Below are positions 1-64,000 of a stretch of 64,000 nucleotides of DNA, one piece after another. Every line of letters begins with the position of its first letter. Positions within the stretch are counted from its first letter, which is position 1. This stretch comes from Branchiostoma floridae (taxonomy: Eukaryota; Chordata; Leptocardii; Amphioxiformes; Branchiostomatidae): positions 9,025,389 to 9,089,388 of the forward strand of contig NC_049989.1 in the NCBI RefSeq assembly GCF_000003815.2. The letters run 5' to 3'. The notes under the pieces are model-generated. The model worked only from the letters and a program-made list of their open reading frames with translations. It searched no databases and was not told the DNA's origin. A program made the translations under genes and the position numbers.

Positions 1-1065
1 TTTAGGAGGCCCTGCTGATTGACAGGCCTGAGGAGTGTCAAGATGGAATGAGTGTGCGGTCTCCAACGGCCTCGACGTCTACATAAAAACAAACTAGGAC
101 GACAAATTTCTTCCGGCTCACCACTTGGAAGGTTTGCTTCTTGGGAATAGGACAATGCAGTCTCATGCTGTTGAGAGCTCTTGTTGTTTGCCTTAGCGGG
201 TTCAAGACGAAATTTTTAGTCAATTCTTCAAGGACTTTAGTTCTGGCATATTTCTCTTCATCATCATCATGAATCGCTTCCACAATGCCGTCGGTAACCT
301 GTCGACAAGGATTCGACGACTGAAGAGATCTGGAATGTAGGTTGTGTAATATTCACTGTTGTGGTTGTGGTATCCGAGTAGTTGCCAGCTGTGCAACATA
401 TAGCACAGCATGTCAACCAACAGGTACAGTCTTGTGCACGTACACCTACTGCGACTTGTATGACTTCAATCAACAGGTTCTTCGTGATGAAATGCGACAT
501 TCATTTATAATTGTGATTCAAGATAGTGAAATAATCTTAATCCTTTTTTTACAGCCACAATATATTGGTTCATGCGGCATTATGCATCGTTTGCCATTAC
601 TTTAATACGGATTGTAAGTGATATAACGTTATTTTAATCTTGTAATGTATGTCTCTATTCCAGTATTATATCCATACACACATAGGAGGGGATACTGGTT
701 GTAGGAGATATAGTATTTTATGCTGACACACACATATTGTATCTTTCCGCGTAAACTTTTTGTGTGTGATACAATGAACGATACAAGAAGTATATGAATA
801 TTTATTGCATTTTGACAGCATTCGGGCCCTTTTGAATGACAAACGTATGCCCTAAACAGTATGCATGTTTCTGTGCAGACGGACTTTCGTCCTAAAATAG
901 CGACCATTTAAAACCAAAGTAGCCATGTCGATAAGCATATTCGTTACAGACTACAGAGGCAGGGGCTTTGCGATGCAGTAAGGGAAATAGACTTAGAATG
1001 AACTGATTCTTATCCTAAACAGCACCTAAGAAACTTCTATGTTTTCCTGTTCCATTACGTCTTAG
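1..1065. other. Left-edge non-coding stretch
   Basis: Apart from the minus-strand candidate exon at 122-298, nothing supportable is seen. It is probably an intron of gene A, because exon a at 1066 begins in phase 2 and so needs an upstream exon. Confidence 0.5.
122..298 (-). CDS. Candidate exon of an unidentified antisense gene
   Basis: On the minus strand, acceptor ccttgtcgacag|GTT (299) and donor CAAGTG|GTGAGC (121) bracket a 177-nt phase 0-0 open segment of 59 codons. It starts VTDGIVEAIHDDDEEKYA, contains KVLEELTKNFVLNPLRQ and ends CPIPKKQTFQV. Composition looks like real protein, but I do not recognise the family and no partner exon is visible. If real, it is either nested antisense in gene A or part of a transposable element. 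Low confidence. Confidence 0.35.
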
Positions 1066-1130
1066 GTATTCTCTGCCAGAAGAAAGTGACCCAACGGCCG
1101 ATCCTGACACACAGAGAAGTCTGTCGCTAG
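1066..1130 (+). CDS. Gene A exon a (linker, SLSLD)
   Basis: 65-nt exon, phase 2 in and phase 1 out. The acceptor is ...cgtcttag|G and the donor is ctag|GTGAGTG, a strong match. It encodes YSLPEESDPTADPDTQRSLSL, with the last G starting an Asp codon completed by the next exon. It matches gene B 34534-34607 and gene C 57160-57215 in phase and in the (R/K/S)LSLD end. No C2A exon is visible between position 1 and here. Confidence 0.75.
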
Positions 1131-4100
1131 GTGAGTGCGCAAGTCACTTGAGGAAGAAGTTTCAATATCATCAATATTACTAGCTTTTTACGTGACGTTA
1201 TCACTGTGTCTGACGCCATGTTGGTGTCCCCTATTTGCATTTTCAATATATCGTAGAACAGGCGTTTTCATACAAGATCTTCTGACCCTTTTAGACTATA
1301 GAATGTCTGCAGCTCAAAGAAGATAATGCTAAGGACCTGGGAGAAATATACTAAACAAATTCAAACACACACACACACACACAGAAATTCTGTTTGCGTT
1401 TGAGCGGCTTGCCTTCTTTATTGTATGAAAAGTTGGTGAAAACGCTCTGTAGGGATGTTACAGCTGTGATGTCAATCATATCCAACACCATATTCTCCAC
1501 CCTGACAACAAAGCAGGAAGCCAGACACATGTTGTAATGTACGCCAGATAGCAATTACTCAAGCAACTGGATATGACTTCGGTCAGACTTATAAATAGCA
1601 GTTACTGCCTTTCATCAATGACACCGAGGAGGTCTTTTTAAGAGCAAGTTTTCAACCCTAACTATGTATTAAAACGTCTGACCGTTTTCCAAAAGCACAT
1701 CCAGTTACTTGAGTCATTGCTATTCGGCGTATCTTATTACCTGGATGTGTAGGTGGTTACATATGTTGTAATTTAATTATGTCAGGAAGTATTCCATCAC
1801 TATACAAGTGGTTGTTATGATTATCAACGCAGCATAATCAGTCTTTATTACCGCTTGGAAATAAACAATTATGACCTTAGCATTCCGTGGATAATAAGAT
1901 TTTTTCCAAGTCGGCTCTATGCCCATGATTATATATGAACACAAAGCACAGCTTGCAAGCTTGCATTTCCTTTACACGTTAAGATTTTCACATAATGTAC
2001 TTCGACGTTTGATGTACTGTTAAACAATGCTTCAATTTCCCTAATATAAAAATGAAAGACCCAGAACAAGTGGTTCAAAATTTATTACAATAATTCGTAA
2101 GACATGTCATCAATCAGACGTTTTAATTGTCTAGCATACCTCTTTACTTCTAAAGAAATCAATTTCCGAAAAGGGTATCCAATAATTTAGCAATTTGGTT
2201 CTCTTGACTTGTTCTACAAGCTCGCTAATTGCAGTCTAGTTCAAGTTAATCAATCAATTTGTTTACGATTCCAAAAAAGCACAGAACTATAGATATGTTT
2301 AGTATATTCATTTCTATACATAAAGGGAAACATGCAATCTTTGATTGTCATATTCTACAGGCTGTACTGGGAAGCTAATCAGAAACCTTTAATCTATTCT
2401 TTAATTTGTTGATGCTGAAATGGAAAGATTTGTACCAATTAGACCAGGCAGGTTCAAAATTGATCGCTCTGGTAACTTGGTACTTCGCCGTATTACTTTC
2501 AGCTACTCACAGCCAGCTTATAATAAGCCGGATAATGGTAAAACGTGTTGGCAGACTCTTATCTATCGAACAGCAGTCTGCAAGAGACTTTTTGCCCAGA
2601 CACTGATGAACGATAATATGATTATGTCTGAGTCTTCCGTTATTGGTCCATTTGGGGTTTGGCATGTGAGCGTGTTTGAAATTAGAAAACGATTTTTATG
2701 CCTCGGTAGCATTACACATTTCAAATGTTTTAAATGAAAAAATCTACTTCTTAAAAGGTAACGTTTACAGGCAAATGCAAAATGTTTAGCTTAACATGAC
2801 ATGACGTACAAACTACGGCTCCGTTCATTCTTACTAAACACATTCATATATCTGGTAACCAGGCCCTCCAGCTCTGTTCTACCACTTGCTACACGATGTA
2901 ATTGAACACCACATGGTGTCTACTACATGACTAGTAACCATGGTGACAGCCGTCTGGTCTAGGTCATTGACCTTATTTGTTTACATAAGAGTAGAAAGAA
3001 ATAGAGCAAAAAACTATGTTGTCCTACTGGCATAAATATGGGTTTGTAAATAACTTCATTTTACAAATTCCGCGAATTTAGTAGGTACTACATTACATGA
3101 TTGTTTTTACCAAATGCCTGACTCTAACAAATAAAAATAAATGTTCTCATGAGATTACTGTAATAACGTTATCGCTGTTTCAATCGTGTAACATGAAATG
3201 ATCATGCTGTGGATTGGCGCTAAACTCTGGGCTGCAATTACTGAACATACTGTTGGTGCAAACAACACAAATTAAAAGAATTTCCGGATGTAGATCCGAC
3301 AATTTGAGATCATACGATCCGAAATCTAATTGTTCTGTGTTCAAATCCTTGACCTAATGATGGGTGCTAGTGCTGTGCCCATTGGGAAGGCAATTTCCAC
3401 GAATTTCCTCATTCGGCACTTTCCCTCAGTTGAAAATGAGCACCTAGATGTTGCTAACACGGGGGAGGTCTTACAAAAACGCCACACATGCATATCAATA
3501 TATAAGCTACTTTTAAGTGTGAGTGACTCAAAACTTTACAGTCTGTTCTTCGGGCCTCCTTACCATTCAACGTTCGCTATTCTTGGGAAAACTTTAAATT
3601 CTACTTACCTTTCACAAGGGAATAACGGCGTTGATGGATTTGAAATTCAATTTCCAACGGCTTAAAGTATTACAGGTAAAGTAGAGTGGAGTTGCAATCT
3701 TTAATACTTAACGGGAAAGTATTGTAGACAAGGCGCAGTCTTCGATCTATATATCACTGGAGCATACCCAAGTGGTTCAACACACCTTAAGTTGGCTGGA
3801 TGTCTGTACATACGTTTTACTGATGCCGGTCTTTGTTTTCACCATCAGTATGCTTGAGTAAATGGCTGCATGTCTACTCTTCTTATGTAATCGTGTTAGT
3901 TATAAAGGTCATATGTTAATTCAATAGAGAAAATCGCGGCATTTAGTGACATAAGGAAACGGGCTGCATATAGTTCCAAAACAAACGTCACAAAAAACAA
4001 CACATACAAATCACATATCATCCATGCAGTCTTGTATTGTGCTGACCAAAGCATGCGGAAGCACAAACAAACAAATAAATAAATGAACAAACACATGCAC

Positions 4101-7100
4101 ATGAACACACATACGCAAAGGATACAATACCTCCTTCGCGACGACAAAAAGCTGTTGTAGATTTGTGATAAATGGGTACAATGTATGTTCGTGTGCGTGG
4201 TAGAACATGCAGAAAGGCAACTTAACTTTAACTATAATACATGCCAATCACTACTGTACAATATTATCAATAAGGCAAATGAAAGGCAGGTAGGCAGGCA
4301 AATGCCACATCTGCTCTGCTGCTAAATACAGATCTTTTCTGTGTGTCGAATCAACCTTCGCTGTGTTTGGAGCGTCCATAAAAAAGCTGCATGAAAGCGT
4401 ATGGTACTATGGCAGGTGTTGACGCTTCGGGGTGGGAGAGGGCTGAATGTTGACCCAAGGTCAACCAAGATCTACCGCCTTATGCTGCTAGACTGAAATA
4501 CTGGTATATTCAGATGTTTTATGACGAACGTTGACATGTGTCCCACCCGATAAGGTTATGAGAGCCGTTTTCAGCATTGGTCGGTGAGGTTGATATGGGT
4601 GCAAGCCGGTCTTCATATACCTTCGCTGTCGAAACTTTATACACAAGGATTTATTGTACGTCGTTCCCTTTATGAGCTGTTAGATCAATATGTGAATAGG
4701 TATGAAAAGTGCTTCAATAAATCAACATACACTAATATAAACTAGGAATTATCGTTGAATTTTCAAACATCTGCTTTGGAAAAGCAGTGTATTGTATTAC
4801 GGCCTTTCAGAATTGTATGTCGGAAAAGTATTTGACGAATTTGCCAGCTTTGAATTAGCCCACCCGAGGTCAGTTAAGAAAATAGACCCTATACATCATG
4901 AAGCAGTAGAGCGGTCAGTCTGTATCGGAGGGATACATGACGGATTGCTTCTCTATTTAGTGGAAGAGTGCATGCATTTTAAATGGAGTAAAATTAATTT
5001 GATCAAATTTGGGATGTGTGGATGGTTGTATTTTAAAAGAGCACTATTGCAGTGGAGGCGTAACAAATGTTCTTTTTATTTCATGGTGATGGAAAACAAA
5101 TATGTAATGGACTTTATTTATCAAAATCCAAATTAAGTGTCAACTAAGAACTCGTAACATCATTTATCATTAAATCACTTCAAAGGCACTTATGAAAGCA
5201 ACAGTTGAGGTTATTTCTTCATATGATGAGCCTAATCTACTTAACCTAGTGATATCAGTGTGCGACATAATGCCAGGCGTGTTGAATCCTTTCGATTTTT
5301 TGTGTTTCTTTTCGTTTTTTTCGCCGTAGAAAAAAATACATTAAATGTGATAAAAGTAATTCTTAGAAATAAGTTATTTGTCAAAACGCATATTTTGTTT
5401 TGGAAAATATTCGACGCAAAAATCATTTAAACTAAAGCATTCTGGCAGAGACTGTTGTTTATTACCATCGGCAACTTTACAACCCGTTCCCGTAAGGACG
5501 AACCTGTTTGCAGACAGCACTAATAGCAAAGCTTAAAATTGGCCCCGACATTGTCACTTTCGTTCAAATGAGTCGTAAAGCGCCGCTCAAGGTAACAATG
5601 ATAGATAAAAGCCGAGAAATCGGCATCGAACGTTGCTGTACGTATTGTCTTTACCTAGCTTGCACAGTGTTATTGAATGTTACCATCTTACGGCCATAAC
5701 CCGTAAAATCTTATCCGCAAAATTGTCGTTCGCTTTAAATGAGAACCTCTATATTGGCATTGATGTAGGTCAAAGAAAAGTCAATGTAAGGGAAAATAGT
5801 AGAGGCACTTATTTTGTTATAGCCCTGCTTTCTATTCATAGAGCAATTCGCTGGGGTTATTCAATCCGCTCGTTCCAAGTTCAAAGTCAAACGTCGTTAA
5901 ATGGAGCAATTTACAATTGTAATGAATATATCTTCGTGTCGAATACGTCATGACTGTAACGCTCATCGCAGCGGATAACTGATTACTCCCAGAGCATAGC
6001 TTCGGTTTCCCGAGTCAATCTGAAGACACCCTTCCGTATCTAGTGGACAAAAACCTAGTCTCCTCCAGAACGTCTTTTAAGGAGAACATTATTTCAAGTC
6101 CAGTGAGCTTAGTGGTCGCTCTTTCAAGGCTCGTAGAATACTGATCGTGTAGTTCAAGTTCACCTTTGTTTTGTTGGCAGATGCAAAGTTTCATTCACTG
6201 TCTGTGTCTGAAGAAGAGTTTGATGATGCGAGAATACGGAGGAGAGAGAAAAGAGCAGGAGACCGGTGAGTCTTTTCATCTTCCTGTTATTCCCTCTTTT
6301 TTGCTAAGCCAGAGACCTACTAAAGCTGTAAAATGTGTTTTTCTTAATCAATACATTATATTACATTATATATACACATTAAAGCATAATTTATTTCCGT
6401 GAAATGCTTGCGTTAATAATTTTTTACCTTTTGTTGCATTTTGAAAAGAAATTTACGACGTGAAAAGGACACAAATCATAAAATAGATAAATAAATAAAA
6501 CATATCAAACTGATACAAATATGTATGAAAGGAAAAAGAATCTGAATACATATTAAGTATACGTAGAATAAATTAAAACAAAAGCTTTTACCTGACAACA
6601 GTTAATATGAGAATAAACAAATGATCTAAAACGAATGCAAAATATAAAGATTCCTGATCATCAGACAACTACTTTCTATCTATGGAATGCAAACGTTTAT
6701 CATTAATTCTGTTCTGTTAAGTAAACTAATTACCCTTGAAGCATGAAATCAAAACGCTGGTAATCGACTGCATCTTGAAATCTTTTGCTGCGAACAGTTC
6801 AGAAGTACCGTCTCAAAATCTCGTGGAATCTCCACAAACAGCTTCAGACATGGTCGCGAGTTTCAACGACATACCTGATAAGCAGGGACTTCTGAATTTA
6901 TTGGTAATCAGAACTAGGTGACATCTAATTAACCACTTGTCACGGTCTAATCATCCTGTCTACCTGACATGCCGCCATGTCTGTACAATCACAAGTTAAA
7001 TCTTCAATTTGTCTGAAGTGCAATCCCAAGTGGAAAGGTGATTGAGTGTTTTGACGTTATCTTGAAGATAAGAGAATCTCCCTATCGTGGAAGTGAAGGG

Positions 7101-8198
7101 CATATAAGATAAGTCGTTCCTTCGTGCATTTTCCGTCTCAAATGATTACGCTACTGGCTGCAAAGTAACAGTACATGTTTGCACCAGGTAGGTCTTCATA
7201 TTTCGTCAGATGAGATGCTTGGTATTATCACAGTAGGTATCCTTACTTGAACTAAAACATACAGTTAACAAGAACGACACAGCCCTGCATTGCTAATACA
7301 TTTGCATTTTCAGACAATCTTGGGTGCTCTTAAAATAGACGGTCGTTTATCTTATGGAGCAATTAAAATTTGCACTTTTCAGTAAGCTGTTCTTATCTTT
7401 CTATAAATAATTAATGTACAAATATACTTCAGTAAATTACTTACGAATCTTAAAGTGTAATCAAAACATTTTCCTGTCATGTTTGCTTGTAAATGCCATT
7501 CATTAATCTGAAGCCTACATTAAAGTCATCTTGTGCGTTTATCAACTTGCTCGTTTGAGGGAATAGACCGTCATTAGATATGTATGAAAAACTTTCTTGT
7601 CACAGCCATTAATATCTGTGACTGTGACTAATGTACAATCTGAAATAGACAATGACCCCTCTTTAGAGCAGGTGGTACATTCTACTGACATTTTCGCCTG
7701 CTAAAAGGGGTTATTTAAAGGATAAGGCAGCTTACTATATTGGTAATGCCCATAATGATTTTACTATTCCCATGCGTACATTCTTGCACGATGGGTTAGT
7801 TTATAATAAACATCCCTTGTGACCACAGGAATGCAACTAAAGCCTAGGAACAAGTGTTGTGTTTTGGATAAAGGTCCCGAATAATTTAGGGTCGTTAGGA
7901 AGGGATTCCCTTCTCTTCTTTTAGGTTTTGACCAAAGTGTTCTAACAAATACAATTCAACAAAGTTACCAAAGTATAAAAAGTGAAGTGATACATGTACA
8001 ACAAAAGTACAATGTTCACAACTCATTCTTACATTAACTATTCTAGGTTCTGATCTAACATTAACAATGTGAAATTGAGGAAGTCTGCTTTGACATTTGT
8101 CACATTTCTTATTATAGGACTAATAGAATATTGCTATTCAAAACCGCTGGGTATTTCCGACAACTTAGAATTAGCTCAGTCACAAGATCATCATTGCT

Positions 8199-8265
<67 letters not shown>

Positions 8266-11200
8266 CAATGGACTTGGTGATGAAAGCTTATGACACATCT
8301 CAAACGGAATTAATTTGTGGCAGAGAAGGAAAGCTTTATCTTGTTGGTGGCAGCTTTAAGTACAAATATTACATATTAGATTTATCTCTTATCATAGTGA
8401 TGTATTATATCATTTATTTCGTCTGCACTTACTAAATGTAAGCAATGTAAATGTATTGCAATGAGTAACTATTTGCCAAACCGTACATCCGCCTAGTGAA
8501 TAGCTTGACTGAACTTCTGTCAAACTCAGAAGATTTCGAGTTGTGAAGAAGACAAAAATTCTCCTCCACACAGCTTATATCAAGAGTTGGTTCTACAAAG
8601 TGTCAAGTAAAGAAATTAGTATAGTCGATTTCAAATTCTAAGATCATCCCAAGATCTGACAAAAGTCACGAAATGACCTTGAAGATTGCGACTTATAGAC
8701 AGAGACGATCCATAACCTATAAATCTGAATATATAATACTGTATAGGGATATTAATATTCATCATCGAGCGTCACGTTCTATCACTGTGCCTCTGTCGAC
8801 CGTTAAGTCTATATGATTGATCGCAAGTGCAGACAGAAAAATCAATTTCCTCATCTAGCTCTGTGATTAGATCTAAATACCAAGAATGAATGACCTCACT
8901 TTACCAGGGAAAGCATAGCCTCTAAAAGTATTAATCCAAATGAATTGGTAGCAATCACTCATTCGTCAAACAAGCTTGAATGGGGGAAAACTAGGCTGTC
9001 TAGAAAATAGGGCAATTAATATTGGAACCGAAATCGTCGTGTGGTCACGGTCGTCGTACGTAGTCGCACAATCCTATGTCGTAGGACTCTCAAGCAGGCT
9101 CTAACAGAACCAACCACTGACAAGGATCTTAGCCGTTTTTTAAACAAGACAGACCGCACAACCATGATGCGACAATATAGTGTATTCGAATACAATTCAA
9201 TATCTAAAACATTATAAAAACGGAGATTTACTGTACTGCCAGGCGTTTCGAGTGACATCCGTCACTCTTCTTCAGCGTCATTCTTCATTAGCGTCACAGC
9301 GTCGTTATATAGTGACACTGAAGAAGAGTGATGGATGTCACTTGAAACGTCCGGAAGTAAAGCTTTGTTGTAAGTAAAGCTTTTTTGTTGAGATTGAACT
9401 TTATTTGAATGTTGTTAGCCGCCTGGATGTCCAACTTTCATAAATTTGAAAATATAGTGTACTTTAGATTTACATTTTTATGAATTTTGTTGCACTACGT
9501 AGGTGTCAGAAATATCAGTGAAAGATAGGTGGAATATCTGTGGACAGTACTATCATTATGTAGGTGTCAGGAATATTTGAAAAGGCAGAAAGAACTATTA
9601 CTGTGGACCTAGATGAGGACTGAAATCTCGTAACCTTTGCTCGATGTTTCTTCTATGACATACTTCTTGAATTGTTTTGATAGTTTTCTCCCTCATGATA
9701 CGGAATAATGTATAACAATGTCAATTCTGGACTTGACGGTAGTCCATCTCCAACCCCCCAAATGACCTCTTACAAGTGTAGCGACCTGGAACATCGTTTT
9801 GGAAGTCAGAAAGGACGGTTGGGAAGTAAGCGTAGGAAACATCGTCTTAATGCCAGCTTGAGATGGGGTCAGATAAAAGTCGCTTTCTTGACATCGAAGA
9901 AGTATTTGTTCAGATACAACCGTGGCGTAACACACCAGCTTCACAGGCACGCTGCGCGGCAGCAGCTGGCATATTACACTAAACGACTTACCATACCTAA
10001 AGCTATGTAATAAGGATGGGTCTACTATGTACTTGATCACAAGGAATTCCACCCAGTGATAGTTTTAGGAAAGGAGTATTTAAACACATTATTCATTGGT
10101 TGCAAACTTTGGTACTTGAAGGCATTACTATGTCTCGTTCTTGTGTCACTAGTTGGTACATAGTCTGGATTTCATTTTTTTTCTTTTTTTACTGCCGGCA
10201 GCTAAGAATGAAGCCTTATATTAAGATCCGTCGACAACAACGATTCCAATTGTATGCCTCTTCACCGCAAAGTTGAACTGACAGAAAGGTTGCAACGCCC
10301 ACGTTTCTTTCCTTCCAGAGGCCAGACGCCGTTGGAATGTGTGGGTGGCCATGTTTCTCCTAAAATAGGCTCATTTGGTGGACACTAGTGTGATGTGCGT
10401 CAGAGAAAACGTGGGTGGGAAGGTAATACGCGTTGTTGAACTGCAACGTAGTCCCGACTGAATTCAAATTACACTTACATCATCTATTATCGCTGTACGT
10501 GGGTTTAAAAAGGCTCACAAAATATTACCATCAGGAATAGTCAAGGGACGATGCATTTGTTGCATACTAGAAAATTACATACAAAAAAGGTAGAATAGCA
10601 AAAGCTAATCCCCTCCTAGAGTAAAGCTGTCCACGAACACTTAAATATGCAGACAAAAATATAACCTTCCTGGCGAAGGTGGTAAGTAACCTAACACGTC
10701 AGTATCATAATCCATTTCAAATAAGGTTAAGATGTATGTAATCTCGGGGGGTAACGTTAATGAGTCACGTCACAGTAAGATTGCAGTTGTTCCATCATTA
10801 AGTACTCATAAGTACTCACACACGTACTTCGTATAAGGGGTATTTCACTGCACTTAAAGCACCGGTGCGGCACTGCGGGGTTCGTTCACTTCGGCACTGT
10901 TGTGTTATTTTCGTCGTTCTTTAAATAACATAGATATTGCATAATACGTGACTTAGAAACAACAGGCAATACGTGTTGTTGAACTGCAACTTAGAAACAA
11001 CATAAACAAAAAGTAAGAAAAGCTGTTCCTTATCTCTGAAATTCGATGAGTATCTTTTGAACCCGCAGTGCCGCACCAGTGCCCCAGGTACAGTGAGATG
11101 CCACCTTATCCCATACATATTGCTGTTACAAGATGTGGTGTTCTTATTCCTTTGGTGTGCATCATATTTCCTTGATAATTTCAAACCAGCCTGCTTGGTA

Positions 11201-14200
11201 CATCCGTTGATAATGACCTCCGCTGCTCGCGAGACATTGTCCATGTGTCGATGTCTCGTTTTAAAAGCATTACAAAGTTCCGGACGCCATTGCGGTCGCA
11301 CTTATCTACGTCAATGTTCAATTACGAGCCAACTCAGGAAACCACCGATGGGACGGCAAATGACGTGCTTCCCGGTTACCATGGCAACCTGACCCTTGAG
11401 GAAGACACTATGGCACAGTCATTTAGAGATAATGTGCTATGATGGTCTCACATGCGTTTTGAGAGAGATAACTCGCAATTTTTCAGGTAGTTTGAGGTAG
11501 TTGTGTGTGCGGTCTTAAAATGAAACAAGAATCATAATTCTGAATATGAAACTTTTTCAGAGAAGGCGGCTTTGAATACTAGCCTCGGATTACCTTTTGT
11601 GCGCAAAATGCATCTAATAAAAGTTTAACTTAAATGCCAGCAACAATCTACATTAAAATAAGTTGTCATATAAAACGTTCGAGATTAAGAAATCTGAAAG
11701 ATCCTTGGCACCCTCACGACGAGATGATAACGAAAGGATAAGACAACGATTACATGACAGAACGTATTTCACGCTTTTAAAGCATTTACAGTTAAAGTAT
11801 TCTAGTTCTGTTTGGTCATTTTCCTTTGCGAAGTTTTGTTCGCTTAATTTTTGTCAGTATGTCATAATCGTCACTCAATGCTATTGTACTCTTATAGCCT
11901 CCACAACATGCAATTATTGTCACTAGATTATTTCTTTATTCGCCAATAAAAAAGAAAAGATATCATCAACATAAATTTTACAATCAATGATTCTTTTATG
12001 GCTGATTGTGTAAGATTCACTGGTATCAATAGTCTCTTGCATATAACAATATGTGTGATAATATCTTATCACATCATCTAAATTGCTAACTAGTATTATG
12101 TATTGAAAAATGTTTAAATTTCATGTTTAAGCTACGATTGATTTATCAAAATTATGTATATTTTTTTAACAAAGTGGAAGATTCCATCGCATTGATGAGG
12201 AAGACGAATTCGGGTAATCCGGTAGCATTATTATCATAACTTCAACTTTACTTTGATTATCATCATGTCTTTTTCTTTGATTTCTTTTCTTACTTTGTAT
12301 TCGCACATTTCGTACTTCATATTATGTATATTGTAAATTTACAGATGCGTCTTGGTTATTCTATGATTTAAATTGCTTTCAATAAACCTTTAAAGCCTAG
12401 TTATTTTTTGATAATTTGAATTTGGTTGGCTGCTTTCAAAACTCTTTTAATCCATCACGTACGCAGTTAGATGTTGCCTAGCTATTGCATGTAGTTTTGA
12501 TATGTGCCGTTATTACATAGGGATTACATGTACTAATGATGTTGACATATCAGGGGACTGAAGCGGCAAGCTCGTCAGGAGTCCATGGGGGGTCTCGCCG
12601 ATGACGACTTCTCCCCTACCTCGTCTCCCTTCGGGTCCAACGATTCCGTGGAAGGTGTCAGATTCGTGAGTACGCCCATACAGATTAAAGATTCAGCTTG
12701 GCCCACTTTCAGCATTCTGTCTAGTAGGGCTTGTCATAGCGGCCTGCGATCCGTCCTTCTCGCTACATAAGTGCTGGACAGCCGTCAGCCAATCAGATAC
12801 TCCCAATGCTGTTTGAGGGAAAGCTGTCAGCCAATTACATAGCCTCTTGACCGTAAGAGGCGACGTGATTGGCTGGCAAATTCACTGCAAACAACTAGGA
12901 GGAGAGTATCCGGGCAATTGACAGTGCGAGAAGGACAGATGCTTGTATGTCAAGGTCGGTCGTTGTCAAAACGTACAAGCGGCGGATCTTCCATAAGAGA
13001 ATAAGGTTAAGATAAGATAAGTTTAAGATTACCCATAGGAAATATCTTTATAGCTCATAAGATCATGGGATGTTGCAGGTCATAAGTCTAAACAGCTCCC
13101 CTTTTGCATCAAATAAGATGGCATTATTAGGTGTGATCTCCACCTATGCAAATGGTTATTGACTAATTTTGGGTAGTTTGCTTAGACAGTAGTAAAGTAG
13201 CCGTGACCGTAGTATCAGAGATGAAACCTGTTAGATAATTGTAAAAGTGATGACAATATGGAAACCATGAGTGTATTTAAGTGATACCAGTATATCAAAA
13301 GTGTCCCCTTAACTACACCAGTGTCCTTCTATTTTGAAAATTTAGCCATCTTGTTTTTTTACACCTACTCTGCTATTTTTGTCCTACCTCACTATGTGTG
13401 CAGATGCAGTTATCCATAAACTTAACTTGCTGTGGCCTTTTAGCGAATAGCTAGTGACGTGCTACTTTGAGACAATCCTCCGAAATGGCCGCATCTCATT
13501 CAGCTGGCTTCATTATCACACCTTGATCGTGTAATAGAGAGCATTTGTAATAGAGAGCTTTCCAGATTTCAAAGTTGAAGTTTGCCACATTGACCTATAA
13601 AGATGTAAATCATTATGCATGCGTAATTCCAGTCTCCTACTATATCTAAAAGTTGACCCGCCTAAAAGCAGATACTCGAGCAATTGGAGATGATTTTGGA
13701 AAATCGTATCCAGTTTCCCGAATAACTACTTTTTGGCGTATCTTGTTACCTGGATGTCTAACCTTCATCAACGTAAAAGTTGACCCGGTTTATTTTTACA
13801 ATGAACATGTCTTCGTAGTCGTCCAGATTCTTAATAATAGGTCGTCGTCTGACATACATTCTTGCCTGCAATTAACACGTTACAGACACGATACGATTAA
13901 TATTCAGTGAAGGCAAAGATGGGAGGCTGTATTATAGTCACAATACGTGACGTCTTCGATCGATGAGACGAAGATGTGACGTCATCAAAACAACGCATGT
14001 TCAACCAGTCAATATGAGAGATGATCTATCGTTTCGGCCCTTGGACGTTTTGGCATTGGCTGATTCTTCAATTACGGCTCCCTGCCATTTTTATAGACAT
14101 CTTAATTAAATCGATACTCTTAGTGACAAAGCTGAGGTAGCCAAATTGAAAGTATACGTATCAAGCTAGGTTTGACTATGATTTACAACATGGGACTCAT

Positions 14201-17200
14201 GTACATACAATTTTTCGACTAAGCAGGTCCAGTCAGCTGAGGACCCGTCGCTTCTTCATGCAGATCGACACGTCACTAGGTTAAGCGAATCAAAACGTCC
14301 GATGCGATTATGACGTTTCCCGTATCCATAGCGACGCTAGAGCGTCTGATTTTCCCATGATGTTTGAAGCAATTCTGCCACAAAATGTAACGCAAATGAC
14401 ATGATGTCATTGACGTAGTCACCGGAGACTAGAGTCATAAGAAACAGCACCCTCTTATTTGATATCATCTAGAAATACATCATCATTTACAACGCTTTGA
14501 GGGATTGGCAGGTTAGATAAGGCCATCCAGGGTTCTCTTGAAGAAATGAGCCATGTTAATCTATATAGGTGGGTGTTAGTAATGAGAGCGCAGTATCGGG
14601 AACCAGATTCTTTGTAAGATTGGCATTCCTGACGACCCCGCGGAACTGTTAATGGTGTTTCATTCTTCGTAAGATCGCCGCTATAGCTCAGTAAGTATAA
14701 GATAAAGTACCCCCAGTGTCTATGGTATAATCATGGTAATCGGACTCTTTCTAAGATCGCCGTAATAGCTCACCAGGCATACATCAGGTAGTGGCAAAAG
14801 AAACACGCTTCAACTGTTACAAAGGTCAATACGTTGTTACTTGTTTAAGACTTAAAAAGTAAAATGAACCGCCATCCTATAAGTGTTATGTAGAATTTGA
14901 CATATCTAGACATATCTAGATATTATTTCATCACCATTGCGTTGGAATGATGGGATCTTAAAACACAACCAACACTTCGATACCTCCTGGGCCTCATCAG
15001 AACTTAGATAGGGCTATACCACTCCTTTCCGCAGGGTGTTGTTGTGTTTAAAAACCTGATATTCACATGGTTCACCAACATAATGGACTCACTTCATTCC
15101 ATAGTCTTTTTTTCGTCTTTTGTAGGAGGAAGTGACGAGACCAGTGAGGCGAAGGCCGTCATCTGGAACAGGCGGAGGCAAGGCGTTCTTCTTTAAAGAC
15201 GTTTTTTTCTTCGTTATTTTGTATGTGTGCTTTAATGGTAGGTTTGTTACAAAGCACTAGGTTCCACACTGCATGGTCTGAAACAGAGCTTTAAAGAATA
15301 AAAAATGAAAAGCTTCAGCAACCAAATCAGTCAACACATTTACAGACAATATTCACTGAGCAGAGACGGCGGGCGGTATAGACTTCTTGACATTTTTAAC
15401 AAGCTACTGAAGTCACGTGTCTGCTAGGTGATTGGTTACTTAAATTCTGCTTAAGGTTTCAGTTAGACATTCTAAAATTTGAGGCAATTTTTTGTATAGG
15501 AATTAAGTTTTAGCTTTGTACGCTATCCAACCTCATATATTGAAAAATTTCGTTCAAAAGTTTAAGGTGCTCTGAATAAATAATCGAATTTTACGACGAT
15601 TTGTGCTTTCTTTGGTTCTAGATGAGAACAGAGACGTTGTTTTATACTAAATACAGGTTCTCTGCGTCGTTGGAGCTCAGAAAAAGCAAGGAGAAGGTCC
15701 AGTGCTGTTTCCGAAGTTCCAGAAGAGAACTCCGCTAATGGAAGACGGATAACACGCCGTCGATCATTAGCGGCGAGAGCGACCATAGACCTCGGGGTGC
15801 GTGCACTGCGTTTTGTTGTTGCATTAGCGCTAGTAGATCCGAGGGCATATCATCTAGGACGAAAAGGAATGCATTAAGCCTTTGAACATAAGGTGGAGAG
15901 GTCATTTTATGCAGTATGTCTTTAAACTATTTTGTCTATGATGCTTCACGTAATAGCTGGTCGCCTTAACATTACTGATATATGATGCATATCTGTGGCA
16001 TGAAGGTGAAGAGAACTATCTATGGTGTTGATATCATGATAAACTGCTTCTCTGTTAGCACTCAGCATTCATCAGTTAAAGGTTACGGTAGTTGAACACA
16101 CAATCTTACCAGTGAACTAGCCTCCTGTTATGTATTATCTGTCCTTGCACAGCTATGAGACTCTATTAGCCTAGGGCTAAAGAAGCGGACACGTGTATGT
16201 GCGCCGCATGGTGTGGAAAGGATTTGATAGCTCCTCATGGAAAGGATTTGATAGCTCCTCATGCATCTTTGACAACGTCAGATTACTTGTTGTAGCTCGC
16301 AAAAATCACACTTGTAAATTTACCAGTCTCGATAGACGCATTTATTTTGTCTTTCTAAACATTCCTGTTGTAGTATGTGTGTTGAGATGTATTCAGTGAT
16401 ATTCTTCAATATTAAAGGATTTTCATATATGACGAAAAAGAACTGCAAACGCTGCAACGGTACTTCTACTTATCCTCAGTATAGCTGGATCTAATACTAG
16501 GTGGCACTGTAGCAAAATGACCGCGGCTCTAAACGTGGTTAGCCTTGAACATGCATTTCCACTTATCACGGTTAATGGTAATACGTAAAATTACAAACCG
16601 CAGTCATCTTGCTATAGCGCCATCTAGCGGCGAGAAGTTGATCAGAGCATTGGTCAGCATTGGCCTAAAGAAGGAAGCAGAAGGCCTGTTTTTACTTGGT
16701 GTTCCAACAACTTATTTTTCTCTACTTCCTTAACAGTGTAAGGAAGACGTGAGCGAGGTTATGTTCTCCATGGGATACCACCCAAATGCCGGTCAACTCA
16801 CGGTCACCATCATCAAGGCACGAAATCTCGCGAGAGTTGGGTCGGACAATCCTCCAGGTGAGATACCCATTTTGCGACACATTTTGTGACAGCAAAAAAT
16901 GAGTAACATATTTGCAGACGACTAGACTAAGGCTGGATCTAATTTACATTTCCTTCCTCAGTAGAACTGGATGTCTTGCATGGGCTAGGTTTATGTGTTC
17001 ACCTTTGAAAAATTTGAATAGAGTAGCTAAAACTTTTACGTTGCAAGCTGAGGGGAATTGTTTTATGACTTTAACAAATTTGTTATATTTTGATCCATTC
17101 TTCATTGGGCGCTGTGGTTTTATTTCAGAATGGGTGAATTTTAGAGTAGTTCGTTTTGGGACAATACTTTTTGCGCTGGATTGATTTCGGAACAGTCAAT

Positions 17201-20200
17201 TTCTGTATGGTCTGGGATGGGAGTAAAATATGCCGCATTTGCTCGCAAATATTTCCTAACTCTACAGCGAACCATTTGATTCAGATTCTTTTAGACTGTT
17301 GAACAAATCTGGCGTCACGATGAGATTATGGCCGCTAGCTTTAAACTTACAGACTCTTTCAAGAACTTCATCAGTCAGTACTTACAGCATGCTCCTTATA
17401 GATTATTTTTGCTATCAGTTGTCACAGTCTGGTGTGTGGTTGGGGGTGGGGGGGTGTGTCTAAGCCGCCTTACCACAGGTCCTAATAACATATCCTACAG
17501 GCTTCCGGATCCCCTTCATTGCGTTTGGGAGTGGATCAGGTCAAGTAAAGATAAAACCTAGTCCATTTGTTTGCACTCCTCACGGTGTACTACAGTACGT
17601 GCCAGGAATGTAGAAGAGACCCCTAGCGTACCACACGGTACCACATTTGTAGATAGAGAACCCCGTAACCCCGTAAAAGGCTTTAAGTATGTGAGTAAGT
17701 TGTGACATAGCCAGAAGGCCTGCTTTTAATTCACCAACGACGCGTGCCTGACGTGGAATAAAACACAAGATGTTTAGAGTATAATGGTATGAAGATTTTT
17801 CTGAATTTGATTACTATACAATTCTATTTCTAAAGCTAGAAAGCATATATAGGAACTAACACACAAGGCATATAATTTTGGCATAATAGAATAGAAGAAC
17901 AATACAAAGGATGTAGTGTTAATTTGTCAGTTGTTTTAATGCGTAAGAAAATGGAGCAAACATATGCCATAAACGGTAGTAATAACACAATAAATCAGGC
18001 ATTTTCAATCAATCTTTATGACCTTCCCATAATAACTCCACTTGACTCACTCCGTAGCCTGAAACTACATGTGTTCTTTACCAATTGATGAGCTGCAGAC
18101 TTCATTTATCATGAATGGAAACACATCGATCATAACGTGCTGACCTTGTGCGTGGCACACATCTGCATCCTTCAGCACACGGGCGCCAGGGTATTGATCT
18201 ATACTCTAATGCGTCCCAAATCACCACGCAACTTGACCGCGATAACCCTCCATTTGTCGGAGATGAAATGATTGCGTTTAGCTTGGCACTGAACTTGGCC
18301 ATGTGGTAAGCTGAAAATCGTGCCCATGTTGTCGAACACATCGCTATAGTATTTCATCTACTTGATCCAGGGGTCATTCAGTGTGCGTATGCCTTGTATA
18401 CGGTTGATCGGTCACCAGTCCCCCAGAGGCCTGCAGCCTGGGTTTCCGCGGGACTTTAAGCTTTTAGTCCTGTCTGGCCAATTTAGGGGGTCTGATGGAA
18501 CGGTTTCGCTTGGGGGTATGCTAGTTCTGAAGTCGACGACTTGGCCTGTGTTGGCCCTTGGGTAACAGTCTGGATAGGGAATAACAACAGTTGAACGAAC
18601 AAAATGTATGCTACCTCCATCTTAAGGGCAAATGAGGTTTTATATTAGATGTTTGGAAAACTAGTTACTTAAGCCTTTATGTCTTCATGTTTTCCATTCA
18701 CCATTGGTTGTAACGCGGTTTCAATGCCTTATTTCAGATATCTGGTATATGATATCATTATTGACGTTTTTATGATATAGGCATTATAGGCCGCGGAACA
18801 AAAACAACGTGTCACTGTTGGCTATAAAATTTCCCTATTTTTTGGGGGGGGGGGGATTTCAATCTTGGCCAGAAGACAGGGAATTTACCAATCACTTGAC
18901 TTAAAGAAGATTATCTACGTTGTTAATACGAGACGAAGTTATTTAGTACAATACACAGGGGAACAGACTACGTTAATGTAATGAAATTACCACAGATCGA
19001 TTTTCACAAATGGCCTCGGTACCATGAGTGGTAAAGAATAGGCATCTCAAAGTTCATTTCACTTCGTCAAGGGACAGGGAGTCGAAGTGCCGAGGAGTGA
19101 ACTTAAAGTGTAGTAATATAATGAATAATAACCTTTTTAATAAGGGTCAGTTTGAAATCGTCTTCTTGTATTAGATATCAGTTTGATGAATTGTTAAAGG
19201 CTACATATCGACATGTAAAAATGTATCTTTGTACCTTTTTACGAAGCTATGTTGACTGAAAGACCAATATATAATCATGTAATCCATATGTAGCAGAATC
19301 GATTATATAATAGTGTAATTCATGTTTCAGACCGATATATAATCAAATTTAGTTCCCTAATGTGGTGTACGGACGACGGCTCCCAATTCTACCAGCCTTC
19401 TGCATTTTTCTAAATACTGTTTAAAGATTTCTTAGTTCGAACCTCGCTCGAGTACGTAAGAGGTACACCTGTCCTTTCGAGTGGGAACGTAAACCCATTG
19501 TAAGAAACGTCAGGCATCGACTCAGATGTCTAACTTCGAAGCTTAGGAGTAAATCGAAGAGTATGGCTGGCCCGATGTGGCCAGATACACGAACTGTAAT
19601 CTAACATTACATAGCGAATCTGCATTGCACCACTAGACTATAAGCTCCCTTGGTACACCACCGTTAAAGATGACTACTTTATCTTTACGTTTACGCTACA
19701 TACGCCCCGCTGGCAAAATATGTTCATCTCCCGGAACATCGAGGTTCAGCATTACGAGTCAGGATTTGTGGACCACTGCTGTAGTAATTCACAAACGGGT
19801 CGGTTTGAAAACTGCGACCCCCAGCCACCACCAGCTGCTACCCATTATTTTCAATTGATTCTCCATTTCTTAACTTAAACCTTTGTCTGAAATGATGGGT
19901 TTTTCCACGTCTTTGCCAAATCGACCCGTCTCAGTGTATAGTGAGGTCGCTCGATCATGCGAATGGGACACTGCAGCGATTTGTTATGTACGTATGTGTC
20001 CAGAATGTGTCTGAAGGTCCTCACTAAAGTAAGACAAAATAATCACTATAATTGGTGTTGAAATTATACTGTAGTTAGGTTTTCATCGACCATCTTGTAC
20101 ATATCACAGCTAGTAGTGCACTTTGTGATTGTCGGAAGAATTGCCAGGATTTCAGTTCATCCAAGGCGGGACAACATTCGCCAAACGATAGCTGTACGCG

Positions 20201-21756
20201 ATCCGTTGGAAACTTGGAGGCGGACAGGGATTAGCACCCCTGCCCTTGAGGAGCTAGGCTCCCCAGCTCTTATCACCCACACATTCACACAAACATAAAG
20301 CTCAAAAGTAAAAAGCGACCACCACCAAACCAAAAGACCCTTGTCCGCGTCCGGAGTCTTCAGCTTTATGAAGTTGGACGTGCACATGAAGAAGAAGAAC
20401 TTAGCAGTTAGCTGCCCTGTAACGGTACTGTAAACCGATAACGTAAATTCTTGGCGATTGTTGTTTCTATCTGTGACATAAACCCCGTCGGAAGTTCAAC
20501 AAAGAAAACAATTGTAACGGGAAGAGGGGAATCTAATATTGCGGCAGAATAGGTTTCTCTCTATGTGTCAACTGTATGAATATAGCTGAGGCTTTCACTG
20601 GATTGTCTAATAATCAAACATAACAGTCACTGGCTGTGATTCAATGGTCTTTATATAGTCGTAGCGAGTCAGCTTTCCGTCTATGCATGAACTCTTCCAT
20701 TTTCTTGTGTTTGATCATTTTAAACTTCTTTGGCTTCACAGCTTCAGCAAACAGAATGAACTGAAAAACTATGTAGACTTGTATGCAAAGATGATCATGT
20801 ACAGAAGGCCAACATTGTGTCACGAAACAACTCCAATGAAGATTGTACAAAAGAGTCTTTCAACCACCATTTTCACTGTCGATGAATCTGCGACTGTGAA
20901 ATATTCAATATACAATTTCTTCATAAGATTTTCCCGCCATATCGCAGATACATACATCAGAGTGGCCCTGATGTGCGAGAGCAGAAAGATCGGCAGGAAA
21001 AAGACGTCTGTCCAGAACGGCGAACCTAACCCGACCTACAACGAGTCCTTCCATTTCGACGTGGCAGAAGACGACATGAAGGGAGTTTTCTTGTCACTGG
21101 TTGTGGAGGATTCCGGGGGGTGAGTGCTGTATACATTTGTCACAATAGTCGTCCATAAATGAAGTCCCTAATTCAACACTTGTGAACAGATGTACTTGTG
21201 AATGATAACATTACGTCATAAAATAACTTTTTTTAAAGTCACGTCACTTTTATCATGTCGTATTATATCATATAATACTATATTATACCATATCAAATTT
21301 CATCATATAATGTCATGATGTATAATACAATTCTGTAGCAAAGCAAAAGTAAATTAAAACGTTACTTTGTCATATATACACGTATCACATAATGTCATAT
21401 TATATCATATAATACTTTTTAAATACCAAATACAAAGCACAGGTTCCCAGTTAATCGGCTGGGCTTTCGTATTACTAGTAACTTGTCATGTCTTTGCCGA
21501 CATACCATTTATCATATTCCCCAAGGGAATGAACCTGTATATACATATCATATGTCTCTTCAGAACGCCGAACTGGTTTTAGATCCCTTTTACTCTGACT
21601 TCCCCCAGCCCTACACTAGGTAAATGTGAGGTCGGCCCGTGGACGGACCAATGGAACGAGATGATGGAGAAGCCCCGGAAACCCGTCACCAGATGGTGCC
21701 AGCTGAAGGAAGTGACGTCAGACAGGCGGAGGAGCAGTGAAGACCAGGATCAGTGA
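1066..21756 (+). CDS. Gene A: synaptotagmin-like tandem-C2 protein, 3' eight exons (5' part off window)
   Basis: Spliced CDS from join(1066-1130, 6181-6265, 12554-12665, 15126-15177, 15681-15796, 16737-16857, 20948-21119, 21609-21756). All junction phases agree and the frame stays open to the TGA at 21754-21756. The first five exons give a basic, Ser/Arg-rich linker of about 144 residues. The last three give a C2B domain that starts EDVSEVMFSMGYHP, has the LTVTIIKARNL strand, the K-rich IGRKKTS segment and NPTYNESFHFDV, and ends with DQWNEMMEKPRKPVTRWCQL. Known synaptotagmins use tandem C2 domains in vesicle docking and fusion. Here the loop-3 acidic D-x-D segment is replaced by EDSGGPTLGK, so Ca2+ binding by C2B is unlikely. 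The subgroup is not assigned; the Ca2+-independent synaptotagmins (for example the Syt12 or Syt15 groups) are candidates. The N-terminus and C2A are expected left of position 1. Convergent with gene B; paralogous to B and C. Confidence 0.85.
1131..6180 (+). other. Gene A intron (a-b)
   Basis: About 5 kb. It holds a CA microsatellite (1365-1382) and a palindromic MITE-B copy (about 1523-1755). Several ORFs of 60-114 codons (for example 2420-2737 and 4792-5136) have no splice context or recognisable domain and are treated as chance. Confidence 0.6.
1523..1755. mobile_element. MITE-B copy (palindromic)
   Basis: Inverted halves: tactcaagcaactggatatg on the left and catccagttacttgagtcat on the right, ending cttattacctggatgt. 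Related sequence recurs near 13650-13770, 24244-24315 and 45838-45972. Confidence 0.65.
6181..6265 (+). CDS. Gene A exon b (acidic/basic linker)
   Basis: 85-nt exon, phase 1 to 2, acceptor tttgttggcag|AT and donor CCG|GTGAGT. It begins (D)AKFHSLSVSEEEFDDA and continues with RIRRREKRAGD. The DA start aligns with DARFS in gene B (32860-32959) and DAHLS in gene C (55788-55911). A run of acidic residues is followed by a run of basic ones, so the segment is probably disordered. Confidence 0.75.
8202..8260. repeat. AT microsatellite
   Basis: About 29 uninterrupted AT units in the gene A intron b-c. Confidence 0.95.
9244..9349. ncRNA. Two inverted hammerhead-ribozyme-like motifs (Penelope-type)
   Basis: Plus strand 9318-9349 reads CTGAAGA, a GAGTGA/TCACTT hairpin, then GAAACG. 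Minus strand 9275-9244 reads CTGAAGA, a 7-bp stem (GAGTGAC/GTCACTC) with loop GGAT, then GAAACG. CTGANGA-stem-GAAA is the conserved hammerhead core, known from Penelope-like retroelements. Stems I and III and a cleavage triplet were not established, so activity is unproven. Together the two form a palindromic repeat. Confidence 0.5.
10833..11108. mobile_element. MITE-A copy 1
   Basis: Ends ggtatttcactgcactt...caccggtgcggcactgcggg and cccgcagtgccgcaccagtg...gagatgccacctta form inverted repeats of about 45 bp. The interior is in the opposite orientation to copy 2 relative to the window. It lies in the gene A intron. Confidence 0.7.
11375..11388. promoter_or_regulatory. RFX-type X-box
   Basis: GTTACCATGGCAAC is a full match to the imperfect palindrome GTNRCC-N2-RGYAAC bound by RFX factors. 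It lies in a gene A intron; its relation to any promoter is unknown. Confidence 0.4.
12554..12665 (+). CDS. Gene A exon c (linker)
   Basis: 112-nt exon, phase 2 to 0, acceptor catatcag|G and donor TTC|GTGAGT. It encodes 37 residues starting GLKRQARQESMGGLADDD and ending SNDSVEGVRF. Length and phases equal those of gene C exon 50126-50237 (also 112 nt), which supports homology although the residues have drifted. Low-complexity Ser/Pro/Asp content suggests disorder. Confidence 0.75.
12666..15125 (+). other. Gene A intron (c-d)
   Basis: About 2.5 kb. It holds a MITE-B copy near 13650-13770 and CCAAT-like repeats around 12780-12890. No exon is seen. Confidence 0.6.
15126..15177 (+). CDS. Gene A exon d (linker, GC donor)
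   Basis: 52-nt exon, phase 0 to 1, acceptor gtcttttgtag|GAG. It encodes EEVTRPVRRRPSSGTGG. The only donor giving the phase conserved in the paralogues is a GC donor, GGAG|GCAAGG, which fits the GC-AG intron consensus. The result equals gene C exon 49722-49773 exactly in length (52 nt) and phase, and the next exon restores Glu at the split codon, as in gene C. An alternative GT donor after 15143 would give phase 0 and break the frame of the next exon. Confidence 0.65.
15681..15796 (+). CDS. Gene A exon e (RRRS linker)
   Basis: 116-nt exon, phase 1 to 0, acceptor ggagctcag|AA and donor GGG|GTGCGT (weak). It encodes KARRRSSAVSEVPEENSA followed by NGRRITRRRSLAARATIDLG. It aligns with gene B 31703-31836 (PEEVLRSLRRGRRRSSAARV) and gene C 49337-49464 (TRRRSTPVRP). 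The repeated RRRS motifs are basophilic-kinase-like sites. Confidence 0.75.
15797..16736 (+). other. Gene A intron (e-f)
   Basis: About 0.9 kb. A 25-bp unit containing aaggatttgatagctcctca is tandemly duplicated at 16214-16263. Otherwise nothing is seen. The preceding intron, 15178-15680, is unremarkable apart from its GC donor. Confidence 0.6.
16214..16263. repeat. 25-bp direct duplication
   Basis: Two adjacent identical copies of a unit containing gatttgatagctcctcatg. Confidence 0.9.
16737..16857 (+). CDS. Gene A exon f: C2B strands 1-2
   Basis: 121-nt exon, phase 0 to 1, acceptor ttccttaacag|TGT and donor CCAG|GTGAGA. It encodes CKEDVSEVMFSMGYHP and then NAGQLTVTIIKARNLARVGS, the first two beta strands and loop 1 of a C2B domain. 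The Asp usually found in loop 1 after the leucine is missing. Counterparts are gene B 29047-29173 and gene C 49015-49132. Confidence 0.9.
16858..20947 (+). other. Gene A intron (f-g)
   Basis: About 4.1 kb. A GC-richer island at 18100-18570 contains one exon-like open segment (18176-18305). A 12-G run lies near 18843. The rest shows no supported feature. Confidence 0.6.
18176..18305 (+). pseudogene. Exon-like fragment of unknown origin inside gene A intron
   Basis: Acceptor tgcatccttcag|CA and donor ATGTG|GTAAGC flank a 130-nt open segment, phase 1 to 2. It encodes HGRQGIDLYSNASQITTQ and later NPPFVGDEMIAFSLALNLAM. The phase cannot be inserted between exons f and g (1/1), so it does not belong to the gene A transcript by itself. 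The opposite strand is also open (79 codons). It may be a decayed copy of another gene's exon or part of a repeat; I do not recognise the protein. Confidence 0.25.
20948..21119 (+). CDS. Gene A exon g: C2B core
   Basis: 172-nt exon, phase 1 to 2, acceptor atatcgcag|AT and donor CCGGGG|GTGAGT. It encodes (D)TYIRVALMCESRKIGRKKTS and NPTYNESFHFDVAEDD, ending in SLVVEDSG. It has the canonical C2B polybasic strand (RKIGRKK) and the NPxxNE turn. The same length (172 nt) occurs in gene B; gene C has 174 nt because of a frameshift. Confidence 0.92.
21609..21756 (+). CDS. Gene A exon h: C2B end and stop
   Basis: 148-nt terminal exon, phase 2 in, acceptor acttcccccag|C, stop TGA at 21754. It encodes PTLGKCEVGPWTDQWNEM, then MEKPRKPVTRWCQLKEV and a short basic/acidic tail ending SSEDQDQ. 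W-NEM...P-P-W is the standard synaptotagmin C-terminal helix plus strand. The usual WHXL motif is WCQL here. Possible poly(A) signals AATAAA lie at 22614, 23511 and 24209. Confidence 0.9.
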
Positions 21757-24700
21757 CTCATCTACTCACGTGTACAGCTTTTACATTGTGGTTAGAGACA
21801 CTTTTCACGGACCCATTGTATGCTGGGAGACCCAGGGTAGTATGGGGTAAGCAAAGGGGGTAAACAGCAATATCACCTTGACCACCGCACCATACAGAGT
21901 TGCGATACTGTTGCGGTAATGATGTTGTCATGGTAATTACTACTTTGTTGTTTGCCCCAGAGATACCCATAATGTGCATCGTCTACCAGCATGCAATGGG
22001 ATACAAGAAAAGGCTTATGGTCTGCGGTGCAGTCACTGCACGCTGTTTACAACTCTCTTAAAAACTATAATTACAGCCAAAAGACACAGATGTTGATATT
22101 AGTCTATATATAATATGCCAATACGGTAAGATGTGTGTAGATATGTATAGTTGTTGTCTTTTCAGATCAAGATTTTCATGTATGTTATACGTTAAGATAG
22201 TCCACAGTTACGTCCGTAGGCTTGTCAGTAACTTATAAGTAAAGCCACATTGAATTAATTTTATGGATGAAATCCTCTGGAGACCCCAAAGGCTAATACG
22301 CGATGGCGAAAAGTAAACTCCAACAGTAAGAATGCTGCTAATCCACAAGACTAAATAACCAGCTTTTTTTCCCAGTCTCGGTTTGTCTTACCTCCAGTAA
22401 GACTGTAAGACGTCTCCATTTCAATATCTTAGCTTATTGCCATTCTTGAGTGGGGCACTTCAGAGGGGAACAAGGGCACTGTGGACCCATGCCCTGACGA
22501 TGTGCCCCCTTACCATGGAGAGCAGATCCTCTGGTAAGCATATTGTTCTGATTGCTATTGGGTCACACGTGGCCACAGGCGAAAATCTATGCGCGCGCGA
22601 ATGCCATCCATAAAATAAAGTCAGCGTGGTCTAAAGAAGAAGGCTTGTAAGTAGACATTTATATTTATCAAAGTGCCAATAGTAGATTATCTATAACTGT
22701 AACAGTTACGTATGTAGTGGCCTTTTTGCAAAATATGTAATGATACGACTTCTACCATTGTCAAATTCTTAAAAGCTTTGGAAAGTCTTTATGTAACAAT
22801 GATGTAGAAACGTAGTAAGATTTTTGGGTGCATTTGCAAGTCAGGCAAAGCCATTATAAGGCACTGATGTACTGATGGACATTGTGATGAAAGTATGTAA
22901 AGAAGGGAGATGTGATATAAATAGTTTTTTTTCTTTAGATCACGGCTAGAAATTAGTATAAAATTTTCACGTGATTAAAAACTTTTTATAAATCCTAACA
23001 AGTTTGGTTCCTGTAACAAGGTATTAAAACAATGAAACTAAAAGGTTTTATAAAAAAAAATCATGTAAGGCATACACCTTACTACTCAAGTCATCAAGGT
23101 TGTAGAAAAATCTTTCCGAACCCGGCAGCATATAAATTCATTCATTGAACATTCAATTTGTTCATAGTAATGAAGTCATGTGTAAATCCTAACTGAAAGT
23201 CGCAAAGGCTTGCAAGGAAACGATTAGATTTAACGTTATGTGCCAAAGTAAACAGTGCAACCGCGCCATCTGGCATATCCGATTATAATTGCACCTAGGG
23301 ATGGCGTCTGCCACGACTCATTATCCTATTTTCAGGCTTTGTTTTGTGCTAAGCCTTCTTGATGTTAATCGAACCTTAAATTGAATTTATTTTATTTCTA
23401 GTCTTCTATGATATTTGAGAGTTTCTTTTTAACTAATATGTACAACGAGTTTGTTTTCAGACAAATTTTATCTAATTGAGCCACTTGTGTATGTTGTATG
23501 CTGAATGTTGAATAAACCAAACGTTTTGCAATATATCAGACGTTTACACCGACGATAATAATTATGTCAACAGTCTCAACCACAAACTATACCAACTCAT
23601 TGTTGGAATATAATGTCATGTAGGAATGCTGCTATGTGATTGGTCAAAAAGTCGTCTTTCGGTGCCTTGAATATACCACACGTCCCTACGTTGAATACAC
23701 CATGAATTCATCAATGACAGTTTTTAAGCATACTTCTTAGATGTGCTGCATGCTGGATTTGAAGCAGTGAGCAGTCTTTGACAATGTGCTGATTGGGTAT
23801 TAGTTACATGCTGTCAGAAACTGTATTTACTATGTACAAATTCGCATGTTAACTTGTGATGTTTGAAACAATATTCTAGTATGATAATCTTGTCCGAGTG
23901 AATGTACTTTAATATCTCTGTAGGTATTTGTATCTTTGTACTGTACTGACCAGATGAACACAATATAAGGCACCTAGATGGTTAATATCTCTATATATAA
24001 TACTACTGTGTATGCGTATTATTATGCTCGATGAATTTAAATTTACGATGCTACAACGTATATATCATGACAATTTTTCGTTCATTCTTGTTTTGTTTTG
24101 TTTTCCGTGAATAACTTCATCAGGTTGGAAGACCACTAAGGTTTTTTTCTTTATATCCGAGATGTATATACAATCACATCATCTGTAATTGTATATAACG
24201 TTACCTGAATAAAGAGTACTGTTATCCTGAATATGTCGATGAGGCTTAGACATCCAGGTAATAAAACAAGTATTAAAGTTACGCAAGCAACTGAATATTC
24301 GATAATTGCTTTGGCAACCGTTATCTTATATATACCTTGTAATGTATTGTTTTGTTTTGAATACTAGGTCATTATTCTTGTACCACTGTGTAACTATAAA
24401 ACTGCCAAACGTTTCACTGACAGACTACATGTATGTACATGGATTGTAGGTTCCCTTTGTAAGCTTTTTAGTGCAAATATTAAACCATTTCGTAACATAC
24501 TATTATCTCTTCATATCCTTGTGAATGGCATATCATTTGCATCCTCCTACGCAGGGACATCCAACAGCCAAACTGCCTGTCTGGATGTACCCTGTTCTTT
24601 CAACCGCCACTCTTAGTTCCTGACCGCCCTGCTTATAAATATTAATGAGGTTACCGTTATACATGCGAGACAGCTTTTGAAAACGGAAGGCCTATTCTCT

Positions 24701-27314
24701 GATTGGCTGACAGCTGGTTTAAGGGGGAACGTCCACAGGAACTAAGGCTGACGGTTGAAAGAGCAGGGCACATCCAGGCAGGCAGTTTGGCTGTTGGATG
24801 TCCCTGCGTAGGAGGGCGATCATTTGGAGCTTAAACATTTCATAATTTGGAAATGCAAGTAAATTTTTCAAAACAATACATTTAAATAATGTTTTACCGC
24901 CTAGTATTGTGCTGTTCTCTATTTTGTCGGTATTGAAGCATAGAACACGTCATTCAACCACACAGCTATACTTTTGTGTACCGAAAACATGTAGGCAGTT
25001 TGCCCTTGATGTGGGGTCTGTTGGAAATGCAATTTAAATCATATCAGTTACATATAAAAAAGAGACACTGAAGTTACCAGTACAGTAAATACCAAACTGG
25101 TCCAGTTTCGGAAAGATAATAGAAAATGTTTAGGATAAGCACGTCATACCCTACAGCGTTGTACATTTTGGTAACTTGGTAACTGCACAAGCACCCCACT
25201 GGGTATCAGCAGTTATAAAGGTCAGCAGTTTATCTGCCTATAATATCATAAAAATGACATAAAGCTTGTCTGCAAGACGTTTAGATAAGAATCGCCGAGA
25301 AGAGTAAGCCCAGTGCGACCATGCCCCTTGTAAGATAAGACAAAAGGCCTTACGAGGCCTTACCTAATTTGGTAGATCTCACTTTGCACGGCAATAACAC
25401 AATAGAGTCAACCTATTGGACATGGAATGGCACCATGCTTTTGATGTATAGTGTAAAAACAAGTAAAGACTGCTTAGGGACACATTCACATAGAACAATA
25501 CCCGTATAGCCACCTATCATACATGAAAAGTAAGTAATTCAGCACTAAGGACATGTTATCATTGAGTTACAGTTAGCAACAAAATCATAACTTTTGACTT
25601 ATGATGTCATGATAAAGTTTATTTTCTTAGTCTTGAAACTACTGATAAAAGTTAAATATTGTTTCATGTATTCGCACAACAGTACTTTTTTATAAACTTT
25701 TTCGTTTACTTTATTCTAGAATTAAATTCTTGAAATACATGTTTATTTTGTTCACATTTGCCGCAATGCAAATGAGATAAAACCACAAATGTCCATTACA
25801 ACTCAATTGACTAATAGATTTTAACAAAAATGTCCACTGTGCATGACGTTTCTTATGTGAGAACTATATAATCATACAGCGTACAGAAAGGTGCGCCAAA
25901 TCAATAGAAAAACGCAAGAGCTACCAGTCTACGAAAAGTTCACATTGCATTTAAGAACAGAATATATCAAAACAAGAGGGTCTGCTGCTGTACCATGGTA
26001 TCATAAAATTTCACTAGACGATACATAATCGACTTTCTCTTTTTTTACAAACAGGTACAGACATATCAAATTACAAATAACATAATGTACGTTCCATCTA
26101 CATCTTCACGAATTACGCTTTCCACAAAAATACTAAAATACAGACGTCACCAAAACCATTACTTTCCTTGCGCATATGTTTATGGTATAAGGGTATGTAT
26201 GTACAACCTCCTTTATCGTAGATGAATCAGGCCAATCCATTTTCTGCTTCGTTATTGCCTGATCTCTACGGAATTTCCCACGAGTACCAAACGACACACC
26301 TTGGGGCGATCTGTCACACTTGTCTGAGATTGAATGTAAGATAAGGACGCGGGTTAATAGACTATGAACCTTTGTGCCTACCCCTTGGTCCCGTTGAAAC
26401 AAGTGTCACAGATGTGTCCCCCGTGCGGGAGTATGTTACGCTCGTACTTGGTACCGGGTCGCTACATTGTGCCTTTTGATCTCATTCATACATTGAACTA
26501 ACTCAAAATATACATTCAATTTTTTATTGACATTGTGCGATGTGACAAGGGCACTGGTTTGAATTAATTTACAAAGGTTAGTATCAGATGAACAATGAAA
26601 ACTTTACTTGCACTAACATGAGCACGAGACGATGTTGAAATGGTTTATAAACATCACAGTTCGACAATAGATAAAGAGTAATGAATCTTTAGGATCCAAC
26701 ACATGAATGCAGAAAGAAAATAACTTCTCCAATTCACTGAATTAGCCGTTGCCTTATGCTCAAATATACACGATGCTCTTTTAAAACAAAAAAGGAAACC
26801 TGTACCATACTTTTCGTACTGTATTTTGATTTATTATCAATAAAAGTCTTCTCAATATACAAATATGTGCCGACATAATTTGATATCTTCATTTTCTATT
26901 CAGTTAAAGATCCGCGATGAGTGCACTTGTGATATACTCGTTCATTTGAATTCATTCACATTGTTTATTGGCACTGATGAAAGATATCACTTTGTCGTAT
27001 CAGCAATGAAATTATCTTTGTGCATAAACGTCACCTTATTATTACTTTTATGCTTTTGTTAGTACATATGACAGCATTTAGGCACAATGCATTTCATCAA
27101 CTTGCGCAGATTTGCATTGATCACTTATCACTTATATGATACTTTAGAACAACATATATATATAATTTGATTCACTTCATCAACATCTAGGTACAAATAT
27201 CACATAAGGCGAAGTTACATATTTAATTACGCTTATAACGAATGAAAACATTTCTCTATACATTAATTCCACTGATATCATATTTTATTCTTCACCCTGT
27301 CCATCATCTGTGCC
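21757..27314. other. Convergent intergenic region between genes A and B
   Basis: The 3' ends of A (+) and B (-) face each other across 5.6 kb. It contains candidate AATAAA signals for A (22614, 23511, 24209), a short MITE-B fragment (about 24244-24315) and the 269-bp MITE-C (24545-24813). For B the closest signal (TTTATT on the plus strand) is at 27284-27289, very near the stop codon, with another at 26830. No coding region is supported. Confidence 0.6.
24545..24813. mobile_element. MITE-C, 269 bp with about 60-bp terminal inverted repeats
   Basis: The left end tcctacgcagggacatccaa and the right end, complemented, are the same for about 60 bp (through ccaaactgcctg and ggatgt, to tctttcaacc). 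The interior contains a tctgattggctgacagct segment. No transposase is encoded. Confidence 0.85.
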
Positions 27315-27441
27315 TCAGCTCTGATCCTCGCTGCCCCTTCTTGTGTCTGACGTCACGTCTTTTAGAGTACACCAACTGGTGACGGGTTTCCGGGGGTTAT
27401 CCAACATCTCTCTCCACTGCTCTGACCATGGACCGACCTCA
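27315..27441 (-). CDS. Gene B exon h: C2B end and stop
   Basis: 127-nt terminal exon, phase 2 in, acceptor ctagggggcag|T, stop TGA at 27317-27315. It encodes EVGPWSEQWREMLDNP, RKPVTSWCTLKDVTSD and a tail ending GSEDQS. It is seven codons shorter at its 5' end than gene A's exon (no PTLGKC-like segment), so loop 3 is very reduced. An upstream AG at 27449 would bring a stop, so this acceptor is preferred. Confidence 0.85.
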
Positions 27442-30400
27442 CTGCCCCCTAGCGGTACCCTATCGACATAACAACATGCAAAACATTCAAAGGTCAAATA
27501 TGTGTGAAGTGTTAGTGGAGTATACATTACTCTCTTATACAAGTATATCGCATCCAATTGTGGAGCTGCACTGTCTAACTTTCATGTATATATAGACATA
27601 ATAGTTATTCAGGAGTTCTGCAATAAATTATCTCACAGTTCGGAATGTGCAAATGATAGTCGTGTAGGTCAAAGTTCAATATCCCATGGTCCGTGAACAA
27701 TATTCCCACATGTGTAGAGGTTTTTGACCGGTCAGCTGTTACTTACCCAGAAGTATCTTGCAGTACCAAGGAAAGAAACACTCCTTTCATGTCCACTTCA
27801 GCCACATCAAACAGGAAGGACTCGTTGAAGATGGGATCAGAAGTTCCTGTTATCACCCCCGTTTTCTTCCTATCTATCTTTTTGTTTTCACACATCAAGG
27901 CCACTTTGACGTAAGTATCTGAAATGAAAGATAACACGTTTTATCTAAATTGGGTTTGTAAGATAGTCGAGTGTTACTGAAAATGCATTTAAGTTCGCGG
28001 GGATTTAATTTCGTGGTAGCGGGAAAAAGGACTTTTCGCGGTGGTTTTAAGTTCTTTTTTTTTTCTTTATTGAAATACGTGTAAAAATACAAATAAACGG
28101 ACGAGGACTAAGTGACGGCGGACTCAAGTTACATTCAACTTATATTAACGCCGCCACTTATACAAGAATTGAAAATAATAAAATTATACAGGACAATAAT
28201 AAATAGATAATTACATATGTATGAACAGTGTGCGTGAGTCGATCTCCCTTACTGGAGTAGAAAACAAAAACAAAGAATTATACTTGAATCTAAAAACGAT
28301 TTGTTGTTGCAATGTACACATGTGTTGCTTCTATAATTCTGCAATTGACATTGAAGGAGCAGAAAGAACTACCTTGTAAAATCAACATTGCTTTGACATT
28401 ATTTGCAAGACTGTGGAAATCAAGTATATGTACAAGTAACCCAGAGAGTTTGCCGATGAGAACTGAGCGCTGGTAATTATAGGTAGGGCAGTGCAAAAGG
28501 TAGTGTGAAATAGTTTTAAGTTCGCGGTAGCACCATGCACTGTAGTCTCTTACTGCTATGAAAAATTGTTCGCAGTGAAGCGGCCACCGCGAAAACATTT
28601 AACCACCGCGAAAGTTTCTGCATTTACAGTATATGTTAATGATCAATTTACAAGGAATTCTTTAAGCACACCGGGGGTATAGCTCAGTGGTAGAGCATTC
28701 GACTGCAGATCGAGAGGTCCCTGGTTCAAATCCGGGTGCCCCCTATAGTTTTTTTTTGCTAATGGCAAAACAGTGGCTTTAGCATATTGCTATTAAAATG
28801 CATATGATGATATTACATCAGCAAGCAACATCATAAAGAACATTAAGCCTGACTTTTGGAGGCTATCAATACAGTAAATAGAATACTAGTACAGGTTAAA
28901 GATCGTACTACAATGTAGTTTCAAGCAAACATAACTGTGACATCCTAGTGAGTAGCAATAACATCAAGTCCATGACATCAGTCAAATGGTTATCTATCGA
29001 CCAACCAACAAGACGTCTGTCAAGTCTTAAAAGTCCATGGCCTGACCTGAAGTGGAGAGAGGTTGGAGGTTCTTAGGGATGATGTTCCGTGCCTTAATGA
29101 TGGTGACTGTCAGCTGACCCGGCGATGGAAGGTAACTTAAGGAGAACATCACCTGGCGAGTGTCTTCTCCAAGCTAGAGGTGGTGGAGTTAGTTTGTCAG
29201 CCTTGCATATCATTAATGGATATAAAGCAAAGAAACATAAATTTGTTTCTAGACTTTGAATGCCATGAAGAATATTGGAATACGTATTTGTAGTAATCCT
29301 TGCATTTATAAACGAAAGACATTTTCCACTCTATACCGTTTTCAGATTTACACGCTATATCGAAACAACAAAATGAAAATACTTAAATCAGTCAATAGGG
29401 GGTATAGCTCAGTGGTAGAGCATTCGACTGCAGATCGAGAGGTCCCTGGTTCAAATCCGGGTGCCCCCTACTTTTCCTCGACGCTAAAAAGTACAATATG
29501 TTTTGCTGATCGTATATGATACTGCACTAGGTAGGTAGGTTTAAATAGGATGTTCTGGTGTCACACCCAAAACAGTCTCAATAGAAAGCTGAGCAACTAG
29601 AAAGCGGTTTACGATTTGTCTGTAGTTATCAGCGTTAACATCACTGCCACAGCAAAGTTTCCTTGGAGATGTTAATGGCATTTGCTTTATTTTTAGGGAC
29701 ATACAAAGAAGTCCTATAACACTACACTGACGAAAATTGGCCTAGTTCAATCAACTGCAATTTGCATAAAGCTAGCATTAGACACCCTGCAGCGATTGGG
29801 AGCAACAGAGATAATAGTACGTTAATAGAGAGCGTAGGTGGAACAAATGAACCTAACGAATAGGCCTAAGGTAATTCAAAGTGCCTCACATATCTGCGCT
29901 GCATTTTAATCTATTTTGATGAAGGGAATTTTGCACTTTGATGTTAGCTATGTCTTTGCTGGTTTTTAATTTGCCTTACAAGAATAGACATTCCAATCAC
30001 ATTACATGTATTTATTTCTAACCTCGCGAAAAGGGCGATGTGGTTTTGGTGGAGAATTTCGGGCAGACGTGCCAAATTTTCAGATGTATTTGGACCGTGG
30101 GGGCCAATTAGTTGCAGTTTTGAAACAAGATGAGAAAAAAAAGAATGAAGCGTTTGTCATGAGTTTCGACCTGCGGGTAACAATGATAAAGATCAACACA
30201 ATTCTACCTGTTTCATGCAAAGTAGGACATAAAAATCTATAGAGAAAATTCATATCTAAATGATGCTGAATAACAAGCACTGTGATTGTAAATATGCCAG
30301 AATTGTTTTGTTATCATTATATTGGTGGGTTGCAGTCCTAAGTAATTGTGCTATGCATTCTATTCGTAATTCTACTCGACATATGTCTGTTGGAATCTAT

Positions 30401-33400
30401 AACACATCGTTTTGTAGCTTTTTCAACAGTAGCAACCTAATTTACATATCAATGTGCTCTAAACTACCATATTAGTCATCAAGCGACCCCATTCGTCTTA
30501 ATGACTCGTTGTAAAGTCTAATAAAGATTAAAACATCGATGTCCTGCGAGAGATGTATCAGAATAAATCACAATGTAATCACGCGCAATCTATGAAGCTG
30601 ACATGAATGACCACGTAAAGCAAACTTAGAGGGAGCCATATCACAAATATCTCCCAAGTGAGCTAACAGTATATTTCCCCCCTAACGTTATACAATTAGA
30701 GCCAACGGCAAAGTGTATTTCCTTCTAGACAAGATTGGTGTGATTTCTGAATGTTGTGCAATAGCTTTGGATTTAGTAAAGGTGATTTATAGCCAAAATG
30801 GATGGATCATTCAGTAGCCGGCATTTGTTACTGGTTATGTCGCTTTCATTTCCAACCAAAAAATCCTGGGGTACATTGTGCTCACTGAACTCAGTGGTTT
30901 ATCAAGTGGTTATCCTATAGGAATGGGCGACAGTTCTCTAGCTGTCTGCACACAGAAGGCGAAGAACAGATATGGATGGAGGAGACTTGTGGTAGCAACC
31001 GTGGTGAGGTAAAGTGATCCTATTGGAACAAGAGTTCGTAGACGTCATATCTCCATGAAATAGTCCAATTATGCAAATTACTTCCACGTTTACATAATCT
31101 ATGCTTAGTTATGTACACCTTTAGATAACTTATGCTGGTCCAAATGTTGATTGTCCGATAAAATACCATTGAGAAGAATTATAGCACTTTTATATACATT
31201 ATGCAAATTAGGGTCAGATTTGCATAATTGTTATCTGCTAATGTTCCACCAGCCACAAACTACATATATTACTGGTATTTGAGTCTTATAATGGAAAACA
31301 CTACAAATATAGATTTCCCTCATTAATTATACAAATCAAGACCACAGCACATCCAGTTCAAAAGATACAAAAAACGAATTTTTGCTGCAGTACCAAGGTC
31401 ACATACCAGGGGGCCCAAAATATACCTTGACCTTCGTCTTCCAAACATTTACCCACATACCAAATATCATGGCAATCCGTCTAGAGGTTCTTGAGTTATG
31501 CTGACCACAAATATCCGGAAACACAAACACACACACAGACACATACACAGACACACACACACACAGACACACCCGAAACTATATCTCCATTTTTCATGGA
31601 GATAATTACCGATCAGATGTTATGGTTCCATATTCACTTCGGGGAGGTGCATTAAACTTTTTATGATCATTTCCTCTGGCAGAAAAAATACTTAGATATT
31701 ACCGCAAAGTCACACAGGACACGAGCTGCCGAAGACCTCCTTCTGCCCCGGCGGAGGCTTCTCAACACTTCCTCCGGCATGTCCAGCTGCTCCGACTGTG
31801 ACCGGCCTCTTCGATGTACATCCTGCTGGCACGCCACTATAGAAGATGGATCAAAGAAAATGGCTCGTGCTTTAGAGGAAAACCAAGTATGTAATGATCC
31901 TGAGGGGGTACGGGTTGACACTGACATTTAAGGTTGTAACGATTTCTCAAGCTTCTAAAGCTATATCAAATATCACACAAGAGAGACAATATTGACGGAA
32001 AACCAACCTGAGCTTCTTCGCCGAACTGAGGGACCAGCATTGTTCTGAAAATAGTAAATGTGGTATTGTTCGTTTGAATTATATTGATTTTAGATGTTGA
32101 CCAAATCATACATACGAATGACTTAGTCAGATCGTGATTTTAAAACATACATTATGCAGAAAGTCACTTTCAAGAAAATATGTGTACAAAAATATGTGTT
32201 GTGTTTTATAAACATCAAAACGAAAACACAATTTTGCCCATTCCTTAGGACTCAAACTCTACCATTTGACGTGTTTGATAAATTCTCAGGAAGGGAAGCG
32301 TGGTTAGGTATAGATTTAAAATGTCTGATTATGACTATGGCTATCTTTTAAACCTACATGTCTCTCTGTGGAGTCTGTTGACCTAGTTGGTGATTCACTC
32401 GTAGATTCTAGAGTCTCTTTGGGCAGCTGGTTATCCGTCCTCGACGTTCGTTTACTGGGCAATGGAAAATGACATTAGAATATGTGAATAAAAAGCAAAT
32501 TAATTAGTTTTGTCATCCATACATAAATACGCGTAGATTGGTCGTTGTTGCGAGCATGCGAGCAAAGGGACTAGGTCAGTGAGATCTGATTATTTCTGTG
32601 TAATTGTAATACCGATACATGGGTACTTCCATAATAATGGAAGTAAATTAAACCCTTCGGAAGTAGAATTAAATATACATTATATGGACTGGTAGTTTCA
32701 ATACAAACGATCACAGGCCTGAATTGCGAGCTGTTGCATCAAATGAAAGTCACATAAAGTCATAAAATATGATAACTTTATGATATATATCCATGGTGAT
32801 ATTCTCTAAGATACTCAACTTGACCTAACTATATAATGGTACTGTGCGTTTTCTCTTACCTCTTCACAGGGGAGGCCGAACCACGTCTGTCTCTTCTGGA
32901 GAACATCAGTCCCTCCTCACCAGCTCCTTCCGATGTAGTCAACATGGAGAAGCGGGCATCTTAAGGACGGAAAATGACATTATATATTTTGTTTTCTAGC
33001 ACAAAATTTCATCTGATTGCAATCGGTTCATCTGAGTTATGTAAATTGTTCTCAAAACAAAAAGAAATGGACTCTCATGAAGTTTTAACTGAAAGGACAA
33101 AAGGAAGCCTTTTACACCACGAACCGTCTCTCAGCCGGAACGAGAGGCGACATCGACTTCTAACAACCTTTGACCTAGTGATGATGTCTGTTCAACGGTT
33201 AGTAAGGACCATTATAAAACAATTTTACCTGTAGCTGTATAACAGAGAAGGTACATCTCTAATGGCTACTCTTCAAACACTCAAGAGGCAGGCGACAAGG
33301 AATTCAGGGATTTGCGCGATGACGCGTGTCAAATCCTTCCTAAAGCACCCATAAATATCCCTAACCAAAAGGAGACCATTACCGAATGTTGCTGCGAATT

Positions 33401-36400
33401 CTACCTTCAGAGTGAGCAAATATTTATATACCGATGAAGTGTAAGTCCATGATCTTTTTATAGATTTGTGAAAGATGTGAAGATACCGGAAAGTGTGTCG
33501 GTAAAAGGGTCGCAACAAGTCTTCTGACAAATGGCGTAGTTATATTTTCTATGCGTGTCAAATGAGGCACCTGTATATGTGGCTCAATGCTGTCCGCAAG
33601 CTCCCCCCACTGCGCTTATAAACCACTAGCTAAATCACTAGAATGAAATACATCAATCTTAAAGCTTCTGTTGTTGAAGCGGGCCGTTCAGAAATATGGG
33701 ATCATTGAAGTAGTGATGTAAATTTATCTACTCTACAATTTACATTCAATTTAGCTGATCTCACCTCGCTTTCCTTGCCCTGTCAAAAGGCCGCCCGAAT
33801 ATTCTGGAGCACAATTTATTTTCGCTTTGATAGCATAATAAGATGCAAGTCTGTCTACTTAGTCTTTCATACTTCCGGGCGGTAAATCATGCATACATAA
33901 TTGTGTTTTAACGATTCTTTTTTTGTTCGAAAGAAGCAAAGCGACGCAAAGTGAAGCAAAGCGAACCGCTACGTTAGAAAGCAGTGCAGTTCAGAGGGAC
34001 TTACACAGCTGCAGGGCAACAGTCTGTGTTATGATCTGATATAGAAGTGAGGATAGTTGATATCTATCTTCTGTTCCATTCCAAACATGAGCTTCAAATC
34101 GAACGGTTAAAGCTTACAGAAGTAATCCTCTTGCCGAGATTACGTAAAACAAAGTGCGACTTTTTCCATCGGCAAATCTGTCAATTAAGGGCGTTGTGGA
34201 ATGCAAAATGTAGAATGTTTTAGTCACCAATATAGTATGGAATAAATCTGTGATTTGCGTTGGCTGTATATATCAACAGTATCATTTACCGAAATACTAA
34301 ATAAGGACACATATTTTTTCTTATATGAATCTCAGTTCATTTGTTCTGGATTACATTCCAAGAATGTAATGCATTTAGATACAATTTAAAGCTTATTGCT
34401 ACTAATCTTCCAATGTTTATAACATGGATACACAATAAAGCATATCTAATAAGACACAAGTTGATACAGTATCGTGCTACTTAGTAAAAAAATACAATTC
34501 ACCCTTTTCACGAATACATAACGTTGGTCTTACCTAGAGAAAGTCGTCGACTGCTTCTTGCCTGCATCTTGTCTTCAGGAGAGTCGCCCTCTTCTGGCAC
34601 AGCCAACCTTCACATAGAGAGAAATAACACCCCAACTGTCTGTCATACATCAACACCTAGAAAATCAGATGCCTCTCTCACATAGTAGCGAGGCCACAAG
34701 GTTTGGGGGACATCGATCTTATGCAGATGATGTCCATTAGAGGTAGTGCGTAGTAGGCTTCAAAGGTGCCAAAAATTGACAGAAATCAAGAAATAAATCT
34801 GCCCTTTGACACAAACTGTCAAGCAGACCTTGTAGTTTAAACGGACAGATCATAATTTATGATCTTGTGAGGGAACACTTGACCCATGTCTTGGTGAAGA
34901 TGACAATGCAAAAGGAGTTGGCGCCATGCCTAATATGTAACATGTTTGCAAAACTACGTACTAGAGTTCAGTGACCGCATTGTTTTCCATATAGATTTAA
35001 AATGCAGAACAGTTAAAATGCGTTGATCAGCAGGAGATAATTGCGTTATTCTAAGTGTTTCAAACGATCTTTTCTGTAATCGATCAAATGAGCTATTTTT
35101 TGCACATTTGATGAGCTTTTAAGCTTATTGACGACATCGGCACTAAACTCAATTGCTGATGACTTAAGTGGACAGGACCGTTAAACAGAAACTGTTTGAC
35201 GTAGTTACACGTGTTTATCACAGCCTGGTACACCGTGTCTAATTGTACTTTAATTAGTACTATTTGGTGGCAAAGACAACACTACATAGATATGCTATAT
35301 ATATGTCGTCAGCCACACAATGTATAGCATTCAAATTGATGCCTTAAAATTAATGCTACATGACTGATAAAGAATTAACACTGAAAACCATCAAGGTTAG
35401 AGTAGAGCAAGCAGGGAAAGATAATTATGATTTAATAATATGTATATGCACTAGTTTGAAATGTGAAAGTATACTACATTGTTGATTTGCAAACGATAGA
35501 TTTGTAAACAATTTAGTACAGTGATAGTGTATGAAGATTTTCGTGATTAATCTTATTGAATTGGTACATTCTATGGGGACAGCGAAAGATCTGTCCCAAG
35601 TGACCTTTCATATCATCACCTCCAAATCTTGTCATCGCAACACAAATCAAATGAACAGGAAATATCGATAGAAAATTCAAGTAAACTGCAATCACAAGAA
35701 CTAAATTCATTAGATAATTAGATACATGTCCACCCGCCGCAGTCACCGCTGTTGTGGTCGAAAGACATAAAAATCGAAAGCAATGATTAATTATTTTGAA
35801 ATATTGATTTTAAAGAAGGTACATCAACTTATAGTGATGTTAATGAGCTATCAAATCAACATACATTCCAGACGTCTTCAGTCTCTGTAGCTCCAGAGAA
35901 AGTTTCCTCATGGGTATCTTATGGCCGTCCATAGCTTGGAAATTCCACACCACAACGGAGAAGCCAAAGAACAGATCTGGACAAGACAGTTGCTTCAGGC
36001 TTGCTTGGACAAACGATTTTAGGATCTAGGAGTACCCAAATGAACCAGGGGGGGGGGGGGGGTTCTTATAAGTCTTTTATTTCCATTTTCTCCAAACAAA
36101 CATAAGACGTATACGCCCCCCTCCCACGAAACTAGAAAAAAATGTTTGTCACTTCTCCTGTAAGAAAACAATAAGATGATTATGACTTCTATGCATAGGA
36201 TGTAAAATTCTTCACTCAATTGCCACCGTAGCAAACGGTTTAGTCAAAGGATTCGCCGTATCAAAGGCCTGAGCTAGACGAAGTGAAGCGTTGGCGTACC
36301 ACCCTGAAGGGAGTAGCTATAGTAACTACGTGGGGTTCTCTTCATCTGTAGCGCCAAGATGAGACAGATGAGTACACATCAAATAGTAATTATGTCTCGG

Positions 36401-36643
36401 AGGGAAATACAGTGGCCTTTTCGTGATATTTCTCATTTTGGCTTTGAAGCTTGGAATTACGTACTAAATCCGAATTGTAGACCTATACTGTTAAAACTAA
36501 ACACGATAGCAACTATTGAAGGTACGTGATGGATCGTGCAAAATCACCTTCCTCTTGATGTTTGACATATGAATATATGGCAGTGCAACATGTATAGAGC
36601 GACAGATAGATAGATAGATGGAGAGAGAGAAGGGGAGAGAGAT

Positions 36644-36678
<35 letters not shown>

Positions 36679-39600
36679 CAAATGTTTGAATGTATGATAT
36701 TGTATGGATATTCATCAACATACTAATCTACTTTGGTTATTGAACAAGTGTATTTAGTAATCAGAACAAATTCCTTTTTATGCATGATCCAAATGGACCA
36801 CTTTATAAAACTATAAAGTGTTTGGGTTAGGTGAATAATTACGATAAAGGAAAGCCACGTGCCGATGTGACAGTTGACTGATGTGCCTGGCCTGGTGTCA
36901 GCTGAAACAGGCAGATAATGACCACCATGTTGGTTTCCCTATTTGCATTTCTGGCGTACGCAGTATTGCTGTGATATTTGTAGGGAAGTTTGTGAATATT
37001 CTTCCATTGGTCTATTCCCTGAGCTTTCCACATAGCAACTTTGTGTCATGCCGCATCATAATACACGATCTACGGATACAGTACCTTATGAATTTAGTTT
37101 ATTTTACATTGCATTTTGCACAACAGGGAAAGTATAACCTGCTTTCATGGAAGACTGTAAATGTGCAGGATGAAATTACACTTCTTAAATGTGCTTTGAT
37201 TTTTCGGCGTCCACTAATCTAGCTATAGAGAAGTGCAAAAACATTTTCTTTGAAGGAGAACTTATAAACTTCTCAACCATTTCACACACCATTTTCACTC
37301 ACTCTACTCGTAAGCTACCTAAAAATCGATGTATAGATGAGCAGCAGGAATATAACTTGTTTTATAATGTCTGAGTTTGTATGGCATAGCTCCAAGCAAC
37401 AGGCGTGTATTTATTGGTATGCTGCTGGTGCCAAAACCACACCACATAATCTGTTGATCCATCAGAGTATCAAATGTGGCGGATACTATCACCATGTTGC
37501 CGGCCAGAGGCAAACGCTTAGAAACTTTTGCTTTTATGAGTGCTGACCCAGCTTTGCCCTGTTTTGATAAAGCACATAGATTGATATCGCGTCGACGTAA
37601 TGTTATCATCTGTCAACGCAGACGTAGATCTGGCTCATATTGTCAAAGATGCACGCTTGTAACGGCAACGTCTTGTGGAAGCTTCTGTCAAAATAAAGAA
37701 TTACATTCCTAAACATAAATGGCTTAGTGGTAGTATTTGGATTACTTATGACATAAAATACTAGTGTCTATTTATTGGCCATAATTCTACATTAGTGCAA
37801 CTTCCCTAAATTACATTAAACTCTGCATGGTGCAAACTTGTGGCCATAACTACTTCACTCGTTTGTCCAGTAGCTGAATTTATTGTGTCGGTTAAAGCAG
37901 TTCAAAAGCTTTATTCAATGTTTTACTCAATTATTTACGTCGATGCTATTCAAATATCTAAACTTGCTTAGACGTTTAATAACTTATTTCTTTGCTAAAA
38001 TGGCAATTATACAAACGCAACTAAGTAGAGATCAGTAATTCAGAATGGTAAACTTGAAAATGGATCACACCATAGTGTAACATATATAGGTTTTGCAAAT
38101 GTTATTTGGGCAAGTGCATTTTGAAAAGAACCTTGGGTGAGGAATCTATCAGCTACAACCAGAGCTGTGTTTGGTGTACCGTGAAACGTCCCCTTGATGG
38201 CAAAACAGATATTTTATCGTCACCACCTCACAGATAAAGATGAGACCTGCAATAAATATATCAAACGCAGCAGCACTTATAACCTTGGCCTGTTTCTTTA
38301 GTAACTCCCAGCACTTTTCTGTGATCTCTCGGGACTTAATCGTGCAACAGTCTTGCCTATTAAGTGTGACACACGACACATTGTTGTGCCGAGTGGCTCC
38401 AGTGAGCGATAGAGGTCAGGCGGAGCATTGACCTAAGTTTTCGTGGACGGCATCAGGTGTCAAAGAGCACTTCATCAACCGAGACGCCTGACACCACTAA
38501 GAATAAGCTGATTAAAGCTCTTCATCTAACGCTGTTGTCTAATATGATGTTGTGCGAAACATGAAATACATCATGTTCTCGCGATAACTGTAACGAGAGG
38601 GAGTTGCCGAGTACCTACATTCTCATGGCGTTTACATGCAATACCACGAAGTATCTATTACAGCTAGATTTGCCCATATAGCTGGTTACTAATAATGCAA
38701 TTGTTTGTTTACATCCCTGCGGATTGATCCTAATGCAAGCGGACAAACTTCGAAGGGGGCAAAAGGACCTGCTTTTACGAGCTGTTAGATCTGTTGTTGC
38801 AATATTGGCGGAGTGATTCATTAGCTGAATAGATATGACATTCGTGGTCTATGTAGATTAAGGAAGCAATTTGAGACGTGCAAGTTTTTATGTTGTGACG
38901 TATTCTTACCGTAAGAGCTAGTCATAGTGCCTTTACTTATTGACGGTTATAAATGGTACAATGTATGGCAAATGGAATACTACATGGCATGCGGTTTTGG
39001 GCGGAGTTCCCATTGTCTAGGTATTTTCTGTAACTATCGTCGTATCCTGAGAAGCCGACATATTTCGATAGCAGCGAATGATCGCCTACAAAACTTTGCA
39101 GCGTATTCCACAAAAGAATACAACCTGCAACTATATTAAATGTACGCTAAATGTATTCGTCTTCCAATCCTAGTTTAAATATTTGACAAGATAATCGTGA
39201 ACAATAGATCACAGCATATGGCAGATTATTCAAAGATTTCCCCTTATGATTGTTTTAGATATTTGACCAGATGATCATGAACAATAGATCATAGCACATG
39301 GCAGATTACCCAAAGATTTTCTCTTGTAATTGCCTTGAATATTTGACATGATAATCGTGAACAATAGATCACAGCACATGTTAGATTACCCAAAGACTCT
39401 CTCTTGTAATTGCCGATCTTTCTCGTTTATCTTTAGCACTGATTCTCATATCCAGGACATTTCTTCAAATATATTGAGTTTAAAAGGCCATCGACACTGT
39501 CCACAATTACAACAAATTATGTGACAATCAATGTTCCCTTAAAGCAATTGTTTACTACTTTTATTGCACCCCAGATCGTTTACATCGCTTTAATTTTTCG

Positions 39601-42024
39601 TTCTCACTTTATTCAGAATCAGTCAATAAATCAGATAAGCGACTAAGACTGCAGTTTAGTTTGAAGCTTTTTCTAATCCCTAAGTATTGAAATGCGGCTG
39701 TGAACTGAAAGACATGTAGAGCTGGTCCTATCAGGTAATGTAGATACGATTTAACCCACTGTCCTCGGATCAAGGACCCTCTTCGCCACACTCCCGTGAG
39801 CACATATCAACAATTTATCAATTTCGCTTTGGTGTGTATCAAAGCACATATGACATACTTCGGTCAATTTTGATCATGGTAAAATCCTAATTGATATCAG
39901 TGTATCAATATTATGAGCAACCACGAAGAGCAATATAGTTCAAATCCATAAGTTAAAACTAGGCAATGTATATACATCGTGTTCTACAATTGGGGAATTT
40001 CTGGTACGAATTGCAAATAAGCGAAAAATATAAATGGACAAGGGCTGTAACAGATTTAAGGTATTTGGTTAAAATCAAATTCCTTTTAACGATAATCATA
40101 TCATAGACCTGGCGTAGTCTAGGTTTAAGTTCATTTTTCATTGATTGTACCTTATCCCATCGATATTGATTGCGTCGACAGTGTATACTTCTCTAAATCG
40201 TAAAACATCATTTCGCCTAAGGTGCAACTCCAGCCAATTACGGAAACAGTCAACGGAAACAGCCTAACACACAAATCAAGTTCTAAAAGTACAACAAAAA
40301 GCTTATAAGGTTGATATGGTACATAGATGTTACTAAAAGAAGGAGGCAATTTACACTGTTGCGGATTACAGCAAGGCATCTGACATGGTTTACCTAACGT
40401 GGTCTACCCAGATTGCATACCTAAATGGTTCTATAAAGCTATATAAATCCCCTAAAGTAATATTGGCTAACATACATGGCTATAGAGTTGAATAGAGTTA
40501 AAGAGCTAAACGAATGCCTTAAAAGAGTAAAGGCTCAAATACGTAGTACGCTCCCCCGATTCTACCTGTTAGCACAGTGTAAAATCCGCTCACCTCTTTA
40601 CATGACACGCTCAAATAATTATATAGAAAAACAACGTCACACACCTCTATGATTAAGACGTCTTACCGGCGATGTCTTGTCTTGTTCTTATGTGGATGCT
40701 CAGCGGTGAGCAGCTTCCTATGCTTTATGAAACGGCACCCAAGTCGGCCGCGAGTATCTGGGGCAGCCAATCCGCTGGATCCCTCCTCATCGATTTGTTT
40801 TGCATATCTGGTCGCAGCAATCGCTAACCGATGGGAAACATCGCTTTCTCAAGGCCTTTCTAGGTTCTGAGTTGAGAATTTATGTTCTACGCGGAATACA
40901 AAGTAATAAATGAATAGCTAATTTGGCTTTTAACTCGATGCAACGGTCTATTTTGTAACTTTTAAAAACAGTTCTATTTTCATCAAATGACAAAATGATG
41001 CAAATCATTATGATGTTACATTAAATGCTACTCTCATATTCATGTTGCACGGACGACTAGCAGTGATCCAGAGGATTTATGGATTTATGTCACTCTGCCA
41101 ATTTACCTTTCTTTTCTTTGATCTATTTTCGCTTTGCTTGGTAACGTAAGTCATTTATCATTTTATCTAAGGTCTCGCGCTGGGTTTGTTAAAAAATTGT
41201 TTTCTGCAAACGAAGTCATCAATCTTGGGGATGACATGTCGACAACAAGAAATTATCATACCGCGTAGCAAAATACATCATTGATACTCAACTTCTTTGT
41301 GACATCTAGATATTTACGTGCTACTTGACTTGAGAGTGGAGTTTAAATTGTCGCATCGTCTATGGAAGACGCCATGCACCATAGGACACCGAAAATAGAG
41401 GTAGTTATGCTGGAAAACTGTCAATTAAAGGTGCACTAATGCATTGCCACAGTGTCAATGCATGAAGAGCCATGCTGTTAGACTCTGCACCGATAGACTT
41501 GCAAAACATGTCATACCGTAGAACCCACAGGGGAGGAGACTTTGGAAGAAGCTTGAGGTAGTCAACCGAGAGGGATCACTCCAAAGGTGGACTCTCACTG
41601 CACTCGGGGCACCGGTGCGGCACTGCGGGGCTCGTAGATGACTCAACGAATTTCAGAGATAAAGAACGAATTTTCTTCCGTTTTGTGTATTTTTTTTGTC
41701 TTCTAAGTCATACCTTTACATATTACGCAATATCTGAATTATTACGAATCATGAAAATAACAAACCAGTGCCGAAGTAAACGAACCCAGCAGTGCCGCAC
41801 AGGTGCCACAAGTGAAGGGTGAGAGTCCATCTTAAGACTTGCAAAATGGTAAATCTGAAGACTCACCGCATCACTTTCAATCCAGACCTTCTCGAAGGGC
41901 CGTAGCAAAGTGGACAACCACAAATTAAAAGTCTCCCCGGAGACAGAAGTGGATGTTTGAATAACTTTTATGTGCATCAGGCTGTCTAATTGCACAAAGA
42001 CTTCTATCAATTGTATAACCATGT
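27315..42024 (-). CDS. Gene B: synaptotagmin-like tandem-C2 protein (C2A part, linker, C2B)
   Basis: Spliced CDS from complement(join(27315-27441, 27747-27918, 29047-29173, 31703-31836, 32008-32044, 32358-32454, 32860-32959, 34534-34607, 35865-35976, 38433-38496, 41867-42024)). All eleven exons join in phase without a stop. The three 5' exons give a divergent C2A domain: strands with MHIKVIQTS and FNLWLSTLLRPFEKV, then CSLTPDAVHENL, then LFFGFSVVVWNFQAMDGH. A linker of roughly 170 residues, rich in RRRS and RRLSLD motifs, follows, and then a C2B domain ending TSWCTLKDVTS. Neither domain shows the Asp clusters needed for Ca2+ binding. The likely role is a Ca2+-independent membrane-trafficking adaptor (inference from family). 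The start codon and N-terminal anchor, if any, were not found between 42025 and 47892. Two tRNA-Cys genes and a LINE-in-MITE lie in its introns. Confidence 0.85.
27747..27918 (-). CDS. Gene B exon g: C2B core
   Basis: 172-nt exon, phase 1 to 2, acceptor ctttcatttcag|AT and donor TCTGG|GTAAGT. It encodes (D)TYVKVALMCENKKIDRKKTG, then DPIFNESFLFDVAEVD and SLVLQDTS. Polybasic KKIDRKK strand present; same length as gene A's exon. Confidence 0.92.
27977..28631. mobile_element. MITE-like element with TTCGCGG ends, interrupted by a LINE
   Basis: The left end reads aatgcatttaagttcgcggg and the right end, complemented, reads aaatgcagaaactttcgcgg, giving imperfect terminal inverted repeats. Subterminal motifs (cgcggtgg and ccaccgcg) repeat at both sides. 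It sits in the gene B intron between exons f and g and is split by the retrotransposon insertion at 28055-28512. Confidence 0.6.
28055..28512 (-). mobile_element. 5'-truncated LINE (non-LTR retrotransposon) insertion with target-site duplication
   Basis: A perfect 11-bp duplication, GTTTTAAGTTC, flanks the insert (28044-28054 and 28513-28523). A T run at 28055-28064 is the minus-strand poly(A) tail. The minus strand encodes a decayed reverse-transcriptase C-terminal segment with KTISHYLLHCPTYNYQRS, a pattern typical of LINE ORF2 ends (H-x3-HC). The copy is a 458-bp, 5'-truncated, dead insert inside a MITE. Confidence 0.75.
28673..28744 (+). tRNA. tRNA-Cys (GCA)
   Basis: 72-nt cloverleaf: acceptor GGGGGTA paired with TGCCCCC (one G-T pair), D arm GCTCAGTGGTAGAGC, anticodon loop CTGCAGA with GCA at 28705-28707, and T arm with GGTTCAAATCC. 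A T run (28748-28756) follows as pol III terminator. It lies antisense in the gene B intron between exons f and g. It is identical to the copy at 29398-29469. Confidence 0.95.
28747..28756 (+). terminator. Pol III terminator of first tRNA-Cys
   Basis: Run of T immediately after the tRNA 3' end, as needed for RNA polymerase III termination. Confidence 0.75.
29047..29173 (-). CDS. Gene B exon f: C2B strands 1-2
   Basis: 127-nt exon, phase 0 to 1, acceptor ccacctctag|CTT and donor TTCAG|GTCAGG. It encodes LGEDTRQVMFSLSYLP, then SPGQLTVTIIKARNI and IPKNLQPLSTS. Loop 1 is slightly longer than in A and has no acidic residue. The two flanking introns each contain a tRNA-Cys gene. Confidence 0.88.
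29398..29469 (+). tRNA. tRNA-Cys (GCA), second identical copy
   Basis: Same 72-nt sequence as the tRNA at 28673-28744, anticodon GCA at 29430-29432, followed by TTTT at 29471-29474. It lies antisense in the gene B intron between exons e and f. Flanks differ from those of the first copy, so only the tRNA unit is shared. Confidence 0.95.
31521..31572. repeat. CA/CAGA microsatellite
   Basis: Imperfect CA repeat with GACA interruptions, in a gene B intron. Confidence 0.9.
31703..31836 (-). CDS. Gene B exon e (RRRS linker)
   Basis: 134-nt exon, phase 1 to 0, acceptor catcttctatag|TG after a pyrimidine tract, donor TTTGCG|GTAATA. It encodes ACQQDVHRRGRSQSEQ, LDMPEEVLRSLRRG and RRRSSAARVLCDFA. It aligns with gene A exon e and gene C exon e; the VH-R-R segment is shared with C. 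Confidence 0.78.
32008..32044 (-). CDS. Gene B exon d (short linker exon)
   Basis: 37-nt exon, phase 0 to 1, acceptor ctattttcag|AAC and donor CTCAG|GTTGGT. It encodes NNAGPSVRRRSS. It corresponds to the 52-nt exons in A (VRRRPSS) and C (PTRRKWSE); B is 15 nt shorter, a whole-codon difference. Confidence 0.7.
32358..32454 (-). CDS. Gene B exon c (linker)
   Basis: 97-nt exon, phase 2 to 0, acceptor ccattgcccag|T and donor GACAT|GTAGGT. It encodes KRTSRTDNQLPKETLE then STSESPTRSTDSTERH. DNQLP aligns with ADQLP in gene C exon 50126-50237, which fixes the homology. Confidence 0.75.
32860..32959 (-). CDS. Gene B exon b (linker)
   Basis: 100-nt exon, phase 1 to 2, acceptor cgtccttaag|AT and donor AAGAG|GTAAGA. 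It encodes (D)ARFSMLTTSEGAGEEG and LMFSRRDRRGSASPVK. Counterpart of 6181-6265 (gene A) and 55788-55911 (gene C). Confidence 0.75.
32960..34533 (-). other. Gene B intron (a-b)
   Basis: About 1.6 kb, no supported feature. A small repeat of gaagcaaagcgacgcaaagt type lies near 33930-33965. Confidence 0.5.
34534..34607 (-). CDS. Gene B exon a (linker, RRLSLD)
   Basis: 74-nt exon, phase 2 to 1, acceptor ctctatgtgaag|G (weak) and donor CTAG|GTAAGA. It encodes LAVPEEGDSPEDK and then MQARSSRRLSL, with Asp completed in the next exon. Paralogous to 1066-1130 in A and 57160-57215 in C. RRLS is a textbook basophilic-kinase consensus. Confidence 0.75.
34608..35864 (-). other. Gene B intron (C2A end to linker)
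   Basis: About 1.3 kb of AT-rich sequence. I see nothing supportable in it. Confidence 0.5.
35865..35976 (-). CDS. Gene B exon: C2A loop 3 and end
   Basis: 112-nt exon, phase 1 to 2, acceptor cttgtccag|AT and donor GGAAT|GTATGT. It encodes LFFGFSVVVWNFQAMDGHKI, then PMRKLSLELQRLKTSG. The hydrophobic strand followed by WNFQAMDGHK occupies the place of the usual DFD loop, so the acidic Ca2+ ligands are missing. It joins directly to the linker exon at 34607. Confidence 0.65.
35977..38432 (-). other. Gene B intron within C2A
   Basis: About 2.5 kb. It holds a 15-G run (36048-36062) and a GA/GATA microsatellite (36601-36677). An open, hydrophobic minus-strand segment at 38149-38379 was considered and rejected as an exon because it has no compatible phase between its neighbours. 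Confidence 0.55.
36601..36677. repeat. GATA/GA microsatellite
   Basis: Short GATA units pass into GA repeats, in a gene B intron. Confidence 0.9.
38433..38496 (-). CDS. Gene B exon: C2A middle
   Basis: 64-nt exon, phase 0 to 1, with a very good acceptor (cagcttattcttag|TGG) and donor TTAG|GTCAAT. It encodes WCQASRLMKCSLTPDAVHEN-L. The LTPDAV...L pattern corresponds to the strand before loop 3 of a C2 domain, and the split codon joins as Asp to the next exon (LFFGFSVVVW). Confidence 0.55.
39178..39413. repeat. 80-bp tandem repeat, three copies
   Basis: Units begin atttgac(a/c)agat near 39181 and recur about every 80 bp. Each carries gaacaatagatca and ttacccaaagatt-like segments with 85-90% agreement by eye. 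Confidence 0.75.
41583..41833. mobile_element. MITE-A copy 2
   Basis: The left end aaggtggactctcactgcac runs on through accggtgcggcactgcgggg. The right end holds the complement, cagtgccgcac...gagagtccatcttaa. Length is about 250 bp. The interior is shared with the other family members (caacgaatttcagagataaa). Confidence 0.75.
41867..42024 (-). CDS. Gene B exon: C2A first half
   Basis: 158-nt exon, phase 1 to 0, acceptor taggggacag|AC and donor GATGCG|GTGAGT. It begins (D)MVIQLIEVFVQLDSL, then MHIKVIQTSTSVSGE, then FNLWLSTLLRPFEKVWIES. The spacing fits C2 beta strands 1-4, with no Asp in loop 1. The phase-0 donor matches the phase-0 acceptor of the next exon. Assignment rests on pattern and phase, so it is less sure than the C2B exons. 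Confidence 0.5.
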
Positions 42025-44118
42025 CTGTCCCCTATGTTTTTACTTTTCAGCAGTATGTACCATAACGATAAGAATGTGTATCAATCATATCAGTCAGCAA
42101 ATCTTTGCTTGTAATATGATTTTGAATGCTTTATGACTAGCATTACGTGGACCTCCAAACTATCAGTACGAGCTGAAACTTGCAATGAGACCGGCTAGCT
42201 ACCGACCGAGCCTGCTGGGCTATTCTAACTGCCTCATCTGTCAAAAGAAGGGCCGAGAGCAACAGGGTCTGTGTAATACATGGGGTACTGTTGATTGATG
42301 ATGTAATTACAATGAACCAAGTTCACTTAGTTGTATCACAAGAAACAAAATATCAGATCATTTTAAAAATAGGTTATAACGAGAAACACGAATATCCTAA
42401 CAAATTCTATTACTATAAAACTGTACTTTGTCGTTCTGTATTGAAGTAACTTTATATAAGTGTTAAATTGATAGATAGGGTAGCTAGTAGACATCTACTG
42501 TTAGATCAGCATGCATATGCCGTATTCGAACACTTACAGCAATCAAACTGCTGATAGAAATATTTTGTACTGCAGAACCTTCCTGACTTCACAATAGGTA
42601 TATTGTTTACAATATAATATGTTGCATCAATCAAAGCTAAGGCCACCGAAGGTTTAACATTTGTGTCAACGACTGAAATAGGCTTTCAATACCTAAGACT
42701 TTAAGATAAAGGTTACGCTATCTGATGATAAATCTTTTTGTCTGCTAAACAAAACCACTACAGATAAGGAATTTGCATATTTCCCAGTCAGTCAAGGTTG
42801 TTTTGACGCTTCGAATTATTCAGCGGAAACACGCTGGGAGGGTTTTTCTCAAGGGGACTTTTGCAAGTTTGGACTGATAGACAATCATTTGAACCTCCAT
42901 GCAGGGATGGGCAATCAATCAATCAATCAATCAATTAAAATACCCAATTAACATTGCTTGCATCAAATGTTTACGACAGCAATAAAGCGATCTCTTCCTC
43001 TTTTAAAGTAGATTTAACGTTATACAAGACGTTGTGTAAAATTTTGACATGTTGACTTTCACATTGGTCACATGTCCCCGTGCTAAAATCGTCTAAAAAT
43101 ATCCCTTTCTAAATTATCTTCTCTTCTAAAACAGATTTTAGACTTTAATACAAACGTCAGTAAACTAGAGTAATGGAAATCTCGCAACAGCAAGATAACA
43201 CGGCAAGTTCAAATGTTTAGCATAAGATTATAGATGCTGAGACACGGCATTTTAATTACTGTATGTAACAAGCATTTCAACAGACATCAACTATGCAAAA
43301 TGTGTTACTCCGTGCCATCAATATACAAACAGCGCACACGTTTACATGGATCTGTGCACGTGTAACTGCAATCTTTTAGCATTATGTTCTCACAGTCATC
43401 CGAAAACACCAATTGTTAGCTTCAAGTAATTTATCACTATACATGGCAACATAATCAATATAAGCCCTGTTTTTGGCGGGACCAGGCCTTAACTTACCAG
43501 AGTAATGGGGGATTAATGTGCCCTATGGCGTATATATACACGTATTTGCTTTATGGATATTGTTCAGTGGTAGCAAAGCGAGGTCATATAGAAACATACA
43601 TTTCCCAAATATCAATGAAATTGAAGCTAGGAACTTGTAATAAAACCTCCCAATATATAAGATATCCTGGTTATTTTCTGTGTCTTCCTTAATTACGAAG
43701 GTTTCTTGATATTTCAAGATGCCTTTTATATGTGAAATGGCCCCAATAGCACTGTAACAATGGTAACGATCGGGTCTAATTGATTGCCGCACAACATTCT
43801 GATGTAGATGGCAAGAAGACCAAAAAGCATCAAGTACTTTTAAATTTGACGAGTTTTAAAGAATAAATAAAAAATGGTGGTGGACAAACAATAAAGTTAG
43901 AAACTAAAAGATAAACAAAGCATTATCAAAACAATCGCATCGTCTCTTCTAAGCATCGTTTTAGTGGCATTATATTTTGCCAATAAACAAACAAGCTATA
44001 AACCTTACGTATACGCAAGAATATGTACAAATTTTATGTTTGAATCTGCCTCGAAGTAAGTACATGTAACCATACGTATGCCTTGTTTCAATCCGTCGCG
44101 ATTTACGGATACCGCAGG

Positions 44119-44120
<2 letters not shown>

Positions 44121-44154
<34 letters not shown>

Positions 44155-44168
44155 TGTGTGTTTGTGTG
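44121..44168. repeat. GT microsatellite
   Basis: About 48 bp of GT with two interruptions. Confidence 0.9.
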
Positions 44169-44258
44169 ATGGGGTGATTTTCACTCTTTGGTAATCTGCC
44201 AGGATGTAGCAAATTGGGATCCAGGTGTATCCGAGACCTTATCAACCAATGTGCCTAA

Positions 44259-45812
44259 GGCTTAGGTCACAATTCGAAAAAGGGGCCCTGCCGGGCAATT
44301 CACGGGCTGTTTTTTGGCACTTTCGGGCGTGACCCCTGCGTTGCCCTGTGGGACACCTCGCGGCTGCCGGGGTATTTTGAGGCCCGGCCGGGACCCTGGT
44401 TCAATTTAAGTCTGAGTTAAAATGAACCAGGGACCCGCTCGTACAACCACCCCGCGACCTAATCGTGACAACACCGAGAGGGACCCCTCCGGTTGCCGGC
44501 AGTCTGTCGGAATAAATTCGTTACGTCAAAGACCAGGTTTACGGAATAATAGTGTGTAATTCGTAACACCGGGTCAAATATGTGACGTCACAGATCACGT
44601 GAAAGGACAAAAGCCGTGAACTTACACGTATCACACAGTTCTCGTATTACAGTGGAGTTAAGTGCATAGCGCTATACCAAGGGAAAGGAGAAGACCAGGG
44701 GAAACAGCGCTTAGCCCACTAGGCAGGCGGAAGAATTCAGCAACAGAAACTTTTGCAGACAAGGGCTGAACAGAGGGGGATAGGACAACACACCACGCAA
44801 CAGACCACATAATAGGCTGCATCACTGAGAAGCAGGACGAACAGATAGCCTCCTTCATAGAAAGCTTCTATGTTTTTTTACGATATTACAACCCCAGACT
44901 ATAGAAACAAGCTGAAGAAAGATGTTTGGCTGAAGAAGGACGTTTCCTCTGCAATTGGCCGACGGAACGCCAAACTTGCAGTCATTCGGACCCATAAGCC
45001 ATTTTTTTTCGTTTTACAAATATAAAAATATAGGCCTCAACAGTTTGGCAAGTCATCCGCCGACATTAAAAATTCCAATAACATGTTTATTTAGTTTAGT
45101 TTAGAAACGTAACAGTGCCGCACGTCAGTGCGAGTGCGAGGAAAAGTTGGCGAAAAAAACCGTGCCGCAGTGAACGGACCCCGACGTACCGCACCAGTAC
45201 TCCAAGTTCAATGATGTACTACCTTAAGTGAATGCAGGCAATGCTTGTTTTTATACCCCTTAAAGAGTGCCCACCAGGAGCCTGCCTGGTTCCCTGCCGT
45301 TGTTCGCAGGGCATGCGGCAGGGACCCTACAACTGCCCCACCGGGCTGTGAGAGACAAACGTTACCCTGTCGGACCCCGCAGGGGTGACTACAGGACACC
45401 GTCAGAACATCTGACGGGTGTCTGCCGGAGACGAACCTAGGAAGGTGGAAATTTTTTAAAGAAAAATGACGGGGTGCCCGCCGGAACACTCCGGGACCCC
45501 CATGGGGCAGCGCGAAGGCAACGTTTGATTGTGACCACGACAGCCGGTAAACAGCCGGTGTCCGCCCGACTTCAGAGCCCGGCCGGGGCTACATCCCTGA
45601 CGGGCACCGGGCCAATTGTGACCCTAGCCTTAGATCTCGTCCAAACCGGGGCCCGGCCGGGCAGTATGTGGGAATGAAAAGTAGGATACAGAAGAGGACA
45701 AAGCACGTAAAACTTAAAAATGATTAGTCATGAGCACAATTTTGCATGTGTCATTATATATTAGAAAACTGAAAACTGTACCCGGGCCCCGGGTTGGAAG
45801 TGTGACCTAAGC
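44259..45812. mobile_element. GC-rich DNA element with GGCTTAGGTCACA ends, about 1.55 kb
   Basis: The left boundary reads ggcttaggtcacaattcg and the right boundary, complemented, reads ggcttaggtcacacttcc. Subterminal blocks repeat gcccggccggg and gggccc in both halves. GC content rises sharply above the surroundings. No transposase frame is visible. A truncated MITE-A piece (45110-45233) lies inside. Confidence 0.65.
45110..45233. mobile_element. Truncated MITE-A inside GC-rich element
   Basis: Contains cagtgccgcac near the left and gtaccgcaccagtactccaa...tgtactaccttaa at the right, matching one end of MITE-A. The interior is mostly deleted. Confidence 0.5.
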
Positions 45813-45837
45813 CTAAGACAGCAGTGCATCGATGAAG

Positions 45838-45972
45838 GTTAGACATCCAGGTAATAATATATGCCAAAAACGCAGTTACTCAAGCAACTGGATATGATTT
45901 TGGCAACAGTCAGACGTTGACCGTTTCCAAAACCATTTCCTGTTGCTTTAGTAACTGCTTTTTGGCACATAA
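45838..45972. mobile_element. MITE-B copy (palindromic)
   Basis: Begins gttagacatccaggtaataa, contains gttactcaagcaactggata, and is followed by an inverted half with ttgctttagtaactgctttt. It immediately follows the GC-rich element ending at 45812. Confidence 0.6.
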
Positions 45973-47693
45973 AAATGTGCGCTCTGATTAGTGAAATAGT
46001 TGTTCGATTTTGGTACATCAACGTTTATTATGAACTGGGTCAATATGTGCATTAATATAAAGCTTTATCGTGGAGATATAGATGTGGTAGCATATTTTTG
46101 ATTGATTTGCTAATACAAAGGTAATGGTCTCTCTACTTCAACAGCGATCAAAAACAGTAATACCCTTGATTCCATGGGTTGAGATGATGGCACAGAAGGC
46201 TTATCATAGATTTTGTAAACTGTCATCTGTGAAATCAATAGGTATTGCTGCAGAACCATTGCCCTATTTCTGCGTTCGTCAGCTATATTTCAGCTTGATA
46301 TGTGTTAGAAAATGTCATCTCCAAACAATGGTATTTTTTTCCAGGAAACGATTGTACAACTATGCAAAATATCGATGAGTAAACCTAAGGGCTTATCATA
46401 ACAATGGGGTAACAGACATCGACAACGTAGTTCACAACGATAAGGAGAAGTTTTATTGAGATTGTTTGTATGTGTGTCCATCAATGTTTAGACAAATAGC
46501 ACTGTATCTTAACACATGAAAAGTTTCTTGAAAGATACTCGTGAACATTCAAATCATCATATCTTTTGCAATGAGAGCATGGACTGCTACAATTTCTTGG
46601 CCTCTCTTACCATACCATTGTTCAAGGTACCAGAGTATAGTCACTTACTACTAACAGCAAAAAATACATCAAGCTCAATTCAACAAAAACATTTCTGCAA
46701 CAAATCTTTTTCACAGGAAGAATTTAAGCTTATTGCACTTGTATTGTAGTATTGCAGTTCATTGTCGTCTATTTTGTGACATTACAACTACGCAAGTTTC
46801 TATGCAAGTCCGCTTGTAAACACTGTACAGATGACGGCATGTTTTAGTACACAGAATGTCACATTTGCCGGAAGCTAGGCACAGTGAAGAGTTGGTCCCC
46901 TCATACCAGCTTTTACTTGACACAATATTAAATGAAATATATTGACTGTATTCATAAAAGTACCTTCTACATTGAAATGAACTAGCCAATATGTAGAAGG
47001 GAAAGTCGCGTCAAAATGACGGGATATTTGGTCGAATATGATAATGTTTTACAATAAACACAAAATGACTTACATTTAAGTCTAACTTAACACTTAAAGT
47101 TTGGTGGGCTTGATTCAAGCAAATCCTTGGGCAAATGACAGAACTTTGCACGCCCATAACTGTACAAAAATACTGACGAATTTTCTTATTGGTGAATTTA
47201 CCTCAAATTAGCAAAGACACTGCATTTAAAATGTCGAGGAGTGACGTAGATGTCTGGTCATTTGTAGCGCACACCACCTAGCATATCAATATGATAAAAA
47301 GTCTTTGAAATGTTTTTCCTTCTAAGCACAAGCTCACCACCTACAGAAATAGTACGGAAGTTGAACACATGTTATCAGTTGACTAGTCCCTTGATGGAAT
47401 TTTATCTGTGCTTGCACAGTTGTGTGGGACAAGAGCAAAAGAAACAGAACTGACTGGAGCCCTATAGCGCTATAGTTCACCTTTGATCGTATAGTAACCT
47501 ATATCAGTTGTTTTGTAGTAAAACATTGTATTTAGGGAAGCAAAGTCGACGGACAGTGGTTTCAAATTGCAATATTTATATATTGAAAAAATTATTCAAA
47601 ATCACCATCCGTCGATTTGACATGTCAAAATACACTGTTGTTGGCCTATAAAAGCGAGGACATGCTGTACTATACTCATTCGAGCCCATAACA

Positions 47694-47716
47694 CTGAGGA
47701 AGCCACACGGCGAAAC
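47694..47716 (+). ncRNA. Hammerhead-like core downstream of gene C
   Basis: CTGAGGA, a short GCC/GGC stem with ACAC loop, then GAAAC. It fits the CUGANGA...GAAA core with a minimal stem II. It lies about 180 bp beyond the gene C stop codon, on the opposite strand, in sequence that looks repeat-derived (gttcgaataaagttcc follows). Confidence 0.4.
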
Positions 47717-47892
47717 ATGTTTGTTGTGTGTTGGTTCGAATAAAGTTCCAAAACGGGGAACATGCGGCTCCAGCGTCTTTTCTAAAGATGTGTCGTAATT
47801 GTGAACGGTTGGCTTGAGGTTGTCCTTCCCCACATACAACACAACGGATATAGGTTACGCCACACGGATAAAGGTGAACTACCATAAACATC

Positions 47893-48028
47893 CTACACCG
47901 CTGGACTCTTGCACGACGGCGTGAGTTCCTTCATCTGGCACCACCTGGTGGCGGGCTTCGGGGGCGTGTCCATCATTTCCCGCCACTGCTCTGTCCACGG
48001 CCCGATCTCACACCTCCCTATCATGCCC
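47893..48028 (-). CDS. Gene C exon h: C2B end and stop
   Basis: 136-nt terminal exon, phase 2 in, acceptor ctccaactgtag|G, stop TAG at 47895-47893. It encodes GMIGRCEIGPWTEQWREM, MDTPPKPATRWCQMKE and LTPSCKSPAV. The MIG of the ancestral N-E-x-IG turn is kept only in this paralogue. WHXL is replaced by WCQM. Confidence 0.88.
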
Positions 48029-51000
48029 CTACAGTTGGAGAACATCAACATGTGAGTCTTTAGTGCAATACATCATACGGTCGCATGGGGGCTACTGGAA
48101 GCTGGCTTCGCCCTACCAAGGAGGTTGATAAACTTCATTGTAACTATAAAACGTATTTTCTGTTCTAGATGATGAGAGGAGGTAACCTAGGTACCATCCG
48201 GATGGTAGTTCGCTCCGACGTTTATTATCACACACTATATATACAGTCGCTTCTCGCTCCGACTTTTATCATATTCTATATACAGTCGCTTCTCTGCTAT
48301 TCCCGAAGCGAACTACTATCAGGATGATACCTAGGCTAGAGAGCTGAGGAGGTGTACTTGTTCACGTATCTAAAGAGATGTACAGACTGAGATGTATTTA
48401 AAAAAAATCGTCTATACGTCCATCAAGACCTACCACATACCAAATTCAGCATCAAGACAATCCATCTAGTCTATTTCGAGATACAGTGTTCATACACATG
48501 TACATACACGTGCGCACATACTAGTGCGACAGCACATACAAAAATAAATGAATTTCTTACTGTTCCACCTCTGCTACTGTCAATGCAAGGGACACATTTT
48601 TCATGTCTTCTCTCGTGACGTCAAACATGAAAGATTCGTTGAAAGTTGGGTTAAGAGAGCCAGTTCGTGTTGAAGTCTTCTTTCGGTCTATTTTCTTCTC
48701 ACCATACATTAAAGTTACTTTTACGTAGGAATCTGTGAATAATAATCAGAACAAATTAAGTGAGGAATTATTGGAGAGGTTGCAACTTCTGCTTAATATT
48801 TCTGTCCATGGATATAGTCTTCAAGTTCAAGACACATATAGCATACAATGTGCTTTTATTTTCCTGTTGATTTCTCCAGTATGTGAACTAGTAATCACCA
48901 TAACGTTATGATAGTATAACAGCAGAACAAAAAGTGCACTGTACTCGAGCGCTATCTGGCGGGACAGATAGAAACTGCATTGCAAAAAACAAAACTCGAG
49001 CTCACAGGCTGTACCTGGGGTTTGAGACTGTGTCCTGGTGAGATTCCGTGCTTTTATAACCGTGACAGTAAGCAACTCAGTATGTGGCTGGTAGCTTATA
49101 GAGAACATCAGTTCCGTCACATCTTCTCTGCGCTAAGTACCGACAAAAAGAACGACAATAAGCAATGCAATTTTCTTCTTACTTCGTAATATCTGAAGCA
49201 CACGCGCGCGTGCGCGCCACACACACACACGTACGCGCGCGCGCACACACACGTGTACACAGAAATAAAAGGTTTAACGAAATTTAGATGTACGTTACTT
49301 GATTATAATTTTGTGTTGAATTTCATCACCACTCACCACAAGCTCCAGCATTGGCCTTACTGGCGTTGACCTCCGTCTCGTCGCACCTGTGTCAGCTGGA
49401 CCGTGCTCCAGCGCCCCCTGCTGACAGCGTGTTGAAGTGAACCTCTGTCGGTCATGCACTTGTTCTGAGATGCGCCGATTTCGCGGAGCTGGCAAACATT
49501 CGCATGTGTGAGCAAGGTTCTTAGAATGTTATAAACAAGGGTCATGTAGACTGCCCAGGGCCGTAGAAATGTATGAAATAGTACTTGATTAGTCATGACT
49601 CTATACAGTCAAGGAATTCAATCATACAATTATTGAGTTTGATCACTACAAACAGCACATACACTTAATGTCAAACCCAGTAATAGCATGCACACTAGGT
49701 ACTGTTCAACATGAATGTTACCTTCTTCTCGTTGGAATTCTGACCATTTCCTGCGTGTAGGAGCTCCCTCTGTCTGTTTGTGAAAGGAAAGCAGAAATTA
49801 AAACACTTTCCAAAGTTTCTTGAATACGTAAATCTGATTCATTCTAACACTGTATTCCTTTTTTTCTTTGTTCGTCTTTGTTTCTTTCTATTCGTTGATC
49901 TTTGTCAGAAGAGATCAAAGAATCAACGAATAGAAAGGAAACTAAGACGAACAACGAAAAAAGAATACAGTGTTAGAATGAATCAGATCAACGAACATTT
50001 CAGTTTATCATGGTTTCTTCTAAAACTTATTAAGTTTTATTTTTCAGCAGAATATATCATTATGTGAATTACCCTTGTCCCATACTATCGTGAATGTCCC
50101 TTACACTTGCCAACTGTTCACTTACGTCGAACTTCTGTGCGAGATCTTTGGTCTCCTTGGCACAGGTGGACATCCGGGTCAGGTCAAGCCACGTGCTCTC
50201 CGGACACGGCAACTGGTCAGCATGGTCCTGCTTAAACCTACATTTCGGTGTATAGCTTCATTATTAATAATAATAAGTTTATTTGCAAGTTCATGCCCGA
50301 GGGCTAATTGCAAGTACATGGTATAAACATAGTAGATATATAAGTGACAATGGACAGTTATGAACAATATTCTACTCTAATATTAGTGTTGGCTATTTCT
50401 AAACAGGTAGGGTTTGACCTCTTTTTTGGAAGCAGAGGGAGACGAAAAGCCCCACCTTGTCTACAATTTGTGGGTCCTGCGATTTCAAGAGAAAAGAGGC
50501 TTTCTGTTCGTCTGTCAATGTGGGGAAGTTGAGATAAGTCTTTGTGGCTTCTATAAACAGAGTAATTCTTTCGGTTTCGTTGAATGAACATTTGGAAATA
50601 TAATGTGTTTCGTCTCCCACTGCTTTAGATGTACAGTATTTACAAATTCTTTCACACCATGGTAATCTCTTATATCTCCTTCTTTCTACTTCAAGAGGAT
50701 GAGGGCTAATTCTGACTTTGCTTATTGCGGAACGCAGCTCGAAATCAACTAGTTCTCTTATAAGAAGTACTTCTCTCTAGCGTTTTGTAGAGCCTCGGCT
50801 TACCGGTATCTATACTTATATTATGTAGAGACGTCTGGATTAATGATAAGAAAAGGTCAGGAAAAATTGTCATTACATTAACACACACTGGGCTTTGCTA
50901 TGCTCAATCAAGGAGGCTCCCAGTTCAAACTCCTTGGCTCAATGTTGTCTGTGGTCTGTGTAGCTGGATTTTTCACTGTTGCAATAAATTTAAATTATAC

Positions 51001-54000
51001 GCTAGATGGCACAAACATAAAGCTACGTGTCAGATAACTAATTAAAAGCAGAAACAAATCATCGTTCTAGGTCTGTTAAGTCAGACGTGAGACTGTTCAG
51101 TTTTGTAACCTGGTGTCCATTCTATTCTAGATCTAGCCCGCTTCTCTGGACGCTCCCCTACCAATAAAAGAAAAAAACAACAACTGGAAACAGATCTAGA
51201 CTATTTGGCAGGGAGCCTATCAGAGAAGTCAACCAAAACAAGGATAGACCGAATACCAGATTACTCATTTTGACCTTCTTCATCCAAATCTGTTTTGTAT
51301 GATATACTTTATATTCATCAACACGACGTCTACTTAACACTGCACGGCTCAAGGTACGGCTAGATGCCTGAAGGATATTGAAGGCGTTATCTTCGTGACC
51401 GTGATGACTGTTGAGGCCCCGACAGTTTGTCTGTGGTTGGTGTCATATGGCACACCCCATACGTGTGTACGTCTGATCCAACCAATGCATACATGCCTAC
51501 AAACGAACGCCGGCGAGTCTACTTCGCGACCCTGTCAGAAAACTATTTTGTACAGCAGACAACAAGACTCCTCTAACTTAAAGTGGTATCACACAGCACT
51601 TGGGGCCCCGGTGCGGCACTGCGGGGCTCGTTCACTGCGGCAATGTTGTGGTATTTTCGCCGATGTTTTATAATTCAGATATTGCGTAATATGTAAAAGT
51701 ATGACGTAGAAGACAACAAAATACACAAAACGTAGGAAAATTCGTTCTTTATCTCTGAAATTCATTGAGTCATCTACGAACCCCGCAGTGCCGTACCGGT
51801 GCCCAAGTGCAGTGAGATACCACATTTACAAAGTAACGCCTATTTTGAATATAGTTGAATATATTTTGCCGTATAATTTTCCCAATGGTAATCTATTTGC
51901 CAACAGGGATTCTCTAAACTTACAGCCATCGATGTTCTACAGATATACTCAACGTATAAGAAACGTAGGCGTTTCCTTGTAAAAAATATCCATCTTTTAA
52001 GGAACTTAGGGCAAGAAGTCTTGTGTGAATGATTGTCTTACACTTGTGGGGAGATTGCTTGACACCTTTCGACCATCTTAGATGGATCAGGGGGTACGGG
52101 TTTAAGAGGATCCCAGGTTTCATCAGGGGAATACATTTTTCACTTTAAGTCGGAACAGGGAACTAAATATATCAGACCAATGTCCCCAGAGGCTGTGCAT
52201 ATTTCATAGGTAAAGTCTAAAGAGAATTCTTGTCACACCCGCTGTTAATCCGGCCAAGGGAGTTGAACACTTGTGATCAACATAGGGACCCTCTACTAGA
52301 GACACATAACAGTTGACTTGGAAAAAATTTAGACTTGCAAGTTTGAAAAGTGTGAAAATATGCGTTCTGGTTTGATAAACATAGGGACGTAATGGACAGA
52401 GATTTTCACGCCAGACCTCAGTAACACCTGACCGAATCAGTACGTTTCACCATGCACAAATGTGATGCTAACTTTATCGCCAGGGCAGTGGTCGTCATAT
52501 TTCACACAGTGCGTCTGGCTACTGAAAACAAATCCTGTTACAGAAATGGTCTGTGGCTAAAACATTTCAAGTTCATTTCCACTTATCATACGGTATCTTA
52601 ATCTTTGGTAATACAAGCCCACGCCATATCACACAGACCAAGTGCAAGTTTGATCCAACGCAACTAATTGGGCACTTTCTGTAAACCTTTTATCGAAAAC
52701 TCAAAGGTGCGCGTGGCTAGAGTTCTTTTTTAAACCCCCGATGTAATGCTTTCCTAGTGTTCATGTAGTTTTCTGGATTAACATCAGCAAACATAAGATA
52801 AACCAAAACCCTTTGCATTGATGTATAATGAAAATTAAGCACTAGCTGATGGAGAAAATAACTGAAAAGGGCACGGCATATGGCAACCTCTACTGCAGGA
52901 CTAGGAAACTAATCTAATCTACGAAAGACGATAAAGAATGAGTCTACTTGTATGTACCTGTACAATTATGGTGGAACTTCTGACATTTCTAACATTTAGC
53001 TATAGGCAGTTGCTTATATACTGTTCTATATTTGAAAGGATCAGATCACGCCAGTATGCATTACTTTTCCATATCACTTATGTATGAAGATAGAGAATGT
53101 ACTTGCTAAATTTAGAATTCTACAACGGTCAATTCACTTCCAGGCCCATTTGTGACGTGACCGACAGAGCACTTCAAAACCAATGTTTGTACTTGTACTC
53201 CCTTCTAATGCAACTGTTTCAACTTTGGAACACTGACGCAGAGTGTACAGCACACTTCATTTTAATGACTGTAGGGCCGTGAGGTCGAAGTACCTAATGG
53301 TCTAAAAGCGCGTGTCTAAATTTAGTTCCAACTACTAGGGACGAAACGAGAGCCTAAAGTAACGTTATGTAGACTGATGAAATGTAGGAAAGAAGCCTAG
53401 CGCCATAAAACATAAGTCTATAAGCCAAAAGTTAAAATATGACGCTGACTGGCGACTGTCTGGCTGGAAAAAGAATATTTTGTAAAGGTTTTATGAAAAA
53501 AAAGAACATTATTTCAAGGTGATCATACGTACAGCATTCTCAAAATTTGGCAGCCGAGCAAACGTAATATGGCATGCTTCTTTGTTTCTATTTGATTGGA
53601 GAAACCTATCTCAGGATTTCAGTGAAATGGATTTACCACGGTAAGATAGAATCGAACAGATTACTAGGAAAGCTATTCATATTTGTAAAAACACATATGC
53701 TTCGAAATGAAGATGTATGGCGCTGGTAAAGATAAAGACCTTACTCAATAAAATGCCAGTCTATCGTAAACCATAAAAAAATAGAGACATGTACAAGAGG
53801 ACGTAAACTATATAAACAGCGTCTAAAATGAAGCCTCTAGATTGGAGATTGCACTAAGAAAAACTATACATTATTGATAAAGTGCCAGGTTTTGCTTTAA
53901 AAATATTTTATCATGGTCGACCCATACGGAGATGAAGTCTGACAATCTTTGCCAAGAAAATCCGTGGCACAGTGTCGGCGCCAAGAGAATTTGTCATCCC

Positions 54001-57000
54001 ACAATCCAGATGACCCCGTTGGGACACTATGATACACTATGCATGTAGATGGATTTTTATACATCTCTGGGTGTGAACACAGATTTATCTTCTGAGCTCC
54101 ATGGTGCCTTTTTTATAGTGTGACGTAAAACACGCATATGTTAACCGAGAGAATTATACTGATAACCATAAAACGAGAGAGAGTGCTAAAACATATCGTA
54201 GAGTAATCTCCCAGCAGNNNNNNNNNNNNNNNNNNNNNNNNNNNNNNNNNNNNNNNNNNNNNNNNNNNNNNNNNNNNNNNNNNNNNNNNNNNNNNNNNNN
54301 NNNNNNNNNNNNNNNNNTGTCTTATGCTACCGTAGGATCTGCTTGGAGATTAATCGTAAAGCTCATACAGCTGTAATAAAAAGGACTATCAATGTCAAAG
54401 AGTTTAAAACCGTAATCAAACAATCAAAGCTAAAATTGGATTTTGGATTCTAAATATTGTAACCAAAGGTTCCACAACGTTGTTGCCGACAGAGCAAACA
54501 GAAAAAAATGCCCAAAACATGTTAGTACCGTCATCTTTACAAACAAGGCCCCCCCCCCCCCCCCATTGGTGGTCATCTTTTCCAACGTAATGAAGTCTAC
54601 TCAACGATCTCTTTAATATTATGCCCCTTCTCCCCACACACTCCCTATATCTTCGTGCTGTGATAATGATGGGTCTCAAGTTAGTCTGTATTCCTATAGC
54701 ACCCAAATATTCATTTATTATTCACAGAACGCAACAAAAACTTTCTTCTTTTTATTACAGGACTCAATTAATAATGAGAAGGCTATAGACCTTACACAGG
54801 GGAGCGTGAGATCGATTTCGTGGTCTTAGATCTTGCAGGACACAGTTGCTAGTCCTGAACTAAGAATAAAAACCCTAGCATCTATATTTTATGTTCAAAC
54901 TATAGCGAATACATACACTGAGAGTGGTCAATTTTGAATCAATCTGTGATTTGTCATGTGTGGTTTCCATCTTCTCTGCAATCAGTAAGAGGCACCAAAG
55001 ATCTGTTCTTCAATTCCGGTCCTGTGGGGGTGTTTTGAAAGGTCCATTACAAAGTTTACTTGGTGTACTCTCACTTTACGAAGGCGTTTGACATGCGTAA
55101 CGGCAGACTGCACTAAGTCCCACTCTTCTGACGGAGCTTTGCGGTAAAAGCCTTTATTTCATGCACGGGAAATACAGGCTTTGGAATGCGCAAAGTTCGT
55201 GAGATCCCAATCTCAAGTTGCGATTTTTAGGTTAAGAAATAATAGCCCCGATAAAGTGTGAGACGAATCTTACCACAAATGTACAACCCAAAACACATCC
55301 AATAAAATGTACATGTATCGTATGCCCGATACATCATAATGGTTATGCTTTAAATGCTGGCCCTTGATTTTCGGCTATACAATGTTTTAAAGTTAAGCAA
55401 CAGCTCTTCCAAATCATATGGAGGCGCCCATCTCCGTATCCTTAGACCTAGGGCCACGCACCAGTGAAGCACAGACGCCACTACAGCACTGAAAGTCAAT
55501 AGATCCCATTGCAGTTACGGCGGCCATTTTGGATTTTTTCTGTGTCCTTTCACCAGCACGAGGCCGGCAAGGATTAAAAGCATGTCTTATAGTATAGATA
55601 AGCCATCTTCAGTGGCAGTTTTGCCCCTCTTACTTGAAGAGTGATGTAATGACCCCGGAATATCCAAAATGGCCGCCGTAACTGGAATGGGGACTAATGT
55701 ATGTATGTGTATACGACTTGGCAAAAAAATGGCAAAATGGCAAAAAAGAGATGATATGTCTTTTCTACATAATATAAAACACGTTACCCTTGAAACTTGT
55801 AGTTCTGGTGGACAACTCCTTCTCTCCTGCGCCTGTTGCCGAACTCCTGTGGGGGCACGAACCTTACAGACGGCGGGCTGGCTCCTCGGGTCGTCTTGGA
55901 CAGGTGGGCGTCTACACAAAGTGTAAAGCGTTGAAGGAATTCACCAAAAGAAGAGGGTGTATTGAAACACTGAAATTATGGAGTTTCATGACTGGTAAGA
56001 TAACTTGGTTGATGTTCTGATAATTAATCATTTCGACTTTTAACAATAAAAGTAAAACATTTTAATATTTACATTTTCACTAAAAATAATAAAAAAATTA
56101 AGATACAGGAGATAAGGATTTAAAGGTTCATACGTGGCATTATATGACAGAAGAGGACAACGTGGCACTGCACTCCAATTGGTAACTTATTTTAACAGTG
56201 TCACATACAAAAAAGGTAAAGGTATAGTCTCATGACCTTTTGATTTTGTAAAGGCAGTGGGTTGTTATCCACTGTGTCTAGGGCACTGTATCATAATTTT
56301 GTTCTATATCAATATGAAATCCCCTGGTAATTTGTTTCTTGATTGGACACTAAAAAAGATTATTTTGTGATGGAAGTAAAAGAATCTATCTAGTACATAA
56401 GGGCCCATCAACCATGATTAAGCTATGACAAGATACTGACTTACTCATTGCGTCGTGACGTCATGTTTCTGATGGTCTTAAGAGCAATCAATCCTAATCA
56501 GTCATCGTAAAACAAATACTTGATGTCTCCAGAAATTTTGTGTTGAAACAAATACAAATCCTTCTCCACAAGAGTGAATTCGAATGTGTTCCAATAGAAA
56601 ACCGCGCTCCAAGAGCAATCAATCTTCATCAGTTTTCGTGAAGAAGTACATAAGGACTGGTTGAACATTTGGTGATGGCTCCAGAAATTTGTGTTGAAAC
56701 AACTACAAATCTTTCTCCACAAGAGTGAACATGTTTCAAAAGAAAACCACGATTCAAGACCAGCCTGCCATGCCCACTAATGGAATATTGCAGACGGGAT
56801 AACCGAGTTAGTCACAAACCATTAGTGGGTATTTTCTGCACATTACCACAATGTACTTGTGCATCGATGGTGGAATTTTCTATTAGCCGTGACTGTCAAA
56901 GGTGGTATCTCACTGCACTTGGGGAACCGGTGCGGCACTGCAGTGTTTGAAAGATTTCTCAACTAATTTCAGAAATAAAGAACAAATTTTCCTACGTTTT

Positions 57001-57215
57001 GTGTATTTTGTTTTCCTCCAAGTCATACCTTTACGTATTACGCAATATCTAGATTATAAAAATCGGCGAAACCACAGTTAACAAACCCCGCAGTGCCGCA
57101 CGGGTGCCCTAAGTACAGTGAGACACCACCTAACGTTCGTGTTGTGTATTCGTACTCACCCAGGGACAACTTTCTGTACTGGTCTGAATCAGAGCCATCC
57201 TCAAAACCTGTATAC
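47893..57215 (-). CDS. Gene C: synaptotagmin-like tandem-C2 protein, 3' eight exons (5' part off window or unrecognised)
   Basis: Spliced CDS from complement(join(47893-48028, 48561-48734, 49015-49132, 49337-49464, 49722-49773, 50126-50237, 55788-55911, 57160-57215)). The phase series equals that of genes A and B. The linker begins YTGFEDGSDSDQYRKLSLD and is basic and Ser/Thr-rich. The C2B domain starts REDVTELMFSISYQP, contains KKIDRKKTS and NPTFNESFMFDV, and ends TRWCQMKELTPSCKSPAV. The central exon carries two extra A in an A run, breaking the frame, so the gene is either a recent pseudogene or carries an assembly error. A 100-N gap lies in the 50238-55787 intron. No C2A exon is found up to the right edge. 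Tandem with gene B, same strand. Confidence 0.82.
48185..48334. mobile_element. 150-bp palindromic MITE in gene C intron
   Basis: The left arm acctaggtaccatccggatg...tagttcgct and the right arm agcgaacta...aggatgatacctaggct are inverted. Two direct copies of tatacagtcgcttctc lie inside. Confidence 0.72.
48561..48734 (-). CDS. Gene C exon g: C2B core with 2-nt frameshift
   Basis: 174 nt from acceptor ttattcacag|AT to donor GAACA|GTAAGA; genes A and B have 172. After (D)SYV the sequence has six A, where the paralogues need four, and the incoming frame then meets TAA. Downstream, the frame resumes with LMYGEKKIDRKKTSTRTG, NPTFNESFMFDVTRED and SLALTVAEVE, all well conserved. So this is one indel in an otherwise intact exon: an assembly or sequencing error or a young lesion. 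Confidence 0.82.
49015..49132 (-). CDS. Gene C exon f: C2B strands 1-2
   Basis: 118-nt exon, phase 0 to 1, acceptor cggtacttag|CGC and donor CCCAG|GTACAG. It encodes RREDVTELMFSISYQP, HTELLTVTVIKARNL and TRTQSQTP. Loop 1 lacks acidic residues. Confidence 0.88.
49201..49260. repeat. CG/CA alternating purine-pyrimidine tract
   Basis: Alternating CG, CA and GT dinucleotides for 60 bp between gene C exons e and f; this sequence type can adopt Z-DNA. Confidence 0.85.
49337..49464 (-). CDS. Gene C exon e (RRRS linker)
   Basis: 128-nt exon, phase 1 to 0, acceptor gcgcatctcag|AA and donor CTTGTG|GTGAGT. It encodes (E)QVHDRQRFTSTRCQQG, ALEHGPADTGATRRRS and TPVRPMLELV. It matches the VH-R-R and RRRS positions of gene B exon e. 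Confidence 0.78.
49722..49773 (-). CDS. Gene C exon d (linker)
   Basis: 52-nt exon, phase 0 to 1, acceptor tcacaaacag|ACA and donor GAAG|GTAACA. It encodes TEGAPTRRKWSEFQREE. Same length and phase as gene A exon d. Confidence 0.78.
49832..49989. repeat. Near-perfect 70-bp-arm inverted repeat (hairpin) in gene C intron
   Basis: Left arm atctgattcattctaacact... and right arm ...agtgttagaatgaatcagat, pairing inward through tctattcgttgat and atcaacgaataga to a loop near tcagaaga. It fills almost half of the 352-bp intron between exons d and c. Confidence 0.85.
50126..50237 (-). CDS. Gene C exon c (linker)
   Basis: 112-nt exon, phase 2 to 0, acceptor cgaaatgtag|G and donor TTCGAC|GTAAGT. It encodes FKQDHADQLPCPESTW, LDLTRMSTCAKETK and DLAQKFD. 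Exactly the length of gene A exon c; ADQLP matches DNQLP of gene B. Confidence 0.8.
50261..50790 (-). mobile_element. LINE remnant (reverse-transcriptase C-terminal region)
   Basis: The minus strand encodes ELVDFELRSAISKVRISP, WCERICKYCTSKAVGDET, HYISKCSFNETERI and LTDEQKASFLLKSQD in one frame. C-x2-C...H-x4-C is the usual zinc-knuckle-like end of LINE ORF2. The 3' side ends in an AT-rich attattaataataataag tail at 50261. An in-frame stop upstream shows it is decayed. It lies in the gene C intron. Confidence 0.75.
51579..51825. mobile_element. MITE-A copy 3
   Basis: Starts in ttaaagtggtatcacac and ends in agtgagataccacat, with inner arms ccggtgcggcactgcggggc and ccccgcagtgccgtaccggt. It lies in the gene C intron 50238-55787. 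Confidence 0.78.
54218..54317. other. Assembly gap, 100 N
   Basis: Exactly 100 N, the conventional size for a gap of unknown length. It lies in a gene C intron, so linkage of the two sides depends on the scaffold, but the exons on both sides join in phase. Confidence 0.98.
55512..55684. mobile_element. Short inverted-repeat element next to gene C exon b
   Basis: Perfect 23-bp arms cagttacggcggccattttg(gat) at 55512-55534 and the complement at 55662-55684. Total 173 bp, no coding. Confidence 0.75.
55788..55911 (-). CDS. Gene C exon b (linker)
   Basis: 124-nt exon, phase 1 to 2, acceptor cactttgtgtag|AC and donor CAAGG|GTAACG. It encodes (D)AHLSKTTRGASPPSVRF, VPPQEFGNRRRREGVV and HQNYKFQ. The DAHLS start matches DARFS and DAKFH of the paralogues. 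All other frames here are shadows. Confidence 0.78.
56484..56755. repeat. Diverged tandem dimer
   Basis: Two units share ctccagaaatt(t)tgtgttg, gaaacaa-tacaaatc and ctccacaagagtgaa, about 135 bp apart. Confidence 0.7.
56899..57132. mobile_element. MITE-A copy 4, beside gene C exon a
   Basis: Arms ggtggtatctcactgcactt and agtacagtgagacaccacct. The right end stops about 28 bp from the donor side of exon 57160-57215, so the element abuts a splice donor region. Confidence 0.75.
57160..57215 (-). CDS. Gene C exon a (linker, RKLSLD)
   Basis: 56-nt exon, phase 2 to 1, acceptor tacctccccag|G and donor CTGG|GTGAGT. It encodes YTGFEDGSDSDQYRKLSL with Asp completed next. Same role as 1066-1130 and 34534-34607. 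Confidence 0.8.
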
Positions 57216-57894
57216 CTGGGGAGGTACAAAACACGTTATCAACAAAGTCTGTATCTCAACTTGAACGTTAACATTAGAAGTCATTATGTTAAACTGTAGT
57301 TTAAAACACAAAAAGCGAACTTAACTAAATTCGAGAAGAAGTGCTTTTGTATTAGAAATTACAGTTTACCTTTGATGTTGAACGTCTGTACCTGTATGTA
57401 TATTTTAGTCGGTAAACATGGTGTTAAACGTGTATTTTTAAGTTACACTGGTGTTGTAAAGAAAATATATTTTGGAATAAATAGATGAGTCAAAAAGGTT
57501 ATAACATAAAATCAATGGATATGATAGCTACTTCTACGTGCAAACAACAGCAATGAGCCATGATAAAAGAAGCGAAAGAACTACCAAAACACTGGTAGCT
57601 ATTTTTTGCTTGGTTATGTGAAAATGACTCGCGTAAAAGTCTTGCAAACACTATAGGGCATATATAAAGCTTTCCCACCAGTGTTTTGCTATGGGAAATA
57701 TGACATGACAAGTGAGAAATCAAGTCCCTAGCAGTACGGCCTTTCATAACCTATCAAATCTTCTCTGACGCAACTGTGAGATTTAGAGGTGATAGGTGCC
57801 CACAAGCAGTGCGGGGCAATATGTGGTTAGATATCCTACGAGATGCCGTGTCAGCCGTCAAGATCTAGTGATGTCTTATAGAGGAAATTCCACA

Positions 57895-58168
57895 CAATGT
57901 CTTAGACTCCCTTTCAGTCTTCGGAACGGGGGGGGGGCGTTGGGCCGCGAATTTCAACGTCGGCTATGTTCTATTGTGCCGGGAAAGGGAGTTTGTTGAG
58001 GAAAGAATTTTGCCGTGATTACAAGTTTCTGCCCCACGGGAAACTCCTTTCTTCAAAAATTTCCCTTTGCCGGTACATGTGAACATAGCCAACGCTGAAA
58101 GTCGCGGACCAACGCCCCCCCCCCCCAAAAAAAAAGCCCCGTTCCGAAGACTGCAAGGGAGTCTAACA
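57895..58168. mobile_element. Foldback element with G/C homopolymer arms
   Basis: Left arm tcttagactccctttcagtc...gttcggaac plus a G run; right arm a C run (58107-58117), then gttccgaagactgcaaggga and gtctaac. Inner arms (ggctatgttc, gaacatagcc) continue the pairing. Confidence 0.7.
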
Positions 58169-59147
58169 ATGTCTAGATTCCTGCAGGCCGTTTTCGCTTT
58201 ACATTTCAACGTGTTATCACGCCCAGCCAAGGGAGCGCCGAACGAAATAATTACACAGCTGAAGTTCAAAGGAGTCCAATAAACTCCCCTTTTCCGATGC
58301 GTGTCAAGATTATGTCCGTAACAACTAATCGAAACTGTACGGTTGAGAGAAGCAGATGTTGTATGACATCAAAATAACTTATGATGGGATAGCACGTTAT
58401 ATTTCACTGTGATCACCAAAGTAAAATGTTAGTAAATTTTTTCTGTGTAAAAACATTTTGGTCTTCTAACCTGTGTAACATTTTGCAAATGCTAATAATA
58501 ATCAGTTTATCTGATTATAATAAAAAGGAAAGATACGTTTATCGAGCGTTTCTCGGCGACTTCATAGACGTAAATGCTGCCGTCTTGGTGTCCCTCTTTG
58601 AATTTTAGTCAGTTTTTCTTGAAAATGTAACGATTTTTGACCCTCTCAAATTACCGCTGTCGGGTGTCTACAGGTCGAAGATGGAAGAAAAATATCTCAA
58701 ATATTGACAAGCTGTAAAGTTCGGTGTATGCCTGACTACGTATAGTTTCAAACACAAAGTGATGCGATATTCTCTCCCCCAACGTTTCATCTTTATTCTA
58801 AGTTCAACTTAGTAAGGTTATTCAAGGTCCCAGTGCGTAACTTCAGGTGCCTATTAAATCCAAGGTTACTTTACAGAGCAAATATCGGGACTATGTTTCC
58901 CTGTGGTAACTTTTGAAAACGCAAGCAACGTAATTCTTCAAACCGCTTCTTACAAGGTATGTAGATGCGGTTATATGTACCGTGACCCTTCCATCTTTAC
59001 TGGCCCTTAGGCAAAAGCTTTCGTCAAAGACCATCTGGTGTTTCAAACTCCATTCAATCCTATCAACCAAGCGCCGGATGGTTAAAGCTCACCCAACAAG
59101 ATGTCGCCAGCCTCCCTTTACCATTGAATAAATCAGTCTGGGAATAA

Positions 59148-59215
59148 AACCCACGCCTAGGTCCCTGGATACAGGTCCTAGCTTTTAAGCTATACCTTTC
59201 AAAGCGAATAGGAAA
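59148..59215 (-). repeat. Possible tRNA-derived SINE fragment
   Basis: The minus strand reads ggtatagcttaaaagctagg and later gtgggttttattcccag, resembling degenerate A and B boxes of a tRNA-like promoter. No cloverleaf survives. Confidence 0.3.
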
Positions 59216-59371
59216 CGCCGTTACAAATGTAGCAGCTTAGAAGGTGGTCCTTGATAAAATTATTGTTTCTTCGTCAAAGGCAACTATGGGTAAAATTTAA
59301 TTAAAACTAACTAGACATTCAGAGGAAAAGCAATTAAAGAGAATGCGTTCGTGCAAGCAGCCAGGAATGGC

Positions 59372-59596
59372 TTAAGGTGGTATCTTAATGCACTCGCGGC
59401 ACGGTGGAGTTTGAAAGATTACTCAACGAATTTCAGAGAAAAAGAACGAATTTTCTTACGTTTTGTGTATTCTGATGTCTTCTTAGCCGTACTTTTACGT
59501 ACTACGCAACATCTAAATTATAAAAAAAATCTACGAAAATAACACAACCCCGCAGTGCCGCAACGGTGCCCCAGTTGTAGTGATATACCACCTTAA
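59372..59596. mobile_element. MITE-A copy 5 with TTAA at both ends
   Basis: Reads TTAAGGTGGTATC at the left and ATACCACCTTAA at the right, so this copy shows an intact candidate TTAA duplication. One arm is partly deleted (the tgcggcac segment is missing at the left). Confidence 0.75.
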
Positions 59597-62500
59597 GATA
59601 ATGAAGTCTTTAAAACTATGTAAAATTCGTCACACACCAATAGCAACAGTAACTAGAAATCAGGCGACTTGCCGTGTACATTTATATGAAAATCTAGTAG
59701 GTTTTTGAATGATTGAATGTCTGCAACTCATTACTAGAAATGCTGAGAAAAGCAAACTCCTTGGATGACAGCGCGTGTATTGTTTTTCGACTGATTCGAA
59801 AATAGCTAGACGTTTCTTTTCCTTTGGAGATAGTCAACATGACAAGAAAGTGCCGAAAATGAAGAAAAAGCTATATGTCGTGCGCTAGCCTTGATTGTAC
59901 TAGTAGACGTGACATGTCATGGTTGTAGCTGTAGAAGTAAAGCTAGTTCTTGTATGGTAGACTTGGCAATGAGTGCAGTCGCCAATTTGGTAAGTGATAC
60001 TAGTCTACCACACTAGTGTTGCCCCGTATATCATCATCTCAGTGCACTTAAATTCCAGGAACCCAAAGTTCTCTCACAGAAAATTACATCACCACATTCA
60101 GTTCAAGGAAACGACAATCCTGTCACGGGCAACGCAAGCAATTCATCTTACTTCAATAGACTCCAGTGGGACAACAGAATGGCAAGCTCCGAGCTAAGCT
60201 AGTTAATAAACGTTAGAGCAGCCTTTGTCAAAAGTGCTAGAGGCTGAGTCCCGTTGTGTAAGGCATTGTACCAAAGGCTGTAGGCATTTCCAAGAATGGA
60301 ACTTAAGCACTTCACGGATTAACTTTCTTCCATTTTCTTGTCACTGGAGACTGTAAGATTTCCCCATACGGTATCTGCTTAACACACATGGTTACGACAC
60401 ATTGCAAGGCGTTTCCACACACAATTACCTCAAGGCATTACGAAGAGAAAGAAAAGCATACGGGAATAAAACGTAACACTTCATAGTCAGCATTAAAACT
60501 ATGAAGAAACTTAAGGAAGGAGGAAAGAAAGGGCAATGACATCGCTTTATTGTCATGTGCGGATTACTCTTTTTGTGAAATTGAAAACAATGTTGAACTT
60601 TTAGGTATAGAAACATCCGGTAAAATTGTCAAAAGTAAGAACACTGCTTAGATACAGGATACAGATACGTGTTCTGATTCAAATCCTTTACCAAGGTTGT
60701 TAATAGTGACAAACTGTCTTTCTTGGTAACATACATAGCTTGATTTCTTCTGAGAGTAAGTTAACGTTTTTTTTACCATGATATATAACAGCAGTATGAA
60801 AGAAAGGCCCCAATGTTTGAGGAAATGAATATACCACCACAGGACAGCGCAAACGGCTTATCGTACCTCCATGTGGCCAGACGGAAGTACAAAATGACCG
60901 CCACAGACTCAGGTCTATTTGAGCCTACCGCTAAGTGTTGGTAAACTTCGCCGAAAGGTAAGAGAATGAATACAGTGGATTACATTCTGTAGGCAGTGTA
61001 CAATAGACGTATTCAGGAAGGTAATCTATTGTACAGTCTGGCTTTCTTTAGATTTGTAGCTTCTGCTTCTTTGGAGATTCAAAGATTTCCCATGGTAGTA
61101 AGAACTTGTACTCAGCACGCCGAGTTACGATACAATGAAGAATGTTCTAATCATAACCGACCCAAAGAATGGAGGAAGAAAATCATACTAGAACTCATAG
61201 TAATCAGCCGGGACTATAAGAGTAGAGACTTTGTAATAAGACCGTTTAATGTATAGTCCACGTAGCCATACTATTATAACTTCTGCTATGACTTACTATC
61301 TTTATTAGACATTGAAACATTGAATGAAAACTTAATTGGAAATAATGAATGGTGATGTCTTACTTTAGAACTTTCATTGGGCCTACATTTTAATGTAGTC
61401 TCATTCTTTTCGACGTTTAGGATCATTAACAACTAGAATCCTTATTATTAGTCTGGAAAAGAAAACCTCGGAGTCCACACTTCCAGGAAATGAAATGCAT
61501 CCCCACCGGCAAAACAGTCGGTTTATCTGATGTAATGGACCAGGCGGAACTGCAAAGTGGTTGGCTGCAGGCGAAAGTTAAGAAACCCTGACGCTCAATG
61601 TTAGCTTTGTTAAAGTGTACGAGAATATTGCCTGCAGAAAGGCATATTGCATTTATAGACATCTATAACACAAAGGTATGTGTGTTATTTCATATCTAAC
61701 CTCAAAGTTTCACATCGGCAAAGATTGATATTTGTTTGACTTGATTGTTTAGCAAGGCCCCATTGCAAATTAGTGTGAATCACTGAGCTGGGCAACCCTG
61801 GATAAAAAGATTTCAAAAAAATAAAATAGGAAAAATACGACGTATAAACATATTAAAAATTGAAGAGCTCTAAAATATATCTAAGGCATAATTTGATAAA
61901 CTAAGACGGGGGCCGATACGGACTTCCTGTAACCTTTGACCCCTTGCTTACGTCGCATTTTCGTTATCCTGAAGAGGATAAGACGGCTGATCGAAATAGA
62001 AATGAATCATAATTGTTGTATTGAAAAAATATTTAAAATTTTCATAACTTTATGTCATATCTCTTCATAAGGAGAAGAATCAACAACATTGTGTAATCTT
62101 TTAACATGCCACGAGATGATGTCGAAAACTTCCCTGATCACTCAAATATATTTTGATTTGTTTTTGGCCTGTACTAAGGCAAGTTATTCTTGATATTGCA
62201 GAAATCACAATTTTCCTACGAATCAAGCGAACTATCTTCAACTTTATGACGTATCATGTGTTGAATGTCAAGGACAGTTATGATGCAGGTGACACGGTCG
62301 GTGTAAAACTTAAACCTTGTCATCTAGAGCTTTCACATCAAAATTCTCGTCGTGTGCACAGCAGCAAATTTCCGCCTTACGTAGGTACTAAGCGATTGAT
62401 CTCATGGCCTTCCCGCGGTAGTGATTTGAGTCATCTGGTCTTGGCTTGAAACCCTGCAAATCATGTAGGAAATCATTGAACAAACAGCTTTAAAGGCCTG

Positions 62501-62607
62501 CCTCTCTCCGTATCACAGGGTCTGTAATAAGGGCGGCATATTCGGCCTTGCAATTGCTTTTCTGAGCCAACTACTTTATCTCTGACTGCACCTGGTGCTA
62601 ATCAGGC

Positions 62608-62842
62608 GTAAGGTGGTGTCTCACTGCGCTTGCGGCACCGGTGCGGCATTGCAGGGTTCGAAAGATGCTCAGCGAATTCCAGAGAAAAAGAACGTTTTGT
62701 GTATTTGTTGTCTTCTAAGTCATACTTTTAAGTATTACACAATGTCTAAACTATAAAAAAAATTGCGAAAATAAGAACGGTGCCACAGTGAAACGAACCC
62801 CGCAGTGCCGCACCGCTGCCCAAGTGCAGTTAGATACCAGCT
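62608..62842. mobile_element. MITE-A copy 6
   Basis: Arms aaggtggtgtctcactgcgc with caccggtgcggcattgcagg, and ccccgcagtgccgcaccgct with agtgcagttagatacca. The interior is shared with the family. Confidence 0.72.
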
Positions 62843-63429
62843 GTAGGCTTACGCAGAAGAGTGTCAAGAAACCCGTAACAGAACTGGAGGGAAAAACTGC
62901 CGAAAAATAAAGAAGTTAATCACAGAAACAAACCACATTTACTAACATAGTGCTACTATAATATCTGATGTATGATGCCTTACACGTACCTCATGTACTT
63001 TGTGTAACATTGAACAACTGCTCTCATGAGAATTGCAGAATCGCAAAAGTTTTTCTCTACAAATGTTTGTATCCATGGATAGAACAGAGGGAACACCTTA
63101 CACTACTAACATCAAGTGCCCCCAAAACAATTCTTCGACGCTGCATATTGCTTTCTCTTTTCCTAAGTTTCCCAAATTCTACTGAAATTTACAGTTTTTG
63201 AAATGCAGACTACTTTGGTCACTTATAAGGAAAATTTGCCGAAAATATCTTTGAAGAGAGCGCAATAGAAGGAGAAAGACTTGTAAACACCAATTGTCAT
63301 GCACAGTTCTTCGACGTAGATCGCAACATAAGTGCTTCTCGCATTGACTTAAACGGCGGAGAAAAGTGTATCGCACAATTTCTTGTCCTTGTCAGCAGAG
63401 CTGTTAGCATTTAAGCTTTCTCCCACGGG

Positions 63430-63748
63430 CAAAACGTTGCATCCCTGTCCCATTTTTACCGGTACTTCCATGGCTATTGCTCCAATGATCTCATACTACG
63501 TATCCCTCCACTAAGAGCCTTTCAACACAACACTAGGTTGTCTGCAAACTCACATCGCTATTCTGTTCAATTGCCGGTTTCCAACAGTTTCCCCGGACAG
63601 CCAAATTATGGAACTCTCTCGAGGACAACTGTTTTCCTCCTGTCTATGACTTATCGGTATTCAAAATAAATGTCGACCGCTATCTCCGTGTGCATAGAAA
63701 AGAGCTTCTAACTCTCTTCATAGATTCAGCATTTGTTTGAGAGCTTTT
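63430..63748 (+). mobile_element. LINE 3' tail, frameshifted
   Basis: One frame reads RIPPLRAFQHNTRLSANSHR. After a frameshift it reads FPRTAKLWNSLEDNCFPP, then KINVDRYLRV. This is the common C-terminal signature of non-LTR reverse-transcriptase ORFs (R-x-F...PRTA-LWNSL). The copy is dead, and its 3' side ends near an A/T-rich stretch. Confidence 0.72.
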
Positions 63749-64000
63749 TAGGAAAATGGCTTTTCATATTACACAAATAATGGATACCTTATGGTACCTT
63801 TATGGTAAATAAAAATCAGCGCATTTGTTATATATAGTCTTAACAGTATATAACGTATAAACTACAAGACATGCTGGAGTGAAAATGACAAAACAGAAAA
63901 TGCCTTTGATGTGCTAATAAAGGGTTAATGCCCCGCCCCGAGGTGTATATGGTGAGATAATCCCTGGTCAGGTGCGATAACCACCGAATAAACCACCGAG

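Follow-up and report, generated by a model that had tools for sequence, protein, structure and literature searches.

We analyzed a 64,000-nucleotide stretch of Branchiostoma floridae contig NC_049989.1 (hereafter the window) and found three neighboring synaptotagmin-derived genes, A, B, and C. In each gene the C2B domain is encoded by three exons, e6 to e8 (nine C2B exons in total), with intron phases of 0 before e6, 1 at e6/e7, and 2 at e7/e8. The strands of these exons confirm the orientations given in the original prediction (+, -, and - for A, B, and C), and its end coordinates also hold, with 1066 being the start of A e1 and 57215 the start of C e1. Genes A and B are arranged tail to tail, and the 3' end of gene C, ~12 kb from B e0, sets the upstream limit of gene B. 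The joined frames are open over 963 nt (A), 1017 nt (B), and 924 nt (C), and the assembled proteins have 320 residues (A), 338 residues (B), and at least about 306 residues (C). The exons are as follows, with the intron phases in and out in parentheses.

269..336, +, gene A e0, probable first coding exon (MNRFHNAVGNLSTRIRRLKRSG) with a phase-2 donor, ATG a putative start; matches B e0; tail score against the A/B pair 49.5 (runner-up in this stretch 6.5)
1066..1130, +, gene A e1 (2,1); candidate-exon comparison, LSL donor motif
6181..6265, +, gene A e2 (1,2); scores 19 with B e2, compared with -12 for the next A candidate and 10 for the best on the opposite strand
12554..12665, +, gene A e3 (2,0); scores 23 with B e3, compared with 2 for the best candidate on the opposite strand
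15126..15177, +, gene A e4 (0,1), would use a GC donor in place of GT; positioned by eye
15657..15796, +, gene A e5 (1,0); scores 60 with B e5, compared with -6 for the best candidate on the opposite strand
16737..16857, +, gene A e6 (0,1), start of C2B; C2B match
20948..21119, +, gene A e7 (1,2), C2B core; C2B match
21609..21756, +, gene A e8, end of C2B and stop; C2B match
35865..35932, -, gene B e0, probable first coding exon with a phase-2 donor, ATG a putative start; tail score 48 (runner-up in this stretch 6)
34534..34607, -, gene B e1 (2,1); candidate-exon comparison, LSL donor motif
32860..32959, -, gene B e2 (1,2); candidate-exon comparison, DA acceptor motif
32358..32454, -, gene B e3 (2,0); candidate-exon comparison
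32008..32044, -, gene B e4 (0,1); candidate-exon comparison
31703..31899, -, gene B e5 (1,0); candidate-exon comparison
29047..29173, -, gene B e6 (0,1), start of C2B; C2B match
27747..27918, -, gene B e7 (1,2); C2B match
27315..27459, -, gene B e8 and stop, with AATAAA 25 bases downstream; C2B match
57160..57215, -, gene C e1 (2,1); alignment 22 to 24, control level; LSL donor one of three of its kind
55788..55911, -, gene C e2 (1,2), 3' end less sure; begins DAHLS, alignment at control level
54218..54317, no strand, 100-N assembly gap in gene C, downstream of e2 and upstream of e4; seen in the sequence
50126..50237, -, gene C e3, tentative; acceptor weak (-2.5), similarity no higher than in controls
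49722..49773, -, gene C e4 (0,1), tentative; splice site and phase
49337..49488, -, gene C e5 (1,0); RRRS precedes the donor, alignment no better than in controls
49015..49132, -, gene C e6 (0,1), start of C2B; C2B match
48561..48732, -, gene C e7 (1,2); C2B match
47893..48028, -, gene C e8 and stop; C2B match

The exons upstream of C2B encode a linker. Exons e1, e2, e3, and e5 of A and B were recovered by comparing candidate exons, and A e4 was placed by eye. The similarity of the A and B linkers (e1 to e5) has a z of 18.3 and was reached by 0 of 1000 shuffles; the B and C similarity is weak (31/1000) and that of A and C is not significant (168/1000). Aligned with A, gene C scored 22 to 24 for e1 and 23 for e5, and nine control pairs gave eight matches of at least 22 (up to 39 in a repeat and up to 25 elsewhere). 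Aligned with B, it scored 10 for e2 (control best 10), 1 for e3 (control best 2), 5 for e4 (control best 0), and -9 or less for e5 (control best -6). C e1 and e2 were rescued from these control-level alignments by a motif test at their junction. In this test, which is valid only for C because the motif was derived from A, B, and C themselves, DA[KRH][FLIM] in the e2 phase was found at 4 of 7306 AG sites on both strands, three of which are e2 of A, B, and C, and LSL in phase 1 before the donor was found at 12 of 7829 GT sites, among which GGTRAGW occurs only at the three e1 donors. C e2 begins with DAHLS, so the e1/e2 junction reads LSLDA, the same as in A and B. The C e5 donor is preceded by RRRS; the window has 14 such donors, mostly in A, B, and C, and this exon is less well supported than C e1 and e2. 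C e3 and e4 are guesses, placed by splice site and phase beside the 100-N gap. The predicted eight-exon cassette with identical phases is thus borne out for e6 to e8 in all three genes, for e1 to e5 in A and B, and through the junction for C e1 and e2, but not for C e3 and e4.

In A and B the cassette exceeds eight exons, with the additional upstream exon e0 ending in a phase-2 donor that matches the start of e1. The frame of e0 stays open upstream of the ATG in both genes, so there may be an extra 5' exon carrying a membrane anchor. The e0 of gene C was sought in the window and its 20 kb flanks and was not found, and when the three upstream regions were compared in six frames without gaps, repeats but no linker exons emerged. 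The linker, behind which C2B follows, is basic, fast-changing, and rich in arginine and serine. It contains 6 (A), 8 (B), and 5 (C) kinase-like sites of the form [RK][RK]x[ST], compared with shuffled means of 1.33, 1.46, and 0.75; these counts were reached by 1, 0, and 3 of 2000 shuffles, respectively.

An HMM search, proposed with the original prediction as a check, found the Pfam C2 domain in A, B, and C (E 1.8e-13 to 4.5e-17). The C2B regions can be aligned as predicted, with 90/145 identical codons for A and B, 75/141 for A and C, and 71/141 for B and C. Among solved structures, the best relative of gene A is Syt3 (7.1e-34 with the entire chain and 3.4e-26 with its C2B). All three genes have, at the third C2B strand, the phase-1 intron that Craxton 2010 describes as the signature of Syt genes (PMC2823689). 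Between A and B, dN is 0.28 in C2B (dS 1.46) and 0.68 in the linkers, in agreement with the earlier proposal of fast linkers and a conserved C2B. By these measures C2B is under constraint. Of the five acidic positions that serve as calcium ligands in Syt C2B, at most 2 are Asp in A and B and 1 is Asp in C, which has Glu at loop 3. Loop 3 is ~4 residues shorter in the alignments of all three. On this residue count, most calcium ligands of C2B are gone in A, B, and C. The C-terminal motif of synaptotagmins is WHxL; A, B, and C have WCQL, WCTL, and WCQM at this place.

We constructed two trees from Syt C2B rows only, without an outgroup. The genes form one clade in both (99/99 in the first and 100/99 in the second), which agrees with a single duplicated family and not with a scatter over unrelated subfamilies. 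The genome rows were fetched from part of the 87 genome C2 matches, and that of L022 covers e7 and e8 only; the distant rows L048, L046, and L016 of the first tree were dropped from the second, and L081 and L082 were added. The genome rows presumably represent Syt1, 4, 7, 12, 13-like, 15, 16, and 17. Within the clade A and B are closest (94/86 and 91/85). Their closeness and tail-to-tail arrangement fit an inverted local duplication following an older B/C duplication, in keeping with the predicted local duplication and inversion. Searching the genome with the A C2B gave 35 matches, of which nine are the A, B, and C exons and the other 26 have at most 41% identity; no fourth close copy was found in this search.

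The original prediction could not place the genes in a named Syt subgroup, and the second tree likewise gave no supported placement of the clade in any of them. Descent from the Syt9 group (Syt3/6/9/10) is conceivable but somewhat unlikely. Outside the family, rat Syt3 gives the highest-scoring row for A (41.8% identity) and B (40.4%) and the second-highest for C (38.3%), and Syt3 is, as noted, the best solved relative of A. The likeness to the Syt3 C2B (38 to 42% identity) includes an EM..PRKPV..W stretch kept in A and B. However, the tree gives no resolution, and for C the genome's own Syt7 does equally well (98.6 vs 98.2 bits). No Syt9-group gene of the genome was found for intron comparison; among four more C2 loci in which one was sought, none resembles a Syt C2B. 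In contrast to Syt3, no C2A or transmembrane segment was found in A, B, and C, loop 3 is shorter, and WCxL or WCxM replaces WHxL.

Searches with tblastn and HMM across the window and 20 kb either side detected no C2A exon and matched only the nine C2B exons; for A and C this reach ends 20 kb past the window and includes stretches of N, and very diverged exons would escape detection. No transmembrane segment was found in the assembled proteins, which in A and B start from e0 (hydropathy maxima over 19 residues of 0.75, 1.5, and 0.88 in A, B, and C). The original prediction had overlooked both absences, as well as e0 in A and B. By eye, no neighboring genes were recognized from long frames in L009 to L012. 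A phase-0 intron lies just before C2B in 8 of 10 e6 loci of Syt-type genes in the same genome; we take these eight to be Syt1, a second Syt1, Syt7, Syt17, Syt15, a Syt13-like gene, and Syts on C8 and C7. Of the other two loci, the Syt4-like one is ambiguous and the Syt16-like one reads through. In A, B, and C the phase-0 intron that normally precedes C2B now follows the linker. This suggested that C2A was probably lost from an ancestral tandem-C2 gene. As far as can be seen from the exons, the three genes therefore descend from synaptotagmins but do not show the synaptotagmin architecture (TM, linker, C2A, C2B). The description "synaptotagmin-like" fits their descent, given the C2B type and the signature intron, but suggests a tandem-C2 membrane protein, for which the C2A and the transmembrane segment were not found.

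We propose that A, B, and C are functional paralogues of one synaptotagmin-derived lineage that keeps only C2B (probability about 0.7), a reading that draws mainly on A and B. An ancestral tandem-C2 synaptotagmin would have lost its C2A exons, leaving its linker joined to the C2B exons at what had been the C2A/C2B intron. Local duplication would then have produced C and B in tandem and later the inverted A/B pair. Judging by composition alone, the product would most likely work as a soluble, calcium-insensitive adaptor. C2B could use the basic strand that it retains to dock to an acidic membrane or a partner, and a basophilic (PKA- or PKC-like) kinase could tune the docking by phosphorylating the linker. 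The scenario as a whole, in which a lineage-specific Syt branch lost C2A, anchor, and calcium sensing, became a phosphorylation-tuned soluble C2B adaptor, and then formed a three-gene cluster by tandem and inverted duplication, is put forward tentatively.

The genes could instead be ordinary tandem-C2, membrane-anchored synaptotagmins whose C2A and TM exons lie outside the searched stretch, lie in gaps, or are too diverged. Large introns are common here, L011 (one of four flanking pieces, beyond gene C) has 4337 N in 10000, gene C has its 100-N gap, and the e0 frame is open upstream. However, gene B is flanked by A and C, and no further C2 exon was seen in the 12 kb upstream of it. The same profile did detect the C2A exons of several other Syt genes in the same genome, and the e5 linker occupies the place where the last C2A exon would end. 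We consider this reading improbable.

Nor is it likely that A, B, and C are members of the Syt18 group of Craxton 2010 (PMC2823689), beside which they can be set by description only. Passages of that paper describe C2B-only Syt18 members of limpet (Lottia), Xenopus, and fishes, which have the same reduced architecture and one C2B-type domain in common with A, B, and C, and call the group poorly conserved and completely uncharacterized (PMC2823689). In the same source, however, Branchiostoma floridae is assigned a tandem-C2 Syt18 (PMC2823689). The present genes also appear to differ from the Syt18 members in being three clustered copies with an Arg/Ser-rich linker.

A likeness of A, B, and C to human Syt12 and Syt15 served as a lead only. 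Descent from the genome's Syt15-like genes (L057, L081, and L082) is unlikely. L057 and L081, like A, B, and C, have an intron within or beside loop 3 of C2B (phase 1 in L057; phase 2 and, by eye, about three residues further on in L081), and the C-terminal end is similar (RKxxTRW in L081), but intron positions or phases differ and L057 has a C2A upstream (L027). The six genes were grouped in 14% of 200 bootstrap trees, and this origin was set aside as the preferred reading. Pseudogenes are ruled out by the open frames and a C2B dN below dS. The C2 profile matches, shuffles, and genome matches likewise argue against the C2B exons and the A/B linker having arisen by chance or from repeats, and this reading was rejected.

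The proposed lineage keeping only C2B has further counterparts. Single-C2 or TM-less Syts of Nematostella are described in part of the same survey, which also has mammalian Syt17 (B/K protein) without a transmembrane segment (PMC2823689); none was found in the assembled A, B, and C proteins either. Syt17 differs in having tandem C2 domains. Since C2B-only and TM-less Syts are already catalogued there (PMC2823689), A, B, and C are a fresh example of an already known sort of gene. They form a compact natural series of three copies with common introns in one genome, in which a tandem-C2 sensor has seemingly been reduced to a single calcium-blind C2B, and this lets one ask what role C2B plays alone.

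In the stop-to-stop frames of the window, we found three strong matching sets, each with a start, a core and an end exon of a C2B domain, belonging to gene A on the plus strand and genes B and C on the minus strand. The phases of these exons (e6, e7 and e8), set by the splice sites, were 0, 1 and 2 in all three genes. The C2 domain search proposed with the original prediction matched Pfam C2 in the joined A, B and C proteins (E 1.9e-14, 1.8e-13 and 4.5e-17), and against solved structures the A protein matched synaptotagmins (Syt), with Syt3 as the best. A C2 profile made from the A, B and C C2B exons and Syt sequences gave nine exon matches in the window with E < 1e-10, which are the exons used to build it; the next best match had E 0.67.

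We searched the whole genome assembly (513 Mb, 431 contigs) with the C2B of A and obtained at least 35 matches. Nine were exons of A, B and C, at 56 to 96% identity; the remaining 26 among the matches listed reached at most 41%, so no fourth close copy was seen among the matches listed. The family reading was assessed separately from the exon observation. In both of two trees (18 and 17 C2B rows), A, B and C formed a single clade (support 99/99 and 100/99). The genes are real and form one duplicated family. A and B were nearest each other (94/86 and 91/85). With A and B arranged tail to tail, and C next to B in B's orientation, the tree agrees with a tandem duplication that came first and an inverted one that came later. 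Of 200 bootstrap trees, 14% grouped the family with Syt15-like genes, named by resemblance.

The Syt15-like genes of this genome, three in number and all on contig C3 (L057 with L027, L081 with L023, and L082), formed a clade of their own (99/98); in L081, a phase-2 intron lies close to loop 3. Another group of diverged Syt-like C2 loci (L074, L080, L085 and L089) was closely spaced at 24.20-24.23 Mb of C3.

No C2A-like exon was seen in the window or in the 20 kb on either side, where the 10000-nt piece beyond gene C (L011) contains 4337 N; elsewhere in the genome, the same profile did detect C2A exons belonging to other Syt genes. The assembled A, B and C proteins had no stretch resembling a transmembrane segment (TM), and a Pfam scan of the full-length A protein returned a single C2 domain and no other domain. 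At 8 of ten other e6 loci in the genome, a phase-0 intron lies a few codons 5' of the C2B start, the exceptions being the Syt16 locus, which reads through, and Syt4, which is ambiguous. A, B and C also carry a phase-0 intron before C2B, but a linker precedes it. Together with the C2A result, this suggests loss of C2A from a tandem-C2 ancestor as the simplest reading of the sequence. In PMC2823689, intron phase is described as diagnostic for Syt genes and a phase +1 intron as the C2B signature; the Syt18 group is said to include C2B-only members, and some Nematostella Syt genes to have a single C2 or to lack a TM. A, B and C are thus probably reduced synaptotagmins of an already known kind. Judged from titles and abstract openings, PMC2823689 was the only one of the papers listed for Syt18 that deals with the gene family; the other literature listings showed nothing on the A/B/C cluster, which we do not claim to be unpublished.

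The architecture is now better defined than in the original prediction, which had all three genes share an eight-exon cassette. That claim stands for e6-e8 and, in A and B, largely for the linker exons (e1-e5, 5' of C2B). Upstream of C2B, ungapped comparison found, repeats aside, no likeness between genes. We then compared candidate exons, defined by splice sites and phases, gene to gene, with the opposite strand as control. A and B scored 30 for e1 and 48 for e5, while nine control pairs gave eight matches of at least 22 (best 39, in a repeat, and 25 outside repeats). Scores for e2 and e3 were 19 (control best 10) and 23 (control best 2). In A, the candidate e4 fits in place and phase as judged by eye and seems to have GC as its donor at 15178 (GGAG/GCAAGG); B has GT at the same place. 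An upstream exon, e0, was prominent in A and B (tail scores 49.5 and 48; next bests 6.5 and 6). The linkers of A and B are similar far beyond chance (z 18.3; reached by 0 of 1000 shuffles), and the frame is open across nine exons for 963 nt in A and 1017 nt in B.

The cassette was only partly recovered in C. Its linker exon alignments were no better than controls, and the likeness of the whole linker was reached by 168 of 1000 shuffles against A and 31 of 1000 against B. Counting both strands, there are 7306 AG sites, and an exon starting with the motif DA[KRH][FLIM] is possible at 4, three of them e2 of A, B and C; LSL precedes a donor in phase 1 at 12 of 7829 GT sites, among which only the three e1 donors have the form GGTRAGW; derived from A, B and C themselves, this e1/e2 motif counts as a test for C only. 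Because of it, e1 and e2 of C are likely to be genuine. Exon e5 is plausible because RRRS is retained before its donor, and e3 and e4 are tentative. An assembly gap lies within the same stretch of gene C as e3 and e4. Over the eight chosen exons, C has an open frame of 924 nt, including a two-base placeholder.

As originally predicted, C2B is constrained and the linkers evolve faster: between A and B, dN was 0.28 and dS 1.46 for C2B, versus dN 0.68 with saturated dS for the linkers. In A/B/C alignments the calcium-binding loop 3 of C2B is shortened, and of five acidic calcium ligands at most two are left in A and B and one in C. All three retain the basic R-K-K that precedes the fourth-strand T. 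Each gene has a basic linker (net +9, +11 and +6 in A, B and C), with 6, 8 and 5 [RK][RK]x[ST] sites, versus shuffled means of 1.33, 1.46 and 0.75, with overlapping matches within one RRRSS stretch scored separately and the C sites lying partly within tentative exons. From these features we propose that the proteins may be soluble C2B adaptors, which would be insensitive to calcium and could be tuned by phosphorylation.

Other elements were found in the window:
28673-28744 and 29398-29469, plus strand: pair of tRNA-Cys genes whose starts are 725 bp apart and which share 73 identical nt
10832-11108, 41582-41780, 45180-45226, 51578-51822, 56897-57133, 59372-59595 and 62608-62839, both orientations: interspersed repeat family
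39174-39413: tandem repeat, three copies of an 80-bp unit, the other two matching the first at 84 and 81%
57928-58124 and 24543-24815: short inverted repeats, arms 82% and 93% complementary

The two tRNA-Cys genes flank exon e6 of B, on the strand opposite gene B. Aligned units of the interspersed family span 45 to 131 nt and are 60 to 94% alike; one copy starts about 25 bases past e1 of C, inside the intron. The short inverted repeats look like small transposons.
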